From Ancylobacter sp. WKF20 (GTDB taxonomy: Bacteria > Pseudomonadota > Alphaproteobacteria > Rhizobiales > Xanthobacteraceae), in NCBI RefSeq assembly GCF_029760895.1, contig NZ_CP121679.1:930001-994000 (forward strand): a DNA stretch of 64,000 nt. The letters are read 5' to 3'. Numbering within the stretch: position 1 is the first letter of the stretch; each line of letters begins with the position of its first letter. This document shows, piece after piece, positions 1-64,000 of this stretch. Both the position numbers and the translations under genes were made by a program. The notes beneath the pieces are model-generated. The model ran no database searches. It saw nothing but the letters and a program-made list of their open reading frames with translations, and was not told where the DNA came from.

Positions 1-3000
1 GCCCTGGCGATGGGACTTGGCGGGTCGGGCGGCGGCGGCGGCGCGGGCGGCAATGTGACGGTCACCACTTATGCTCCGATCCTGACGCTCGGCGCGCAAT
101 CGGTCGGCCTGTTCGTCCAATCGGTGGGCGGCGGCGGCGGCGCGGGCGGCGCCAGCACCACCAATGCCAATAGCGGCACTTATGCGCTGAGCCTTGCTTT
201 GGGCGGTTCGGGGGCCAGTGGCGGCAGTGGCGGCAACGTGTCGGCAACGCAGAACGCCAGCACGGTCACCTATGGCGTGCTCGCCCACGGCATCCTCGCA
301 CAGTCCGTTGGCGGCGGTGGCGGCGTCGGCGGCGCCAGCAACAGCACCTCCGCAAGCGGCGGCGACGCCAACATCGCGCTCGGCCTCGGCGGCTCGGCCG
401 GCACGGGCCAGATCGGCGGCAGCGTCAATGTGAATGTGAACGCCGAGGTCCAGACCAGCGGCTACGGCGCCATCGGCGTGCTCGGCCAGTCGGTCGCGGG
501 TGGTGGCGGCGCCGGCGGCGCCAGCCATTCCAGCGCCTCGGGCGGCACCGTGGCGGGGGCCGTGACGCTGGGCAGCAGCGGCGGCACCGGCAATAACGGC
601 GGCGCCGTCTCGATGAGCCAGTACAACAGCGCCCCCATCACCACCAGCGGCGGTGGCGCCCATGCCATGCTGTTGCAGTCCATCGGTGGCGGCGGCGGCG
701 TTGGCGGCATCTCGACGTCGAGCACAGCCGGCGCGAGCAGCAGCGGGACGAGTTTCGCGCTCGGCGCCAGCGGCGGCGCCGGCGGGAATGGCGGCGACCT
801 ATCGCTGTGGACGATTTCCGGATCGATCACCACCAGCGGGCTGGGCGCGGCCGGCATCCTCGGCCAGTCGGTCGGCGGCGGCGGCGGCGCAGCCTCCTTG
901 AGCAGCGTCACGGCATCGGCCGACACCAGCGACGGGGCGAGCGGCTACGCGGCCGGCGTGGCGCTTGGCGGAACGGGCGGCGCGGGGGGCGATGGCGGCA
1001 CGATCACCTTCACCACGCAGGTGGGCATCGTGACGAGCGGCGCCCTCGCGCCCGCGGTGCTGGCCCAATCCATCGGCGGCGGCGGCGGTCTCGCCGTCGG
1101 CACAGTGACGCTCGACGCGAACCTTGCCACGTCCTCCGCCACCCTGTCGCTCGGCGGTTCGAATGGCGTTACCGGCGCCGGCGAGTCCGTCACGGTGACC
1201 AATTACTGGAACCTCGCGACGAGCGGCGTCGAATCCTATGGCATGGTCGGCCAGTCCATCGGCGGGGGCGGCGGCCTGTCCGGTCTTGTCGCTGGAGGCG
1301 GGAGCCCATCCTTCGATTCCGGCAGCACCGTCCAGCTCGGTACGCTCGGCACCAGTAGCGGCGGAGGTGGCGCGGTCTCGCTCGTCTCCTATGCCCCGAT
1401 CCAGACGACGGGCGCGCGGGCGGTCGGCATGATCGCCCAGTCGATCGGCGGTGGCGGTGGCATCGCGGCAGCCCCGGGCTTCGGCAGCACCAGCGAGGCG
1501 AGCGTGACGCTCGGCGGCAGCGCGGGCGGTGACGCCGGCATCGTCTCGTCCACCTGGGCGCAGTACACGCTTTCAACCACCGGCGACTTCGCCATCGGAA
1601 TGCTGGCTCAGTCCATCGGCGGCGGCGGCGGCCTCTCTACCGTCCCGGCGAGCACGGCAACGCTCGGCGGCACGGGCGGCGGCGCCGGCAACACCGTCAC
1701 CGTCAGCACCGACGTGAACACGCTGATCTCCACCACCGGCGTCGGTGCCGTTGGCATCCTCGCGCAGTCGATCGGCGGAGGTGGCGGCGTGGTCGTCGGC
1801 GCTCCCGGTCAAGTCAGCTTCGCCGCCAACAGCACCGAAGCCGATGGCGCGGCGGTGTCGCTCACCATCAATGGCAACATCACCACCAGCGGCACCAATG
1901 CGGCCGGCGTCATCGCACAGTCGATCGGCGGCGGCGGCGGCGTGGTGCTGAGCGACGCGGCAACGAGCTGGACCGCCAGCGGTGGCGACGGCACGGGCGA
2001 TTCCGTCACCGTGACGGTGTCGGGGTCGATCACCACCACTGGTGCCGGCGCGGATGGCGTCATCGCCCAGTCCGTCAGCAATGGCGGCGGTCTCGTCATC
2101 AACGGCACAACCGCTGAACTGGTGAACGGCACGCCCGCCAATTCGGGCAAGGTGACCGTGAGTGTCGTGGGCAGCGGCTCAATCATCGCCACCGGCGCAG
2201 GGTCGAACGGCATCAATGCACAGAACTACGGCGACCCGATCATCAACATCGCCTCGGGCGCCACGGTCATCGGCGGCGCGGGCGGCACGGCGATCACGAG
2301 CGTCGGCTCCGAGAACTACATCAACAATGACGGCCGGCTCTCCACCGTCGACGGCGCCGAGGGCATGGCCATCCGCGCCAGCGGCGGCTTCACCGAGGTC
2401 TCCAATGGCGGCGACCTGTTCGGAAACATCTCGCTCGCCGACGGCTTCGTGAACAGCGTCGTCAATCTGTCCACCGGAACGATCTATGCCGGCTCGTCCC
2501 TCGACCTTGGCGGACCGCAATCGGTTCTGCGCAACGACGGCGTGCTGCGCCGGGGCACCACCACCCTCGGCTCGACGGCCATTGATGGGTCACTCGTTCA
2601 GGGCGCGACCGGCAGCCTCGTGGTGCGCACCGACCAGATATCGCTCGGGGTCGACCAGTTCACCGTGAGTGGGACAGCCCAACTCTCGGGCGCCATTGTG
2701 GGCCAGGTCTATCGGCCGGGCTTGGCCATGCCGGGCGCGTTCTCTGTGCCCTTCCTCAGCGCGGCGGGCGGCGTCGATTGGTTGGGCCTGACGGCGATGG
2801 GTGATACGGCGATTCTCGACTTCTCGCTGTCCGGCTCCTCGGCGCTTCTGAGCCTCGACACCCTTATCGACTTCACTCCCGCGGGCCTGTCATCGGATGC
2901 GCAGGAGATCGGCGAGACCATCGGCATCATCCAGACCCGGGGCTCGTCGGGGCTGTTCCAGGCCCTTGTCCCGGCCCTGCTGGACATCCCGACCGTCGAC

Positions 3001-4008
3001 CGGCTCGAGACCTCCTATCAGACGCTCGGGGGCGGCGCGGTCTCGCTGGTCCCCCAGAGCATGATCAACGCGACATCGGCAGCGATGGCGAGCGTCACCG
3101 ATCAGATGGATGATTGGCGCCTGCGCCAGCGTCACGCGGCGCCGTCAAACGCGACCGGTGCGGCGCGGAGCCGCGAAACGTCGGCGACGTCGTATTTCTG
3201 GGGCGCTCCCATGGGCAGTTCGACCACCGGCGGCGGGCTCTCGGGCACCTTGCTCGGCATCACCATCGGCACGGATGGGGAACTGCCGGACCTGCCCGCG
3301 CTGGTCGGTTTCGCCGGCAACTTCTCCTCCACCAACCTGTCGGCGGATGACTACGGCGCCAGCACCTCAACCACCTATGGCGGGTTCAGCGCCTATGGCG
3401 TCTACGAGATGGGACAAGCCTATATCTCCGCCATCGCCACGCTCGACTATGGCAGCGCCGACTTCGACCGCAACCTCTATGCGCTCGGCCTCAACCTCGC
3501 GACAGATACGGATCTTGACGGAACGCTCCTCGGTAGCCGGATTGAAATCGGCTACAGCTTTGACATCGGCGACAGCGCGACGCTGACCCCCTTCGCCGCT
3601 TTCCAGCCCATGCAGCTCTGGCTGGGATCGGGCACGGAGAGTTTCGGTTCTCTGGGCGCTGGATTGACCTACGATTCCAGCACGATCACAGCGCTGCCGG
3701 TCTATCTGGGCGTGCAGTTCGACGGCCTGTGGCAGGGAACGAACGGGACAACCTATGCCCCCTTCCTGCGCGCCGCCTGGATGCACGACTTCAGCCCGGA
3801 GCGTGATGTCTCGCGCAGCTTTGCCGAGGCGCCGGACCTGACTTTCTCCGGAACACCGATCCCGGTCGTCACCGACGCGCTCGACCTGCATGCGGGACTT
3901 CAGGTCAATCTGCGCGGCAACATGAGTATCTCCGCCGGTTTCGACGCCCAGATTGGCGACGGCTATTCCGTCCTCGGCGCCAGCGGCAGCTTGCGCGTCA
4001 GGTGGTGA
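1..4008 (+). CDS. Autotransporter with glycine-rich repeat passenger (5' end outside window)
   Basis: The reading frame is open from base 1, so the first methionine at base 10 is probably internal; no signal peptide is present and the true start lies upstream. 1335 residues are visible. The first 700 or so carry about twelve copies of a motif QS(V/I)GGGGG spaced roughly 50-70 residues apart, separated by Ser/Thr/Ala-rich, beta-prone stretches, as expected of a surface beta-helix. From about residue 1040 the sequence changes to alternating hydrophobic/aromatic strands and ends in LRVRW, a typical C-terminal outer-membrane beta-barrel with a terminal aromatic residue. This is type Va secretion: the barrel anchors the passenger at the cell surface. 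Adhesion or biofilm is the usual role of such proteins, but nothing here shows the ligand. The class is secure; the function is unknown. Confidence 0.88.
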   Translation, partial: ALAMGLGGSGGGGGAGGNVTVTTYAPILTLGAQSVGLFVQSVGGGGGAGGASTTNANSGTYALSLALGGSGASGGSGGNVSATQNASTVTYGVLAHGILAQSVGGGGGVGGASNSTSASGGDANIALGLGGSAGTGQIGGSVNVNVNAEVQTSGYGAIGVLGQSVAGGGGAGGASHSSASGGTVAGAVTLGSSGGTGNNGGAVSMSQYNSAPITTSGGGAHAMLLQSIGGGGGVGGISTSSTAGASSSGTSFALGASGGAGGNGGDLSLWTISGSITTSGLGAAGILGQSVGGGGGAASLSSVTASADTSDGASGYAAGVALGGTGGAGGDGGTITFTTQVGIVTSGALAPAVLAQSIGGGGGLAVGTVTLDANLATSSATLSLGGSNGVTGAGESVTVTNYWNLATSGVESYGMVGQSIGGGGGLSGLVAGGGSPSFDSGSTVQLGTLGTSSGGGGAVSLVSYAPIQTTGARAVGMIAQSIGGGGGIAAAPGFGSTSEASVTLGGSAGGDAGIVSSTWAQYTLSTTGDFAIGMLAQSIGGGGGLSTVPASTATLGGTGGGAGNTVTVSTDVNTLISTTGVGAVGILAQSIGGGGGVVVGAPGQVSFAANSTEADGAAVSLTINGNITTSGTNAAGVIAQSIGGGGGVVLSDAATSWTASGGDGTGDSVTVTVSGSITTTGAGADGVIAQSVSNGGGLVINGTTAELVNGTPANSGKVTVSVVGSGSIIATGAGSNGINAQNYGDPIINIASGATVIGGAGGTAITSVGSENYINNDGRLSTVDGAEGMAIRASGGFTEVSNGGDLFGNISLADGFVNSVVNLSTGTIYAGSSLDLGGPQSVLRNDGVLRRGTTTLGSTAIDGSLVQGATGSLVVRTDQISLGVDQFTVSGTAQLSGAIVGQVYRPGLAMPGAFSVPFLSAAGGVDWLGLTAMGDTAILDFSLSGSSALLSLDTLIDFTPAGLSSDAQEIGETIGIIQTRGSSGLFQALVPALLDIPTVDRLETSYQTLGGGAVSLVPQSMINATSAAMASVTDQMDDWRLRQRHAAPSNATGAARSRETSATSYFWGAPMGSSTTGGGLSGTLLGITIGTDGELPDLPALVGFAGNFSSTNLSADDYGASTSTTYGGFSAYGVYEMGQAYISAIATLDYGSADFDRNLYALGLNLATDTDLDGTLLGSRIEIGYSFDIGDSATLTPFAAFQPMQLWLGSGTESFGSLGAGLTYDSSTITALPVYLGVQFDGLWQGTNGTTYAPFLRAAWMHDFSPERDVSRSFAEAPDLTFSGTPIPVVTDALDLHAGLQVNLRGNMSISAGFDAQIGDGYSVLGASGSLRVRW
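100..2100 (+). repeat. Array of glycine-rich coding repeats in the autotransporter passenger
   Basis: About twelve units, each built around the peptide QSVGGGGG or QSIGGGGG and preceded by a TSG..A.G(I/V) strand. The Gly runs are encoded by ggcggcggcggc tracts. The last clear unit is degenerate (QSVSNGGG). The tracts could cause slippage or recombination and so changes in repeat number. Confidence 0.75.
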
Positions 4009-4257
4009 GCCGAAGGCAGGACGACGACGGGACGGCTCGCCGTTGGTCATAGTGCAATGGCGAACACATAGTTCTCTTCTTGGTCGCTCGCGGCCCGCCA
4101 TTGCCCTTTCCCCGACAATCCGTGTGAACGAGCCGTCGCCTCGCCGCGATGGCTTGTGCCGCGTGGCGTCTTGATCGGCGGCTCGCAGCCGTCATCATGG
4201 GGCCGATGTGGCTTTGGTGGGCGGGCGAGGGTCGGCCCCCGGCGGGAGAACGAGACG

Positions 4258-4824
4258 ATGAGCGACGATCCGCACGATCACTCCCACGATCACTCCCACG
4301 ATCACTCCCACGATCACTCTCACCAGCACTCCCACGAGCACGCGCCCGATCAACCGCACGATCCCGACCACTGGAAGCATCATGGCGTGCGGGTCATCAA
4401 GGGCGACCGGCTCGATTCCAACACGGCGCAGACGCCCGGCATGTTCCGGCAGGCGGCGATCAACCATGCTCGCGTCGGGGCGCAGAAGATCTGGGCCGGC
4501 ACGGTCACCATCCAGCCGGACGCCAAGACCGGCGTGCACCATCATGGCGCGCTGGAGAGCGTGATCTATGTGGTGCGTGGCAAGGCGCGGATGCGCTGGG
4601 GCGAGCGGCTCGAATATGTCGCCGAGGCCGAGGCGGGCGATTTCATCTTCGTGCCGCCCTATGTGCCGCATCAGGAGATCAACGCCGATCCGAACGCGCC
4701 GCTCGACTGCGTGCTGGTGCGCTCCGACAATGAGGCGGTGGTGGTGAACATCACCGATGTCGAGCCGGTGGAGAAGCCGGAAGCGGTCTACTGGGTCGAC
4801 CCGATCCACAAGGTGCCGGACTAG
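4258..4824 (+). CDS. Cupin-domain protein with histidine-rich N-terminus
   Basis: 188 residues from the ATG at 4258, chosen because GGGAG precedes it and because the 34-residue upstream extension is not protein-like. Residues 6-30 are a histidine-rich tail made of HDHS repeats, a likely metal-binding or metal-storage segment. The rest is a single cupin: motif 1 contains HHH followed by Glu (VHHHGALE) and motif 2 reads GDFIFVPPYVPH, so the usual His/His/Glu/His metal site is intact. Enzymes and regulators share this fold and I cannot assign a substrate. It stands alone between the autotransporter and the convergent osmoprotectant operon. The 249 bases upstream, after the autotransporter, show no convincing gene or terminator. 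Confidence 0.8.
   Translation: MSDDPHDHSHDHSHDHSHDHSHQHSHEHAPDQPHDPDHWKHHGVRVIKGDRLDSNTAQTPGMFRQAAINHARVGAQKIWAGTVTIQPDAKTGVHHHGALESVIYVVRGKARMRWGERLEYVAEAEAGDFIFVPPYVPHQEINADPNAPLDCVLVRSDNEAVVVNITDVEPVEKPEAVYWVDPIHKVPD
4273..4344 (+). repeat. 12-bp tandem repeat encoding the His-rich tail
   Basis: Four nearly perfect copies of CACGATCACTCC (4273-4320, the last ending TCT), then two degenerate copies (CACCAGCACTCC and CACGAGCACGCG). The unit is in frame and gives HDHS x4, HQHS, HEHA. Copy number could vary between strains without breaking the frame. Confidence 0.9.
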
Positions 4825-4825
4825 C

Positions 4826-5580
4826 TCAGCCGTTCGTCGCGAGGCGCCGTTCCAGCTCGTCGAACCACAGATCGGTGGCGATGGCGAACAGGCCGACCAG
4901 CAGCGCCCCCTGCACCACATAGGCGGGGTTCGAGCCCGACAGGCCCTCGATGATCGGCGAGCCGAGGGTGAGGGCGCCCACCGTCGAGCCGATGGTCGCG
5001 GTGCCGATATTCAGGATCACCGAGGTGCGCACGCCCGACAGGATGACCGGGGCGGCGAGCGGCAGTTCAACCTTGAGCAGCCGCCCGCGCGGGGAGAGGC
5101 CGAGCCCGTCCGCCGCCTGCAATGTCGCCGCCGGCACCCCGCCGAGGCCGGCAATGGTGGCACTGACCACGGGCAGCAGCCCATAGGCGATGAGCGCGAT
5201 CACCGTCGGCGCGCCGCCATAGCCGATGGCGGGCACGGCGAGCGCCAGAACGGCGGTGGGCGGAAAAGTCTGGCCGACGGCGGTAAGCGTATCGACCGGC
5301 CCGGCGAAATCCCGTCCCGCCGGGCGGGTCACGAAGACGCCAATGCCGACGCCGACGATCACCACCACAAGGCTGGCGGCCGCCACCAGCGCAGCATGGG
5401 ACAAAGCGAGCTCGAGGAAGCTGGCGCGCGTGTAGAGCGGGCGGGCGAGATCGGGAAACAGCGCGTGGAACAGCGGCGCGCTATAGGGCAGCAAAAGCAG
5501 AGCGGCGGCGAAGGCAAGGCTGGCCCACAAAGCCGGGGAGCCGGCGCGGCGTGCGGCGCCGCTGCGGCTGGCGAGCGTGC

Positions 5581-5584
<4 letters not shown>
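4826..5584 (-). CDS. yehW: Osmoprotectant ABC transporter permease (YehW-like)
   Basis: 252 residues, about six hydrophobic segments, with the binding-protein-dependent transport fold. The cytoplasmic EAA-type loop is visible as AADGLGLSPRGRLLKVELP. It is the last gene of a four-gene operon (binding protein, large permease, ATPase, small permease) in the same order as E. coli yehZYXW. Its start codon overlaps the ATPase stop by four bases (ATGA), which points to translational coupling. It should form the membrane pore with the larger permease. Glycine betaine or a similar compatible solute is the likely cargo by family; the substrate cannot be read from the sequence. Confidence 0.85.
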
Positions 5585-6500
<916 letters not shown>

Positions 6501-6504
<4 letters not shown>

Positions 6505-7730
6505 CCGCGCACCCTCCGTGTGACGAGCGCGCCAAGGCTGCGCAGGGTGAAGTCGGCGGTGAGCGCCAGGGCGATGGCGGAGAGCGCGCCGAGCAGGATG
6601 AGGTCGGTCGCGGTCTGGCCGAGCCCCTGGAAGATGAAGGCGCCAAGCCCGCCGGCGCCAATCAGCGCGGCGACCACGGTGAGGCCGATAAGCTGGACGA
6701 CCACCACGCGGAGCGCGGCGAGCAGAACGGGCGCGGCCAGCGGCAGGCTGACACGCCACAGGATCTGCACGTCGCTCAGCCCCATGCCGCGTGCCGCGTC
6801 GGTCACGGCGGGCGGAACCGAGGCGAGCCCGGTGAAGGTGCCGCGCGCGACGGGGAGCAGGCCATAGAAGGTCAGCGCGATGATGGCCGGCGCCGCGCCG
6901 ATGCCACTGATGCCGAGATCGCGCAGCAGGGGAAAGCTGCCGGCCAGCGCCGAGAGGGGGCCGATCAGCAGGCCGAAAAAGGCGATGGAGGGGATGGTCT
7001 GGACGAGGTTGAGCGTCGCGAAGACCGGCTTGCGCCAGCCGGGACGGCGCAGCGCGGCAAGGCCGAGGAGGGCGCCGAGCGGCACCGCGCCGGCAAGGGC
7101 GCCGCCGACCAGGGCGATGTGGCGGGCGAGTTCGCTCCAATAGGCGTCACGCCGGTTGGTGAATTCGCGGGCGATGGAGAGGTCCGACAGCGCGCCCGAC
7201 AGCGCCAGCGCCAGCAAGGCGCCGGCGACGGCGAGCGCGATGAGCGTTTGCCCCGCTGCGCGGGTGCTGAGGCGGCCACTCGCGTCCGCCAGCGCGAAGC
7301 CGGCGCCGGCGGTTACAATCCAGAAGGCGGCACCGAGCGAGGTGCGGGCGACCGGCCCGCTCGCCGCCACGACGAGGCTCGCCGCCTGCGCCGCCGCGAC
7401 CACCCCGCCGACCAGCAATAGCGCGGCAAGCGCGGCGACGAGGCGATCCCGCCACAGGGCCGAGCGCACCAGCGCCGCCGCGCCGAGCGCGACGACCAGC
7501 GCCGCGATCAACCCGGCGACGGCAGGCTCGACCGCCTGCCACAGGGCGACCGGCTTGCCGCTGACGATGCGGTTCGCCGCGACGGAGACGAAGCCGAGGC
7601 TGCCCAGGGCCACCACCATGCCGGTGACGATGAGCACCAGCAGGGGATTGGCGCGCGACGGCGCCACCGAGGGCCGCGGCGTTGCCGCCGCGACCTCGGC
7701 AAGGGCGATGCCGTCGCCGGCAAGACTCAC
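6501..7730 (-). CDS. yehY: Osmoprotectant ABC transporter permease, large (YehY-like)
   Basis: 409 residues from a GTG start that overlaps the binding-protein stop (GTGA). The C-terminal half is a standard transport permease with the EAA-type loop AARGMGLSDVQILWRVSLP. The N-terminal 180 residues add several more hydrophobic helices, the feature that distinguishes YehY from other ProW-type permeases. It pairs with the small permease at the end of the operon. Start alternatives are few because the hydrophobic N-terminus follows directly. Confidence 0.87.
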
Positions 7731-8650
7731 TTCAACAGGCCTTTCTGCGTCAGATAGGCCTTGGCCACGGTGCGCGCGTCCTGCCCCTCGATCTGCACCT
7801 TGGCGTTCAGCGCCTGCAGCGTCTCGAGATTCAGCGTCGCGAAGGCCGGGGCGAGGAGGGTGGCGATCTGCGGGTATTTCTCCAGCGTCGCCGCCCGCAC
7901 GACAGGCGCCGGCTCATAGACCGCCTGCACGCCCTTGGTGTCGGTCAGCACTTTCAGCCCGAGCGCGGCGATGCCGCCATCCGTGCCATAGACCATGGCG
8001 GCGTTGACGCCGGAGGTGCCTTCCGCGGCAGCCTTGATGGTCGCGGCGGTGTCGCCACCGGAGAGCACCAAGAGCTGGTCGGGTTTCAGCGTGAAGCCGT
8101 AGGCGGTCTGGAAGGCGGGCAGGGCGGCCGCGCTCTCGACGAACTCGGCCGATCCGGCAAGCTTCACCTTGCCGCCCCCGGCGACCCATTTGCCGAAATC
8201 GTCGAGCGTCGCGAGCTTGTTCGCCTGCGCCACGTCGCCCCGCACGGCGATCGCCCAGGTGTTGTTCGCCGGGGCGGGTTGCAGCCAGACGAGCTTGTTG
8301 GCGGCGTCCAGCTCCTTGGCCTTGGCATAGGCGGTGTCCGCCTTCTTCCAGGCGGGGTCCGCGTCGACATTGAAGAAGAAGCCGGCATTGCCGGTATATT
8401 CCGGATAGATGTCGACCTCGCCCTGGATCAGCGCGGTGCGCACGATCTTGGTCGGGCCGAGCGAGATGCGCTCCTTCACCGGCAGGCCGCCCTGTTCCAG
8501 CAGCAGGGCGATGATGTTGCCGAGCACCGCGCCCTCGGTGTCGATCTTGGAGGCGACGGTGATCGTGTCGGCGGCGCGAACCGGGGCCACGGCGCCAAGG
8601 CCAAGGCCGGTCGCCAGCGCGGCGACGGCGAGAACACGGCTGAAGCTCAT
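7727..8650 (-). CDS. osmF: Periplasmic osmoprotectant-binding protein (OsmF/YehZ, OpuAC family)
   Basis: 307 residues. The start at 8650 is preferred because AGGGAG lies six bases upstream and a clean signal peptide follows (MSFSRVLAVAALATGLGLGA, cleavage after ...PVRA). Longer in-frame starts at 8665 and 8842 lack such support. The mature protein shows hallmarks of the glycine-betaine binding OpuAC fold: SKIDTEGAVLG near the N-terminus, GEVDIYPEYTGN, and a GTDGGIAALGLKVLTD strand. It is the first gene of the operon and delivers the ligand to the two permeases. The promoter should lie in the AT-rich spacer before the divergent desaturase gene. Confidence 0.88.
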   Translation of the reverse strand: MSFSRVLAVAALATGLGLGAVAPVRAADTITVASKIDTEGAVLGNIIALLLEQGGLPVKERISLGPTKIVRTALIQGEVDIYPEYTGNAGFFFNVDADPAWKKADTAYAKAKELDAANKLVWLQPAPANNTWAIAVRGDVAQANKLATLDDFGKWVAGGGKVKLAGSAEFVESAAALPAFQTAYGFTLKPDQLLVLSGGDTAATIKAAAEGTSGVNAAMVYGTDGGIAALGLKVLTDTKGVQAVYEPAPVVRAATLEKYPQIATLLAPAFATLNLETLQALNAKVQIEGQDARTVAKAYLTQKGLLK

Positions 8651-8695
8651 TCTGGACTCCCTCATTCGCGCCGTCACCCCGCGCGTCGGATAGCT

Positions 8696-8733
8696 GGACA
8701 AATAGCTATTAAATTTATAGACAATATAGCATG
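8696..8733. promoter_or_regulatory. AT-rich divergent promoter region with imperfect direct repeats
   Basis: In an otherwise GC-rich spacer between osmF and the desaturase gene, GGACAAATAGCTAT (8696-8709) and AGACAATATAGCATG (8719-8733) form an imperfect direct repeat about 23 bases apart, with an A+T-rich centre. It probably holds divergent promoter elements and possibly a regulator site. I could not fix -35/-10 boxes. Confidence 0.35.
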
Positions 8734-8799
8734 AAGCCGTTCCCGGCTGTCCTGTCAACCTTTCCAGCCACCTGTCGTTCCAGCCCCCGAGTCCGCCCC

Positions 8800-9702
8800 A
8801 TGCCGTCCCGCCGCCTCGAATGGCCGACCATTGCTCTCGCACTCATTATCTATGGCGGCTGGCTCATTCTGACATGGGCGTGGGCGCATGTGCCGCTGCT
8901 CGGACTCTGCGCCGTTGGCGGCTGGCTGGTGGCTTGGCAGGGCTCGCTGCAGCACGAGGTGATGCACGGCCATCCGACGCGCTCGCGGCGGATCAACGAC
9001 GCGGTCGGCTGGCCGCCGCTGTCGCTGTGGCTACCCTACACGATCTACAAGAGCGCGCATCTGCGCCACCATAAGGACGAGAACCTGACCGATCCGATCG
9101 AGGATCCCGAGTCGGTCTATCTGCGCCAGACCGACTGGGACCGGCTGCATCCCGTGGTCCGCGCCATCCTCACCTTCAACATGACGCTGGTCGGCCGGCT
9201 CACTCTCGGCCCGCTCATCATGATCGGTGGCTTTCTCTGGACCGAACTCGGTGCGGTGTGGCGCGGCGAGGGGAGCGGGCGCCGCTCCGCCCGGCGCATC
9301 TGGGCCCGCCATACCGTGGGCGTCGCCGCCGTGCTGATCTGGGTGGTCGGCGTGTGCGGCATGCCGTTGTGGCTGTACCTGTTCGCCTTCGTCTATGTCG
9401 GCGCGGCGCTGACGCGGCTGCGCTCCTTTGCCGAGCATCGCTTCGCCGAGCGGCACGAGGAGCGCACCGCCATCGTCGAGAAGGGCGGGCTGCTCGGCCT
9501 GCTCTATCTCAACAACAACCTGCATGTGCTGCATCATTTGCGCCCCGGCGTGCCCTGGTATCGGCTGCCCGCGCAGTACCGGGCGGAGCGCGCGGCGCTG
9601 GTGGAGCGCAATGGCGGGCTGGTCTATGCCGGTTATCTGGATGTCGCCCGCCGTTTCCTGCTGCGCGCCCATGACAATCCGCGCCATCCGCGCGCATCCT
9701 GA
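8800..9702 (+). CDS. Membrane fatty-acid desaturase family protein
   Basis: 300 residues from the ATG at 8800; an in-frame ATG at 8731 would add a low-complexity tail overlapping the promoter region. Three histidine clusters of the di-iron desaturase/hydroxylase family are present: HEVMHGH, HLRHH and, near the C-terminus, HVLHH. Hydrophobic helices occur near the N-terminus (two) and in the middle. It should be an integral inner-membrane enzyme that uses O2 and reduced ferredoxin-type donors to desaturate or hydroxylate a lipid acyl chain. The substrate is unknown; some members act on carotenoids or other lipids. It is convergent with the PhnD-like gene, with only 24 bases between them. Confidence 0.85.
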   Translation: MPSRRLEWPTIALALIIYGGWLILTWAWAHVPLLGLCAVGGWLVAWQGSLQHEVMHGHPTRSRRINDAVGWPPLSLWLPYTIYKSAHLRHHKDENLTDPIEDPESVYLRQTDWDRLHPVVRAILTFNMTLVGRLTLGPLIMIGGFLWTELGAVWRGEGSGRRSARRIWARHTVGVAAVLIWVVGVCGMPLWLYLFAFVYVGAALTRLRSFAEHRFAERHEERTAIVEKGGLLGLLYLNNNLHVLHHLRPGVPWYRLPAQYRAERAALVERNGGLVYAGYLDVARRFLLRAHDNPRHPRAS

Positions 9703-9726
9703 CGGCGAGCGGCCGGTGGGCCGCGC

Positions 9727-10569
9727 TCAGGCGAGCGTGGGATAGCCCGCCGCCACCGCCGCGCGCTCCAGTTCCAGCACGCGGTCATATTCCGCCTCGG
9801 CAATGTGGGCGAAGCCGGTGAGGCCGAAGGCGGCTCGGGCCGGCGCGGCGCTCTCGTCGGCCAGCAGCGCCTCGAGCGCCCGCCGCACCGCCGCGACATA
9901 GGCCTCGGACCGCTCCACCGGTACGACCAGCGGCAAAGCCGGGGTCGCCGGCGTCTCGCCGATGACCTTCACGCCCGCGACGCGTTCCGGCGCATGGCGC
10001 GCGGCGAGGGCAAAGGTCACGCCATCAATGGTCGCCACATCGGCGCGCCCCTCCGTCACGGCGGCGAGGCTGATCAGGTGGCCGCCAGTCTCGATCACCC
10101 GCGCGAAGAAGGGACGCCCCTCCGCCAGCGGTGCGACAGTGGCGCGGAACAGGTTCATGCCGGTGTTGCTGTCGCGGCCATTGATCGCCGCCACCCGCCC
10201 GCGCAGATCGGCGAGCGTGCGTGCCGGATCCTCTGCCCGCACCACGATGGCGCTGCAATGCCAGCCGTCCCGCGCGAAGGGCGAGGCATAGACCGGGGTG
10301 GCGACGGGCTTCAGCCGGCCGGCATAGAGCGTGCGGAGCGGATAGCCGCAGGTATGGCCGAGCGCGAGGCGTGGATCGGCCAACGCGTCGCCGATCGTCC
10401 GGTCGCGGTCGAGCGCGATGGGCAGGTGCCCGACGCTGTCCTCCACCCCCTCCGCCACCAGCGCGCGCCGCAGCGCCGCCCAGAGCTGATCCTGCGCCGC
10501 GTGGAGATAGGGCGGGTCATACATGCCCAGCGTCACCACGGCATCGGCGGAGGCGGGCAGGGCGGTCAT
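9727..10569 (-). CDS. PhnD-like (phosphonate/phosphate-type) substrate-binding protein without signal peptide
   Basis: 280 residues resembling the PhnD-like periplasmic binding fold: a beta-strand start (VVTLGMYDPPYLH), a HTCGYPLRTLY segment, RDSNTGMNLFRA in the middle and ATIDGVTFALAARH later. I see no signal peptide or lipobox; the first 20 residues are not hydrophobic, so the protein looks cytoplasmic or its start is mis-set. No permease or ATPase gene adjoins it. It lies 57 bases downstream of xoxF on the same strand and is probably co-transcribed. XoxF loci usually carry xoxJ, also a binding-protein fold, but this is a different family. Function is open. Confidence 0.75.
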   Translation of the reverse strand: MTALPASADAVVTLGMYDPPYLHAAQDQLWAALRRALVAEGVEDSVGHLPIALDRDRTIGDALADPRLALGHTCGYPLRTLYAGRLKPVATPVYASPFARDGWHCSAIVVRAEDPARTLADLRGRVAAINGRDSNTGMNLFRATVAPLAEGRPFFARVIETGGHLISLAAVTEGRADVATIDGVTFALAARHAPERVAGVKVIGETPATPALPLVVPVERSEAYVAAVRRALEALLADESAAPARAAFGLTGFAHIAEAEYDRVLELERAAVAAGYPTLA

Positions 10570-10626
10570 GGCAGGCCTCTTGGGTAGCGTCGCGAGGAGA
10601 GGGCGGGGGCAACCGGCGCCGCCCGT

Positions 10627-12450
10627 TCACTCCGGCAGGGCGAAGACGGTGAGCTGGCCGCCCAGCGCGGTGTAGCTGGAGAGCGCCGCATAAGCGTCCT
10701 TGGCGCCGGAGCCGGCATTGGGATCGGTCAGCCCGGCCGCGAGGCCGATGCCGGCCCAGCCGCCGACGCCGGAGAGCACCGCCACATATTGCCGGCCGCG
10801 ATGCTGATAGGTCATCACATTGCCGACGATACCGGAGGGCGTCTTGAAGCGGTAGAGCTCCCGGCCCGTCGCGGCATCCACCGCCTTCAGATAGCCTTCC
10901 AGCGTGCCGTAGAACACCAGCCCGCCGGCGGTGGCGAGCGCGCCGGACCAGACCGAGAAACGTTCCGGCACCTGCCAGACCACGCGGCCCTTCAGATTGT
11001 CCCAGGCGATGAAGCGGCCAGTACGGCCTTCCGCGTCCGGCGGCGGGTACATGGTCAGCGTCGCCCCGACATAAGGCTGGCCGGCGGCGTAATCGACATG
11101 GAAGGGCTCGTAATCCATGCAGAGCTGGGTGCCCGGCACATAGAACAGGCCGGTGTCCGGCGAATAGGCCGCCGGCTGCTGGTTCTTGGCGCCGATGGCG
11201 GCCGGGCAGATGCCGGAATAGGTGACGTCCTCACCCTCGGCTTCCGTGCCATAGCGCGGGTCGCGGAGCGGCCTTCCATAGGTCGGGCTCGCTTTGTCCA
11301 TGTCGATGCCGCGCGCCCAGTTCACCCCCTCCGCGAAGGGCGCGGCGACCAGCAATTCGCCGGTGGCGCGGTCGAGCGTGTAGGCGAAGCCGTTGCGGTC
11401 GAAATGGGTGAGCAGCGGCCGGGGGCGGCTATCCACGGTCTGATCGGTCAGGATCATTTCGTTGACGCCGTCATAGTCCCACTCGTCATGCGGGGTCATC
11501 TGGTAGACCCAGCGCGCCACGCCGGTATCCGCGTCGCGGGCGAAGATGGCGGAGGCCCAGCGATTGTCGCCCGGCCGCTGGGTCGGGTTCCAGGTGCCGG
11601 GATTGGCGGTGCCGTAATAGATGAGGTTCAGCCGGGGATCATAGGAGAACCAGCCCCAGGGCGCGCCGCCGCCGAGCGTCCATTGCTCGCCCTCCCAGCT
11701 CTTCAGCGAGGAATCCGGCCCGACCGGCCTGCCGAGTTCGGTGGTCTTGTCCGGGTCCACCCGCATGTCGGCATCCGGCCCGGTAGAATAGGCCCGCCAG
11801 AGCCGGGCGCCGTCCTTTAGCGCATAGGCGGTGATATGACCGCGCGCCCCGAACTCCGCGCCGGCGATGCCGACGATCAGCTTGTCCTTCACCGGCATCA
11901 CCGTGGCGGTGTTGGATTCGCCGTGCTTGGGGTCGCCATTGGCCACCTTCCAGCGCACCGCGCCGGTCTTGGCGTCGAGCGCGACAATGGTGGTGTCGGC
12001 CTGCGCGAGGAACACCATGCCGTCCGCATAGGCGAGGCCGCGATTGACGAGGTCGCAGCACATGATGCCGGCGACGTCGCGCGTCTGCTGCGGCTCGTAG
12101 CGCCAGAGGATGCGGCCGTCATGGTCGAGATCAAGCGCGTAGACGATGTTCGGAAAGGGCGTGTGGACATACATCACCCCGTCCACCACCAGCGGGCTGC
12201 CCTCATGCCCCCGCAGCACGCCGGTCGAGAAGGTCCAGGCGACGTGGAGCTGCCCGACATTGGCGGGGGTGATCTGGTCGAGGCGGGAATAGCGGGTGTT
12301 GGCGTAGTCGAGCGTCTGCAGCACCTGAACGGCAGGGTCGGCCATGCGGGCGAGCACATCGTCATTGGCGCGGGCATGGCCTCCGGCCAACAGCGCGAGC
12401 CCCATCGCAAGCGCGGCGAGCCCACCCCGAAGCGTCCCGGATGCTGTCAT
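10627..12450 (-). CDS. xoxF: Lanthanide-dependent PQQ alcohol dehydrogenase, XoxF type
   Basis: 607 residues from the ATG at 12450, preceded by AGGGGAG and followed by a signal peptide (ending GGHARA); the longer frame upstream is not supported. It is a periplasmic eight-bladed quinoprotein that oxidises methanol or other primary alcohols. Visible active-site features are the vicinal Cys131-Cys132 pair, a GAEFG glutamate (E199), NPG Asn283 and the HDEWDYDG motif with catalytic Asp325 and a second Asp, Asp327. That extra Asp is the lanthanide-coordinating residue that separates XoxF from calcium MxaF, which has Ala there. The length and the C-terminal [11 protein letters not shown] block fit XoxF and exclude a fused cytochrome. 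No xoxG cytochrome or PQQ synthesis genes are in the window. Substrate range is inferred. Confidence 0.9.
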
Positions 12451-12573
12451 GCCCGGCTCCCCTTGCCGATGGCGCGTGAGCCGCGCCGCCCGCTTCGATA
12501 GCACGCCCGCCCGGCCCGGCGGCAAGATCGCGTTGGGGAAGCGCGCCGCCGCTCGCGTCGGGTGGTGAATGCC

Positions 12574-12594
12574 AATGTTGACACTATTAACATT
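12574..12594. promoter_or_regulatory. Inverted repeat with embedded TTGACA between xoxF and the DoxX gene
   Basis: AATGTT (12574-12579), nine bases, AACATT (12589-12594), flanked by GCC on the left and CGGC on the right. TTGACA (12578-12583) on the plus strand is a perfect -35 box overlapping it. It lies in the 180-base divergent spacer, so a regulator bound here could control xoxF, the DoxX-like gene or both. The matching -10 is not obvious. Confidence 0.4.
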
Positions 12595-12630
12595 CGGCGC
12601 CACTGATGCGTTCCCTCATCCCTTTACCGC

Positions 12631-13101
12631 GTGTCGCCCGTGCTGTTCTTCGTTCTCGTCGCCCTCGCCAGCGGGCTGGCCTATCTCGTCCAGGCGCTCG
12701 CGATGCCCGCTGCCGATGTGCCGCTTGCCATGGCGTGGGGGCTGGCCTTCGGGCTGGTCTTCGCCGGGGTCGATCACCTGCGCACGCCCGAGCGCTACCG
12801 GGCGATGCTGCCGCGCGCGGTGCCATGGCCGGGCTTCGTTATCGCCTTTACGGGTCTGTGCGAAATCGCCGGCGCGGTCGGGGTGCTCCTGCCGCCGACG
12901 CGGCCGCTCGCCGGCTGGATGCTCGCGCTCTATTTCGTCTGCGTCTTCCCTGCGAACATCCGCAACGCCGTCGAAGGATTGGCGGTGGACGGCCTGCCCG
13001 GCGCGCGCTGGTACTATTGGGTCCGCCTTCCGTTCCAGCCGCTCATCATTTGGTGGGCGCTGTTCGCCAGCGGCGCGACGGGCTGGCCGTTTGCCGGCTG
13101 A
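12631..13101 (+). CDS. DoxX-like small integral membrane protein
   Basis: 156 residues, four hydrophobic segments with conserved-looking AGVDHLRTPERYRAMLP between helices two and three and NIRNAVEG before the last helix, as in the DoxX/DoxD-like family. The start is taken at GTG 12631; GTG 12640 is an alternative and there is no clear Shine-Dalgarno sequence. Family members are inner-membrane proteins of uncertain biochemical role, some linked to thiosulfate or quinone redox chemistry. The gene is divergent from xoxF and convergent with the CoA-transferase gene, six bases apart. Confidence 0.75.
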   Translation: MSPVLFFVLVALASGLAYLVQALAMPAADVPLAMAWGLAFGLVFAGVDHLRTPERYRAMLPRAVPWPGFVIAFTGLCEIAGAVGVLLPPTRPLAGWMLALYFVCVFPANIRNAVEGLAVDGLPGARWYYWVRLPFQPLIIWWALFASGATGWPFAG

Positions 13102-13107
13102 ATTCCC

Positions 13108-14331
13108 CTAGATGGCGCCGGTCGCGCGCAGCCGCGCCCGCTCGGCGGCGTCGAGGCCGAGCACATCCGCCAGTACCTCGTCCGTATGCTGGCCGAGCAG
13201 GGGCGGCGGCAGCGGCGCGTCCATCGGCGAGTCGGCGAGCCGCAAGGGTGAGCGCACGCTCGCCGCCATGCCGCCCAGCGCGTGCGGGATGGACAGAGCA
13301 AGCCCGCGCGCCAGCGCCTGCGGCTCGGCGAAGGCCTGAGCGATGGTGTTGATCGGCCCAGCCGGAATGCCGGCGGCGTCAAGCATGGCGAGCCATTCTG
13401 CCGTGGTCTGCCGCTTCAGCGCCTGCGCGACGACCGGAATCAGGCTGTCGCGATGGGCGACACGCGCGGCATTGGTGGCGTAGCGCTCATCCCCCGCCAG
13501 TTCCGGCAGCTCCGCCAGCCGGCAGAAGCGGGCGAACTGCCCGTCATTGCCGATGGCGAGGATGAGGTGGCCATCCGCCGTCTCGAACGCCTGATAGGGC
13601 ACGATATTGGGGTGGGCATTGCCGAGCCGGCGCGGCGCGGTGCCGCCGACGAGGAAGTTCAGCGCCTGATTGGCGAGGCTCGCCATGGCGACATCGAACA
13701 AGGCCATGTCGATATGCTGGCCGCGCCCGGTGCGTTCGCGCTGCTGGAGCGCGGCGAGGATGGCGATGGTGGCGTTGAGCCCGGTCAGCACGTCGATCAG
13801 CGCGACGCCGACCTTTTGCGGCTCATCCTCAGGGCTGCCGGTCACCGACATCAGGCCCGCCATGCCCTGGATCATGAAGTCGTAGCCCGCGCGCCCCGCC
13901 TCCGGCCCGTCCTGCCCGAAGCCGGTGATCGAGCAGTAGACAAGGCGCGAGTTGAGGGCGGCGAGGCTCGCATAATCGAGGCCATAGCGCGTGAGCCCGC
14001 CGACCTTGAAATTCTCCACCACCACATCGCTCGCGGCGGCGAGGCGCCGGATCAGCGCCTGCCCGTCCGGCTGCGCCATGTCGATGGTGACCGAGCGCTT
14101 CGAGCGATTGGCGCAGAGGAAATAGGCGCTCTCGCGCGTCGGATCGCCCTCGCCATCCGCCAGCCAGGGCGGCCCCCAGCCACGCGTATCGTCGCCGCTG
14201 CCGGGCTTCTCGACCTTGATGACCTCGGCACCCAGATCGCCCAGCGCCTGCGTCGCCCACGGCCCCGCCAGCACGCGGGAGAGATCCAGCACGCGAATGC
14301 CGCTGAGGGCTTGTGGGCTGCCAGCTTCCAT
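13108..14331 (-). CDS. Class III CoA-transferase (CaiB/BaiF family)
   Basis: 407 residues, the normal family length. The N-terminus has the family block VLDLSRVLAGPWATQALGDL, then EVIKVE, and RSVTIDM. The catalytic aspartate that forms the acyl anhydride is Asp180 in VGVALIDVLTG; GRGQHIDMALFD follows. It moves CoA between an acyl-CoA donor such as succinyl-CoA and an organic acid. It is not in an operon: on its left it converges with the DoxX gene and on its right it diverges from the helical secreted protein. The acid it activates cannot be inferred. It is only a distant paralogue of the CoA-transferase at 60795. Confidence 0.88.
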   Translation of the reverse strand: MEAGSPQALSGIRVLDLSRVLAGPWATQALGDLGAEVIKVEKPGSGDDTRGWGPPWLADGEGDPTRESAYFLCANRSKRSVTIDMAQPDGQALIRRLAAASDVVVENFKVGGLTRYGLDYASLAALNSRLVYCSITGFGQDGPEAGRAGYDFMIQGMAGLMSVTGSPEDEPQKVGVALIDVLTGLNATIAILAALQQRERTGRGQHIDMALFDVAMASLANQALNFLVGGTAPRRLGNAHPNIVPYQAFETADGHLILAIGNDGQFARFCRLAELPELAGDERYATNAARVAHRDSLIPVVAQALKRQTTAEWLAMLDAAGIPAGPINTIAQAFAEPQALARGLALSIPHALGGMAASVRSPLRLADSPMDAPLPPPLLGQHTDEVLADVLGLDAAERARLRATGAI

Positions 14332-14658
14332 CGCGATTCTCCCGCGTCCTCATCCGTGCGGCGGTCTAGCGCAACTTCGCGCGCCCGGCGATGCTGCGGC
14401 AGATCGCGCACGTGGCGTTCCAGCGCGATGTCGTCGCGGTGGATGAGGCGTTGATGTTCAAAATTGTCGCCAATTTCATCTCGACTTCTGCATAACTCCT
14501 TGCAACGATATTGCCGGGGCAGGGGGATCGAAGGCGGCGGCGTTCAGTCGGCGGGCGCCATAAAATCTTTCGCTGCATGTATTCGCTGCGTTTGTCTGTG
14601 CAACGTGCCTCGTCGGGCGCGTTGTTTGCATTCCGCAGTTTCCAAAGCGGAAGTATCC
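14332..14658. promoter_or_regulatory. 327-base divergent spacer with a perfect hairpin/operator at 14461-14476
   Basis: No convincing gene is seen. AAATTG-TCGC-CAATTT (14461-14476) is a perfect inverted repeat, and GATG (14452-14455) and CATC (14477-14480) extend it imperfectly. There is no T-run, so an operator is more likely than a terminator. It lies between divergent genes. The rest of the spacer carries short in-frame extensions of both neighbours that do not look coding. Confidence 0.4.
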
Positions 14659-17655
14659 ATGACTGTACGTATGTTTGGCGTTGCGGCTGGCATCACCCTT
14701 GTGTTGTCGGGCATGTTCGTATCGTCCCCCGCCCGGGCGCAAGTGGATGGCATCATCAATCTGATGGGCCAGGCGATCCAGATGGACATGCAGCGCCAGC
14801 AATATGAGCGCCAGCGTGCCTATCAGGAGCAGCAGCGGCGCGAGGCGATCCGGCAGGAGCAGGCGCGGCGGCAGGCCGAGATCAACGCCATTCGCGAGCA
14901 GGAGGCGGTCGTTATCCGCCGCGTGCAGACGGCGTTGGCCGAACTCGGCTTCTACAAGGGCAAGATCAGCGGCGTGCGTGGACCGGATACCCGCAAGGCC
15001 GAGAGCGCCTACTGCGCCGCCTTCGGGCTCGCGCCTTTCGAGGCGAGCGACGCGCAGATGGCCCAGCTCGAGGCTCTGGCCGCGAAGGGGTTCCGCAGCC
15101 CCAAGGAGGCGGAGGCCGCGGCAACTGCGGGGTTCAGCACGCGCAAGGATATGGCCGCCGCCCAGGCGGGCGGGTTCTCGACCGCGCGCGATTATGCCGA
15201 GGCCAGGGCCAAGGGCTTCGAGCAGCGCGAGGAATATCTGCTGTTCCTCCAGTCCGGCCTCAGCGATCGCACTGCCTTTCTTCAGGAACGCAACCTGCTC
15301 GTGAAGCGGAAGGAGGCGAGCGATGCCTGCGTGGCGGCCTCCGCCAAGTTCGTCGATCCCGCCAAGGCCGTCGAGACGTGCCTGGACGCCATCAATCTCG
15401 GGGTGACCGGCTCCGCCTTTACCGATGCCTACGCCGCCGTCGGCCAGAAGTTGGAGGCGCGCATGGCCGAAGCCGCCGCGCTGGCCGCCGAGCCGCAAAA
15501 GCTCGCGTCGACCGAAAAGGTGAAGCTGAAGGACGCGCGCAAGAACGCCAAGGACGCCGGTGCCGGGGCCGTGCTCGAAGCGCGGATGCGCACGGGCGAG
15601 CTGCTCAAGGCGCATGCCTGTGGCGAGGCGGTGCTCAACAAGGATTATCCGGTCGCCCTGTCCAAGTGCCGTGTCGAGGCGGGCGATCTGCTGTCCGTGC
15701 CGCAACTGGCGCTGCTCAGCACCGCGACGGAGCAGGAGAAGAGCGAGAGCGAGAAGGCGGCGGCCGAGCAGGCCCGGCTGGCGCTGGAGGCCGCACGGAG
15801 CCGCGCCGCGGAACTGCTGCGCCAGGTCGAGGACTTTGCCTCCGCGCAGCGTTTTGGCGCGGCCGTGGACATCGCCAAGGCCATCGTCGCTGTGCGGCAG
15901 AGCCAGTCCAGCGACGACGCGGCCACGATCCAGCAGGCGAACCAGAAGCTGGAGACCTATCTGGCGAAGGAGGTGGCTTTCCAGACCTTCGTCGTCGAGC
16001 GGGAGCGCAACGCCCGCCAGCTCAAGGTGAACGCCGCCGCGACCGCGCAGGCGGAGCTGACCCGCCTGCAATCCTTCCTGCAGCAGTACATCGCAGACAA
16101 CATCCTCGACAAGAACATCGACGCCCTGCTCGCCTTGCAGGCGGACCTTGCGGCGGCCCAGTCGCCCGACGATGTCGAGCGCACCATCCGCGTGCAGCGG
16201 GACGGCCGCGAGCGGTTGTACAAGCTCGGCCTGCAAGCGAAGTTCGATGCCTACAAGATCCCTGAAACGTCCGCCGCCATCGCCAAGGGCACCGAGGTCG
16301 CGGGGAACGGGCTCGCCGTCAATGTGGCGAATGAGGCGCTCCTCAAGGGCGAGGGGCGGGATGTCCTGGTGCTCGGCAATTTCACCGCGTGGGCGCCGCA
16401 TCTGATCATCAATCTCGTCGGCGAGACCGCGTTCGATGGCCGGCGGGCCACGACCTGCTGGTTCGGCGACGAGGCCCGCGCGCCCGAAAGCACGCGGGCC
16501 GCCCTCCAGCGCCTGAAGGCGATGGGCGTCGACGAGATCGTCGAGACCGGCCGCTGCGACGCCGGCACGGTGGGCCGGATCGACGTGGTGCTGCTCCAGC
16601 GCGACCGGTTCCTCGCAAGCGACCTGGTGGCGGCGCGCGCGCTCGTCGAGCGTTTCGAGAAGGGCGATGTCCGCCTGCTCCATGTGGTCGCGTGGAGCGA
16701 GATTGGGGCTACCGCGCAGAATGACGACGGCACCGCGCGCACCATCGAGGCGGATATCGGCGCCGGGGCACGTGCTGGTTTCGGCCTCATCACCTTCAAG
16801 ACCAGCGCCAATCGCGTGTGTCTGGTGGTGGCGGAGGCCGAGCTGCCGGTCCACGAGCTTGTGGTTACCGAGCGCCGCAACGGTCTCGACCGGTTCGTCA
16901 CGGCGGATGTCGTGCGGGCCCGGTTCACCGTCGAGCGGGTTTTTGTCAGCATCCAGCGGCAGGAATGTTCGGCTGTCTATGCTGAGCAGGCTGACCTGAA
17001 AGCGCTGCTGACCGGCCTCCAGCGCGCGAAGCTCACCTATGCGGTCGTGCCCGTGTGGCTGTCGCCGGACGACATCAGCGCCGCAGCGGCCCGCCGCGCG
17101 GAGCTCGATCGCCAGCAGCAGGCCGAACTGGCCTCCCGCAAGCAGACCGCCGAGGGTTTGCAGCAGCTCGAAGCGGAGAAGCAGGCCGAGCAGGAGCGGG
17201 TGCGCGCAGCCCGGCAGGCGGAGCTGCGGACCCGCTACGGCCAGGAAGCGGCGGCGGCCACCAATGAACTGGCCGATCTCTCCCGGCGCTTCTTCGCCTC
17301 CGGTGGCAGCTCGCCTTTCCGCGAGCTGTTCCCCCGCGCGGCGCAATGGCGCGACCGCCGCGAGGCGGATCACTGGGACTTCACCGACACCGACACGGCG
17401 CTGGTCGACTATGGCACGGCCGAGTGGAAGGGGCGGCGCACGGAAGTGGTGTTCATCGAGGCGCGCGTTTCCACCCGTAACCGCGCGCTGGGCGAGAACG
17501 CGACCACCTGCTTCGTGCTGGGCTATCTCATCGATGCGGAATTCAAGGTGCGGCGCGATCCGCTTGAACTGCCCTGCGCCGATGAGGCGTCCGGGATAAC
17601 CGCGTGGACATCCGGTCGCGCCTTTGAAAGCCGCTGGCTGGTGAGCGCCAACTAG
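14659..17655 (+). CDS. Large secreted helical protein with a peptidoglycan-binding-like segment
   Basis: 998 residues from the ATG at 14659, chosen because a signal peptide (MTVRMFGVAAGITLVLSGMF, ending PARA) follows; the longer frame upstream is not protein-like. Residues about 45-80 are a very Gln/Arg-rich coiled coil. Next comes a segment resembling peptidoglycan_binding_1 (VIRRVQTALAELGFYKGKI), then short repeats ending in GF(S/R)(T/S) spaced 16-17 residues apart. Long Ala/Glu/Lys-rich helices cover roughly 230-560. The C-terminal 400 residues are mixed alpha/beta with a second Gln/Glu coiled coil near 820-870. I recognise no enzyme. It is probably periplasmic and perhaps envelope-associated. 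A bidirectional hairpin terminator follows it. Confidence 0.7.
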   Translation: MTVRMFGVAAGITLVLSGMFVSSPARAQVDGIINLMGQAIQMDMQRQQYERQRAYQEQQRREAIRQEQARRQAEINAIREQEAVVIRRVQTALAELGFYKGKISGVRGPDTRKAESAYCAAFGLAPFEASDAQMAQLEALAAKGFRSPKEAEAAATAGFSTRKDMAAAQAGGFSTARDYAEARAKGFEQREEYLLFLQSGLSDRTAFLQERNLLVKRKEASDACVAASAKFVDPAKAVETCLDAINLGVTGSAFTDAYAAVGQKLEARMAEAAALAAEPQKLASTEKVKLKDARKNAKDAGAGAVLEARMRTGELLKAHACGEAVLNKDYPVALSKCRVEAGDLLSVPQLALLSTATEQEKSESEKAAAEQARLALEAARSRAAELLRQVEDFASAQRFGAAVDIAKAIVAVRQSQSSDDAATIQQANQKLETYLAKEVAFQTFVVERERNARQLKVNAAATAQAELTRLQSFLQQYIADNILDKNIDALLALQADLAAAQSPDDVERTIRVQRDGRERLYKLGLQAKFDAYKIPETSAAIAKGTEVAGNGLAVNVANEALLKGEGRDVLVLGNFTAWAPHLIINLVGETAFDGRRATTCWFGDEARAPESTRAALQRLKAMGVDEIVETGRCDAGTVGRIDVVLLQRDRFLASDLVAARALVERFEKGDVRLLHVVAWSEIGATAQNDDGTARTIEADIGAGARAGFGLITFKTSANRVCLVVAEAELPVHELVVTERRNGLDRFVTADVVRARFTVERVFVSIQRQECSAVYAEQADLKALLTGLQRAKLTYAVVPVWLSPDDISAAAARRAELDRQQQAELASRKQTAEGLQQLEAEKQAEQERVRAARQAELRTRYGQEAAAATNELADLSRRFFASGGSSPFRELFPRAAQWRDRREADHWDFTDTDTALVDYGTAEWKGRRTEVVFIEARVSTRNRALGENATTCFVLGYLIDAEFKVRRDPLELPCADEASGITAWTSGRAFESRWLVSAN

Positions 17656-17674
17656 CCGGAGCTCTTCCCCTCGA

Positions 17675-17704
17675 CCGCGACCGGTTCTCGCGAACCGGTC
17701 GCGG
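17675..17704. terminator. Bidirectional hairpin terminator between convergent genes
   Basis: CCGCGACCGGTTC (17675-17687), loop TCGC, GAACCGGTCGCGG (17692-17704): a perfect 13-bp stem with a four-base loop. It sits in the 69-base gap between the convergent helical-protein gene and the sugar ABC operon. There is no strong T-tract, so it may work with Rho or as a barrier hairpin. Confidence 0.75.
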
Positions 17705-17724
17705 CGGAGGCGCGGAGGAGCGGG

Positions 17725-18690
17725 CTAGAACGGGCTGTTCGGGAAGTAGAACTGCGCGGCGTTTTCCGGGGTGATGAGGGTCGAGCCGATGATGAAGCGG
17801 CCATAGACCGGCGTGTCGGAGACGAAGCGCAGCGCGGTGACTTCCAGCGCGGTGGAGATCTGCGCGGGGGTGTAGGACACGTCCACCGGGATCTGCGGAT
17901 CCTTGTCCATCACCCGCTTGATGATCTCCTTCATGCCGGCGCCGCCGACGATCCACATTTCCTTCTGCCGGCCGGCCTGGGCGATGGCTTCCATCACGCC
18001 CAGCGCCATGTCGTCATCGGCCGCCCACACCGCGTCGATCTTCTTGTGCTTGGACAGGTAGTCCTGCATCACCGCGAAGGCCTTGTCGCGGTTCCAGTTG
18101 CCGTGCTGCATGTCGATGATTTCGATGCCCGAGCCCTTGATGGCGGCCTGGAAGGCCTCCACCCGCTCATTGTCGAGCGTGGTCGGGATGCCGCGCAGCA
18201 CGACGATCTTGGCACCGGATTTGAGGTTCGCCTTGAAATACTCGCCGGCCACGCGGCCGAAGGCGACGTTGTCGCCGGCGACATAGAGATCCTCGATACC
18301 GGGTTGGGACAGGCCGCGATCGACCACGGTGACCCATTTGCCGGCGTCCTTCACCGCCTTCACCGGGCTGGTCAGTGGCTCGGATTCAAAGGGCAGCACC
18401 ACCAGCGCGTCGATGTTGCGGGTGGCCATCATGTCCTCGATGTCGTTCACCTGCTTGCCGACGGCGCCGGCGGTGGCGAGCACGAAGTCGAGGTTCGGGT
18501 AGGTCGCCTTCAGCCGCTTGATGGTTTCCTGCGCGTGCCAGTTCAGCCCGCCCATGAAGCCGTGGGTGGCGGAGGGGATCGAGACGCCGATCACCGCCTT
18601 CTTGCCCTGCGCGGCGGCGGGCGTGGCAAGGCCGGCGGTGGCGGCCGCGGCGGCGATGGCGCCCGTGGTGAGGAATGTCCTGCGTTCCAT
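17725..18690 (-). CDS. Sugar ABC transporter substrate-binding protein (RbsB family)
   Basis: 321 residues. The N-terminus MERRTFLTTGAIAAAAATAG has an RRxFL twin-arginine-like motif and a hydrophobic core, suggesting Tat export, with cleavage near PAAAQG. The mature part is a two-lobed periplasmic binding protein: IGVSIPSATHGFMGG at the start, NIDALVVLPFES in the first lobe, and AVWAADDDMALGVMEA in the second. It feeds the RbsC-like permease 27 bases upstream in the operon. The ligand is a sugar or polyol by family; the neighbouring dehydrogenase and isomerase suggest a cyclitol or an oxidised sugar, but this is inference. Confidence 0.88.
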   Translation of the reverse strand: MERRTFLTTGAIAAAAATAGLATPAAAQGKKAVIGVSIPSATHGFMGGLNWHAQETIKRLKATYPNLDFVLATAGAVGKQVNDIEDMMATRNIDALVVLPFESEPLTSPVKAVKDAGKWVTVVDRGLSQPGIEDLYVAGDNVAFGRVAGEYFKANLKSGAKIVVLRGIPTTLDNERVEAFQAAIKGSGIEIIDMQHGNWNRDKAFAVMQDYLSKHKKIDAVWAADDDMALGVMEAIAQAGRQKEMWIVGGAGMKEIIKRVMDKDPQIPVDVSYTPAQISTALEVTALRFVSDTPVYGRFIIGSTLITPENAAQFYFPNSPF

Positions 18691-18717
18691 TGTCGTCTCC
18701 TCCCGTTTTTTCCGCTC

Positions 18718-19713
18718 TCAGGCGGATGATTTGCCCCGCTGCAGCACGACAGCGAGGACGATGATGACGCCCTGGATCGCCCCGTTGAGATAGGGCGAGA
18801 CCAGATCGGCAAGGATCAGGATGTTGTCGATGAGGCTGAGGATGAGCACGCCGACGACGGTGCCCCAGACCCGGCCATAGCCGCCTTTCAGCGCCGTGCC
18901 GCCGATGATGACGGCGGCGATGGCCTCCAGCTCCCACAACATGCCGGTGGAGCCCGAGGCCGAGCCGAGGCGCGGCACATACATGATGGTGGCGAGGCCC
19001 ACGAGCAGGCCGAGCAGCACGTAAGTGAGCAGGCGGATGCGCTCGACATTCACCGCCGAATAGAGCGCCACCTTGTCGTTGGAGCCGATGGCTTCGCAGT
19101 AGCGGCCGAAGCGCGTGTGCCGCATCGCCACCTGCCCGGCGATGGCGACGGCGGCGAACACGAGGATGGGCCAGGCGATGCCCAACAGGCCGGAGTAATA
19201 GACCGGCCGGTAGAGCTGGCGCACCGCGAAATCGAGGCTGATCGTGCCGCCATCGGCGAGCCAGGTCACCAGTGAGCGGAAGATGCCCATGGTGCCGAGC
19301 GTGACGATGAAGGGCTCGATGCCGGCGCGCGTCACCAGCAATCCGTTGCCGAGCCCCGCCAGCAGTCCGACGCCGAGCGCCACGCCCATGCCGACCAGGA
19401 TGAGCGGCACGCCGACGCCCATGGTCGGCAGCAGCGCGTTCATGGCGAGGATCATCACCCCGGCGATGAAGGCGGCCATGGAGCCGACCGACAGGTCGAG
19501 CCCCCCGGAGGTGATGACGAAGGTCATGCCCACCGCGATCATGCCGATGAAGGCTGAGCGAGCGAGCACGTTGGTGATGTTGCCGGCCGACAGGAAATTG
19601 TCGTTCAGATAGGCGCCGAGCAGCACCAGCAGGATCAGCGCCAGCAGCGGGCCGAGGGCGGAGAGGCTCGGCAGGCGCAAAGCGGGGGACGGGCGCGCGG
19701 CGGCATCAGACAT
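18718..19713 (-). CDS. Sugar ABC transporter permease (RbsC family)
   Basis: 331 residues with eight to ten hydrophobic helices and the family landmarks TSGGLDLSVGSMAAF near residue 68 and GSNDKVALYSAVNVERIR in the cytoplasmic loop, followed by IAAVIIGGTALKGG. It overlaps the ATPase gene by eight bases. It is expected to work as a homodimer with the RbsA-like ATPase in the inner membrane. Confidence 0.92.
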   Translation of the reverse strand: MSDAAARPSPALRLPSLSALGPLLALILLVLLGAYLNDNFLSAGNITNVLARSAFIGMIAVGMTFVITSGGLDLSVGSMAAFIAGVMILAMNALLPTMGVGVPLILVGMGVALGVGLLAGLGNGLLVTRAGIEPFIVTLGTMGIFRSLVTWLADGGTISLDFAVRQLYRPVYYSGLLGIAWPILVFAAVAIAGQVAMRHTRFGRYCEAIGSNDKVALYSAVNVERIRLLTYVLLGLLVGLATIMYVPRLGSASGSTGMLWELEAIAAVIIGGTALKGGYGRVWGTVVGVLILSLIDNILILADLVSPYLNGAIQGVIIVLAVVLQRGKSSA

Positions 19714-21244
19714 GAAGGGGCTCCTCCCGGAGATCTTCGGACGTGCCCATCACCAGACGGACGATGGCGGTCTCGCTGATGCGCTCGCCGGCGAGTTCGC
19801 CGGCAAGGCGGCCCTGCCGCATCACCAGCACGCGGTCCGACAGGCCGAGGATTTCCGGCATGTCGGAGGAGATGACGATGACGCTGCGCCCCTGCCGCGC
19901 CAGCGCGTCGATGAAGGCGTAGATCTGGCTCTTGGTGCCCACATCGATGCCGCGCGTGGGCTCGTCGATGATGACGATCTCGGGGTTCGACAGCAGCGTC
20001 TTGGCGAGCAGCAACTTCTGCTGGTTGCCGCCCGAGAGATTGCCCACCCGCATATCCCGGCGCGGTGCGCGAATGTCGAAATCGGCGATGGCCTTGGTCA
20101 GCGCGGCTTCCTCGCGGGCTTCCGAAAGGAAGGGCGTGCCGAAGCGGGCGAGATCGGCGAGGGTGAGGTTTTCGCGCAGCGTCTTGTCGAGCAGCAGGCC
20201 GCGCTCCTTGCGGTCCTCGGTGAGGTAGGCGAGGCCATGGGCGGCGGCGTCTCGCACCGAGCGGATCGCGACGGGCTCACCATGGCGCAGCACGGTGCCG
20301 CTGGCGGGGCGCAGGCCGACCAGCCCTTCCGCGAGTTCGGTGCGGCCGGAGCCGACGAGACCGGAAATGCCGAGCACCTCGCCCCGCCGCAGGGTGAAGG
20401 AGATGTCGTGGACCAGCGGCGGGACGTTGAGGCCACGCAACTCCAGCGCGATCGCGCCGATCTCGTGGCGCCGCGCCGGGTAGATGTCCTCGAGGTCGCG
20501 CCCGACCATGGCGGTCGCCATGCCGTCCTCGCTGAGTTCCCCGCGCATGGCGCGCCGAACCACCGTGCCGTCGCGCAGCACGGTGATGCGGTCGGCGAGG
20601 CGCGAGACCTCGTCGAGCCGGTGCGAGGTGTAGAGCAGCGCCACGCCCTGCGCGCGCAGGCGGTCGATCTGGCGGAACAGGATGTCTACCTCCCGGCTGG
20701 TCAGCACGGCGGAGGGCTCGTCCATGATGAGCACGCGCGCCTTGCGGGCCAGCGCCTTGGCGATTTCCACCATCTGCCGGTCGGAGACGGGCAGGTCGCG
20801 GATGCGGGCATCGGGGCGGATGGTGCTGTCGAGCTGGTCGAGCAGCGCCTGCGTGCCCCGGCGCATCGCCGCGTGGTCGAGGAACAGGCCGCCGATCTCG
20901 CGGCCGAGCCAGATGTTCTCGCTCACGGTGAGGTCCGGGGCGAGATTGAATTCCTGATGGATGACGACGACGCCCTGAGCTTCCGCCTGCGCGCCGCTCA
21001 CATAGGGGGCCGGGCGGCCGTCAAGGCGCACCTCGCCCGCGCTCGGCGGGATAAACCCGCCGAGGATCTTCATGATGGTTGATTTGCCCGCGCCATTCTC
21101 GCCAATCAGCGCGTGGACCTCGCCCGCGCGCAGGGCGAAGTCGATGCCGTGCAGGATCTCGATCGGCCCGTAGCTCTTGCGCACGCCGACAAGTTCCAGC
21201 ACCGGCGCCGTGTCTCCGGCGCCGCCGGTCACAGGCTGACCCAC
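19706..21244 (-). CDS. Sugar ABC transporter ATPase with two ABC domains (RbsA/MglA family)
   Basis: 512 residues, the expected length for a fused double ATPase. Domain 1 has Walker A GENGAGKST and Walker B VLIMDEPSA. Domain 2 has the degenerate Walker A typical of the family (GLVGSGRTE), signature LSGGNQQK and Walker B IVIIDEPTRGID. The start is GTG at 21244; GTG 21232, which overlaps the upstream stop as GTGA, is equally possible and removes only four residues. The gene overlaps the dehydrogenase gene before it and the permease gene after it. Confidence 0.92.
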   Translation of the reverse strand: MGQPVTGGAGDTAPVLELVGVRKSYGPIEILHGIDFALRAGEVHALIGENGAGKSTIMKILGGFIPPSAGEVRLDGRPAPYVSGAQAEAQGVVVIHQEFNLAPDLTVSENIWLGREIGGLFLDHAAMRRGTQALLDQLDSTIRPDARIRDLPVSDRQMVEIAKALARKARVLIMDEPSAVLTSREVDILFRQIDRLRAQGVALLYTSHRLDEVSRLADRITVLRDGTVVRRAMRGELSEDGMATAMVGRDLEDIYPARRHEIGAIALELRGLNVPPLVHDISFTLRRGEVLGISGLVGSGRTELAEGLVGLRPASGTVLRHGEPVAIRSVRDAAAHGLAYLTEDRKERGLLLDKTLRENLTLADLARFGTPFLSEAREEAALTKAIADFDIRAPRRDMRVGNLSGGNQQKLLLAKTLLSNPEIVIIDEPTRGIDVGTKSQIYAFIDALARQGRSVIVISSDMPEILGLSDRVLVMRQGRLAGELAGERISETAIVRLVMGTSEDLREEPLHV

Positions 21245-22371
21245 GCGGCATTGCGGCGGGACGAGCGCACGCAGGCATCGACGAACCGCATGCCGGCGAG
21301 GCCGTCGGCCAGCGTGGGATAGAGCACCTCATCCGGCACGGGCTCGCCGGCCTGATGCGCGCGGATGGCACGCGCCGCCTCGGCATAGAGGTTGGCGAAG
21401 CCTTCGAGATAGCCCTCCGGGTGACCGGGCGGGATGCGGGAGACCCGCGCCGCTTCCGGTCCGCTCCCGGCACCATTGCGCGTGATGCGGCGCTTCGGCT
21501 CGCCGAAGGGGGTGAACCAGAGATAGTTCGGGTCTTCCTGCGCCCATTCCAGCCCACCCTTCTCGCCATAGACGCGCAGGCGCAGGCCGTTCTCATTGCC
21601 CGGCGCCACCTGGCTCGCCCACAGCATGCCGCGCGCCCCGCCTTCAAAGCGCAGCAGCACATGGGCGTTGTCGTCGAGCGCGCGGCCCGGCACGAAGGTC
21701 GAGAGGTCCGCGGCCAGCGCTTCGGGCATGAGGCCGGAGACGAAGCAGGCGAGGTTATAGGCGTGGGTGCCGATGTCGCCGGTCGCCCCGCCGGCGCCGG
21801 AGCGCTCCGGATCGGTGCGCCATTCGGCCTGTTTCGAGCCGTGCTTCTCGGCCGCCTCGGTCAGCCATTCCTGCACATATTCCACCTGCACCAGCCGCAG
21901 CCGGCCCAGCGTGCCGGCTTCCACCATGGCGCGGGCCTGCCGCACCATCGGGTAGCCGGTGTAATTATGGGTGAGGATGAACAGCGCCTTGGAGCGTTCC
22001 GCTGCAGCGGCGAGCTGCTTGGCCTCGGCAAGCGTCGCGGTTAGCGGCTTGTCGCAGATCACATGGATGCCGCGCTTCAGGAACTCAATGGCGGGCGCGG
22101 CGTGCCTGTGGTTCGGCGTGACGATGGCGACCGCCTCGATGCCGTCCTTGCGACGCGCCTCGGCGCGCGCCATGGCGCTGAAATCGTCATAGACGCGGGC
22201 GAGACCCAAGGCTTCGCCGGAGGCGCGGGACTTTTCCGGCGTCGAGGAGAGGGCGCCAGCGACGAGCTGGAACTCGCCGTCGAGCCGGGCGGCGATGCGG
22301 TGGACGGCGCCGATGAAGGCGCCTGTGCCGCCGCCGACCATGCCAAGACGAATAGGGGAGGGCGCGCTCAT
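21229..22371 (-). CDS. Gfo/Idh/MocA family oxidoreductase
   Basis: 380 residues from the ATG at 22371, which overlaps the isomerase stop as ATGA; the longer frame is unsupported. It has an N-terminal Rossmann fold (IRLGMVGGGTGAFIGAVHR), IVTPNHRHA, then CDKPL, the usual catalytic-lysine motif (EKP in most members). The C-terminal half is the alpha/beta dimerisation domain, with GDIGTHAYNLA carrying the conserved Asp and His. It is an NAD(P)-dependent sugar or cyclitol dehydrogenase acting in the cytoplasm. Paired with the TIM-barrel isomerase and a sugar importer, it probably oxidises the imported sugar to a keto sugar. Confidence 0.9.
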   Translation of the reverse strand: MSAPSPIRLGMVGGGTGAFIGAVHRIAARLDGEFQLVAGALSSTPEKSRASGEALGLARVYDDFSAMARAEARRKDGIEAVAIVTPNHRHAAPAIEFLKRGIHVICDKPLTATLAEAKQLAAAAERSKALFILTHNYTGYPMVRQARAMVEAGTLGRLRLVQVEYVQEWLTEAAEKHGSKQAEWRTDPERSGAGGATGDIGTHAYNLACFVSGLMPEALAADLSTFVPGRALDDNAHVLLRFEGGARGMLWASQVAPGNENGLRLRVYGEKGGLEWAQEDPNYLWFTPFGEPKRRITRNGAGSGPEAARVSRIPPGHPEGYLEGFANLYAEAARAIRAHQAGEPVPDEVLYPTLADGLAGMRFVDACVRSSRRNAAWVSL

Positions 22372-23426
22372 CGGTCGAGACCCAGCAGGCGGCGATTGGC
22401 GGCCCGGTCGGTGCCTGAGCTGGCGAAATCGTCGAACGCCTTCTCTGTCACGCGGATGATGTGGCTTTTCACGAAGGCTGCGCCCTCGCGCGCGCCGTCT
22501 TCCGGGTGCTTGAGGCAGCATTCCCACTCGACGACCGCCCAGCCGTCGAAATCCATCGCCGCGAGCTTGGAGAAGATGGCGCCGAAATCCACCTGCCCGT
22601 CACCCGGGCTGCGGAAGCGGCCGGCCCTGTTCACCCAGCTCTGATAGCCGCCATAGACGCCCTTGCGGCCGGTCGGGTTGAACTCGGCATCCTTGACGTG
22701 GAACATGCCGATGCGCTCGGCATAGATGTCGAGATGGTCGAGATAATCGAGCTGCTGCAGCACGTAATGCGAGGGGTCGTAGAGCATCTTGGCGCGCGGA
22801 TGCCCGCCGACGCGCTCCAGAAACATCTCGAACGTGTCGCCGTCGTGCAGATCCTCGCCCGGATGGATCTCGAAGCAGATGTCGACGCCGCAGGCATCGG
22901 CATGGTCGAGCAGCGGGCGCCAGCGGCGCGCCAACTCGTCGAACGCCTCCTCGACCAGTCCCGCCGGACGTTGCGGCCACGGATAGACATAGGGCCAGGC
23001 CAGCGCGCCGGAAAAGCTGACCATGGCGGTGAGGCCGAGGTTCTGCGAGGCGGTGAGCGCCTTCTTCACCTGTTCGACCGCCCATTCCTGCCGCGCCGCC
23101 GGATTGCCGCGCACCTCGGGCGCCGCGAAGCCGTCGAACATCGTGTCATAGGCGGGGTGGACCGCGACGAGCTGGCCTTGGAGATGGGTAGAGAGCTCGG
23201 TGACGGCGACGCCGTTCTCACGCCCTTTGCCGGCCCAATCCTCGCACCAGCCGCGTGAGGCGGCCGCCTGATCGAGGTCGAGGATGCGGGGATCATTCGT
23301 CGGCACCTGCACGCCGACATAGCTGCAATCGGCGGCCCAACGAGTGATGCTGTCCCAGGAATTGAATGGCGCATCCGCGCCAAGGAATTGGGCCAGGAAG
23401 AGTCCTGGTCCCTTGATCGTGCGCAT
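22368..23426 (-). CDS. Sugar phosphate isomerase/epimerase (AP endonuclease 2-type TIM barrel)
   Basis: 352 residues from the ATG at 23426, which has an excellent GGGAGGA Shine-Dalgarno sequence; a longer frame back to 23543 would run through the operators. Family features are ICFEIHPGEDLHDGDTFEMF (metal-binding Glu and His), LYDPSHY and FHVKDAEF. It is the first gene of the sugar operon, directly behind two LacI-type operators. Members include IolE/IolI and keto-sugar epimerases. With the adjacent Gfo/Idh/MocA enzyme it may convert a cyclitol or 3-keto sugar, which is inference. Confidence 0.88.
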   Translation of the reverse strand: MRTIKGPGLFLAQFLGADAPFNSWDSITRWAADCSYVGVQVPTNDPRILDLDQAAASRGWCEDWAGKGRENGVAVTELSTHLQGQLVAVHPAYDTMFDGFAAPEVRGNPAARQEWAVEQVKKALTASQNLGLTAMVSFSGALAWPYVYPWPQRPAGLVEEAFDELARRWRPLLDHADACGVDICFEIHPGEDLHDGDTFEMFLERVGGHPRAKMLYDPSHYVLQQLDYLDHLDIYAERIGMFHVKDAEFNPTGRKGVYGGYQSWVNRAGRFRSPGDGQVDFGAIFSKLAAMDFDGWAVVEWECCLKHPEDGAREGAAFVKSHIIRVTEKAFDDFASSGTDRAANRRLLGLDR

Positions 23427-23466
23427 GGGTCCTCCCGACCGGCTGCGTGGGCCTAACCGTTGCTTT

Positions 23467-23514
23467 TTGTAATCGGTTGCACCTAGCGTAACGGAAGTTT
23501 GTAATCGATTGCAA
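23467..23514. promoter_or_regulatory. Tandem LacI-family operators
   Basis: TTGTAATCGGTTGCA (23467-23481) and TTGTAATCGATTGCAA (23499-23514) are near-identical pseudo-palindromes centred on CG, the usual layout of LacI/GalR operators. Their start points are 32 bases apart, about three helical turns, so two repressor dimers could bind on one face. They lie between the isomerase gene and the divergent lacI-type gene and should control both directions, including autoregulation. Confidence 0.8.
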
Positions 23515-23568
23515 GCGCCCCTCGCTCCCGATTGCCGCCGCACCGTCGCGCGGGGTATGGAGGGCTTA

Positions 23569-24621
23569 ATGGAACACCATCTGCGCCGCCCGCCGCTGCC
23601 ATCGTCCGAACCGGCTGACCGCTCTGCTCCGCGTCAGGCGACGCCACGCCTTGCTGACGTCGCGCGCCTAGCCGGCGTCTCGACGGCGACGGTGAGCCGC
23701 GTTTTGTCCAATCCCGAGGTGGTGACAGTCGAGACGCGGCAGCGGGTGGAGGAGGCGATCCGCGCCACGGGCTACCGGCTGAACCACGCCGCGCGCAATC
23801 TGCGCCACCGGCGCACCGGCGGGGTGGTGGCGCTGGTGCCGGATCTCTCCAACCCGTTCTTCTCGCAAATCCTCGCCGGCATGTCGGCCGTGCTGGCGCC
23901 GGCGAGCTACAACCTGCTGATCGCCGACACGCGGGCGATGAGCGCGGAATCGATCCTGGGCTATGCCGAGCCGAGCCGGGCGGACGGGCTGATCGTGCTC
24001 GACGGCGCGGTTCCGCTCGAGCGTTACGAGCCGCGCATCCCGCTGGTGCTGGCCTGCGAATGGATCCCCGGCCTCACCGCGCCGCGGGTGAAGATCGACA
24101 ACCGCGCCGCCGCCGCGCTGGCGGTCGACCATCTCGTCGCGCTCGGCCATCGCCACATCGGCCATGTCGCCGGCCCGCCCGAGAATGTGCTGACGCAGGC
24201 CCGCCTCGCCGGTACGGAGCAGGCCCTCAAGGCGCATGGCCTGCCGGCGCCGCTGGTGCTGCCGGGCGACTTCTCGCTCGATTCCGGCCGTCGCGCCGGG
24301 GCGGCCTGGCTCGCTCTGCCGGAGGCGGAACGTCCGCGCGCCATGACCTTCTCCAGCGACGCCATGGCCTGCGGCTTCATCGGCGAGGTGCAGCATCGCG
24401 GCCTCGCCGTGCCGCGTGATGTCTCGGTGATGGGTTTCGACGACATCGAGCTGGTCGCCCATATGACGCCGGCGCTCTCCACCATCCGCCAGCCGCGCGA
24501 GGCCATCGGCCGCCGCGCCGCCCAGCTTCTGCTCGACCTGATCGCCGGCACCGACACGGCGGAGGATGTCATCCTTCCCGTGGAGCTGGTGCTGCGCGCC
24601 AGCACGGCGGCGCCGGGTTAG
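23569..24621 (+). CDS. LacI-family transcriptional regulator
   Basis: 350 residues from the ATG at 23569, four bases after GGAGGG; upstream in-frame starts overlap the operator. The helix-turn-helix is textbook: LADVARLAGVSTATVSRVLS, then a hinge helix with NHAARNLRHRRTG. The sugar-binding core follows, with VALVPDLSNPFFSQIL, VDHLVALGHRHIGHVAG, and DVSVMGFDDIELVAHMTPAL. It is divergent from the sugar ABC/dehydrogenase operon and is the obvious candidate to bind the two operators. The inducer is presumably the imported sugar or its first product. Two bases separate it from the convergent glycosyltransferase. Confidence 0.93.
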   Translation: MEHHLRRPPLPSSEPADRSAPRQATPRLADVARLAGVSTATVSRVLSNPEVVTVETRQRVEEAIRATGYRLNHAARNLRHRRTGGVVALVPDLSNPFFSQILAGMSAVLAPASYNLLIADTRAMSAESILGYAEPSRADGLIVLDGAVPLERYEPRIPLVLACEWIPGLTAPRVKIDNRAAAALAVDHLVALGHRHIGHVAGPPENVLTQARLAGTEQALKAHGLPAPLVLPGDFSLDSGRRAGAAWLALPEAERPRAMTFSSDAMACGFIGEVQHRGLAVPRDVSVMGFDDIELVAHMTPALSTIRQPREAIGRRAAQLLLDLIAGTDTAEDVILPVELVLRASTAAPG

Positions 24622-24623
24622 AG

Positions 24624-25919
24624 CTAGGCCGTCTCCACCGTGACCGGCAGGCGAGTCAGCACGGCTTCCGCCGCGCGGGTGACGCCGGGATCGGCCTTCA
24701 TCCGGGCGGAGATCGCCTTCAGCCGCGCCCGCAGCGCGTGATCCTCCAGCAGCTCCGTGATGGTCGCGCGCAGCCCGTCCGGCGACCAGTCGGAGCGGTG
24801 CATGGCGCGGCCGACGCCGGTGTCCTGCGTGCGGCGGGCATTGTCATGGCCGTCCCAGCAATAGGGCATGACCAGCGAGGGCACGCCGTGAAACAGCGCC
24901 TCGCAGAACGAGTTGTTGCCACCATGGTGGATGAACAGCGCGGATTGCGCGACCACCGAGGGCTGGGGAAACCAGCTTCCCAGGAACACATTGTCCGGCA
25001 CCCGGCGATAGGCATCCATGAAGCCGCCGACATTCACATAGAAGCGGGCGCGCAAGCTTGCGAACACCTCGATCATCCGGCCGATCTGCTCGGTGTCGAT
25101 CGCCCCGAGGCTGCCGAAGCTCATATAGACCAGCGGCCCCTCATTCACCGGCAAAGGCGGGGGATCGAACGGCACTTCCTCGCGCACGCAGCCTTCCAGG
25201 AAGACGAACAACTCCCCCGGCAGCGCCTGCGCGCGCTCATAGCGTACGGCGGAGGGCGCGAGCAGCAGGTTCAGCCAGTCGGAATTCTCCAGAAATTGTC
25301 CGGCCGGCAGCGGGCGCAGGCCGCGGGCGCGGCGAAACGCGTTGTAGCGGTTATGGGCGGGCTTGAGAATCGCGGCCGCCGCCTTCTCCCACGCCGCGCG
25401 GCCCGCCGCATCCTCCGGCGACAGGCCGGAGAGATAGGGCGGCACAAGCGGGTCGGGGATCTCCGTCTCGGCGCAGGAGACGACGCGCGCCCAGGGTTTC
25501 CCCGACCGCAGGATCGCCGGGAACATGATGACATTGTCGAGCAGGATCGCGTCCGGCTGGATCTGGCCGAGCAGCGCCTCCAGCGAGTCCTCGACCGCGA
25601 TCACCGTATCGACGATCGCCTCCCAGGTCGGGGCGACATAGGCCTCGAGCTGGTTGAGCGGCGACAGGTCAAAATGGGCGAGGTGGGTGTTGACGAAATT
25701 CTGCCAGTAGGTCTCCCCGCGCCCCTGCGCCGCCGCCGGTTCCGGCTGCAGGTGATATTCGCGAAAGCCATATTCGGCGAACACGCCGGTGAAGCCGGGA
25801 TGGCAGAGAAACACCGGCTCCGCCCCGCGCGCCGCCAGCTCGCGGGCGATGCCGACGCAGTTGAGCGCGGCGCCGAAGCTCGCTTCGGGAAACAGGGCGA
25901 TGACGGGTGGGCGGGTCAC
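24624..25919 (-). CDS. UGT/MurG-like glycosyltransferase, paralogue of the gene at 30945
   Basis: 431 residues from a GTG start that overlaps the regulator stop as GTGA. It is a GT-B fold glycosyltransferase of the UGT/macrolide type. The N-domain begins IALFPEASFGAALNCVGIA. The C-domain has VYMSFGSLGAID, SWFPQPSVVAQ and IHHGGNNSFCEALFHGVP, then PYCWDGHDNARR, which together match the nucleotide-sugar-binding signature. No signal peptide is present, so it is cytoplasmic. Its close paralogue lies 5 kb away across the transporter genes. I infer that both transfer a sugar from a UDP-sugar to a small molecule. It is co-transcribed with the GntR gene, which precedes it. Confidence 0.82.
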   Translation of the reverse strand: MTRPPVIALFPEASFGAALNCVGIARELAARGAEPVFLCHPGFTGVFAEYGFREYHLQPEPAAAQGRGETYWQNFVNTHLAHFDLSPLNQLEAYVAPTWEAIVDTVIAVEDSLEALLGQIQPDAILLDNVIMFPAILRSGKPWARVVSCAETEIPDPLVPPYLSGLSPEDAAGRAAWEKAAAAILKPAHNRYNAFRRARGLRPLPAGQFLENSDWLNLLLAPSAVRYERAQALPGELFVFLEGCVREEVPFDPPPLPVNEGPLVYMSFGSLGAIDTEQIGRMIEVFASLRARFYVNVGGFMDAYRRVPDNVFLGSWFPQPSVVAQSALFIHHGGNNSFCEALFHGVPSLVMPYCWDGHDNARRTQDTGVGRAMHRSDWSPDGLRATITELLEDHALRARLKAISARMKADPGVTRAAEAVLTRLPVTVETA

Positions 25920-26878
25920 GAGGCCGTTCCTTTGATGCGTGCGCCGGCCTGTTGCGGGCCTCTCAGCAGCGGGGACATGCCGCGCCCGGCGGCTTCCGGT
26001 CGGCGAATCCCCGAGCGACGCAAATGCAGCACCATCTGGTCGGCGGCAAGCTCAAGCTGGTTGCGCTCCAGGCTGTCGAGAATGTCGAGATGTTCCTCCA
26101 TCGCCTGGCGCTGGCGGAAGGGCGGGGCGGCGGCTTCCTTCTGCGCCATGCGCCGCAGCCGGTGATGCGCCAGCAGCGTGCCCTGCACGAAGCGGTTGGC
26201 CGAGCCTTCCGCGATCATCACATGGAAGTCGATATCGAGGCGCTGGAAGCCGGCGGCGGTGAGCCGGCTGTCCGGCAGGTCCTGAAAGGCGCGCATCTGC
26301 GCCCTGAGCGCGCTGGCGCGGGTGGGGTCGAGCGTGAAGCCCGACGTGAGGATCGCCTGCGGCTCCAGCGTGAGGCGGAAGGCGAAGCTTTCGGCGATGG
26401 CGCGGGGCGTGTCGAGCAGGGGCTGGAACGCCCAGGCGCTGCCGGGAAGCTGGGTGACTATACCGTCACGTGCCAGTACTTTTAGCGCATTCAGTACCTC
26501 AACGCGCGACACGGAATACCGCCGGGCGAGGGCGCTGACGGATTGCACGTCGGCGATGCGGCGGGCGGAGCGGTCGGCGAGGATGCGGGTGAACAGGCCC
26601 TGTTCGAGATCCTCGACCCCGACCTTCGCCTCGCTCAGTCCATCCTGAGCGCCCTGGGAGAGGAAATAGCCCGCCTCTTCCTTCCAGATTAGAATATTAT
26701 TCTTTTCCAGTATCTTGAAGGCGGATCTTATCGGCGTACGCGAGACGCCGCAGGCGTCGGCAATCGCCTGCTCGGGCATGTGCTCGCCGGCCTTCATGCC
26801 GCGATCAAGCGCCAGCGTGATGATCTGCTGGGCGAGCGACACATGGTTGTGGCGGGCGGCGCGGCGGCGTCCGGCCAT
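25916..26878 (-). CDS. GntR-family regulator with an extra winged-helix segment and FCD-like domain
   Basis: 320 residues. Residues about 10-75 are the GntR winged helix (AGEHMPEQAIADACGVSRTP, then AFKILEKNNIL). Residues about 85-150 look like a second winged helix: ALARRYSVSRVEVLNALKVL followed by a wing. The rest is helical and resembles an FCD ligand-binding domain, with DIDFHVMIAEGSANRFV as its Asp/His-containing core. Typical FadR/FCD regulators are about 230 residues with one winged helix, so the extra segment is notable. It is divergent from the binding-protein gene at 27044 and is the likely regulator of the whole 24.6-39.6 kb locus; the ligand is probably the imported amine or an intermediate. 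Confidence 0.85.
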   Translation of the reverse strand: MAGRRRAARHNHVSLAQQIITLALDRGMKAGEHMPEQAIADACGVSRTPIRSAFKILEKNNILIWKEEAGYFLSQGAQDGLSEAKVGVEDLEQGLFTRILADRSARRIADVQSVSALARRYSVSRVEVLNALKVLARDGIVTQLPGSAWAFQPLLDTPRAIAESFAFRLTLEPQAILTSGFTLDPTRASALRAQMRAFQDLPDSRLTAAGFQRLDIDFHVMIAEGSANRFVQGTLLAHHRLRRMAQKEAAAPPFRQRQAMEEHLDILDSLERNQLELAADQMVLHLRRSGIRRPEAAGRGMSPLLRGPQQAGARIKGTAS

Positions 26879-26931
26879 GGCATCCTCCCGGCGGCACCCC
26901 GGAGTCGGGGGACGTTCGCCAAAGAACCAAG

Positions 26932-26949
26932 AATACAGTTTGACGTATT
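26932..26949. promoter_or_regulatory. Putative GntR operator overlapping a -35 box
   Basis: AATAC (26932-26936), eight bases, GTATT (26945-26949) is an inverted repeat in the divergent spacer. TTGACG (26940-26945) inside it resembles a plus-strand -35, with TACTCT (26964-26969) as a weak -10. Binding here would repress the transporter operon and could affect gntR itself. Confidence 0.4.
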
Positions 26950-27043
26950 TTTCCGCTTATTCGTACTCTCCCAATCAGCGGTCATCAAGAACCGCTTTCC
27001 TTCCGAGAACCACCGAATTGGTGGGGGACAACAGGAGTTTGCC

Positions 27044-28090
27044 ATGGTGGGGATTTCCTGCCGTGCGGTGGCCATTGCCGGCATGGCTCTGGGCCTCACC
27101 GCCTTTGCCGCGAGCGCGGATCCGCTCGTGATCTCGAACTGGGACGGCTATCTCGCCCCCGACGCGATCAAGCAGTTCAACGAGGCCACCGGCAACAGCG
27201 CCGAGCTGGTGCTGCACGCCACCAATGAAGAGATCATGGGCAAGCTCATTGCCGCCAAGGGCAAGGGCTATGACGTGGTCTTCGTCTCCTCGCCCTTCGC
27301 CGAGGTGCTGCACAATCTCGGCCTCGCCGAGGAGCTGGATCATTCCAAGCTGCCGAACCTGAAGAACCTCTACCCGGAGGCGACGACCCTCGCCCATGAC
27401 AAGGGCAACACCTTCTCCGTGCCCTATACCTGGGGCACGACGGGGCTGTGCTACCGCTCGGACCTGACCCCCGCGCCGACCTCCTGGAACGACCTCCTGA
27501 AGCCGACTGACGCTCTCAAGGGCAAGACCACCATGCTGGCGACCGATCGCTGGCTGCTGGCGGCGGGCTTCCTGTCGGAGGGTTATTCGGTCAACGAGAC
27601 CGACAAGGCCAAGCTGCAGCAGACCCGCGACCTGCTGATCGCCGCCAAGAAGACCCTGCTCGCCTATGACGATACGACCTTCTACTCGAAGCTGGTGTCG
27701 GGCGAGGCGCAGCTCGTGCAGGCCTGGGACGGCTGGTGCAATTACGGCATCACCGAGAACCCGCAGATCAAGTACGTGATCCCCAAGGAGGGCTCCGACC
27801 TCTGGGTGGACACGATGGTGATCCTCAAGGCGTCCGAGCATAAGGATGCGGCTTACGCCTTCATCAACTCCATGCTGGACGGTAAGACCCATCGCTGGGC
27901 GGCCGAGAACATCCTCTACAAGGTGCCGAACAAGGCGGCGATGGAGGGTCTCGACCCGGCGCTGCTGCAGAAGTACCCGAACATGACGATGACCTCGGCC
28001 GAGTTGCTCAAGCATGAGCAGCTGCGCGATGTCGGCGCGGCGCAGCGCGATTATTCGCGCACCGTGTCCGAGATCATGGCCGCGAACTGA
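27044..28090 (+). CDS. Polyamine-type ABC transporter substrate-binding protein (PotD/PotF family)
   Basis: 348 residues from the ATG at 27044, with AGGAG seven bases upstream and a signal peptide cleaved near AASADP. The longer frame runs through the promoter. Family features are LVISNWDGYLAPDAIKQFNE at the mature N-terminus, VPYTWGTTGLCYRSD, and TMVILKASEHKDAAYAFIN near the C-terminus. The bound ligand in this family is usually putrescine, spermidine or another amine or amino acid. It is the first gene of the rightward operon; a stable hairpin follows it, so it is probably made in excess over the membrane components. Confidence 0.88.
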   Translation: MVGISCRAVAIAGMALGLTAFAASADPLVISNWDGYLAPDAIKQFNEATGNSAELVLHATNEEIMGKLIAAKGKGYDVVFVSSPFAEVLHNLGLAEELDHSKLPNLKNLYPEATTLAHDKGNTFSVPYTWGTTGLCYRSDLTPAPTSWNDLLKPTDALKGKTTMLATDRWLLAAGFLSEGYSVNETDKAKLQQTRDLLIAAKKTLLAYDDTTFYSKLVSGEAQLVQAWDGWCNYGITENPQIKYVIPKEGSDLWVDTMVILKASEHKDAAYAFINSMLDGKTHRWAAENILYKVPNKAAMEGLDPALLQKYPNMTMTSAELLKHEQLRDVGAAQRDYSRTVSEIMAAN

Positions 28091-28107
28091 CCCGACCGAC
28101 GGATCGC

Positions 28108-28134
28108 GCCGCTCCCGCCACAAGCGGGGGCGGC
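28108..28134 (+). terminator. Intra-operon hairpin between binding-protein and permease genes
   Basis: GCCGCTCCCGC (28108-28118), loop CACAA, GCGGGGGCGGC (28124-28134): an 11-bp stem with one G-U wobble, followed by CTTCC. It is probably an attenuator or an mRNA-stabilising hairpin that sets the stoichiometry of binding protein to permease, since the downstream genes are on the same strand. Confidence 0.55.
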
Positions 28135-28179
28135 CTTCCACCGCGCCGTTACCGGCGTGCCTGACGGTGCCTGAACCCG

Positions 28180-29046
28180 ATGCAAGACCGTAAATCCCTC
28201 GTGCTGGTCGCGCCGGCCTTTGCGTGGCTCACCGCCTTCATGGTGGTGCCGTGCCTGCTGATCCTCGCGCTCGCCTTCTTCCGGCGCGGCATCTATGGCG
28301 GCATCGACTATACCTTCACGCTCGAGAATGTGGCGATGGTGTTCGATCCGCTCTATGCGCGGATCTTCCTGAAATCGGCCTGGATCGCCGGGCTCGCGGC
28401 GTCGATCGCGGCCGTGGTCGGCTACGCCGCCGCCTATGCCATCGCCGCCATGCCCCGCCGCCACCAGCCGGCGCTGCTGTTCTTCGCCATCCTGCCCTTC
28501 TGGTCGAACTACCTCGTGCGCACCTATGCCTGGATCGTGCTGCTGAACCGGGAGGGGCTGATCGTCGCCATTGCCCGCTGGCTCGGCGTCGAGGGCGCGC
28601 TGCCGCAAATGCTGTACACCGAAGGCGCCGTGGTGCTCGGCCTCGTCTACAATTACCTGCCCTTCGTCATCCTCGCCGCCTATGCCCCGCTCTCCCGCCT
28701 CAACCCGGAGATCGCGGAAGCCTCGCGCGACCTCGGCGCCGGCGGCTGGACGACATTCCGCCGGGTGATCCTGCCGATCACCTTGCCGGGCGTGGCGACC
28801 GGCTTCGTCTTCGTCTTCGTGCTCTCCATCGGCAATTTCGTCACCCCGGCGCTGCTGGGGGGCGGGCAGTTCCAGATGATCGGCAACCTCGTCTACGCCC
28901 AGTTCCTCACCGCCAATGACTGGCCCTTCGGCTCGGCGCTCTCCATGGTGCTGATCGCGGTCATGCTGGTCCTGCTGACGGCGCAGACCTACGCCAATGA
29001 GCGGGCCTCCACCGGCCGCCAGGCGAGCGGAGGCGTCGATGGCTGA
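28180..29046 (+). CDS. Polyamine-type ABC transporter permease (PotB-like)
   Basis: 288 residues, six predicted hydrophobic helices. The N-terminus (VLVAPAFAWLTAFMVVPCLL) is typical of PotB. The coupling loop EASRDLGAGGWTTFRRVILP is the EAA motif that contacts the ATPase. The gene overlaps the next permease by eight bases. It forms the heterodimeric inner-membrane channel with that protein. Confidence 0.9.
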   Translation: MQDRKSLVLVAPAFAWLTAFMVVPCLLILALAFFRRGIYGGIDYTFTLENVAMVFDPLYARIFLKSAWIAGLAASIAAVVGYAAAYAIAAMPRRHQPALLFFAILPFWSNYLVRTYAWIVLLNREGLIVAIARWLGVEGALPQMLYTEGAVVLGLVYNYLPFVILAAYAPLSRLNPEIAEASRDLGAGGWTTFRRVILPITLPGVATGFVFVFVLSIGNFVTPALLGGGQFQMIGNLVYAQFLTANDWPFGSALSMVLIAVMLVLLTAQTYANERASTGRQASGGVDG

Positions 29047-29830
29047 CCGTCACACCCTGCGGCTGATGCTGCTCATCCTCGGCGTCGTCTTCGCCTTCCT
29101 CTACATCCCGATCTCGGTGCTGGTCGGCCTGTCCTTCAATGCGGGCGGGATGCCGACTGCCTGGACCGGCTTCTCGCTGAAATGGTACGGCGCGCTGTTC
29201 GCCAACAAGGACATATTGCGCGCCGCCGGCAACACGCTGATCGTCGGGCTGGTCTCGGCCTTCGTCGCGACCGTGCTCGGCACGCTGCTCGCCATCGGCA
29301 TCGAGATCCGCCGCCGCAAGGGGCGCGTTCTGGAGACGCTGATCTTCGCGCCGATGGTGATCCCCGACATCGTGCTCGCCATCGCGCTGCTCAGCTTCTT
29401 CTCGCTGCTCGATGTGCGGCTTGGGCTGCACACCGTCATCATGGCGCATGTCGTGTTCAACCTCGCCTTTGTCTGCGCGGTGGTGCGGGCGCGGCTGAAA
29501 TCCTTCGACTGGTCGATCGTGGAAGCCTCGGCCGATCTCGGCGCCTCGACGGTGACGACGCTGCGCCGCGTGGTGCTGCCGGTGCTGGCGCCGGCCATCA
29601 TCGCGGGTGGGCTGCTCGCCTTCACCCTCTCGGTCGATGAGTTCATCATCGCCTTCTTCACCGCCGGGGCCCAGCGCGCCTCGATCACCCTGCCGATGCA
29701 GATCTACGCCATGATCCGCTTCGGCGTGACCCCGGAAATCAATGTGCTCGCGACGCTGGTGATCGGCTTCTCGCTGGTCACGCTGGCCCTGTCGCAGCGG
29801 CTCAATCGCGGAGGCCTGCCCGGCCAATGA
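29039..29830 (+). CDS. Polyamine-type ABC transporter permease (PotC-like)
   Basis: 263 residues from the ATG at 29039, preceded by GGAGG; a longer frame back to 28997 is unlikely. Six hydrophobic helices are seen, with the EAA loop EASADLGASTVTTLRRVVLP and the LSVDEFIIAFFTAG segment characteristic of PotC. It overlaps the preceding permease by eight bases and the ATPase by four (ATGA). Confidence 0.9.
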   Translation: MADRHTLRLMLLILGVVFAFLYIPISVLVGLSFNAGGMPTAWTGFSLKWYGALFANKDILRAAGNTLIVGLVSAFVATVLGTLLAIGIEIRRRKGRVLETLIFAPMVIPDIVLAIALLSFFSLLDVRLGLHTVIMAHVVFNLAFVCAVVRARLKSFDWSIVEASADLGASTVTTLRRVVLPVLAPAIIAGGLLAFTLSVDEFIIAFFTAGAQRASITLPMQIYAMIRFGVTPEINVLATLVIGFSLVTLALSQRLNRGGLPGQ

Positions 29831-30882
29831 CGACCCTGCTTTCCCTGCGCAACGTCGAGAAACGCTACGGCTCCGTCCGGGCGGTCAATGGCGTGTCGCT
29901 CGATATCCGCCAGAACGAGTTCTTCGCCCTGCTCGGCGCCTCCGGTAGCGGCAAGACCACGCTGCTGCGCATGCTCGCCGGTTTCGAGACGCTGAGCGGC
30001 GGGCAGATCCTGCTGAACGGCCAGGACATCTCCAACGTGCCGCCGAACCACCGGCCGGTGAACCTGATGTTCCAGTCCTATGCGCTGTTCCCGCATATGA
30101 CGGTGGCGCAGAACATCGCCTATGGGCTGGAGATGGAGAAGCTGCCGCGCGCCGAGATCCGTCAGCGCGTGGACGAGATCCTCGCCACGATCCAGCTCTC
30201 GGCGCTGGCGAGCCGCAAGCCCGAGCAGCTTTCCGGCGGCCAGCGCCAGCGCGTCGCGCTCGCCCGGGCGCTGGTGAAGCGCCCGCAGCTCCTGCTGCTC
30301 GACGAACCGCTCGGGGCGCTCGACAAGAAGCTGCGCGGTGAAATGCAGCTGGAGCTGAAGCGCATCCAGCACCAGTTCGGCATCACCTTCATCATCGTCA
30401 CCCACGATCAGGAGGAGGCGCTGGTGATGGCCGACCGCATCGCCATCCTCCAGCATGGCGAGCTGCTGCAATGCGCGCCGCCGCGCGAGGTCTATGAACA
30501 CCCGGCCAACCGCTTCGCTGCCGAGTTCATCGGGGTGATGAACGTCATTCCCGTCACCCGCGACGGGGCCAAGCTCACCGCGGCGGAGGGCAGCCTCATC
30601 CGCGCCGACATTCCCGACGGGCTGGGGGGAGATCTCGTCGCCGCCGTGCGGCCCGAGCGGCTGCGGCTCGACGCCCATGCCTGCGAGAACAGGCTCTCCG
30701 GCCGCATCCTCGCCACCGCCTATCACGGCCTCGACCTGCAGGTGCATGTCGAGACCCCGGCGAGCCCCCGGCCGCTGATCTGCCGCGTGACGGCGGATGC
30801 GGCGGAGGCGCGCAACTTCCGCACCGGCGACGTGCTCAGCCTCGGCTGGAGCCGGGCCGACACCCGCATCTTCGCCGCCTGA
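29827..30882 (+). CDS. Polyamine-type ABC transporter ATPase (PotA-like)
   Basis: 351 residues. Walker A is GASGSGKTT (about residues 38-46), then Q-loop MFQSYALFPHM, signature LSGGQRQR, Walker B LLLLDEPLGALD and H-loop IVTHDQEEA. After about residue 235 it has the TOBE-type C-terminal domain of PotA/MalK ATPases (VAAVRPERLRLD). It powers the PotB/PotC-like permeases. Its start overlaps the PotC-like stop. A 62-base gap with its own Shine-Dalgarno sequence separates it from the glycosyltransferase, but transcription probably continues. Confidence 0.92.
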   Translation: MTTLLSLRNVEKRYGSVRAVNGVSLDIRQNEFFALLGASGSGKTTLLRMLAGFETLSGGQILLNGQDISNVPPNHRPVNLMFQSYALFPHMTVAQNIAYGLEMEKLPRAEIRQRVDEILATIQLSALASRKPEQLSGGQRQRVALARALVKRPQLLLLDEPLGALDKKLRGEMQLELKRIQHQFGITFIIVTHDQEEALVMADRIAILQHGELLQCAPPREVYEHPANRFAAEFIGVMNVIPVTRDGAKLTAAEGSLIRADIPDGLGGDLVAAVRPERLRLDAHACENRLSGRILATAYHGLDLQVHVETPASPRPLICRVTADAAEARNFRTGDVLSLGWSRADTRIFAA

Positions 30883-30944
30883 CGCTGATCCCGCGAACGA
30901 CACCACCGGCGCCCGCCAAGAGGCGCTTCCAGAGAGGTTAAACG

Positions 30945-32219
30945 ATGGAACAGAAGACCTTCGCCTTCTTCCCCGAAGCGGCCTTCGGTCCGGCCCTCAA
31001 CTCCGTCGGCATCGCCCAGGCGGTCACCGCGCTCGGCCACAAGGCGGTGTTCCTGTCCGATCCCGGCTTCGTCTCGGTCTATGAGGGCTATGGCTTCGAG
31101 GCGCACCCGGTCGCGCTGTCCGAGCCGATGCCGCCCGAGCAGATGGCGAAGTTCTGGGAGGACTTCATCAACGGTCACATCCCGAACTTCTCGAAGAAGC
31201 CGATCGACCAGCTCGACAACTATGTCCGGGAATGCTGGGAGGCGATCGTCTCCAGCGCCACATGGGCGCAGAAGGATCTGCCGGGCGTGCTCGCGCGCAT
31301 CAAGCCGGATGTGATCGCGGTCGATAACGTCATCCTGTTCCCGGCCATCAAGCAGTTCGGCGTGCCGTGGGTGCGCATCATCTCCTGCTCGGAGAACGAG
31401 ATCGAGGATGAGGCGATTCCGCCGCATCTCTCGGGGCTCGGCGAGAACGACCATGAGGGCCACGCCGCCTTCCGGGCGAAGTTCAACGCCGTCATCAAGC
31501 CGATCCATGACGCGTTCAACGCCTTCCTCGCCGAGAATGGCGAAGCGGCCTATCCGCTCGGCCAGTTCTTCGAGGCTTCGCCCTATCTGAACCTGCTGCT
31601 CTATCCCGAGCAGGCCAAGTACAAGCGCGCGGTGCCGCTCGACCCGGCGCGCTTCCAGTATCTGGAAGGCTGCGTGCGCAAGGACGAGCCCTACACCGTG
31701 CCGACCTTCGCCAAGAACAATGACGGCCCGCTGCTCTACATCTCCTTCGGCTCGCTCGGCTCGGGCGACACCGAGCTGCTGAAGCGCCTCATCGCGCTGG
31801 TCGGCAAGACCCGTTACCGCGCGCTGGTCAATGTCGGCGATTATCTCGCGAGCTACACGGACGTGCCGGAGAATGTGGCGCTTGCGAGCTGGTTCCCGCA
31901 GCCCTCGGTGATCCCGCAGGTCGATGCCGTCATCCATCACGGCGGCAACAACTCGTTCACCGAGTGCCTCTATTTCGGCAAGCCAGCGATCATCATGCCC
32001 TATGTCTGGGACGGCCATGACAACGCCATGCGCGTCGAGGAAACCGGCCATGGCTTCCGTTCCGAGCGCTATGACTGGACCGACGAGGAGCTGATCGCCA
32101 AGATCGAGGCCTGCCTCACCGATCCGGCGATCAAGGCCAAGCTCGCCGCCACCTCCGCCCATATGCAGAGCTGCGAGGGCCCGAAGAAGGCCGCGCGCCT
32201 GCTCGCCGCTCTGGTGTGA
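30945..32219 (+). CDS. UGT/MurG-like glycosyltransferase, paralogue of the gene at 24624
   Basis: 424 residues from an ATG behind GAGAGG. It aligns along its whole length with the leftward glycosyltransferase: FFPEAAFGPALNSVGIAQ at the N-terminus, LLYISFGSLGSGDTELLK at the start of the C-domain, then SWFPQPSVIPQ, IHHGGNNSFTECLYFGKP and PYVWDGHDNAMRVEETG. It is a cytoplasmic GT-B enzyme. The operon also encodes a sugar-1-kinase and a uridylyltransferase, so a UDP-sugar donor is likely. Its position right after an amine importer suggests that the acceptor is the imported compound; this is inference. The paralogues may act as a pair or on different acceptors. Confidence 0.83.
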   Translation: MEQKTFAFFPEAAFGPALNSVGIAQAVTALGHKAVFLSDPGFVSVYEGYGFEAHPVALSEPMPPEQMAKFWEDFINGHIPNFSKKPIDQLDNYVRECWEAIVSSATWAQKDLPGVLARIKPDVIAVDNVILFPAIKQFGVPWVRIISCSENEIEDEAIPPHLSGLGENDHEGHAAFRAKFNAVIKPIHDAFNAFLAENGEAAYPLGQFFEASPYLNLLLYPEQAKYKRAVPLDPARFQYLEGCVRKDEPYTVPTFAKNNDGPLLYISFGSLGSGDTELLKRLIALVGKTRYRALVNVGDYLASYTDVPENVALASWFPQPSVIPQVDAVIHHGGNNSFTECLYFGKPAIIMPYVWDGHDNAMRVEETGHGFRSERYDWTDEELIAKIEACLTDPAIKAKLAATSAHMQSCEGPKKAARLLAALV

Positions 32220-32224
32220 CCGCC

Positions 32225-32584
32225 ATGACCAATTTGAAAAGCTCCGCGCCGCACATCCATGGCGCCACGACCTATGACGACCTGGTGGACTGGGGCGCGC
32301 AGCCCGATTCCATCGAGGGCGCCTCGCACTCCACCGGCCGCCTGCTCTTCAAGGGGCCGGGCAACTCGCCGGAGACCGGCATCTGGGTCTGCACCCCCGG
32401 ACGCTGGAAAATCTCCGTGCCGCGCGACGAGTTCTGCCACTTCGTCGCGGGCCGCGCCCGCTACACCGCCGTCACCGGCGAGGTCACCGAGGTGGAGGCC
32501 GGCACCTGCGTCGTCTTCCCCGGCGGCTATGAGGGCGAGGCCGAGGTGATCGAGACCATCCGCAACATCTACATGCTGGCTTGA
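32225..32584 (+). CDS. Small cupin protein 1 (EutQ/DUF861-like)
   Basis: 119 residues from the ATG at 32225; a GTG at 32216 that overlaps the glycosyltransferase stop (GTGA) is also possible. A single beta-barrel domain with PETGIWVCTPGRWKISVPRD, then DEFCHFVAGRARYTAV and GTCVVFPGGYEGEAEV. The D-E-x-C-H-x-x-x-G-R motif is shared with the cupins at 32594 and 39197. Cupin_3 proteins of this size occur in amine and ethanolamine operons; their reaction is mostly unknown. It may act on a glycosylated intermediate, but nothing shows this. Confidence 0.8.
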   Translation: MTNLKSSAPHIHGATTYDDLVDWGAQPDSIEGASHSTGRLLFKGPGNSPETGIWVCTPGRWKISVPRDEFCHFVAGRARYTAVTGEVTEVEAGTCVVFPGGYEGEAEVIETIRNIYMLA

Positions 32585-32593
32585 GTGACACAA

Positions 32594-32941
32594 ATGACCG
32601 CGACCCCCCTGATGAAGAAGCCGCTTTCCGTCACCGATGTCGTGGATTGGGGCATCATCCCGACCATGATCGAGGGCCAGTCCCACGTCTCCGGCCAGGT
32701 GATCCACAAGGGCCCGAACGGCCAGTCCGAATGCGGCCTGTGGATCTGCACACCGGGCAAGTGGGAGTGCCACGTCACCTCCGACGAGTTCTGCCACTTC
32801 CTCGAAGGGCGCTGCACCTATGTGCATGAGAGCGGCGAGGTGATCGAGATCACCCCGGACACCGCCGCCTTCTTCCCGAAGGACTGGAAGGGCGTCTGCA
32901 CGGTCCATGAGACCATCAAGAAGGTCTACATGATCCGATGA
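32594..32941 (+). CDS. Small cupin protein 2 (EutQ/DUF861-like)
   Basis: 115 residues from the ATG at 32594 (GTG 32585 is the alternative). It is a tandem paralogue of the preceding gene: VVDWGIIP near the N-terminus, GLWICTPGKWECHVTSDEFC, and HFLEGRCTYVHESG. It starts nine bases after the first cupin stop and overlaps the kinase start by four bases (ATGA). Two adjacent, similar cupins could form a heteromer. Confidence 0.8.
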   Translation: MTATPLMKKPLSVTDVVDWGIIPTMIEGQSHVSGQVIHKGPNGQSECGLWICTPGKWECHVTSDEFCHFLEGRCTYVHESGEVIEITPDTAAFFPKDWKGVCTVHETIKKVYMIR

Positions 32942-34005
32942 GCGTGGCCGTCCCCCTCAGCATGGAGACCGGTCCGGCCGTGCGGCTGGATCCCCCCGGC
33001 GTGACCTTTCTGGCGCGCCACGGGCAGGCCGGCGTGCCGCTCATGGCGCTGCCGGGCGATGCCTCGGCGCGCCGCTACTACCGGCTGCCGGCGGCGGGCC
33101 TTCTGCTGATGGAGGACCGCACCGACCCGGAGGGTTTTGCCTCCTATATCCGCGTCGCGCGGCATCTGAACGGGCTCGGCCTGTCGGCGCCGCGCGTCGA
33201 GGCGGCGGACCCTGTCCATTGCCTCGCGCTGATCGAGGATTGGGGCGACGCCACCTATGCGCGCCGCCTTAAGGCCGGTCGCTCGGAAGAGGAACTCTAC
33301 GCCCTCGCCATCGACGCACTGGCGCATCTGCATCAATCGCCCGAGGGGGCGGCGGTCTCGCAGCCCTTTTATGATCGCGATGTCTGGCTCACCGAACTCA
33401 CCGTGTTCTGCGACTGGTTCGCCCCGGCGCTGGCGCCGGAGCTGGACCGCGCCGCCTTCACCGCGCGGTTCCTTGAGCTCTGGGACGCGGCGCTCGCCCC
33501 GCTCTATGGCCGGCAGGAGGCGCTGGTGCTGCGCGATTTCCATGTCGACAACCTGATGGAACTCGACGGGCGCGACGGCGTCGCCCGCTGCGGCCTGCTC
33601 GACTTTCAGGACGCCGTGCGCGGCCCGCGCGAATATGACCTCGTCTCGCTGCTGCAGGATGCCCGGCGCGACCTCGCCCCCGGTCTCGAAGAGGCGATGC
33701 TGGACCGCTACATCGGCGCGCTGGCGGGCGATGAGGCCGAGGCGCGGGCGATCCGCGCGCGCTATCATTTGATGGGCGCGCAGCGCCATGCCCGCATCGC
33801 GGGCGTCTTCGTGCGGCTCTGTCAGCGCGACGGCAAGGCGCATTACCTCACCTGGCTGACGCGTGTGCTCGGTCAGCTGGAAGTGGCGCTTGAAGCAGCC
33901 AACCTCACATCCATCGCCGACTTCCTTGCCGAGGTGCTGCCCGACTGGCGCGCGCGCGGCGAGGCACTGGCGTCCCGGCTGGCCGCTACCCGCGCGCCGG
34001 CATGA
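32938..34005 (+). CDS. AmgK-like anomeric sugar kinase (aminoglycoside phosphotransferase fold)
   Basis: 355 residues. The N-lobe has PGDASARRYYRLPAAG and LLMEDRTDPEGF, and the C-lobe has the catalytic loop VLRDFHVDNLME and the metal-binding GLLDFQDAVRGPREYDLVSL. These blocks match AmgK, which phosphorylates MurNAc or GlcNAc at C1. In cell-wall recycling amgK sits beside murU; here it sits among catabolic genes, with a GlmU-type transferase 3 kb away. I infer it makes a sugar-1-phosphate for UDP-sugar synthesis. Overlaps at both ends (ATGA) show tight coupling with cupin 2 and the aldehyde dehydrogenase. A different small-molecule kinase activity cannot be excluded. Confidence 0.8.
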   Translation: MSVAVPLSMETGPAVRLDPPGVTFLARHGQAGVPLMALPGDASARRYYRLPAAGLLLMEDRTDPEGFASYIRVARHLNGLGLSAPRVEAADPVHCLALIEDWGDATYARRLKAGRSEEELYALAIDALAHLHQSPEGAAVSQPFYDRDVWLTELTVFCDWFAPALAPELDRAAFTARFLELWDAALAPLYGRQEALVLRDFHVDNLMELDGRDGVARCGLLDFQDAVRGPREYDLVSLLQDARRDLAPGLEEAMLDRYIGALAGDEAEARAIRARYHLMGAQRHARIAGVFVRLCQRDGKAHYLTWLTRVLGQLEVALEAANLTSIADFLAEVLPDWRARGEALASRLAATRAPA

Positions 34006-35546
34006 AGGAACTTCGCATGCCCGATTTCACTCCCGCCGATCTCGCCGCCCCGCGCTATTATCTGAGCCCCGGCCTGCACCCCTCCATGGGTGTCACCCAT
34101 GCGGTGATCGACCCGGCGACGCTGGAGGAGGTCGGCCGCCGTGTCGAGGTGACCAGCGAGGAGATCGCGGCGGTTCTGGCGCGCGTCAACGCGGCGCAGA
34201 AGCTGTGGAACCGCACCGACGCCAAGAGCCGCGCCAAGGCGCTGCACGCGCTCGCCAATCGCATCGAGGCGGCTGATTTCACCGACTGCGCCATTCTGAT
34301 GAGCCGGGAGATGGGCAAGCCCTATCCCGAGGCCATCGGCGAACTCGCCAATGTCGCGCCGATCTTCCGCTATTACGCCGAGATGGCGCGCGACGATGCC
34401 GGCAAGATCGCCGGCACGACGCAGATCGGCTCGACGCAATATGCGCGCTACGAGGCGCTGGGCGTCTCCGTCCACATCATGCCGTTCAACTTCCCGATCC
34501 TGCTGATGTGCTGGACGGTCGCGGCCTCGCTCGCCGCCGGCAATGGCTGCATCGTCAAGCCGGCCGAGGCGACGACGCTGTGCACGCTGGAATTCATGAA
34601 GGTGTTTGACGGTCTGCCGGAAGGCCTCGTCGCCTGCCTGCCGGGCGGGGCGGAGGTCGGCAAGGCGCTGGTGGACAGCGACCGCACCCATGCCGTCGCC
34701 TTCACCGGCTCGGTGGCGGGCGGGCGCGCGGTCGCCATGGCGGCGGCGGCGCGGATGAAACCGGCGGTGATCGAGGCCGGCGGTTCCGACCCGATGATCA
34801 TTGCCGCTTCGGCCCCCATCGATGTGGCGGCGGCGGGCGCGGTCACCGGTGCCTTCCACATGTCCGGGCAGGTCTGCACCTCGACCGAGCGGATCTATGC
34901 CGTCGATGCCATCCACGATGCCTTTATCGAAGCCTTCGTGCGCGAGACCAAGCGCCTGCGCATCGGCAACGGGCTGGAGAAGAACGAACTCGGCCCGCTG
35001 GTCTCCAAGGCCGCGCGGGACAAGGTGATGCGCCTCGTCGCCGACGCGGTCGCCAAGGGCGCGACGGTCGCATGCGGCGGGCGTATCCCGGAGGGGCTGG
35101 AGACCGGCTGGTTCTACGAGCCGACCATCCTCACCGGTTGCACGCCCGAGATGGAGATCCTGCACGAGGAGACCTTCGGCCCCGTCGTCGCGGTCTGCCG
35201 CGTGGCGGATTTCGACGCGGCGATCACCGCCGCCAATGACAGCCCGTTCGGTTTGGGCGCCTCGATCTTCACCACGTCGCTGGAAGAAGCCATCGAGGCG
35301 TCCGAGCGGCTGGAGGCCGGGATGGTCTGGGTGAACAACCCGATGATCGACAATGACGCGCTGCCCTTCGGCGGCTGGAAAGCGTCCGGCATGGGCCGCG
35401 AACTGGGCCGGCAGGGGCTCGACGCGTTCCGCCGCTCCAAGATGGTCGTCATGGACCACAAGCCGCAGATTCATGACTGGTGGTACCCGTACCCGGACGA
35501 ATGGTTCCTCGACCGGTCCGGGGTCGGCGGCCGCAAACACGTCTGA
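34002..35546 (+). CDS. Aldehyde dehydrogenase (NAD(P)-dependent, ALDH superfamily) 1
   Basis: 514 residues; ATG 34002 overlaps the kinase stop, and ATG 34017 is possible. The NAD-binding region has MPFNFPILLMCWTVAASLAA and AFTGSVAGGRAVA. The catalytic Glu is in VIEAGGSDPMI and the catalytic Cys in MSGQVCTSTERIY. EETFGPVVAV and PFGGWKASGMGRELG complete the fold. The C-terminus has an unusual Trp/Tyr-rich tail (DWWYPYPDEWF). It oxidises an aldehyde to a carboxylate; next to an FAD amine oxidase the aldehyde is probably produced by oxidative deamination or from an amino alcohol. Confidence 0.9.
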   Translation: MKELRMPDFTPADLAAPRYYLSPGLHPSMGVTHAVIDPATLEEVGRRVEVTSEEIAAVLARVNAAQKLWNRTDAKSRAKALHALANRIEAADFTDCAILMSREMGKPYPEAIGELANVAPIFRYYAEMARDDAGKIAGTTQIGSTQYARYEALGVSVHIMPFNFPILLMCWTVAASLAAGNGCIVKPAEATTLCTLEFMKVFDGLPEGLVACLPGGAEVGKALVDSDRTHAVAFTGSVAGGRAVAMAAAARMKPAVIEAGGSDPMIIAASAPIDVAAAGAVTGAFHMSGQVCTSTERIYAVDAIHDAFIEAFVRETKRLRIGNGLEKNELGPLVSKAARDKVMRLVADAVAKGATVACGGRIPEGLETGWFYEPTILTGCTPEMEILHEETFGPVVAVCRVADFDAAITAANDSPFGLGASIFTTSLEEAIEASERLEAGMVWVNNPMIDNDALPFGGWKASGMGRELGRQGLDAFRRSKMVVMDHKPQIHDWWYPYPDEWFLDRSGVGGRKHV

Positions 35547-35575
35547 AACGAGCAGGTCTGAAGAGGGCGAGCCCG

Positions 35576-37063
35576 ATGCACACAACGCGCCTTTACATTG
35601 ACGGTGCCTTCGCCGCTCCTGTGGCCGGCGGCAGCTTCCCGGCCATCGACCCGGCGACCGAACAGCCCTTCGCGCATGTCGCCGCCGGGCAGGCCGAGGA
35701 TATCGACCGCGCCGTGCGCGCCGCGCGCCGGGCCTTTGACACCGGCGTGTGGTCGGGCCTCTCCGGCGCCGAGCGCGGGGCTTATCTGCGCAAGGTCGCG
35801 CAGGGGCTGCGGGATCGCCTCGTCGAGATCGCCGCTATCGAGGTGCACGACAATGGCAAGCCGCTGCCGGAAGCCGAATGGGATGTGGGCGATGCCGCCT
35901 TCACCTTCGACTATTACGCCGGCCTTGCCGAGGCCGAGGACAGCCGCGCGGATGAGGAGATCGATGTCGGCGACGCCCGCTTCCGCGCCAGCATCACCCG
36001 CGAGCCGCTGGGGGTGGTCGGCGCCATCACGCCGTGGAACTACCCGCTGCTGATGGCGGTGTGGAAGGTGGCGCCGGCGCTCGCGGCCGGTTGCACCCTC
36101 ATTCTCAAACCGTCCGAACTTTGCTCGCTCTCCTGCGAGAAGCTGGCCGAGATCATCCATGAGGCCGGCATTCCGGCGGGCGTGTTCAACCTCGTCACCG
36201 GCACCGGCCCGGAGGCCGGCCAGCCGCTCGCCGACCACGAGCTCTGTGACAAGCTCGCCTTCACCGGCTCGGTCGCCACCGGGCGCAAGGTGATGATGGC
36301 GGCGGCGGCCGGCATCCGCACCGTGGCGCTGGAGCTTGGCGGCAAGTCGCCCTTCCTCATCTTTGCCGATTGCGATGTCGAGAAGGCGGTCGAGTGGATC
36401 CTGTTCGGCATCTTCTGGAACAAGGGCGAGGTCTGCTCGGCGACATCCCGCGTGCTGGTCGAGCGCAGCGTCTATCCCCGCCTGCTGGCGCGGCTGAAGG
36501 AGGCAGCGGAGGCCATCACCATCGGGCCGGGCAGCGAGCCGGGCGTGAAGCTCGGGCCCATCGTCTCCAAGGGCCAGTACGACAAGATCCTCGCCGCCAT
36601 CGCCAGCGGCAAGGCCTCGGGCGCGCGGCTGGTCTCCGGCGGCGAGCGGCCGGAGGGGCTGGCTCAGGGCTATTTCCTCCGGCCCACCATCTTTGCCGAC
36701 GTGCCTGTTGATGCCGGCATCTGGCGCGAGGAAATCTTCGGCCCGGTGGTCTGCGTGAACCCGTTCGATACGGAGGAGGAGGCGCTCATTCTTGCCAATG
36801 ACAGCGCCTATGGCCTCGCCGCCGCCGTCATGTCGGATGATCTCGCGCGCTGCGAGCGCGTCGCCCGCAAGCTGCGCGCCGGCATCGTCTGGGTGAACTG
36901 CTCGCAGCCGACCTTCACCCAGCTTCCCTGGGGCGGCTTCAAGACCTCGGGCATCGGCCGCGAGCTCGGCCGCGCCGGCTATGATGCCTATTTCGAAACC
37001 AAGCAGATCACCCGCTTCGACCCCGCCGAAAGCTGGGGCTGGTATTTGCCGGGGCCGGCATGA
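35576..37063 (+). CDS. Aldehyde dehydrogenase 2, ALDH10/betaine-aminoaldehyde type
   Basis: 495 residues from the ATG at 35576, preceded by AGAGGGCGAG; the longer frame overlaps the first dehydrogenase. It has TPWNYPLLMAVWKVAPALAA, AFTGSVATGRK, catalytic Glu in VALELGGKSP and catalytic Cys in NKGEVCSATSR. The CSATSR context and the C-terminal WVNCSQPTFTQLPWGG then SGIGRELG match ALDH10, the omega-aminoaldehyde and betaine-aldehyde dehydrogenases. This supports an amine or amino-alcohol substrate for the operon. It overlaps the uridylyltransferase gene by four bases (ATGA). Confidence 0.9.
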   Translation: MHTTRLYIDGAFAAPVAGGSFPAIDPATEQPFAHVAAGQAEDIDRAVRAARRAFDTGVWSGLSGAERGAYLRKVAQGLRDRLVEIAAIEVHDNGKPLPEAEWDVGDAAFTFDYYAGLAEAEDSRADEEIDVGDARFRASITREPLGVVGAITPWNYPLLMAVWKVAPALAAGCTLILKPSELCSLSCEKLAEIIHEAGIPAGVFNLVTGTGPEAGQPLADHELCDKLAFTGSVATGRKVMMAAAAGIRTVALELGGKSPFLIFADCDVEKAVEWILFGIFWNKGEVCSATSRVLVERSVYPRLLARLKEAAEAITIGPGSEPGVKLGPIVSKGQYDKILAAIASGKASGARLVSGGERPEGLAQGYFLRPTIFADVPVDAGIWREEIFGPVVCVNPFDTEEEALILANDSAYGLAAAVMSDDLARCERVARKLRAGIVWVNCSQPTFTQLPWGGFKTSGIGRELGRAGYDAYFETKQITRFDPAESWGWYLPGPA

Positions 37064-37812
37064 GCGCGACACCGCCCATCGCCGCCCACAGAATCGCGGC
37101 CATCGTGCTCGCCGCCGGCAAGGGCAGCCGCATGGGTTCGCCCTTGCACAAGGTGCTGCATCCGCTGAAAGGCCGGCCGATGCTGGCCCATCTGCTCGAC
37201 AGCCTCGCGCAGATCGCGGCTGAGAAGGTCGTGCTGGTGGTCGGTGCCGGGCGCGAGCAGATCGAGGAAGCCTTTCCCGCTCTGCCCAAGGCCGTGCAGC
37301 ATGAGCAGCTTGGCACCGCCGATGCGGTGCGCGCGGCGGAGGGCGAGCTGGCCGGCTTCGATGGCACGGTGCTGATCCTCTATGGCGACGTGCCGCTGAT
37401 CACCCCCGCCACCATGCGCGCGCTCTGCGCGGCGGTGAGCGATGACGTGGCGCTCGCCGTGCTCGGCTTCCTCCCTGCGGATACCCGCGCCTATGGGCGG
37501 CTGGTGACGGCGGACGATGGCAGCCTCCTGCGCATCGTCGAGCACAGCGACGCGAGCGCGGCGGAGCGGGCCATCGGCTTCTGCAATTCCGGTGTCATGG
37601 CGGTGCTGTGCAACCGTCTCTTTCCCTGGCTCGCCCGCGTCGGCTGCGCCAACGCCAAGGGCGAGTACTACCTCACCGACATCGTCGCGCTCGCCCGCGC
37701 CGACGGCTACCGCGTCGCCACCGTCGAGGCGGGCGAGCTGGAAGTCACCGGCGTCAACTCGCGCGAGGAGCTGGCGGCGCTGGAAGAAAAGCTGGCGGAG
37801 GCCGCCGCGTGA
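37060..37812 (+). CDS. Stand-alone GlmU-type uridylyltransferase (NTP transferase)
   Basis: 250 residues. It carries the GlmU N-terminal pyrophosphorylase features: IVLAAGKGSRMGS, HKVLHPLKGRPM, EQLGTADAV, LILYGDVPLI, and later NAKGEYYLTDIV. The C-terminal left-handed beta-helix acetyltransferase domain of housekeeping GlmU (about 450 residues) is absent, so this is not the essential bifunctional enzyme. It should convert a hexosamine- or hexose-1-phosphate plus UTP to a UDP-sugar. With the AmgK-like kinase it would make the donor for the glycosyltransferases in the locus; this link is inference. Its stop and the next start share one base (TGATG). Confidence 0.87.
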   Translation: MSATPPIAAHRIAAIVLAAGKGSRMGSPLHKVLHPLKGRPMLAHLLDSLAQIAAEKVVLVVGAGREQIEEAFPALPKAVQHEQLGTADAVRAAEGELAGFDGTVLILYGDVPLITPATMRALCAAVSDDVALAVLGFLPADTRAYGRLVTADDGSLLRIVEHSDASAAERAIGFCNSGVMAVLCNRLFPWLARVGCANAKGEYYLTDIVALARADGYRVATVEAGELEVTGVNSREELAALEEKLAEAAA

Positions 37813-39200
37813 TGGATCTGCTGCCCACTCTCAAGAACGCGGCGCTGCGCCCCTACTGGTTCGACACCGTGCCGGACGTGCCGGCGCGGCCGGCGCTCGC
37901 CAGCGACACACGGGCGGACCTCGCCATCATTGGCGGCGGCTTCACCGGACTGTGGACCGCGCTGAAGGCGCGCGAGCGCCACCCGCAGGCGCGCATCGTG
38001 CTGGTGGAAGCGGGCCGCACCGGCAACGCCGCCTCCGGCCGAAATGGCGGCTTCTGCGCGCCGTCCATCTCGCATGGCCTCGGTAATGCGCTGCGCCGCT
38101 GGCCGCGCGAGGTGGAAACGTTGATCCGCCTCGGCCGGGCGAATCTCGACGCCTATGCCGACGATGTTACCCGCTACGGCCTCGATATCGAGTTCGAGCG
38201 GCCGGGCAAGCTGATGCTGGCCGAGACGCCCTGGCAGATCGAGGGGCTGGAGGCACTCGCCGCCAATCACCGCCGCTTCGGCATTGAAAGCCACCCGCTC
38301 ACCGGGGCGGCGCTGGCGGAAAAGCTCGACAGCCCGGTCTATGGCGCCGGCCTGTTCGAGCCGAACTATGCGCAGGTGAACCCGGCCAAGACCGTGGCGG
38401 AGCTGCGCCGCGTGGCCCTTTCGCTCGGTATCGAGCTGTATGAGGACACGCTGGTGACAGCGCTGAGCGAAAGCGCGACCGGCATCGAGCTGGTGACGCC
38501 GGGCGGCGTGATACAGGCGGGCAGGGCGGTGCTCGCCACCAATGCCGCCCCGCCGCTGCTGCGCCGACTGCGCCCGAGCGTCATCCCGATCTTCGACTAC
38601 GCGATCATGACGCGCCCGCTGACCGAGGACGAACTCGCCGCCATCGGCTGGACCGGGCGGCACTCGCTCGCCGACAGCGGCAACCAGTTCCACTACATCC
38701 GCAAGAGCGCCGATAACCGTATCCTCTGGGGCGGCTATGACGCGATCTATCATTTCGGTTCGCGGCGCGATGCGGCGCTGCTCGACCGGGCCGAGACCTA
38801 CAACAAGCTCGCCACCCATTTCGCCCGCGCGCTGCCGCAGCTCGCCCATGTGCCGTTCACCCATGCCTGGGGCGGCATCATCGACACGTCCGCACGCACC
38901 ACCTTCTTCGCCGGCCTCGCCGCTGGCGGAAAGCTCGCTTACGCCATGGGCTTCACCGGGCAGGGCGTCTCCGCCAGCCGTTTCGCCGCGCTGACCATGC
39001 TCGACCTCTTGGACGGTGTGGAGACGGAGCGCACCCGCCTCGCCATGTCGCGCACGCGCCCCTTTCCCTTCCCGCCGGAGCCGCTGCGCTGGCTCGGCGT
39101 GCGGCTCGCCCAGATCGGGCTGGCGCAGGAGGACAAGGACGGGCGCCGCTCGCGCTTCAACCGCCTGCTCGACGCCATGGGCGTCGGTTTTGATTCATGA
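37812..39200 (+). CDS. FAD-dependent amine oxidoreductase (DAO family, PuuB-like)
   Basis: 462 residues from the ATG at 37812. The FAD-binding Rossmann motif is LAIIGGGFTGLWTALKARE, followed by SGRNGGFCAPS, which in this subfamily lines the flavin. The end of the FAD domain is AWGGIIDTSART and GFTGQGVSASRFA. Length and layout match PuuB (gamma-glutamylputrescine oxidase) and relatives that oxidise a secondary or blocked amine. In the Puu pathway the substrate is blocked by glutamate; no PuuA-type ligase is present here. I infer that a glycosyl group plays that part, which is speculative. It overlaps the following cupin gene by four bases. Confidence 0.88.
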   Translation: MDLLPTLKNAALRPYWFDTVPDVPARPALASDTRADLAIIGGGFTGLWTALKARERHPQARIVLVEAGRTGNAASGRNGGFCAPSISHGLGNALRRWPREVETLIRLGRANLDAYADDVTRYGLDIEFERPGKLMLAETPWQIEGLEALAANHRRFGIESHPLTGAALAEKLDSPVYGAGLFEPNYAQVNPAKTVAELRRVALSLGIELYEDTLVTALSESATGIELVTPGGVIQAGRAVLATNAAPPLLRRLRPSVIPIFDYAIMTRPLTEDELAAIGWTGRHSLADSGNQFHYIRKSADNRILWGGYDAIYHFGSRRDAALLDRAETYNKLATHFARALPQLAHVPFTHAWGGIIDTSARTTFFAGLAAGGKLAYAMGFTGQGVSASRFAALTMLDLLDGVETERTRLAMSRTRPFPFPPEPLRWLGVRLAQIGLAQEDKDGRRSRFNRLLDAMGVGFDS

Positions 39201-39565
39201 GGGCCTTCAGCATGTCACCCCGCCACGTCATCGCCTTCGACGCCGACGCCATTCCCGCCCGCGACATCGTCACCGACGATCCGGCCGTGGTGGACGTGCC
39301 CTTCGTGGCGCAGAGCCGGCGGCACTTCACGCAGGTTGAAAAAGGCGCCTTTTCCGGCATCTGGGAAGCGCCGCCGCACCGCGAGCGGGTCGATTGCGAC
39401 TATGACGAGATGTGCCATCTGCTGGAGGGCCGCGTCCGCCTCACCGACGCTGACGGACAGGCCCGCGAATTCGGCCCCGGCGAGAGCTTCGTCGTCGCGC
39501 GCGGCTTCAAGGGCACCTGGGAGAACCTGACCCATGTGCGCAAGGTGTTCTTCATCCTGAGCTGA
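39197..39565 (+). CDS. Small cupin protein 3 (EutQ/DUF861-like)
   Basis: 122 residues from ATG 39197, overlapping the oxidase stop as ATGA (ATG 39212 is an alternative). Features are IWEAPPHRERVDCDYDEMCH, then LLEGRVRLTDADG, GESFVVARGFKGTWEN and a KVFFILS end. It shares the D-E-x-C-H-x-x-x-G-R motif with the other two cupins of the operon but is more diverged. It is the last gene of the locus; about 140 bases of non-coding DNA follow before the autotransporter frame. Confidence 0.8.
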   Translation: MRAFSMSPRHVIAFDADAIPARDIVTDDPAVVDVPFVAQSRRHFTQVEKGAFSGIWEAPPHRERVDCDYDEMCHLLEGRVRLTDADGQAREFGPGESFVVARGFKGTWENLTHVRKVFFILS

Positions 39566-39708
39566 CGGTGCGGACGCCGGGCGCGTATCTCCAGCAACAT
39601 TACGCAACGTATTGTCAGTTTTTATGGTCTCATGGTACGGCTTGAACATCAGCCGGACGGACGGCGTAGTGCGCCCAGTCCCGCCCGGCACCAGGTCGGT
39701 GGTGCGCG

Positions 39709-42700
39709 ATGCGGATCGCGAAGTGGACTTCATCCCAGACAGGTCCAGGCCTGCCGCTGACCTCTTACGCGTCTCCTCCGCCTTCCCGCATTTTTTATCC
39801 AGCTGAGCGACCCGCGCGGCCCGGAGCCGGGCGTCGTGCGCGGCTCATGGCCTCCGCCGCTCTGGCCGTGCTGGCGCTTGCCGGTGCCGCGCCGCAAGCC
39901 CACGCGCTCGATCCCACGCCGAACGGCGTCTCGAACCCCGTCGGACCCGGCGGAAACGGCTCGTCGAATCCCCGCGGCGGTGGCGGTGGCGGTGGCGGCG
40001 CCGGTGTCACCGGCGGGGCCGGTGCGCCTGGTGACAGCCCCGCGGGAACGAGCGGCGGCGGCGGGGCCGGCGGCCTCGCGCCGGTGGGCGCCAATCCCGC
40101 GGGCAATGGCGACGCCGGTGGAGATGGGGAGGGTGGCGGCTCGGGAGGTGGCGGCGGCGGGGCCGCCCATGGCTATTTCAACTCGGTGTCGCCGACCGGC
40201 GTGCTAGTCGGCGGTATTGGCGGCGATGGTGGCGACGGATCGGCTTATGACGGCTTCTACGGAACTGTCGCGGGTGGCGCCGGCAATGGCGGCGCGGGAG
40301 GATTTGGCGCGTCGCTGACCCCGGGCGCGTCGCCCATCGTCATTTCCCAGCAGGTGCGCGGCGGCAATGGCGGCAATGGCGGCGATGGCGTCGTCGTCAT
40401 CATCCCGCATCCGGGCGAACTGCCCACCATCATCGCCAGCGGCGGCGCCGATGGCGGTGCCGGCGGTCATGGCGTCTTTCTTTCCGGCGATAACGGCACG
40501 CTCATCATCCAGCAGAGCGTCACGGGTGGTGATGGTGGCGATGGCGGAGACGGAAGCTACGGCGGCGCGGGCGGTCTCGGCGGCGCCGGTCTTGTCATTT
40601 CCGGCGATGGCTGGGATGTCTCCATCGCCGGCGGCGCCACCGTCACCGGTGGCGATGGCGGGCAGGAGGGCGGCGGGCGCTTTACGCCCGGCGAGGAGGG
40701 CATCGGCAATGTCGGCATCCTCATCACCGGCAGTAACAACCAGCTGTCCCTCGCCGGCGGTGCGGCGGGCGGCAATAGCGGCGGCGGGCTTTCGCAGGCC
40801 GGTGCCTTCCTGATCTCCGGCGATTCCAACACGGTGATACTGGAGGCCGGCTACAGCGCCAGCGGCATCGTCGCCACCGGCAATACCAACATATTGGCGC
40901 TCGGCGGCGCGTCCGACGGCATATTCGACATGACGAATGTCGGTCCCGTTGGCGCCACCATTGCCGGCTTCTACACGATGGAGAAGCTCGGCACGAGCAC
41001 CTGGACGCTGACCGGCACACCCGCGGTCGATCTGAGCTGGACGATCGAGGACGGCACACTGTCCATCGCCTCGGCCAGCAGTCTCGGCCTCGGCAGCGGC
41101 ACGCTCACCTTCGCCGGCGGAACGCTGCAGGCGACCCAAAGCCTGTCGATCGGGCAGGCCGTCACCCTCAGCGCGGCGGGTGGCTCCGTCGATGTGCTGC
41201 CCGGCCAGACCCTCACCCTCAGCGGCGTGGTGAGCGGGGCAGGGGGGCTGACGCTCACCGATAGCGGCACGCTGGCCCTCAACGGCGCCAACAGCTTTTC
41301 CGGCGGTGTGAACCTCACGCAGGGCACCGTCCGCGTTGGCAGCAGCCAGGCGCTGGGCACCGGCACGCTCAACATGAGCGGCGGGACCACGCTCGCCTTC
41401 GGCGTCAACGGGCTGGAGATCGGCAACGACATCAACGTCGGCGGGATGGCGACGATTTATGTCAATGCGATCAGCGGCGCGCTGGCGAGTCCGATCACGG
41501 GCACCGGCGGTGTGACGCTGGCCGGCGACGGGACACTGTATCTCACCGCCGCCAACAGCTTCACCGGCGGCACCACCATTGAGCAGGGCACGCTTTATCT
41601 CGGCAATGGCAATGTCGCGGGCTCGATCCTTGGCGGCGTCACGAATAACGGCGTCCTGGTCTTCAATGCGCCCGTGGATCAGAGCTTTGCCGGCGTCATT
41701 TCCGGCACCGGCGCGGTGAGGGTACAGGGAGGCGCGACCGTCACCCTGACCGCCAGCAACAGCTTTTCCGGCGGCATCACCATCGCCAATGGCTCGACGC
41801 TGGTGATCGCCGCCGACGCCGCGCTCGGCGGCGGGGCCGGGGGGCTCACGCTTGAGAGCGGCACCCTCGCCACCACGGGCTCCTTCGCGACGGCGCGCCC
41901 GGTTGTGCTCGACGGCACGGCGTCCGGCACGCTGACGAGTACGGTTCTCGACGTCGTCGCCGGGACCACGCTGACGCTCACGGCCGGCATGGCCGAGGAT
42001 TCCGCCTCGGCGCTGACCAAATCCGGCCGCGGCACGCTGGTGCTGGCCGGCACGAACGGCTTCAGCGCCGGCCTCATCCTTGGCGATGGCATCGTCGAGG
42101 TGGCGGCGGATAGCGCGCTCGGGGCCGTGACAGGCGGCGTAACCCTTGCCGGTGGAACGCTTGCCATGACCGCGAGTTTCCAGACCGAACGGCTGTTCGC
42201 CGTATCGCCGCCCGGCGGCACGCTGGATGTGGCGGCCGGCCAGACGGTGACGCTGGATGGCGCGCTCAGCGGCAGCGGCAGCCTCGTCAAGGCGGGTGCC
42301 GGTACGCTGACCATGACCGCCGACAGTTCCTTCTCCGGCCCTACTACCGTCTTGACCGGCACGCTGGGTCTCTATGGCGCCTCGCTCGCGGCATCGCCGG
42401 TCACCGTGGCGGGCGGTGCGACGCTGACGGGATTCGGCTCCGTCAACTCCATCGCGGTGCTCGCGGGCGGAACCCTTGCGGGCGGGTGGTCGGGGAAGGA
42501 CAACCCGCAGGCCATCCCGCTCCTTGCCGCCACGGCGACGCTGGATCCGGCCGCGATATCCCTCCTTACGCTGGGGTCCGGTGCCAATTCCGGCATCGTC
42601 ACCGTGAGAGGCGATCTTGCCCTTGGCGGCACGCTGGATGTCGCCGGCGCGCCGCCGCACGGGGCAGGCATCTACCGTGCCTTCAGCTATGGCGGCAGCC

Positions 42701-45699
42701 TGACCGGCAGCGTGACGCTGGGTTCCACGCCGGTCGGCTACACAACGACGCTCGACCTCAGCAATGACGGGCAGGTCAACCTCGCCCTCCGTGATGCGAG
42801 TCCCTTCCAGTTCTGGACCGCAACCGGGGGCGCACTGGGCGGCTCGGGCAGCTGGACGGCCACGAGCGACACCTGGGTGGAAGCCGCGTTCGGCATCGAA
42901 AATCCCTGGGGTGGCGAGTTCGGCATCTTCATGGGCACCGCCGGCACCGTCACGCTTGAGGGCCGCGCCTCCTTCGAGCAGCTTGAATTCGTCAGCGATG
43001 GCTATGTCATCGCCCCGGCAAACGCCGGCTCCGGTCTCTCTGTACATGATGGCAGCCGGATCTGGGTCGAGGGCCATGACGTGACGGCCACGATCGGCGT
43101 GGCCATCACCGGCACCGGCGGGCTGGAGAAGATCGGCGCTGGCCGGTTGGTGCTCACCGGCGACAACGAGTTTGTCGGCGGGCTGAGAGTGAGCGGCGGC
43201 ATGGTCGAGGTCGCGCGCGATGCCGGCCTCGGGGTTGCCGGCGGCACCATCGAACTCGCGCGCGGCGGGCTGCTCGCGGCGGGGTCGTTCAACACCGGAC
43301 GCACGATCACGCTCGACGGCTTCGGCGTGTTGAGTGCGCTCGACGGGCAGACACTCGGCATTAACGGCACCATCATCGGCACCGGCACGCTCATCAAGAG
43401 CGGTGACGGCACGGTCCGGCTAGCCGGTGGCAACAGCTTCGACGGGGGCACCCGCATTATGGCCGGGCGGCTCGTGGCGGCCGGTGGGCGCGCGCTGGCG
43501 GACGGCCATGGCGTCGAGATCGACGCGCCCGGCACGTTCGCGCTGGAAGCGTCAGAGACCATCGGCTCGCTGGCGGGCGAGGGCAGTGTCGAACTGGGCG
43601 CCCATACGCTCACGACCGGCGGCGACAACCAGTCGACCCGCTTCTCCGGCGTGATCGCCGGCAGCGGCCGTCTGGTGAAGACCGGCTCCGGCGTCATGGT
43701 GCTCGACGGCGACAACAGCTTCACCGGCGGAACGACCATTGCCGGCGGACAGGTCACGCTGGGCCATGGCGGCACCACGGGCAGTCTTGTGGGCGATGTG
43801 CGCAATGACGGTGTACTGGCCGTGAATCGGTCCGATACGCTCATCCTCGACGGCACGATTTCCGGCACCGGCGCGCTGGTCCAGCAGGGCTGGGGTACGC
43901 TGATCCTCACCGGCCAAAATAGCTACACCGGCGGGACGACGATCACGGCGGGCACGCTGCAGATCGGCAATGGCGGCACGCAGGGCTGGATCGTCGGTCC
44001 CATCGTCAATGACGGCGCGCTCGTCTACGACCTCTCCAGCTTCTATGTGTTTCCCGCGGCGCTCACCGGCTCCGGCTCGGTGACGCTGACGGGCGGCGGC
44101 TCGGTGCTCTATGCCGGCAGTTCCTTCGCCGGGCCGGTCTTCGTGCAGCAGGCCAGCCTTGAGCTGGCCTCCGGCGTCACCAGCGGCTCATCCTTCACCA
44201 TCGGCGCGGGCGGCCTGCTGAGCGGCACGGGCACCATCGCCGCGCTGACCGTGAATTCGGGCGGTGTAGTCGCGCCGGGTTATTCGCCGGGCACGCTGGT
44301 CGTTGCCGGCAATGCCGCCTTCAATGCCGGGGCCATCTATCAAGTCGATGTCGCGCCGGGGCAGGTGAGCGATTTGATCGCGGTCGGCGGCTATGTGACT
44401 ATTGCGGACGGGGCACAACTGAAAGTTGTCGGTGCGGCGGGTTCCTATGCCAATTCGTGGAGCTTCAACGTCCTCTCCGCCGCGGGCGGCATCATCGGTA
44501 CCTTCTCCGGCGCCACCTCCAATTTCGCCTTCCTCGATCCGGTGCTGAGCTACAGTGCAACCGACATCGAGGTCACGCTGGTGCGGAACGACATTCCGTT
44601 CTGGCAGGAAGCGCGCACGGCCAATGAGCGGGCAACCGCCATTGGCGTGGAATCGCTCGGTGCGGGCAACCCGGTCTATGACGCGGTGGCCGCGCAGCTC
44701 TCGGGGCAGGCCTATGCCGCCTTCGACGCGCTCTCGGGCGAGATCTACGCCTCGGCCGAGACGGTAATGATGCAGCAATCGGCCTATGTGCGCGACGCGG
44801 TGAACATGCGGCTGCGCCAGGCTTTCGGCGAGGGCGACCTGACCGGCCCGGCAACCGCCGCGCTCGGCACGCTGCCCGTGGTCATGTGGGTCACGGGTGT
44901 CGGCGGCCTGGGCGACAGCTTCGGCGACGGCAACGCCGCGACCATCGCGAACTCGGTGGGCGGCGTGCTCGCCGGCTTCGACGCCACCTTCAACGCCAAT
45001 TGGCGCGGCGGCGTCTTCGGCGGCTACAGCAGCTCCTGGTTCGATGTGGAGGACCGCGCCTCCTCGGGCTCGATGGACAGCTACACGGCGGGTCTCTATG
45101 CCGGCGGGCAATATGGACCGCTCGCGCTGCGGCTTGGCGGTGCCTATACGTGGCATGACGTGTCGGTCACGCGCAGCATCGTTTTCCCCGGCTATGACGC
45201 TGGCGCGAGCACCAGCTACACGACGGGCGAGACGCAGATTTTCGGCCAGATCGGCTATGCCTTCGCGCTCGAGGGCCACCGGATCGAGCCCTTTGCCGGT
45301 CTTGCTTATGTCAATCTCGACGACGCCTCGGCGCTGGAGCGCGGGTCCAGCGCCGCGCTCGATGTGGCGAGCGGCGGGATGGACACCGTCTATGGCACCC
45401 TCGGCGTCACCATCAGCAAGAGTTTTGAGTCGCAGGGCCGCCGCTACACGCCGAGCATCACGGTCGGCTGGCAGCACGCCTTCGGCGACATCACGCCCGA
45501 AGCCACCATGCAATTCGCCAGCGGCTCGGATGCCTTTATCGTGTCCGGGGTTCCCATCGCTGAGGATGCGCTGGTTCTCGGCGCCTCCCTCGGCATCGGC
45601 TTCGGCCCGACGGCGAGCCTCGCGTTGGTCTATGACGGCCAGATCGCCTCGTCGGCCACGCAGAGCGCCTTCAGCGGCCAGTTGCTGATCCGCTTCTGA
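39709..45699 (+). CDS. Autotransporter with PATR repeats
   Basis: 1996 residues from ATG 39709. The signal-peptide core is MASAALAVLALAGAAPQAHA at residues 47-66, and the RRARL needed as its basic region lies just before it, which argues against starting at ATG 39847. A very Gly-rich stretch (about 75-330) is followed by at least nine passenger-associated transport repeats of the form G.GTL.L.G.NSF.GG (about 520-1410). These form a right-handed beta-helix. From about residue 1720 a beta-barrel runs to the terminal LLIRF. It is exported by type Va secretion and displayed on the surface. It is unrelated in repeat type to the autotransporter at the left edge. The Shine-Dalgarno sequence is weak. 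Confidence 0.87.
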   Translation: MRIAKWTSSQTGPGLPLTSYASPPPSRIFYPAERPARPGAGRRARLMASAALAVLALAGAAPQAHALDPTPNGVSNPVGPGGNGSSNPRGGGGGGGGAGVTGGAGAPGDSPAGTSGGGGAGGLAPVGANPAGNGDAGGDGEGGGSGGGGGGAAHGYFNSVSPTGVLVGGIGGDGGDGSAYDGFYGTVAGGAGNGGAGGFGASLTPGASPIVISQQVRGGNGGNGGDGVVVIIPHPGELPTIIASGGADGGAGGHGVFLSGDNGTLIIQQSVTGGDGGDGGDGSYGGAGGLGGAGLVISGDGWDVSIAGGATVTGGDGGQEGGGRFTPGEEGIGNVGILITGSNNQLSLAGGAAGGNSGGGLSQAGAFLISGDSNTVILEAGYSASGIVATGNTNILALGGASDGIFDMTNVGPVGATIAGFYTMEKLGTSTWTLTGTPAVDLSWTIEDGTLSIASASSLGLGSGTLTFAGGTLQATQSLSIGQAVTLSAAGGSVDVLPGQTLTLSGVVSGAGGLTLTDSGTLALNGANSFSGGVNLTQGTVRVGSSQALGTGTLNMSGGTTLAFGVNGLEIGNDINVGGMATIYVNAISGALASPITGTGGVTLAGDGTLYLTAANSFTGGTTIEQGTLYLGNGNVAGSILGGVTNNGVLVFNAPVDQSFAGVISGTGAVRVQGGATVTLTASNSFSGGITIANGSTLVIAADAALGGGAGGLTLESGTLATTGSFATARPVVLDGTASGTLTSTVLDVVAGTTLTLTAGMAEDSASALTKSGRGTLVLAGTNGFSAGLILGDGIVEVAADSALGAVTGGVTLAGGTLAMTASFQTERLFAVSPPGGTLDVAAGQTVTLDGALSGSGSLVKAGAGTLTMTADSSFSGPTTVLTGTLGLYGASLAASPVTVAGGATLTGFGSVNSIAVLAGGTLAGGWSGKDNPQAIPLLAATATLDPAAISLLTLGSGANSGIVTVRGDLALGGTLDVAGAPPHGAGIYRAFSYGGSLTGSVTLGSTPVGYTTTLDLSNDGQVNLALRDASPFQFWTATGGALGGSGSWTATSDTWVEAAFGIENPWGGEFGIFMGTAGTVTLEGRASFEQLEFVSDGYVIAPANAGSGLSVHDGSRIWVEGHDVTATIGVAITGTGGLEKIGAGRLVLTGDNEFVGGLRVSGGMVEVARDAGLGVAGGTIELARGGLLAAGSFNTGRTITLDGFGVLSALDGQTLGINGTIIGTGTLIKSGDGTVRLAGGNSFDGGTRIMAGRLVAAGGRALADGHGVEIDAPGTFALEASETIGSLAGEGSVELGAHTLTTGGDNQSTRFSGVIAGSGRLVKTGSGVMVLDGDNSFTGGTTIAGGQVTLGHGGTTGSLVGDVRNDGVLAVNRSDTLILDGTISGTGALVQQGWGTLILTGQNSYTGGTTITAGTLQIGNGGTQGWIVGPIVNDGALVYDLSSFYVFPAALTGSGSVTLTGGGSVLYAGSSFAGPVFVQQASLELASGVTSGSSFTIGAGGLLSGTGTIAALTVNSGGVVAPGYSPGTLVVAGNAAFNAGAIYQVDVAPGQVSDLIAVGGYVTIADGAQLKVVGAAGSYANSWSFNVLSAAGGIIGTFSGATSNFAFLDPVLSYSATDIEVTLVRNDIPFWQEARTANERATAIGVESLGAGNPVYDAVAAQLSGQAYAAFDALSGEIYASAETVMMQQSAYVRDAVNMRLRQAFGEGDLTGPATAALGTLPVVMWVTGVGGLGDSFGDGNAATIANSVGGVLAGFDATFNANWRGGVFGGYSSSWFDVEDRASSGSMDSYTAGLYAGGQYGPLALRLGGAYTWHDVSVTRSIVFPGYDAGASTSYTTGETQIFGQIGYAFALEGHRIEPFAGLAYVNLDDASALERGSSAALDVASGGMDTVYGTLGVTISKSFESQGRRYTPSITVGWQHAFGDITPEATMQFASGSDAFIVSGVPIAEDALVLGASLGIGFGPTASLALVYDGQIASSATQSAFSGQLLIRF
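41270..43960 (+). repeat. PATR repeat array in the second autotransporter
   Basis: At least nine units with the pattern G(T/A)L.L.G.NSF(S/T)GGTTI..GTL, for example LALNGANSFSGG, LYLTAANSFTGG, MVLDGDNSFTGG and LILTGQNSYTGG. Spacing is irregular (about 60-200 residues). The units help passenger folding during export in known PATR proteins. Confidence 0.8.
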
Positions 45700-45721
45700 G
45701 GCGCGGGCCTTCCCACGCGCG

Positions 45722-46876
45722 TCAGCTCCAGCCCGGCGCGTCGAGGTCGCGCGCGGGCGCCTCCATGGTGATGACGCTGGCGAAGTCTGGTCCCTGGCTG
45801 GGGGCTCCCATCGGGCACAGGATGCCCGGCAGAGCTACAACGTCGAACAGCTCGCGGATCGCCCCCTCGAAGCGGACCCAGTGGACGATATCGCCGCTCG
45901 CGAGGTCGATGATCTGCACCCCGCACCAGGGTTCCCCGCCGCGTTGGGCGATGGCGTCCTGAAGAGGCAGGCCGCCGAAATTGCTGTCGCGCGGCAGGGA
46001 CAGCGTGACGATGGCGTGGCCGTTGTGGAACGACAGGCCGCGCAGAAAGCCCGGGCAGAAGGCGATCTCAGTGCGCGCGCCGGAGCGGGGATCGAGGCGC
46101 ACCAGCATGCCACGCCCGGAATCCAGCACATAAAGCTCGCCCCGATACAGCCGGGGCGAATGCGGCATCGATAGGCCTTCCGCCACTACCGTGTTTTCGG
46201 CGACGTCGATCACCACGCCGCCGCCGGCGCGATGGGCGCGCCAGCCATCTACCACGTCAGTCCGCGCCACCGCCGTGACATAGCGCGGGTGGCCCGCCTC
46301 AAGGCACAGGCCGTTCAGATGGCAGCGATCCTCGGCGGCAAGGCGCGAGATGAAGCGGGGCTTCCAGAGCGGCTGGAAGGCGTGGGTCGCACTTACCGTG
46401 GCGAGGCAGGAATAGCGGGTGTTGACGAAGATGAGCCGCCCCTGCGCGTCGCGGCCGATTTCGTGAATGTCGAGATCTCCGGTGATGTCGGCGGCACGCG
46501 GGACATAAAGCGTGCCGAAGACGCTATTGGCGACCTCGCCCGGCGCCAGCACGTTCTCCAGCCGCCAGATCTGCTGGCGGGCTGCGACGAAGAGGCGGCC
46601 GGGTTCAGCCCATAGACCCATGGCACGCTGGAAATCGCGCCGGTGGAAGGACACCTCGCCCTGCGGGCTGCGCCCGATCAAGATCAGTTGCCCGGTCTGG
46701 TAGGACGACAAGGCGAGACTGACCGCATGGGCGGCAAGCCACTCACTGAAGCCGCGCGAGCAGGAGATCTGCGTCGCGCCGCTTCCGACGGCGTCGGCGG
46801 CGGGGGAGGCGGTGTCGATCATGGAGACGCCCATTCCAGCGGACCAGATGCGCGGGGATAGCTGAGCATCCGACAC
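45722..46876 (-). CDS. TIGR03032-like conserved protein of unknown function
   Basis: 384 residues from GTG 46876; ATG 46834 or 46822 would also preserve the domain and the start is not settled. It looks like a beta-propeller: SYQTGQLILIG, GLWAEPGRLFVAARQQIWRL, DRCHLNGLCLEAGHPRYVTA, GLSMPHSPRLYRGELYVLDSG and CPGFLRGLSFHNGHAIV. These blocks resemble the TIGR03032/DUF4915 family, whose function is unknown to me. There is no signal peptide. It is divergent from the giant-protein operon, with a 327-base spacer that could carry a shared control region, so it may belong to the same system. Confidence 0.75.
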   Translation of the reverse strand: MSDAQLSPRIWSAGMGVSMIDTASPAADAVGSGATQISCSRGFSEWLAAHAVSLALSSYQTGQLILIGRSPQGEVSFHRRDFQRAMGLWAEPGRLFVAARQQIWRLENVLAPGEVANSVFGTLYVPRAADITGDLDIHEIGRDAQGRLIFVNTRYSCLATVSATHAFQPLWKPRFISRLAAEDRCHLNGLCLEAGHPRYVTAVARTDVVDGWRAHRAGGGVVIDVAENTVVAEGLSMPHSPRLYRGELYVLDSGRGMLVRLDPRSGARTEIAFCPGFLRGLSFHNGHAIVTLSLPRDSNFGGLPLQDAIAQRGGEPWCGVQIIDLASGDIVHWVRFEGAIRELFDVVALPGILCPMGAPSQGPDFASVITMEAPARDLDAPGWS

Positions 46877-47203
46877 CTTGCTCTGGCATGGAGCTAAACG
46901 GACGTCCAGAGGCGACGGCGCGGCGCGTGGCGGCGTCAGGCACGCGCGGCCGGCACGCCAAAAGGCCCACCGATCACAGAAATCCTCTTGTGGTCGTTCG
47001 GTTGTGATTATACAACTTATAGATGCATAGTTTGAGGGGGCGACAGGCGCTCCATCGCCTCCACGACTCTCCGTCGCGCCGCGCGTCGCACCTCTGCGGA
47101 CGCGGCCTGAACAGCCTGACCTGTCATCCGCGGCCCCGTCGGCCGCCCGCGGTGCCGTGCCTGCCGCTCCGGCGGTTCGTGCCTGTTATCGCGGGGGGAG
47201 ATC
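46877..47203. promoter_or_regulatory. Divergent spacer with AT-rich promoter and short operator
   Basis: No gene is convincing in these 327 bases. GTTGT-GATTAT-ACAAC (47001-47016) is an inverted repeat within an AT-rich patch. TTGTGG (46988-46993) with TACAAC (47011-47016) is spaced 17 bases and could be a plus-strand promoter for the giant-protein operon. The leader then runs about 185 bases to a strong GGGGGGAG Shine-Dalgarno sequence at 47193-47200. Confidence 0.4.
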
Positions 47204-50200
47204 ATGGCAGTCATCGCGGCGCGGCTGGCTCTGCTGGCGCTTACCAAGCCGACCACGAACGGCAAGCCGCTGGTTGTTGCCATCGGCACCAAGGGTGATG
47301 CGATCAAGGGCGACTGGCATGTCGCCTTTCTCGACCCCGACGCGCTCCGCGTCTATCTGACAGCCGCGCCAGGCAACGAGACGCTCCAATCCCTGTTCGA
47401 TCTGGCGCCGGGCGCGGCGCTGGACGACTGGCTAACAAAGGGGGCCGAGAAGGTCGGCCTGTCGGATGGTTCGGGTGGAAAGACGACGCCCCGCGTGGAC
47501 GGCAAGGAATTCCATCTTGACGGCATCGCCCGCGTGCATTTCTTCCGCTACAGCGATGTCTTCATGGCGGGCGGCGGTTTGCCCACACCGCTCGCCTGGC
47601 TCGACACGGCCGCCACGGTGGTCTGTCCCGATGAGCCGTTAGTGCCGATCGACCCCACATGGGCGGTCTCGCGGCTCAAACTGGACGCCAGTTCGGCCTG
47701 GCCTGCCAGCCATGAGGGGCTCGGCTCGCCGACGCTGGAAGGCTTCGCCTTTGTCGGCCATGTGCCCATTGCGGTGAGTGCCCATGAGCAGGACCGGTCC
47801 GCGGACGCCGGCCGCAAGCGCTACGACATGCGCCTGTTCCTGTTCGCCGAAGCTGATCGCAAAAAACTGAAGCGCAAGCTCTGGTTCGAGGCGGACGATG
47901 TCGCCCAGCCCGCGAACCGCAGCTGCCGCTTCACCCGCCTTCAGCTCGCCTACTCCAATACCGATAGCCTGCATTTCGGCGCGTCCTCCGACAAGCCCGT
48001 CTTCGGGCTGCATGACCTCACGGCGAATGGCGGGCCCGCCCTGTCGGTCGGCGTCGGCACCGAGGATGAATCGCCGGTCTTCGCGCTGCTGCCGGCCTTC
48101 GCGGCGGCGCCGCCGACGGGCCTGGAAAGCCGACGGCGGCAAGCGGGTTTTCGCGAGATCAGGTGTCCCCCGCTTATGCCGGGAGGGAGCCCCTCGACGC
48201 ATCTCATCCTGCGCTGCGAGATCAATCTGCGGGTCGGCAATGCCACTCATTGGGCGGAACTGCTCAAGGGCTTCGCGTCGGAAACGCTGCGGCTGCCGCC
48301 GGAACTCGCCCATTCTCTTCAGAGCGCGCCTTTTAGCAGCGGTCTTTCGATCAGCCAGGAGCAGCCGGCCGTAGATGCGATCCTGCGGCTTACCCCTTCC
48401 GACGAGGTGTCGTGGATCGCCGCTGCCCGCTTTGAGCCGAAGCCGCGGGATACCTCGATCGAGGCCGTGCTGGCGGCGATCGTCGACCGGGATCAGGACG
48501 CCGCCGCTGCCGTGCTGAGGCGGCTGCGCCCGCTCTCCGGCGCGACCATGCTCGCCGGTTACACGGTCGTCGACCAGGATGACAACGGTCGGAAGGCGAC
48601 GGATCGGCTTGCCTGGCATGTGGTGGGAACGCTCACCGTGAAGGGGGCGCCGCGCCGTCGGCTGCGACCGTTTGAGGCGACTGCGGCGCCGGACTGGGCG
48701 GTGCGGGCACGCGATCCCAATGCCAGTTGGCGGCTGCATTCCTTCGAACCGGTGCCGACGGAGGATCCATGGAAATCCTTCGGCAAGCTGGCGGGCGCCG
48801 CCCGGCCCATCGGCATGGACCTGTCGGCCATCACCATGTCCCAGGGCGAGCGTCTCGGCACCGTCCCCGGCGCGCTCGCCCCGATCGACATCGACACCGC
48901 GACGTGGCAGCCGCCTCTCGGTCGCGAGGGCGTTTGCTACCAGATCAGCACTAAAGCGACGCCGTGGCTCTCCGCGCCGGCCTCCATCATCGTCGCCGGC
49001 GTCGAGTTCGAGCTGCCCACGCAGCGCGTGGCCCAGATCATCACCCATCGGGTGCCACGCCGGCGGCCCGATGGCGGACCGGTCGGCCCGCATCTGCTAG
49101 TCTCCATGCGGCTCGATGTGACGCGGGTGCGCCCGGTGGAGCAGTCGCCGCTGCTGCCGGAGGAAACCGCGTTCCAGTCCGATGTCGCGCATGAGGCTGC
49201 GCAGGGCCTTATTCTCGACCTGTCGCCCGATACTCCGGCTGCCGGCCCGAGCGACGCGGACGGGCGCCCTCCGTTCACGTTGCACGCTGAGGAAACCATC
49301 GACGGCGCCGAGGACCAGGGTGTCGTGTGGACGCTCAGCGCGGTGGAGGGCGCGAGCCAGGAGCCCGGCAGGCTGCTTATCCTCGATCCCACACCCTTCC
49401 GCATCGCGGCGGTGGAGGGGCTGCGGCCGGAAACCAGCGACACGTCCGATCACGTCGCCCGTTGCGCGCCCGAAGGCGGCGTGCCGGTCTGGCGCTTTCG
49501 CGACAGCGCGCAGGAAGTGCGCCTGCTGCTGCCCGCTCAGACGCTTGGCGAGGCTATGGAGAAGAACGGTCCCGGTCGCAAGCCGGCCGACATCGAGCCC
49601 CAAATGCCCGCGGCGATGCGTTTCGGTTCACTGACACGCATCGACCTCGACCCGACGCTTCGCGACAGCGGCTCGCGCGAGCCCGGCTGGAATCTGCGCC
49701 GCCTGTTCAACCGTGTGTCCGATGCGGAACCCGGCGCCGTGGTGCGCGATCTGCGGGTCGAACTCGCCTATGGACTTCTGGTCAACCACCGCCCGGTCCA
49801 GCGCACCCGGCTTGCGGAACTGGCCGGCATCATCGGGGCGCCGCCCAGCATCGCCCCGCGTCGCGGCGTGCCGGCGCTCCCGCAGCGCGTGAAGACGCTG
49901 CTCCTGCTGGAATCGAGCCGCATCGCGGTGGACAAGCTCTGGCGCGACCATCCCTCCGAGGATTTCGAGACCTCCGAGGGGCTGCGTTTCACCCTCCGCC
50001 GCAGGGATGAAAAGGGTGGTGGCCCGCAGACTCCCTTCCGCTTTCCCGCGCCATCGGGCTATCCCGGCGCGGGCCGCGCTGACCCCGCCTTCCTGGAGAG
50101 CTTCGCTGACCCCAATGATGAGGCCGCCAGTCGCGAGGCCTTTCCCGGCGGCATCCCCTGGGCCTTCGACAGCGCGAACATTCTCGCCGAATGCTATGCC

Positions 50201-53200
50201 GATCCGGGTTCAACCACAGGCCGCATCGGCGGACTGCATTTCTCCGCGCTCGGCGGCTGGGGACGCCAGCGCGCGGCCTTCGCCGGCGGCAAGTCGGTCA
50301 TCGAGACCGAGACCGCGATGGGCCGCCTCAGCCATTACAAGCTCGAGCGCTTGGGGCGGATCGGCGGCCTGCACAACCGCGCCAAGCATGTGGTGATCTA
50401 TCGCCGCACCGTGGTGCCGCCGGCGCAGTTCTATGCGGAGGGCGTGCGCTACAAGCAGGATGAACATGCCGGCCGCGCCATCCTGCGCAAGGTCGAGGAA
50501 TATATCGACATCCTCCAGCCCGAACGGCGCTACCCGGAGGACGGCAAGGCGAGCGCCGAGGCCGGCTGCCTCGCCGGCGCGCGTTTCGTCACCCGGCGCA
50601 TCCGCGTCGACTCCAACTGGGGCGGCGATGTGCGCGACGAGGGATGGGCGGTGCCGCTCTGGCAGAAGGAACTGGCCAACGCGCCGCCCTCCGGCGACCC
50701 CGACAGCATCGCCAATCTCTACCCCAAGCCGCTGATCCAGCTCGTCATGCCCGGCGAGGACGGCAACGACATGAGCGTCGATGTCGCCACACCGGAGAAG
50801 CTGGTCTTCTACACTTCAACCCGGAAATCCGAGACGGGCGACCTCGTCGACAGCTGGCACGCGGTCGAGGGCATCGACTTTTGCGACGCGCCCGCCCCCG
50901 TGGTGAAGGAGAGTGGCAAGCCGGGCGACGCCGATTTGCATGAGGGCATGCTGCCGCCGGCGCCGCGCGGCGGGGGCGGGCATGACCGGCTCACGCTCGA
51001 TCTGGTCGATGGCCGCCTCCCGGCGCGCCTCGGCGCCGGGCGGGTGACGGAGGGACCGGCGGCAGTCCTCAAGAACGTGTCCATTTCGCGCGCGCGCGCC
51101 CGGTCCGCCACGTCAAACGGCGCGCAGGCCGGCCAGGCGGCGGCGCAATATGCGGCGGATCTGCGCGGGCAGATCGACCGGCTGTTCGGTACCATCCCCG
51201 CGCGTTTCGACCAGCTTGCCCGCGATCTGCTGCGGCCAGGCGCGCTGCAGAATGGGCGCAGGCTCGCCAAGCAGGCGGTGCGGGACTGCGAGGCGCATCT
51301 CATCGGCGAGCTCAACAGGCTGCTCGAGGACGCCGCACAAAGGGCAAGCGGCCTCGGCCAGCAGATCGAGGGCAGCGTCGGGCTGGTCGACCTTCCCGCC
51401 CAGTTCGCCGCCGAGGTCAGGCAGGCGGCGAAGGCTGAGGCCGCACGGCTCTGCGGGCGGGCCAAGGCCGAGGACGAGGGCGCGGTGGCGGAAGCACACG
51501 CCGAACTCGCCGCCAGGGCGCGGGAGATCAGTGGCCGCTGGCGGGCCGAGCTGGACAGCCTCGCCCGCGAACTCGACACGCTGGCCGTCGGCAGTCCCCT
51601 CGTGGGGCCGCGCCAGAGGGCGAAAGAGGCGCTCAATGGCGCGATCGAGGCTACCAAGTTACTGCAAAAGGACGCCGTCGCGGAGCTGCGCGCCGACATC
51701 GCTGCCGCCTTCGCCACGATCACCGTCAATCTCGGCGCCGTGCGCCGCGCCCTGCCGGGCGTGGCGGAGGAGATCGCCGCCACCGCCGAAAGCGCGCGCC
51801 GGGCCCTCGTCGGATTGCAGGATGGTGCGGTACTCATCGCGGCCATTGAGAACTGCACGCCGGGCACATTGCCTGAAGATCTGAAGAACCCACTCGCCAC
51901 CTATGTCGGCGTGCTGCGCAAGGCGGCGCTTGATGCACAGCAGGCGGTAAGCCGGCTAACCACCGCACGCAACGTGCCGGCGGCGGCGCAAGCGGCCATC
52001 GTGGGTGCGGAGGCGCACATCACCGCCACACTCACCGCGCTCGCCACATTGCAGGGCGCGATCGACAAATGGCCGACGGACCATATTGACGAGGCCAAGC
52101 AGAAGCTCATCGCCGCCTTGAAGGCAATCGACACGGCCGTCTCAAATCTTCGCGAAAGACTCAATACCTTTATAACCGAGCTTGAAAGCACGGCGACCGG
52201 CGCCCTCGCGGCTGTCGCGGAGGCGCTGGATGAAGCCCAAGAGCAGTTCACCAATGGCGCGCCAGCGTCGTGGCAGAGTGTTCTGACCGGGAGCGTCCTG
52301 CCGGCTGCCGACAAGATTGTCACCGGGATCGGCGAGGCGCACGCGGCTGCCGGGAATCTGATGGATGAGGCGTTCAGCACCGCCGACGCCGCCATCGTGG
52401 CCTCCGCGAAGGATGCAACCGCCCGGCTGCGGGCGATGTCCGCCGAACTTGCCGCCTTCAGCCCCCTTGTCGACGGCAAACTCACGGAGGCGCGCGCTAA
52501 GCTACGTGACGCGCTGCCGCAGACCGAAGCGGTCCAGAACAAGCTCGACGCCGCTATGAAGCCCGTCACGACCTATCTGGAAGGGCTCTCCTCTTCGCTC
52601 GCGCCGAAGGTGGAAGATCAGGCGGCGCATCTCTCGGCCGAGCTGAAGCGGGCGGTCGCTGGGGCGCAGGGAAATGCCGCCGCGATCGAGCAGCAGATCC
52701 ACAGCCTCGCCGACGCCCTCAACCGGCAGATCGACGTGGTGTTCGACCAGATCGACAAGGGCCGAGCCACGGTCGACGCGCTGCGCGCCGAGGTGGAAGC
52801 CACCGTCGCCCGGCAGGCCCGCGCCATCACCGACCGCGTCGACAGCGTGCTCGATGGCGTCGGGGAGGAGTTGTCCCGGCGTGCCGGCGTGCGGCAGCAG
52901 GATATCGACGCCGGCATTAATCGCGCCCGCGATCTCTATCAGGAGGGCGACAACGTCCTGCGCCTCATCCGCGCGGTGGGTGAGCCGCCCAAGGGCGACA
53001 CGCTGGGCTTCAACCGGCCGGAGGTCGCCTATGTGTTCGACCTGGTGAAGCCGGTGGTGGATGTCACCCCGGTCCTCGCCCTCGCCAACCGTGCGGCCAA
53101 CACGGCGGCGGCGGCGGGCGAACTTCTGGGTTCCTTTGGCGTGCGCACCCCCATCATGGGCTTCGCGCAGGACTGTCTTCCCGCCGCCATGTCGGGCTGC

Positions 53201-54334
53201 TCGCTCGGCGGGATCATTCCAGAAATTGCGGGCCTCAAAATCGAGGAGCTACTGCGGCAGGCGGGCTTCCCGGATCTGTCCGGCAAGGAGTGCCAGGGCG
53301 TGAAGATCACGCGCGGCTTCGACAAGGAGGCGCGCGAGGCGTGGATGCGAGCGGACATCGATGTGCCGCTCAAGGGCACCACCACGATCTTCGACTTCGG
53401 CCCCGTGGCCTTGACGGTCGAGAACGCGCAGTTCCGGGCGGAAACGCAGATGCGCATGAATGCCTCCGGCCGGATGGAGAAGACGGCCAAGGGCATGATC
53501 GGCGGTGACTGGCGCGTCATCAATGGCGGCATGGACGTCGTGACCTTCGAGAAGACACCGCTGCTGTTCGACGACAGCGGCAAGATCGACTTCCGGATCG
53601 CCACCGAGCGCGTGATCCTTGCGCCGAGCCTCGATTTCCTCACCAATCTCCTGGCCGCCTTCGGTAACTCGCCACCGGCCGGGGTCCAGCCGCTGCTTCG
53701 CGGCGGTACGCCGGTCGGATTGGTCGCGCGCCTTTCGATGGCGCTGCCGATGATCGCCACCGGTGCCTTCTCGGTCGCCGATCTCAGTCTCGGCGCCAGC
53801 TTCGCCGTTATTGCCGTCCCGGAATTTGAGATCGGCGTGACGCTGGACCTGTCCTCCCGCGATGCACCGTTCACGCTGGCGGTGTGGATCCTCAATGGCG
53901 GCGGTTATATTTCCCAGCGCCTGTCTTACCGGCCGAAGGGGTCGGTGCTGACCTATACGCTCGATATCGCCATCTGCGCCGGCACGGGCCTCGCCTTCGG
54001 TTTCGGCGTCGTCTCCGGCGGGGTGTGGTTGCAGATCGGTTGCAGCGTCGCGCTTACCTGGAGCACCGCCGGGGGCGGCGACTCCACCGCGATCACCGTC
54101 TTCCTGCTCGCGCGCGGCGCGGTCGACGTCGCCGGGCTGATGACGGCCAACATCATGTTGCGGCTGGAGGTTTCCTATGACGGCGCGGTCATGCTGGCGC
54201 GCGGCACGCTGCGGCTGAGCTTCCGCATGAGCATGTTCTACACGCTGCGGGTGAACCAGTCCGTCGAATACAAGATCGCCGGCGAGAAGCGCGCCGAGGC
54301 CCCTGCCGCCGATTACGCCGCCAGCTTCGGCTGA
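47204..54334 (+). CDS. Giant protein of unknown function (2376 residues), first gene of the giant-protein operon
   Basis: 2376 residues from an ATG behind GGGGGGAG. I do not recognise the family. There is no signal peptide. Residues 1 to about 1270 look beta-rich and globular, without obvious repeats. About 1290-1925 is a long Ala/Glu/Arg/Lys-rich helical region, likely coiled coil (for example AEAHAELAARAREISGRWRA). About 1940-2376 returns to beta structure with many hydrophobic-alternating strands (FDFGPVALTVENAQFRAETQ; SVADLSLGASFAVIAV) and could be a membrane-interacting or fibre-like end. Codon use resembles the neighbours, with no sign of phage structural genes nearby. It is followed by a second giant gene 56 bases on. 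Extracellular fibre, toxin-like delivery particle or scaffold are all possible. Confidence 0.75.
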   Translation: MAVIAARLALLALTKPTTNGKPLVVAIGTKGDAIKGDWHVAFLDPDALRVYLTAAPGNETLQSLFDLAPGAALDDWLTKGAEKVGLSDGSGGKTTPRVDGKEFHLDGIARVHFFRYSDVFMAGGGLPTPLAWLDTAATVVCPDEPLVPIDPTWAVSRLKLDASSAWPASHEGLGSPTLEGFAFVGHVPIAVSAHEQDRSADAGRKRYDMRLFLFAEADRKKLKRKLWFEADDVAQPANRSCRFTRLQLAYSNTDSLHFGASSDKPVFGLHDLTANGGPALSVGVGTEDESPVFALLPAFAAAPPTGLESRRRQAGFREIRCPPLMPGGSPSTHLILRCEINLRVGNATHWAELLKGFASETLRLPPELAHSLQSAPFSSGLSISQEQPAVDAILRLTPSDEVSWIAAARFEPKPRDTSIEAVLAAIVDRDQDAAAAVLRRLRPLSGATMLAGYTVVDQDDNGRKATDRLAWHVVGTLTVKGAPRRRLRPFEATAAPDWAVRARDPNASWRLHSFEPVPTEDPWKSFGKLAGAARPIGMDLSAITMSQGERLGTVPGALAPIDIDTATWQPPLGREGVCYQISTKATPWLSAPASIIVAGVEFELPTQRVAQIITHRVPRRRPDGGPVGPHLLVSMRLDVTRVRPVEQSPLLPEETAFQSDVAHEAAQGLILDLSPDTPAAGPSDADGRPPFTLHAEETIDGAEDQGVVWTLSAVEGASQEPGRLLILDPTPFRIAAVEGLRPETSDTSDHVARCAPEGGVPVWRFRDSAQEVRLLLPAQTLGEAMEKNGPGRKPADIEPQMPAAMRFGSLTRIDLDPTLRDSGSREPGWNLRRLFNRVSDAEPGAVVRDLRVELAYGLLVNHRPVQRTRLAELAGIIGAPPSIAPRRGVPALPQRVKTLLLLESSRIAVDKLWRDHPSEDFETSEGLRFTLRRRDEKGGGPQTPFRFPAPSGYPGAGRADPAFLESFADPNDEAASREAFPGGIPWAFDSANILAECYADPGSTTGRIGGLHFSALGGWGRQRAAFAGGKSVIETETAMGRLSHYKLERLGRIGGLHNRAKHVVIYRRTVVPPAQFYAEGVRYKQDEHAGRAILRKVEEYIDILQPERRYPEDGKASAEAGCLAGARFVTRRIRVDSNWGGDVRDEGWAVPLWQKELANAPPSGDPDSIANLYPKPLIQLVMPGEDGNDMSVDVATPEKLVFYTSTRKSETGDLVDSWHAVEGIDFCDAPAPVVKESGKPGDADLHEGMLPPAPRGGGGHDRLTLDLVDGRLPARLGAGRVTEGPAAVLKNVSISRARARSATSNGAQAGQAAAQYAADLRGQIDRLFGTIPARFDQLARDLLRPGALQNGRRLAKQAVRDCEAHLIGELNRLLEDAAQRASGLGQQIEGSVGLVDLPAQFAAEVRQAAKAEAARLCGRAKAEDEGAVAEAHAELAARAREISGRWRAELDSLARELDTLAVGSPLVGPRQRAKEALNGAIEATKLLQKDAVAELRADIAAAFATITVNLGAVRRALPGVAEEIAATAESARRALVGLQDGAVLIAAIENCTPGTLPEDLKNPLATYVGVLRKAALDAQQAVSRLTTARNVPAAAQAAIVGAEAHITATLTALATLQGAIDKWPTDHIDEAKQKLIAALKAIDTAVSNLRERLNTFITELESTATGALAAVAEALDEAQEQFTNGAPASWQSVLTGSVLPAADKIVTGIGEAHAAAGNLMDEAFSTADAAIVASAKDATARLRAMSAELAAFSPLVDGKLTEARAKLRDALPQTEAVQNKLDAAMKPVTTYLEGLSSSLAPKVEDQAAHLSAELKRAVAGAQGNAAAIEQQIHSLADALNRQIDVVFDQIDKGRATVDALRAEVEATVARQARAITDRVDSVLDGVGEELSRRAGVRQQDIDAGINRARDLYQEGDNVLRLIRAVGEPPKGDTLGFNRPEVAYVFDLVKPVVDVTPVLALANRAANTAAAAGELLGSFGVRTPIMGFAQDCLPAAMSGCSLGGIIPEIAGLKIEELLRQAGFPDLSGKECQGVKITRGFDKEAREAWMRADIDVPLKGTTTIFDFGPVALTVENAQFRAETQMRMNASGRMEKTAKGMIGGDWRVINGGMDVVTFEKTPLLFDDSGKIDFRIATERVILAPSLDFLTNLLAAFGNSPPAGVQPLLRGGTPVGLVARLSMALPMIATGAFSVADLSLGASFAVIAVPEFEIGVTLDLSSRDAPFTLAVWILNGGGYISQRLSYRPKGSVLTYTLDIAICAGTGLAFGFGVVSGGVWLQIGCSVALTWSTAGGGDSTAITVFLLARGAVDVAGLMTANIMLRLEVSYDGAVMLARGTLRLSFRMSMFYTLRVNQSVEYKIAGEKRAEAPAADYAASFG

Positions 54335-54390
54335 TCCGGCAATCCAACTCCCCTACGTGCCTTCCGACCCTCCATCAAAGGCGCAGGATC

Positions 54391-57300
54391 ATGCCCCAGC
54401 TCCAGGTCAGCGTTCAGGTCGACCGGATTCAGTCGAATGGCGAGTGGGCCGGCGCGGCCGACGCCCCGGTCTGGCTGGCCATATCGCTCTCCGCGAGCTG
54501 GAAGGATGTCCCGGCGGCGCCGGCTAATCCTCGGGCGCTGGTGGATGCACTGCTGCCGTGGAAGTGGCGCGGCGCGGCGGGCGCCGCAGCCGCTTGGAAT
54601 CCGCACGACGCGGCAGCTTGGAAGATCGGTTATGTCGACGCGGCGGGCGTCTATACGGCAATCGACGCTCAACACGTCGCGCCGGTCTCGACTGTGATCG
54701 ATGCCCCCAGCCTCATCACCCGACTCGACGCGGCCATCGACGCCATCGCCTTCGAGAACGGCGTGCTGCGCCACGATGCCCTGCATCTCGGGCCGCGCAA
54801 TGAAGAGACCAGCACGAAGGGGACGGTGCCCGGCTTCATCGAGCGCCTGCCGACGCTGCCGCATCCCGTGCCCTGCGCCAGCCGGTCCCATGCGCTGCTG
54901 GCCATCTCACGCGCCGCGCTGACGGCCGACGCGGATGGGCTCCGCTTCGTCGCGGCGCCGGTGTTCGGCTGGCGTGACGAGAAGGCGTTCGTGCCGGGCG
55001 CTTGCGAACACATAGACGTCAATGGAGATGGGCTGAAAGAACTCGTCTTCAGATCCGCCGACCCCGACTGCATCGCCATCGTCGAGCCCAGCCTGACCAA
55101 GAAGAACATGGTGGCCAACCTCACAAAAGGCCGCGTCATCGACCTGTTCAGCCAGCGCGTCGCGGTGATCGGCGGCGCGGAGGCCTACCGCTTCACCCTG
55201 CCGACCGGCGAAAGCGTCGCCGAACTGCCCCAGCGCCTCGCCGACGCCATGGACCCGCTGGCCCGCATCCGCTCGGTCCTGCCGCGCGCGGTGGCGCAAT
55301 GGCGCAAGGCCGCGACGGCGGAGGCTCCCGCTCCCGATCTGGACGACGCCGCGCTGGGTTGGCTCAAGGCGGTGCTGGACCTCATCGCGGCCCAGGTGCT
55401 GGCCCAGCGGTTCGACACGGTGGGACGCTTCGAGGTGCCGCTGATCGAGGCGTTGATTGACGAGGACACCGCCGCCGCGCGTGACCTGCTGGCAGCGCAT
55501 CTGGCATCGCTCCCGGTCGTCGGCCCCGCCAGCGTTCCCGCCGCGCTGCGGGTGTCGCAGGACGAGATGGACGCGCTCGGATTTTCCGAGCATTCGCCGT
55601 TCACTCTCGATTATCTCCGGGCCGTTCTGCGCGGCGAGGCGTCCGGCGTGCGGTTGCCGGCCGACACCGACATCCTCCGGCGTCTGTGGCTGCACCGGGC
55701 GGCCTCGTCCGGCGCGCCGGAGACGACGCGTGGCCTACGCTATCACGAACTCCCGGCCACTCAGTCGAACCGCGCCGCCCTTCATGTCAACCGCGAACGG
55801 CGCCCGCCGCCGGCGCTCCCGACCGGTGATCCCGCGCCGGGCACCGGCGAGCCCTTCGCCCGCACCTCCTTCGAGCGTGCCCGCGCCAGCGCCGCGCTCG
55901 CCTTTGCCGGGCCCTTCATCGAGGGGCTGGTGGCAGGGCGGGACGACTGGTACGGCGCACCGGCCGTCCCGCCCCCGGACCCGCCCGCCAGGCGCGGACT
56001 TGCGGAGCGGCTGAGCGGCGCCATGGCGGTGCTGCTCTGGGGGCCGGACCCCAAGCCCGGCCTCTACCGAACCTTCCTCGCGCGGCTCGAGGGACCGACC
56101 CCTGACCCGGTCCGCGCCCTCCTGACGCTCATCCTGCAACTGGCCGCCGAGGAAGCCGCCCGGCTCGCGGGCCGCATCGCCTTCCGCGCCGACCCGTTCG
56201 ACCGCATCACCCCGCTGCCGCTGCCCATGGCGCTGCAGATCGACCAGATCCAGACCTTTCCGCGCACGGTCGATTCCTGGACGCGTCTCTCCGGCTACGG
56301 CCTGCTGGTCCGCCGGTCCGGGCCTAGCACTGCCACCAACTTCGTCTCGCTCAATCCGGCACGGCTCTATCTCGGCGGGACGACGGACGACGCGCTCATC
56401 AAGGTGCCTTTGTCGGCTACGACCGAGCGCAACTTCGTCGATCCGCTGCCGGCGGCGCCGGGCGATCAGGTAGGCGTCAGCGATGCCATCGCCGAATTCG
56501 CCAATAGCTGGGCGACCGCGCCCATGGCTGGCGATCCGGTGCTCGACCAGCCCGGTACGGGGGGCGGTCCCCCCGCCACGCGGGTCATCGCCGCCGCACC
56601 GCCCAAGCCGCGCCCCCTTGTCGCGGGGGAGGCGGCCGGCGCGGTCGTCGCCCCGCTGCCGGCCTTCTCCTTCGGTTATAATTATGAGGTCGCCGGCCAT
56701 CTGGTGGCGCAGGGCGGCGTGCTCGCGCCGGGACTGCGCGCGGCGGACAACCCCTATCTGTTCGGCGTGACGCTCGACGTGCGGGATCAGATCGCGACCC
56801 TCGCCAATTATCCTCGCACGACGGGCATCGGCACGCCGACCCTCAGCCACGACCTGCCGTCCCTGCTCGCGCCGGTGGCGCTGATCGCCAGCGAACTCCC
56901 CCGCCGCCTTCCCGCGCAGGCGCTCACCACGGTCGGTCTGCGCCTCAATTACGATCAGGAGACCGGCGGTACGCTGATCGACTGGCCGGGAGAGACGAAC
57001 GCGGCGCTGTGCTTCGGCTTCGTCACCACCCACGCGGGGACGCTCACGGTGACGATCCGCGACCCCGGTGCGTCGGCGCCGATCCACACCGTCGAGCTGA
57101 CCGTTCCGCCCGACCCCGGCGCGACGCCAGCGGAGTCAGGTGAACGCTGGTGGCGGGTGGAGGTGGCGCGCTCGGGCGCCGCGACCATCCGTTTCAAGGA
57201 TCTGCCGCGTCGGGCGGAGGAGGAACTGCGGGCGGATTTCGAGGAGGGCTGGACAACGGCGTCCACCCTTGAGGCGCCGGGCGCGCCTCCGGGCGGCGAG

Positions 57301-60132
57301 GGCGTCTATCTCCACCTCGCCAGCACCTCTCTCAACATCACTGTCGAACCCGGTCCGGTGCGTCTCCTCATCGCCGGGCAGGAGAGCGCGGAAACCCCCG
57401 GCAGCGAGCGCAGCGCGCGCAGCAAGCCGGTCGAACCGTTGCTGCTCGATGGTCTCGATGTAGCGGACACCCTTCCGGCGCCGGATCGCCCACTCTCGAA
57501 CCGCACGGTTCGCACCAGCGTCACCGTCACGCTCGCCGGCCCCAGCATCGACCGGCACAGCTGGGAGCGGTGGACCAACTGCGCGCTCTTCGCCCTGCCG
57601 CACGGCGCGCCGCTGCGCCAGCGCGTCACCGCGCAGCTCAACAAGCTTCAGGCCAAGGCACCTCCCGCCGATGGACGCAGCGAGGAGGAACTGCCGGACC
57701 CGGCTGTCTCCGCGCTTTGCATCGAGCTGTGGGAGGTCTTCCCCGCGCGCCGGCAAATCGGCGCGCCTCTGTTGGAGACGGCCGATGTTCTGGAACGGCC
57801 GACCGCCTCCGTGACCCTGAACGCCGCAGCCCGGGAGGCGTTCGGGCGGGAGAGCAGACGCATCGTCGCCGGGCTCCGTCCCGGCCATGTCTACGAATTG
57901 CGCGCCCGCGCGGCGATAAGGGCCGACGCCAGCCCCTTCGATAATCGGCGACCCAACCATGAACGTCTCGGAAGGGCGGTGCTGGAAAGCTGCACCCGCT
58001 CGCGCTTCGACGGCACTGACTGGCTGCTTGGGCAGGCGGTGGTGGTTCCCGTCGAAGTCGCGACGCGCGACTTGCCCATCGCCGAGCAGTCTCTGGCGAG
58101 CGCGCTGGTCGCGAGCGCCAGCGGCGACAAGCGGGCGGTGAACCTCGTCCTGCCGCCAGGACTGTTCGGAGAGCAGGGGCCGCGCCTCCTGCGCTATTGC
58201 GCGACGGCGGGCCTCGTGCCGCAACGCTGGTCCTGGCGCGGTACCCCACGGGCATTGAGCCCGGACGATGCCTTTTACGACCGCGCGGACAGCGATGTCG
58301 GCCGCGTCGCCTACGGTCCTCTGCGCGCGGCGCACGCGTTGGCAGTCATGCCGCGAGTTGCGAGCCGTCCGGCGCCCGCCACCGCCCCGTCGCCGCCTGT
58401 CGTCCTCTCCCGCGATCTCGACTGGCGCGGCGGCTGGAACCTCTGGCGGTTCAAGCTGCGCCTGGTCAGCCGCTACGCGCCGCTGTTCCGTCAGGAGGTG
58501 GATGCGCGCCGCGATCTCGGCCCGGCCGGCGGCTGGATCGACCACCATGTGAAGGACGCCGATAATGGCCGCGCCGTCGAGCGCCCGCCGCTCGCTCTTG
58601 TGCTGCCGCTGACCGAGACGGACGATGCCGCCCCCGGCACGGTGCCGCCGCTGCTCGCGCTGTTCTCCGGCGCCATGCACCGCAACGATCATTTCGGCGA
58701 CCGGCTCGCCGTCGCCTGCGAGATTGCCCGCCATCCCCGGCCGAGCTTCGGCGACACGCCGCTCTCGAACCTGAAGTTCCTGCCGGAGGTCGGCCCCGAC
58801 CCGATCCGCACCGGCCGTGCCCATAGCGGCGACGCGATCCCGCTGAGCCTTGACGGCCCTATCGGCTACAGCTTCGACCGGGGCAACCCGGTCGGCCCGT
58901 TCAACCATGCCAGCGTCATCGTCACCCCGCGCGGCGGCGATCTCGCGCCCTGGTCGATGATCAAGCTGAAATTCCGCCGCGAGGAAGACCCGGAGGGTTT
59001 GGGCGCGATCCCCTTCGAGCCCGGTGCGACGGAACTTCCCATTACCAGCACCGCGCCCGGCGCCCGCCATGAGGGCATTGTGCTGGACTGGTCGGATGCT
59101 GGCGCCGTGGGCGAGGTGGGACTGGCCTTGGAGCCCCTACCGAGGGGTCGCTCGCCTGCCCGCGCGGCCAGACGCGGGCAGAGGGTGATCCTCAGAGCCG
59201 TGCGGACCGGCAACCAACTCAGGCTCTCCGCCTGGGTGCTCCGCCACGAGGACCCCGGCCCGGCCAAGAGCGCTTGGGCGCCGTCCAGCTCGCCCAATGC
59301 CGCATTCTGCACGATAGAGTTAGAGGCGGGCGAGGTGGCGGCGTTGCGCCTCGTGGTGTCCGCACGTTCCAAGCCAGAGAAGGGCGACACCTGGCAGCCC
59401 ACCGGTGATGTCGCGGTGCAGCTTCGCCGCAGCAAGGGCCCGGCGCCCGAGCTCGGCTGGCTCTCTATCGTTACCCTGCCGCTGGAGACGCGCGCCGCCA
59501 TCACGCCCATTAGCGAGGACGCCAGACTCCATCTCAAGGGCACCACGCCCCAAACGGTGCGCCCGCTGCGCCTGTCGGACTACACCTCCTCCGTCTGGTG
59601 CCAGTTCACCGTGCCGAGTTCGCATTTCCGCGTGGCTGGGGGCGGAAGCCCGCGCACCGTGGCGGTGTCCGACCTGACGCTCGTCCGCAACCGCAATGCG
59701 ACCGGCTGGGGCGGGATTGAGCTGCGCGACGGCGACGGCCCGGTGCAGCTTCTGCCGGATCACCCTGTCGAGGACACCTCCTCCGTCGACGAGCTGCGGC
59801 TCGCGGTGCTGACCATCCCGGCCCATGACAGTCTCGGGCGGATGATCGAGCGCCCTTCCGTCGTCGTGCCGCTCGACAATCTAGTGCGCGGCAGTGCTCC
59901 CGTGGTGACCGGATGCGGCGTGCCTATCTGGCCATCGCCCGACACATCCGTGCCGACAGGACAGGTCGGCCGCTGGCGCATCATGCGCGTCCTTGTGCGC
60001 AAGGGGGCGTCCATCAGCACGCTGGGCGACCTCTTCGAGGAAACGCTGGACCCCATCGGCGCCACGCCCAACCCGAGCGACGCCAAGGCCATGGTGCTGA
60101 GCATCTCACGCCCGGCCACATGGGCATTGTGA
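54391..60132 (+). CDS. Giant protein of unknown function (1913 residues), second gene of the giant-protein operon
   Basis: 1913 residues, ATG preceded by GCAGGA. No family recognised, no signal peptide and no transmembrane helix stands out. Near residues 205-220 DVNGDGLKELVF resembles a calcium-binding FG-GAP/VCBS-type loop. About residues 270-560 are helical, with PFARTSFERARASAALAFAG. The remainder is beta-rich with Pro-rich linkers, for example PPDPPARRG, and PSPPVVLSRDLDWRGGWN near 1340. It lies between the first giant gene (56-base gap) and the papain-like protease gene (26-base gap), so the three form one operon. Size and modular beta/helix make-up suggest a structural or secreted scaffold acted on by the protease; this is inference. 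Confidence 0.75.
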   Translation: MPQLQVSVQVDRIQSNGEWAGAADAPVWLAISLSASWKDVPAAPANPRALVDALLPWKWRGAAGAAAAWNPHDAAAWKIGYVDAAGVYTAIDAQHVAPVSTVIDAPSLITRLDAAIDAIAFENGVLRHDALHLGPRNEETSTKGTVPGFIERLPTLPHPVPCASRSHALLAISRAALTADADGLRFVAAPVFGWRDEKAFVPGACEHIDVNGDGLKELVFRSADPDCIAIVEPSLTKKNMVANLTKGRVIDLFSQRVAVIGGAEAYRFTLPTGESVAELPQRLADAMDPLARIRSVLPRAVAQWRKAATAEAPAPDLDDAALGWLKAVLDLIAAQVLAQRFDTVGRFEVPLIEALIDEDTAAARDLLAAHLASLPVVGPASVPAALRVSQDEMDALGFSEHSPFTLDYLRAVLRGEASGVRLPADTDILRRLWLHRAASSGAPETTRGLRYHELPATQSNRAALHVNRERRPPPALPTGDPAPGTGEPFARTSFERARASAALAFAGPFIEGLVAGRDDWYGAPAVPPPDPPARRGLAERLSGAMAVLLWGPDPKPGLYRTFLARLEGPTPDPVRALLTLILQLAAEEAARLAGRIAFRADPFDRITPLPLPMALQIDQIQTFPRTVDSWTRLSGYGLLVRRSGPSTATNFVSLNPARLYLGGTTDDALIKVPLSATTERNFVDPLPAAPGDQVGVSDAIAEFANSWATAPMAGDPVLDQPGTGGGPPATRVIAAAPPKPRPLVAGEAAGAVVAPLPAFSFGYNYEVAGHLVAQGGVLAPGLRAADNPYLFGVTLDVRDQIATLANYPRTTGIGTPTLSHDLPSLLAPVALIASELPRRLPAQALTTVGLRLNYDQETGGTLIDWPGETNAALCFGFVTTHAGTLTVTIRDPGASAPIHTVELTVPPDPGATPAESGERWWRVEVARSGAATIRFKDLPRRAEEELRADFEEGWTTASTLEAPGAPPGGEGVYLHLASTSLNITVEPGPVRLLIAGQESAETPGSERSARSKPVEPLLLDGLDVADTLPAPDRPLSNRTVRTSVTVTLAGPSIDRHSWERWTNCALFALPHGAPLRQRVTAQLNKLQAKAPPADGRSEEELPDPAVSALCIELWEVFPARRQIGAPLLETADVLERPTASVTLNAAAREAFGRESRRIVAGLRPGHVYELRARAAIRADASPFDNRRPNHERLGRAVLESCTRSRFDGTDWLLGQAVVVPVEVATRDLPIAEQSLASALVASASGDKRAVNLVLPPGLFGEQGPRLLRYCATAGLVPQRWSWRGTPRALSPDDAFYDRADSDVGRVAYGPLRAAHALAVMPRVASRPAPATAPSPPVVLSRDLDWRGGWNLWRFKLRLVSRYAPLFRQEVDARRDLGPAGGWIDHHVKDADNGRAVERPPLALVLPLTETDDAAPGTVPPLLALFSGAMHRNDHFGDRLAVACEIARHPRPSFGDTPLSNLKFLPEVGPDPIRTGRAHSGDAIPLSLDGPIGYSFDRGNPVGPFNHASVIVTPRGGDLAPWSMIKLKFRREEDPEGLGAIPFEPGATELPITSTAPGARHEGIVLDWSDAGAVGEVGLALEPLPRGRSPARAARRGQRVILRAVRTGNQLRLSAWVLRHEDPGPAKSAWAPSSSPNAAFCTIELEAGEVAALRLVVSARSKPEKGDTWQPTGDVAVQLRRSKGPAPELGWLSIVTLPLETRAAITPISEDARLHLKGTTPQTVRPLRLSDYTSSVWCQFTVPSSHFRVAGGGSPRTVAVSDLTLVRNRNATGWGGIELRDGDGPVQLLPDHPVEDTSSVDELRLAVLTIPAHDSLGRMIERPSVVVPLDNLVRGSAPVVTGCGVPIWPSPDTSVPTGQVGRWRIMRVLVRKGASISTLGDLFEETLDPIGATPNPSDAKAMVLSISRPATWAL

Positions 60133-60158
60133 CCATCTCCAACGAGAGGAGAACTGCC

Positions 60159-60671
60159 GTGCCCAGTCTCAACTTTACCGTCCGCCCGCCTATCGCAGCG
60201 GTGGACCAAGGCAATCTTAATCTTTGCTGGGCGGCCGCGACTGCGGTCCTCTACGGCTGGAAAGACAGCCGACCTTATACGATGGCCGAGGCCGCCGGAC
60301 GGCTCGGAGGCGCTTTCGTTCTCAAGCAGGTGACGGGTTCGGCCTTGTCATATGCCGACCTCGGCCTGTGGAAGCAGAGCGGTCCCTTCGGCCAGCAACA
60401 TCAGCAGTGCATAGCCGCGTCGGGGTGGGACGCGCTTCTGCGCCTCCACGGGCCGCTTATAACTCTGATCGATGGATCTGGCGCGCATGAGATCAATCAC
60501 GCGGTGGTGGTCTACGGCATTGAGGGCGATGGCGCGCCAACAACCACCCGCCTGAAGGTGGCCAATGGTCAGGGTGGCAGGCTGCAGCTCTTCAACCTGC
60601 ATGATTTTGTGACCATCTTCGAGATCGGCCCGGGACAGGACCCGTTGTTCAGTGTGATGTATCTGAAGTGA
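60159..60671 (+). CDS. Papain-like cysteine protease (C39/C70-type fold)
   Basis: 170 residues from the GTG at 60159, because AGGAG (60147-60151) lies seven bases upstream; the longer frame to 59913 is a shadow of the giant gene. It shows a papain-like catalytic set: oxyanion Gln17 and nucleophile Cys23 in VDQGNLNLCWAAATAVLYG (six residues apart as in papain), His114 in INHAVVVYGI, and Asn136 in VANGQGG. No pro-domain and no signal peptide are visible, so it would act in the cytoplasm or be exported as an effector. As the last gene after two giant proteins, it may mature them or be cargo. Related enzymes include peptide-export proteases and AvrRpt2-like effectors. Confidence 0.8.
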   Translation: MPSLNFTVRPPIAAVDQGNLNLCWAAATAVLYGWKDSRPYTMAEAAGRLGGAFVLKQVTGSALSYADLGLWKQSGPFGQQHQQCIAASGWDALLRLHGPLITLIDGSGAHEINHAVVVYGIEGDGAPTTTRLKVANGQGGRLQLFNLHDFVTIFEIGPGQDPLFSVMYLK

Positions 60672-60794
60672 GCTTGCGCTTGCCATGCCGCGCTCACCCA
60701 TTCACGGCCATCCGGTCATCTATGCCCAAAGATGATTGGACCTCGCGGCGCTTTCGACCGATAGAAGCGGAAAAACATCGGGAGAAGCCGCAGG

Positions 60795-62048
60795 ATGCAG
60801 GCCAGCATGCCGCCCCTATCCACCGCCCAGAAGGGCCCGCTCGCGGGAATCCGCGTCGTCGAGTTGGGCAATCTGATCGCCGCGCCCTTTGCCGCCCGGC
60901 TGATGGCGGAGTTCGGCGCGGAGGTGATCAAGGTCGAGTCGCCGGGCGAGGGCGATCCGCTGCGCAAATGGCGCAAGCTGCACAAGGGCACCTCGCTCTG
61001 GTGGTATCTCCAGTCGCGCAACAAGAAGTCCGTCGCCATCAATATGCGTCTCGCTGAAGGGCAGGAGGTGGTGCGCCGCCTTGCCCGCGAGGCTGATGTG
61101 CTGATCGAGAATTTCCGGCCGGGCACGCTGGAACGCTGGGGCCTCGGCTGGGAGCAGCTCAAGGCGGTCAACCCGAACCTCGTCATGGTGCGCATCTCCG
61201 GCTTCGGCCAGGACGGGCCCTATCGCGAGCGCCCCGGTTTCGGCGCGGTCGGCGAGGCGATGGGCGGCATGCGCTACACCACCGGCGACCCGGACCGCCC
61301 GCCGGCCCGCACCGGCATCAGCATCGGCGACTCGCTGGCCGCCTTGCACGCGGTCATGGGCGCGCTGATGGCGCTGCTCTCGATCAAGAACGGCAATGGC
61401 GGCGGCCAGGTGGTGGACGTCTCGCTCTATGAGAGCGTGTTCAACATGATGGAGAGTCTGGTCCCGGAATATGACCTGCTCGGCCATGTCCGCGAGCGCT
61501 CGGGCGGCTCGCTGCCGGGCATCGCGCCCTCCAACACCTACCCGACCCGCGAGGGGGCCTTCGTCGTCATCGCCGGCAATGGCGACGCCATCTTCAAGCG
61601 GCTGATGACCGCCATCGGCCGCGAGGATCTGGGCAACGACCCGCGCCTTGCCTCCAATGACGGGCGCGCGGCGCATGCCTCCGAGCTCGACGGCGCCATT
61701 GCCGACTGGACGCGCACGCGCCCGATCGACGAAGTGGTGGCGGCGCTCGACGCGGCGGATGTGCCGAACGGGCGGATCTATTCGGTCGAGGACATCGTCG
61801 CCGACCCGCAATATCAGGCGCGCGCGATGATCCTGCCCTCGACCCTGCCGGATGGCACGCAGGTGCGCATGCCCGGCATCGTGCCGAAGCTCTCCGAGAC
61901 GCCCGGTGGGGTGAGCTGGCTCGGCCCGCGCCTTGGCGAGCACACCGCCGACGTGCTGGCGGAAATCGGCTACGCGCCCGATGAGATCGCCGCCTTGCTC
62001 AGCAAGGGCGCCGTCGCCGCGCCAGACGGGCAGGGGGATTCCGCGTGA
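60795..62048 (+). CDS. Class III CoA-transferase (CaiB/BaiF family)
   Basis: 417 residues; ATG 60795 follows GGGAGAAGCCGCAGG. Family blocks are VVELGNLIAAPFAARLMAEF, EVIKVESPGEGDP, and KSVAINM. The catalytic Asp is in TGISIGDSLAALHAVMG, and GQVVDVSLYESVF follows. It overlaps the HMG-CoA-lyase-like gene by four bases (GTGA). The pair would activate an organic acid to its CoA thioester and then cleave it, with an ABC importer downstream. A succinyl-CoA or acetyl-CoA donor is likely by family. Confidence 0.9.
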   Translation: MQASMPPLSTAQKGPLAGIRVVELGNLIAAPFAARLMAEFGAEVIKVESPGEGDPLRKWRKLHKGTSLWWYLQSRNKKSVAINMRLAEGQEVVRRLAREADVLIENFRPGTLERWGLGWEQLKAVNPNLVMVRISGFGQDGPYRERPGFGAVGEAMGGMRYTTGDPDRPPARTGISIGDSLAALHAVMGALMALLSIKNGNGGGQVVDVSLYESVFNMMESLVPEYDLLGHVRERSGGSLPGIAPSNTYPTREGAFVVIAGNGDAIFKRLMTAIGREDLGNDPRLASNDGRAAHASELDGAIADWTRTRPIDEVVAALDAADVPNGRIYSVEDIVADPQYQARAMILPSTLPDGTQVRMPGIVPKLSETPGGVSWLGPRLGEHTADVLAEIGYAPDEIAALLSKGAVAAPDGQGDSA

Positions 62049-63004
62049 GTCTGGAGACCCTTCCCGCCCGCGTCCACATTCAGGAAGTGGTGACGCGCGA
62101 CGGCCTGCAAATCGAGCCGCGCTTCCTGCCGACGCCCGACAAGATCGCGCTGATCGATGCGCTGTCGCAGACTGGCGTGTCGAAGATCGAGGTGACGTCC
62201 TTCGTCTCGCCCAAGGCGGTGCCGAATCTTGCCGATGCGCGGGAGGTGGCGCGCGCCATCACGCGCCGCCCTGGCGTCACCTATGTCGCGCTGGTGCCGA
62301 ACCTGCGCGGGGCGCAGGAGGCGCTGGACGCCGGCATGGACGAGCTGAACCTCGTCCTCTCGGTGAGCGCGACGCACAATCTCGCCAATATGCGCATGAG
62401 CCCGGAACAGTCGCTCGACGGCTTCCGCGCCATCGTGGCGGAGGCCAAGGGGCGCACGACGGGGCGGGCCAAGCTCAACGGCTCCATCGCCACCGCCTTT
62501 GGCTGTCCCTTCGAGGGCGCGCAGGCGCCGGAAAAGGTGCTGGCGCTGGTCGGTCGCTATCTCGAGATCGGGCTGGATTCCGTCACGCTGGCCGACACCA
62601 CCGGCATGGCCAATCCCCGGCAGGTGGCCGGGCTGGTGCGGGCGGTGCGCCGCAGTTTCGGCGCGGTGCCGCTGACGCTGCATTTCCACAACACGCGCGG
62701 CATGGGCCTCGCCAATGTGGTGGCGGCGCTGGAGGAGGGGGCGGACCGTTTCGACGCCTCGCTCGGCGGCCTGGGCGGCTGCCCCTTCGCGCCGGGCGCG
62801 ACCGGCAATATCTCGACCGAGGATCTCGTCCATATGCTCGATGAGATGGGCGTGGCGACCGGCGTCGACCTGCCGGCGCTGCTCACCCTCGCGCGCGGCC
62901 TGCCGGCGCTCATCGGCCACGACATTCCCGGACAGGTGGCCAAGGCCGGGCGGAGCGGGGATCTGCATCCCGTCCCCGTCGCGCTGCGCCCGGCCGCGTC
63001 CTGA
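62045..63004 (+). CDS. HMG-CoA-lyase-like enzyme (DRE-TIM superfamily)
   Basis: 319 residues from a GTG overlapping the CoA-transferase stop. It has the TIM-barrel metal and catalytic features of hydroxymethylglutaryl-CoA lyase: VVTRDGLQIE at the N-terminus (metal-ligand Asp), LHFHNTRGMGLAN (metal His), and the active-site loop LGGLGGCPFAPGATGNIST with the catalytic Cys. It performs a retro-aldol cleavage of a 3-hydroxy-acyl-CoA to acetyl-CoA plus an aldehyde or keto acid. Whether the substrate is HMG-CoA, citramalyl-CoA or another branched acid cannot be told here. Confidence 0.88.
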   Translation: MSLETLPARVHIQEVVTRDGLQIEPRFLPTPDKIALIDALSQTGVSKIEVTSFVSPKAVPNLADAREVARAITRRPGVTYVALVPNLRGAQEALDAGMDELNLVLSVSATHNLANMRMSPEQSLDGFRAIVAEAKGRTTGRAKLNGSIATAFGCPFEGAQAPEKVLALVGRYLEIGLDSVTLADTTGMANPRQVAGLVRAVRRSFGAVPLTLHFHNTRGMGLANVVAALEEGADRFDASLGGLGGCPFAPGATGNISTEDLVHMLDEMGVATGVDLPALLTLARGLPALIGHDIPGQVAKAGRSGDLHPVPVALRPAAS

Positions 63005-63024
63005 CCCTCGCAACAGGAGAACAG

Positions 63025-63876
63025 ATGATGGATTCCGCGTTGCGGACAGCTACTGACGGCGCGCCGCTGGCGGTGGCGCTGGACGATGTGAGCATCAGCT
63101 TCACCATGAAGGGCAAGCCGACCTTCAAGGCGGTGGCGCCGACCTCGCTGCATGTGCGCGAGGGGGAGTTCGTCGCCATTGTCGGCCCCACCGGCTGCGG
63201 CAAGTCCACCTTGCTCAACGCCACGGCGGGCCTGTTGAAGCCGGCGGGTGGTTCGGTCCGCATTTTCGGGGAACCGCTGGCGGGGCTGAACGCCAAGGCC
63301 GGCTATCTCTTCCAGCAGGACGCGCTGATGCCGTGGAAGACGGCGCTGGACAATGTCGCCATCGCGCTGGAAATCGGCGGCACGCCGCGCGCGCGGGCGC
63401 TGGAGCAGGCGCAGGAATGGCTGACCAAGGTCGGCCTCGGCCGCTTCGGCGAACGCTACCCGCATCAGCTGTCCGGCGGCCAGCGCAAGCGCGTGGCGCT
63501 CGCCCAGGTGCTGGTGCGCGATCCCAAGATTCTCCTGATGGACGAGCCCTTCGGCCCGCTCGACGCGCAGACCCGGCAGATCATGGGCACGCTCCTGCTG
63601 CGGCTCTGGGCGCAGGACCGCAAGGCGGTGATGTTCGTCACCCATGACCTTGAAGAGGCCATCGCGCTCTCCGACCGCGTGGTCATCATGTCGGCCGGGC
63701 CCGAGGCGCGGATCATCGGCGACTTCCCGATCGACCTCGCCCGCCCGCGCGACACCGCCGACATCCGGCTCGACCATCGCTTCCACGAGATCCACCGGCA
63801 GATCTGGAACCAGCTGAAGTCGGAAGTGGCCAAGACCTATGGCGACATCACCGGGGCTGAGGAGATCGCGTCGTGA
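63025..63876 (+). CDS. NitT/TauT-family ABC transporter ATPase (SsuB/TauB-like)
   Basis: 283 residues; the start at ATG 63025 is followed by a second ATG, with AGGAG upstream. Walker A is GPTGCGKST, Q-loop GYLFQQDALMPWKTALDNV, signature LSGGQRKR, Walker B ILLMDEPFGPLD and H-loop VTHDLEEA. The Q-loop PW.TALDNV is typical of nitrate/sulfonate/taurine/thiamine-precursor systems. It overlaps the permease gene by four bases (GTGA). Cargo is probably the acid handled by the two enzymes before it. Confidence 0.92.
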   Translation: MMDSALRTATDGAPLAVALDDVSISFTMKGKPTFKAVAPTSLHVREGEFVAIVGPTGCGKSTLLNATAGLLKPAGGSVRIFGEPLAGLNAKAGYLFQQDALMPWKTALDNVAIALEIGGTPRARALEQAQEWLTKVGLGRFGERYPHQLSGGQRKRVALAQVLVRDPKILLMDEPFGPLDAQTRQIMGTLLLRLWAQDRKAVMFVTHDLEEAIALSDRVVIMSAGPEARIIGDFPIDLARPRDTADIRLDHRFHEIHRQIWNQLKSEVAKTYGDITGAEEIAS

Positions 63877-64000
63877 GGATCCATCCCGTCAAGCTGCTCG
63901 CCCTTCAGGTGCTGGTCGCGGTTGCTGTGCTCGGCTTCTGGCACATCGGCTCCACCGTGCCGATCGGCGGCAAATACCTGCTGCCGGAGTTCTTCTTCTC
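63873..64000 (+). CDS. NitT/TauT-family ABC transporter permease (3' end outside window)
   Basis: The first 42 residues from the GTG that overlaps the ATPase stop; the frame is open to the window edge. One hydrophobic helix (LLALQVLVAVAVLGFW) and then a HIGSTVPIGGKYLLP segment typical of the SsuC/TauC permease N-terminus are visible. The rest lies beyond the window. Confidence 0.75.
   Translation, partial: MRIHPVKLLALQVLVAVAVLGFWHIGSTVPIGGKYLLPEFFF

Follow-up and report, generated by a model that had tools for sequence, protein, structure and literature searches.

A gene cluster in an Ancylobacter-like genome suggests an undescribed route of amine breakdown that makes use of a reusable sugar tag. 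The cluster occupies positions 24624 to 39565 of the window (the whole 64,000-nucleotide stretch analyzed, positions 930,001 to 994,000 of contig NZ_CP121679.1), where all the genes that an earlier note on this DNA had named were located in their expected places. The locus is tentatively read, with a likelihood a little short of even, as a patchily distributed, GntR-controlled catabolic island that would process one small cationic amine through a whole cycle of sugar tagging, oxidation, release, and sugar recovery. No description of sugar-masked amine catabolism was found in the titles and abstract openings of the literature searched. If the reading is true, amine masking would gain a new solution, a recyclable sugar mask present in both bacteria and archaea; it would explain what a conserved set of glycosyltransferases and DUF861 cupins, whose annotation now stops at the family level, are for, and would hint at the function of the bacterial relatives of spider-mite UDP-glycosyltransferases (UGTs).

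Gene content and predicted control of the locus

Two genes lie on the minus strand, namely, GT2, a UGT/MGT-type glycosyltransferase (24624..25919; Pfam EryCIII-like_C/UDPGT), and a regulator with Pfam GntR and FCD domains (25916..26878). The plus strand encodes a PotD-like solute-binding protein whose ligand pocket is altered (27044..28090; Pfam SBP_bac_8, related to PotD and PotF structures in the PDB), PotB-like (28180..29046) and PotC-like (28997..29830) permeases, both matching BPD_transp_1, and a PotA-like ATPase (29827..30882). These are followed on the same strand by GT1, a second UGT/MGT-type glycosyltransferase (30945..32219), cupin1 (32216..32584), cupin2 (32585..32941), an AmgK-like sugar kinase of the APH family (32938..34005), two aldehyde dehydrogenases, ALDH1 (34002..35546) and ALDH2 (35570..37063), a stand-alone GlmU-type uridylyltransferase, GlmU-N (37060..37812), a DAO-family FAD oxidoreductase (37809..39200), and cupin3 (39197..39565). 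The starts of ALDH2 and the oxidoreductase were set at 35570 and 37809, their longest open reading frames (ORFs) opening at 35480 and 37608, respectively; the likely start of PotD is 27044, and its pocket residues are numbered on the 436-amino-acid ORF. Given the chosen ALDH2 and DAO starts, 9 of the 14 gene junctions overlap, eight of them by 4 bp and PotB/PotC by 50 bp, in agreement with the tight packing noted earlier. The rest of the inventory held as well: a single regulator, a PotDBCA-type importer, two paralogous UGT-type glycosyltransferases, and three similar cupins, all of the DUF861/Cupin_3 family. No glycosidase was detected among the locus genes scanned by family profiles. The neighboring LacI gene (23569-24621) was rejected as a member of the unit since it adjoins a separate minus-strand sugar operon; its membership is also disfavored by the sole LacI match in 80 loci, at 38%, which lies on the far side of locus L018.

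The GntR/FCD gene is found beside GT1 in 70/71 upstream-complete loci. A likely GntR operator is predicted at 26932..26950 (minus strand) around the core TACGTCAA, which was picked as the commonest 8-mer in the GntR-PotD gaps and recurs in 73/83 of these gaps among loci that share ancestry. In the window, the site is an exact inverted repeat, AATAC-N8-GTATT, that overlaps a plus-strand TTGAC box, and ATACGTCAANNNGTAT is matched exactly in 17/80 loci (L009-L088). The 4.63-Mb genome holds one operator site at ≤3 mismatches, and a wider regulon was rejected on that ground.

Core and accessory genes across related loci

The best 80 of 341 relatives retrieved with GT1 as the query, a closely related set, were compared, with absence from a locus meaning absence from the fetched stretch. 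Because every locus was found through GT1, the counts describe the companions of GT1, not the frequency of the importer without it, and the presence of GT1 in each locus proves nothing. In nearly all complete stretches of this set, the importer, GT1, the cupins, and ALDH1 recur together: GT2, PotD, and PotA each stand beside GT1 in 70/71 upstream-complete loci, and cupin1, cupin2, and ALDH1 are found in 63, 68, and 67 of 68 loci, respectively (cupin3 in 15/68). The gene order is kept across loci, so the arrangement is not due to chance. By sequence comparison, the importer, GT1, the cupins, and ALDH1 are thus shown to form a conserved core, and the kinase and GlmU-N to be accessory, the kinase in a fixed position, with cupin2 and an ALDH as its nearest recognized neighbors in 36/36 kinase-bearing loci. 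The association of sugar genes with the importer, which the earlier note had proposed to search for, is borne out by these counts.

The kinase, present in 28/68 loci and absent from 40/68, matches Pfam APH and the structure 3csv. Its description as AmgK-like holds at the level of the family; its scores fall below the cutoffs of both AmgK models (NF045698, 207.6/500 bits; NF045759, 119.7/550 bits). The uridylyltransferase is present as had been claimed: the 250-amino-acid protein scores 272.9/505 bits against the GlmU model NF010933, aligns to GlmU structures over residues 12 to 243, and ends after the N-terminal domain, the C-terminal acetyltransferase domain being absent. Its conserved blocks, which we take to include the substrate-binding residues of GlmU, are kept in 12/12 rows. 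GlmU-N occurs in 11/68 loci, all kinase positive (11/28 versus 0/40). However, ALDH2, found in 16/68 loci, is tied to the kinase just as strongly (16/28 versus 0/40), so that the pairing of the kinase with GlmU-N may reflect lineage; Fisher values for such gene pairings ignore the relatedness of the loci. Outside the 80 closest loci, the kinase was found in 3/22 and GlmU-N in 0/22.

Both sugar-activation genes are extra copies in this genome: elsewhere, an AmgK relative precedes a MurU-like gene and AddB, and a GlmU is encoded in a 480-amino-acid frame. Given this separate set, the kinase/GlmU-N pair was rejected as a misplaced peptidoglycan recycling system. Other lineages carry different genes near the glycosyltransferase, i.e., a ROK kinase and a GlmM/PGM-like hexose-phosphate mutase on two haloarchaeal plasmids and a glucosamine-kinase-like gene in one Nonomuraea. 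The sugar-activation genes are accessory and differ by lineage. Recycling of a sugar tag would depend on genes of this kind, and their lineage-specific presence supports a recycled sugar; that the uridylyltransferase is GlmU type, not MurU type, points to GlcNAc as the sugar.

Partial versions of the island were identified on the two haloarchaeal plasmids and in Actinobacteria, with PotDBCA-GT retained in Nonomuraea and one Streptomyces. GT2 has a gene of the glutamine synthetase family as its neighbor in 21 loci, and glycosylation is therefore not a simple substitute for gamma-glutamylation. In seven loci (L134-L139 and L142), a cupin lies beside GT1 although the surroundings otherwise differ. 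Among these, L139 encodes a flavoprotein that matches Oxidored_FMN and Pyr_redox_2, presumably trimethylamine-dehydrogenase-like, together with GCV_T; L134 encodes a formate-tetrahydrofolate ligase and an Amino_oxidase; and in L142, an alpha-amylase-family gene adjoins GT1.

Glycosyltransferases, importer, and oxidative enzymes

GT1 and GT2 are a paralogous pair with 45 to 47% identity. In the tree, the GT2 sequences form a single clade (support, 100/100), and within a given set of loci the branches leading to GT1 are shorter than those leading to GT2. GT1 has a GT-B fold and the UDP-binding C-terminal motif. The N-terminal-loop His, the usual catalytic residue of UGTs, is replaced by Pro, Ala, or Ser in all 191 glycosyltransferase rows with letters at that position: Pro in 106/107 GT1 rows (one gap), Ala or Ser in 83/83 GT2 rows (Ala in the window GT2), and Pro in 2/2 archaeal rows. 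The donor site of GT1 and GT2 is near-invariant, and so are a D127-N128 pair and the motif PExxxG. The nearest solved relatives of GT1, spider-mite UGT203A2 and UGT202A2, are detoxification enzymes that share its GT-B fold; they differ in genomic role and in carrying a DQ motif where the locus enzymes have DG, and UGT203A2 keeps the His that is Pro in GT1.

The importer shares the four-subunit architecture of the PotABCD spermidine/putrescine transporter, and PotA scores 387.4 bits against TIGR01187 (potA), over the 355.6 cutoff. In PotD, two acidic pocket positions are changed and the other positions of the pocket are kept: the residues that we take to be the acidic ligand contacts of E. coli PotD, D168 and E171, align with Thr and Trp, a pairing that could shift by one residue. 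Extra conserved Trp residues occur in the pocket at 258 and 319 (pocket conservation was assessed on the 92 of 108 rows with at least 45% identity). As predicted from the alignment, this pocket is not that of an ordinary spermidine-binding PotD, and the substrate of the island is probably other than putrescine.

The Pfam DAO and Aldedh families are both matched at the locus, DAO on the longer form of the protein. The oxidase had been called PuuB-like; it does belong to the DAO family, but its best NCBIfam model is TIGR03329 (236/632.8 bits), the next is L-pipecolate oxidase, and none of its 10 NCBIfam matches is a PuuB-named model. A DAO-family oxidase, counting relatives down to about 29% identity, is missing from the stretch in 23/68 loci. 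No single constant stand-in emerged there among the flanking ORFs scanned, a part of those chosen by a simple codon score, some of which are probably not genes. Both aldehyde dehydrogenases are present as claimed; betaine-aldehyde dehydrogenase is the nearest family of ALDH2 (524.4/668.6 bits), which falls below the PuuC cutoff (396/850 bits), and ALDH1 is more distant. The cupins are EutQ-like. The cupin2 model (pLDDT, 93.1) has 3bcw as its nearest structure, and structure gave no answer as to function, the nearest entries being EutQ and functionally uncharacterized DUF861 proteins.

A candidate sugar-carrier cycle and its alternatives

In the proposed mechanism, PotDBCA would import the amine, and GT1, with GT2 helping or reversing the reaction, would transfer a sugar to it from a UDP-sugar. 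The tagged amine would be oxidized to an aldehyde by the locus flavoprotein, or by another oxidase encoded elsewhere, and the aldehyde to an acid by ALDH1 or ALDH2. Release of the tag might be spontaneous or involve a cupin. The freed sugar, most likely GlcNAc here, would be converted to GlcNAc-1-phosphate by the AmgK-like kinase and then to UDP-GlcNAc by GlmU-N, closing the carrier cycle, with the sugar in the role of the Puu gamma-glutamate. Besides the synteny and the sugar-activation genes, the near-invariant donor sites, the cupin retained next to GT1 in the seven divergent loci, and the single operator site of the genome favor this mechanism; weighing against it are the replaced catalytic His, the lack of a glycosidase among the locus genes scanned, the scarcity of the kinase (3/22) and GlmU-N (0/22) beyond the closest 80 loci, and the equally strong tie of ALDH2 to the kinase. 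Such a carrier cycle, comprising tagging by His-less glycosyltransferases, oxidation of the tagged compound, release, and on-site reactivation by a C1 kinase and GlmU-N, and run likewise in haloarchaea with an unrelated ROK kinase and a sugar-phosphate mutase, is possible, at a likelihood clearly short of even. The masking model of the earlier note is plausible and partly supported by the gene comparisons: synteny and lineage-specific sugar-activation genes speak for it, and the loci that lack DAO (23/68) or the kinase (40/68), the 21 loci with a glutamine-synthetase-family gene, and the PotD pocket speak against it.

The imported compound could itself be a sugar-amine conjugate, such as a glycosylamine or amino-sugar derivative, with the glycosyltransferases running in reverse to move the sugar to UDP, the kinase and GlmU-N serving salvage, and no masking at all. 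The fit of these two enzymes to the salvage of free GlcNAc, the pocket Trp residues 258 and 319, which could stack on a sugar, and the lack of a glycosidase among the locus genes scanned are all consistent with import of a conjugate, but the importer is of the cationic PotABCD type, and this reading is considered unlikely. The haloarchaeal kinase and mutase fit plain sugar catabolism too and therefore do not separate masking from conjugate import. It is similarly improbable that the glycosyltransferases conjugate a toxic by-product, e.g., an aldehyde hydrate or a hydroxylated amine, while the oxidase and ALDH route runs untagged: the kinship of GT1 with the spider-mite detoxification enzymes favors such protection, but GT1 has shorter branches than GT2 and, unlike an optional protective gene, is fixed inside the importer-cupin-ALDH operon. 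Loss of the usual catalytic His from every row with letters there would also suit catalytically dead UDP-sugar binders acting as a sensor or scaffold; this is quite unlikely given the near-invariant donor site, D127-N128, and PExxxG and the sugar-activation genes that accompany the glycosyltransferases in some lineages. Finally, the PotDBCA, DAO, and ALDH families are all ordinary, as in a common polyamine-catabolism operon that happens to lie beside unrelated sugar genes, but this possibility is very remote in light of the synteny, with gene order conserved across classes and PotDBCA-GT persisting in Nonomuraea and one Streptomyces.

In the Puu pathway, glutamate is known to mask a reactive amine ahead of its oxidation. 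The locus has in common with that pathway an importer of the Pot type, a flavin oxidase of the DAO family, an aldehyde dehydrogenase, and the proposed logic of a recyclable mask; it differs in its glycosyltransferases, cupins, and sugar-activation genes and in the altered PotD pocket. PuuA and PuuD appear to be absent, as had been noted: the PuuA model NF045547 has no match in the window (930001-994000) and five elsewhere in the genome, none over the cutoff, and no glutamine-amidotransferase family was detected among the locus genes scanned. With AmgK-MurU recycling, the locus shares a single operon that contains both a kinase of the AmgK family and a uridylyltransferase, two enzymes that here would together convert a free sugar to a UDP-sugar. 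In contrast to that system, whose AmgK-relative/MurU-like/AddB set is encoded separately in this genome, the uridylyltransferase of the locus is GlmU type, two ALDH genes separate it from the kinase, and the pair is embedded with an importer and glycosyltransferases.

Composition and conservation of the island

The island (window 24624..39565) lies in a closed 4.63-Mb genome, of which the window is positions 930001-994000, and every gene named in the earlier note was borne out by Pfam and NCBIfam scans. A minus-strand unit encodes a GntR/FCD regulator (GntR) and GT2, one of two paralogous UGT-type glycosyltransferases; the plus-strand unit reads PotD-PotB-PotC-PotA-GT1-cupin1-cupin2-kinase-ALDH1-ALDH2-GlmU-N-DAO-cupin3, where the kinase is AmgK-like, GlmU-N is a stand-alone GlmU-type uridylyltransferase, and DAO is an FAD oxidoreductase. 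The tight overlap described earlier holds, with 9 of 14 adjacent gene pairs overlapping, 8 of these by 4 bp, given the starts chosen here (PotD most likely starts at 27044); the widest intergenic gap in the plus-strand unit is 89 bp. Directly 3' of cupin3 is a 1996-aa autotransporter with PATR repeats (window 39709-45699, plus strand), which appears unrelated to the island. At window 19709-24621, a LacI regulator adjoins a minus-strand sugar operon that contains an ABC ATPase, a GFO/IDH/MocA oxidoreductase, and a xylose-isomerase-like TIM barrel.

Querying species genomes with GT1 turned up relatives in 341 stretches; the comparison covers the 80 best of these plus the window (81 loci). Because every locus was found via GT1, its own presence carries no information, and the counts describe what accompanies it. 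Among the 71 loci with at least 6.6 kb upstream, GT2, GntR, PotD, and PotA were each present in 70, the sole exception being a Halieaceae MAG (L053), which has DAO and an MFS_2 transporter among the genes that accompany GT1. Among the 68 loci with at least 8.6 kb downstream, cupin2 was found in all 68, ALDH1 in 67, cupin1 in 63, and DAO in 45, counting relatives of ∼29% identity. The sugar-activation genes proved accessory (kinase, 28/68; GlmU-N, 11/68); ALDH2 was present in 16/68 and cupin3 in 15/68. The island is a conserved unit. It is also accessory and patchily distributed: sparse sampling gave counts of 11/289 genomes at the level of the class, 8/398 for the phylum, and 2/119 for the family, the window's own genome being counted each time. 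The GT1 of Ancylobacter radicis is 98% identical to that of the window.

Distant versions and the glycosyltransferase tree

In more distant loci, GT2 (12/24), PotD (17/24), cupin2 or an archaeal cupin (19/22), and ALDH1 or an archaeal ALDH (16/22) were recovered, along with the kinase in 3/22 and GlmU-N in 0/22. Three genomes from another class of the phylum (L130-L132) carry the core and the kinase, with GlmU-N and DAO absent from the stretch; three loci of that class (L133, L140, and L141) carry PotDBCA-GT1-cupins-ALDH1-DAO, with GT2 absent from the stretch. In seven others (L134-L139 and L142), GT1 still lies beside a cupin in other surroundings; in L142, an alpha-amylase-family gene (2599-4335, minus strand) adjoins it. 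Plasmids of Rhizobiaceae, together with a small number of further loci, have a saccharopine-dehydrogenase-family gene 3' of ALDH1 (L143, L105, L110, L111, L114, L115, L035, L037, and L017).

Two haloarchaeal plasmids (L102 and L103) encode GT-cupin-ALDH, the GT being 58-59% identical to GT1, followed by an opposite-strand ROK kinase (top models, glucokinase, all below cut-off) and a phosphohexomutase (top model, archaeal GlmM, below cut-off), with a Pot importer, DAO flavoproteins, and an aminotransferase nearby. Nonomuraea has PotDBCA (47-50%)-GT (38%)-ALDH with a divergent glucosamine-kinase-like gene upstream (NF041273, 234.6 of 550 bits; no Pfam match at 1e-6), and a Streptomyces plasmid retains PotDBCA-GT; neither locus has a cupin beside PotDBCA-GT.

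In a tree of 62 GTs, GT2 forms a single clade (support 100/100), and most GT1 branches are shorter than those of GT2. With the actinobacterial rows placed outside (midpoint root), the haloarchaeal GTs nest within the bacterial GT1 group, which suggests transfer from bacteria to archaea. The nearest solved relatives of GT1 (window 30945-32219) are spider-mite UGTs, which are thought to be of bacterial origin; the GT1 family could be a close relative of their donor. In a Pseudomonas plasmid (L107, 12159-13001), a GT2-like stretch (46%) lies across a pair of short annotated genes, with type VI secretion genes alongside.

Importer pocket and candidate operator

PotD conservation was assessed in 92 of 108 rows, those below 45% identity being dropped. 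The pocket residues within WDGY, TDRW, WDGWC, and W-DT are each conserved in 97% or more of the 92; the two actinobacterial rows have TERW. Two positions that we take to be the acidic ligands D168 and E171 of E. coli PotD align with Thr and Trp in the island protein, so that its ligand is probably other than spermidine or putrescine.

Between GntR and PotD, 73 of 83 loci share TACGTCAA. The window copy sits in an exact inverted repeat, AATAC-N8-GTATT, that is degenerate in most other loci (exact ATACGTCAANNNGTAT in 17/80), and this candidate operator is the only site within 3 mismatches in the 4.63-Mb genome.

Sugar activation and known pathways

The reading that accommodates most of the pieces is sugar-tagged amine oxidation with recycling of the sugar on site, although its substrate, donor, and step order are inferred; searches made for such a pathway found no description of it in the literature. 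As the earlier note held, PuuA of the gamma-glutamyl route is absent here, its model having no match in the window. In 21 loci (20 of them named Mesorhizobium, the other a Hyphomicrobiales MAG), GT2 has a glutamine-synthetase-family gene as its same-strand neighbor, and each time a DAO relative comes next. In L088, a gene of this family comes after ALDH1, and elsewhere in the window's genome (L154, G000:C1:3873000-3892500) a second Pot importer lies beside one. Across 108 loci, this gene (26, weak matches included) and the kinase (36) never co-occur, a pattern that tracks taxonomy and may mean little.

The nearest recognized neighbors of the kinase are cupin2 and an ALDH in 36/36 kinase-bearing loci, the latter being ALDH1 in 35 and a better match to the archaeal ALDH in one. 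GlmU-N occurs in 11/28 kinase-positive and 0/40 kinase-negative loci (Fisher, 1.4e-5, relatedness ignored). ALDH2 is tied to the kinase likewise (16/28 versus 0/40; 2.1e-8, relatedness ignored), so lineage may explain part of the GlmU-N pairing. Residues 12-243 of the 250 in GlmU-N align with the GlmU uridylyltransferase domain, and its conserved blocks are present in 12/12 rows. Because the genome separately encodes an AmgK relative (40%), with a MurU-like gene (273.1 of 370 bits) and then AddB after it, as well as a GlmU (480-aa frame), the island pair is a dedicated second module; from its GlmU-type second enzyme we infer GlcNAc as the sugar.
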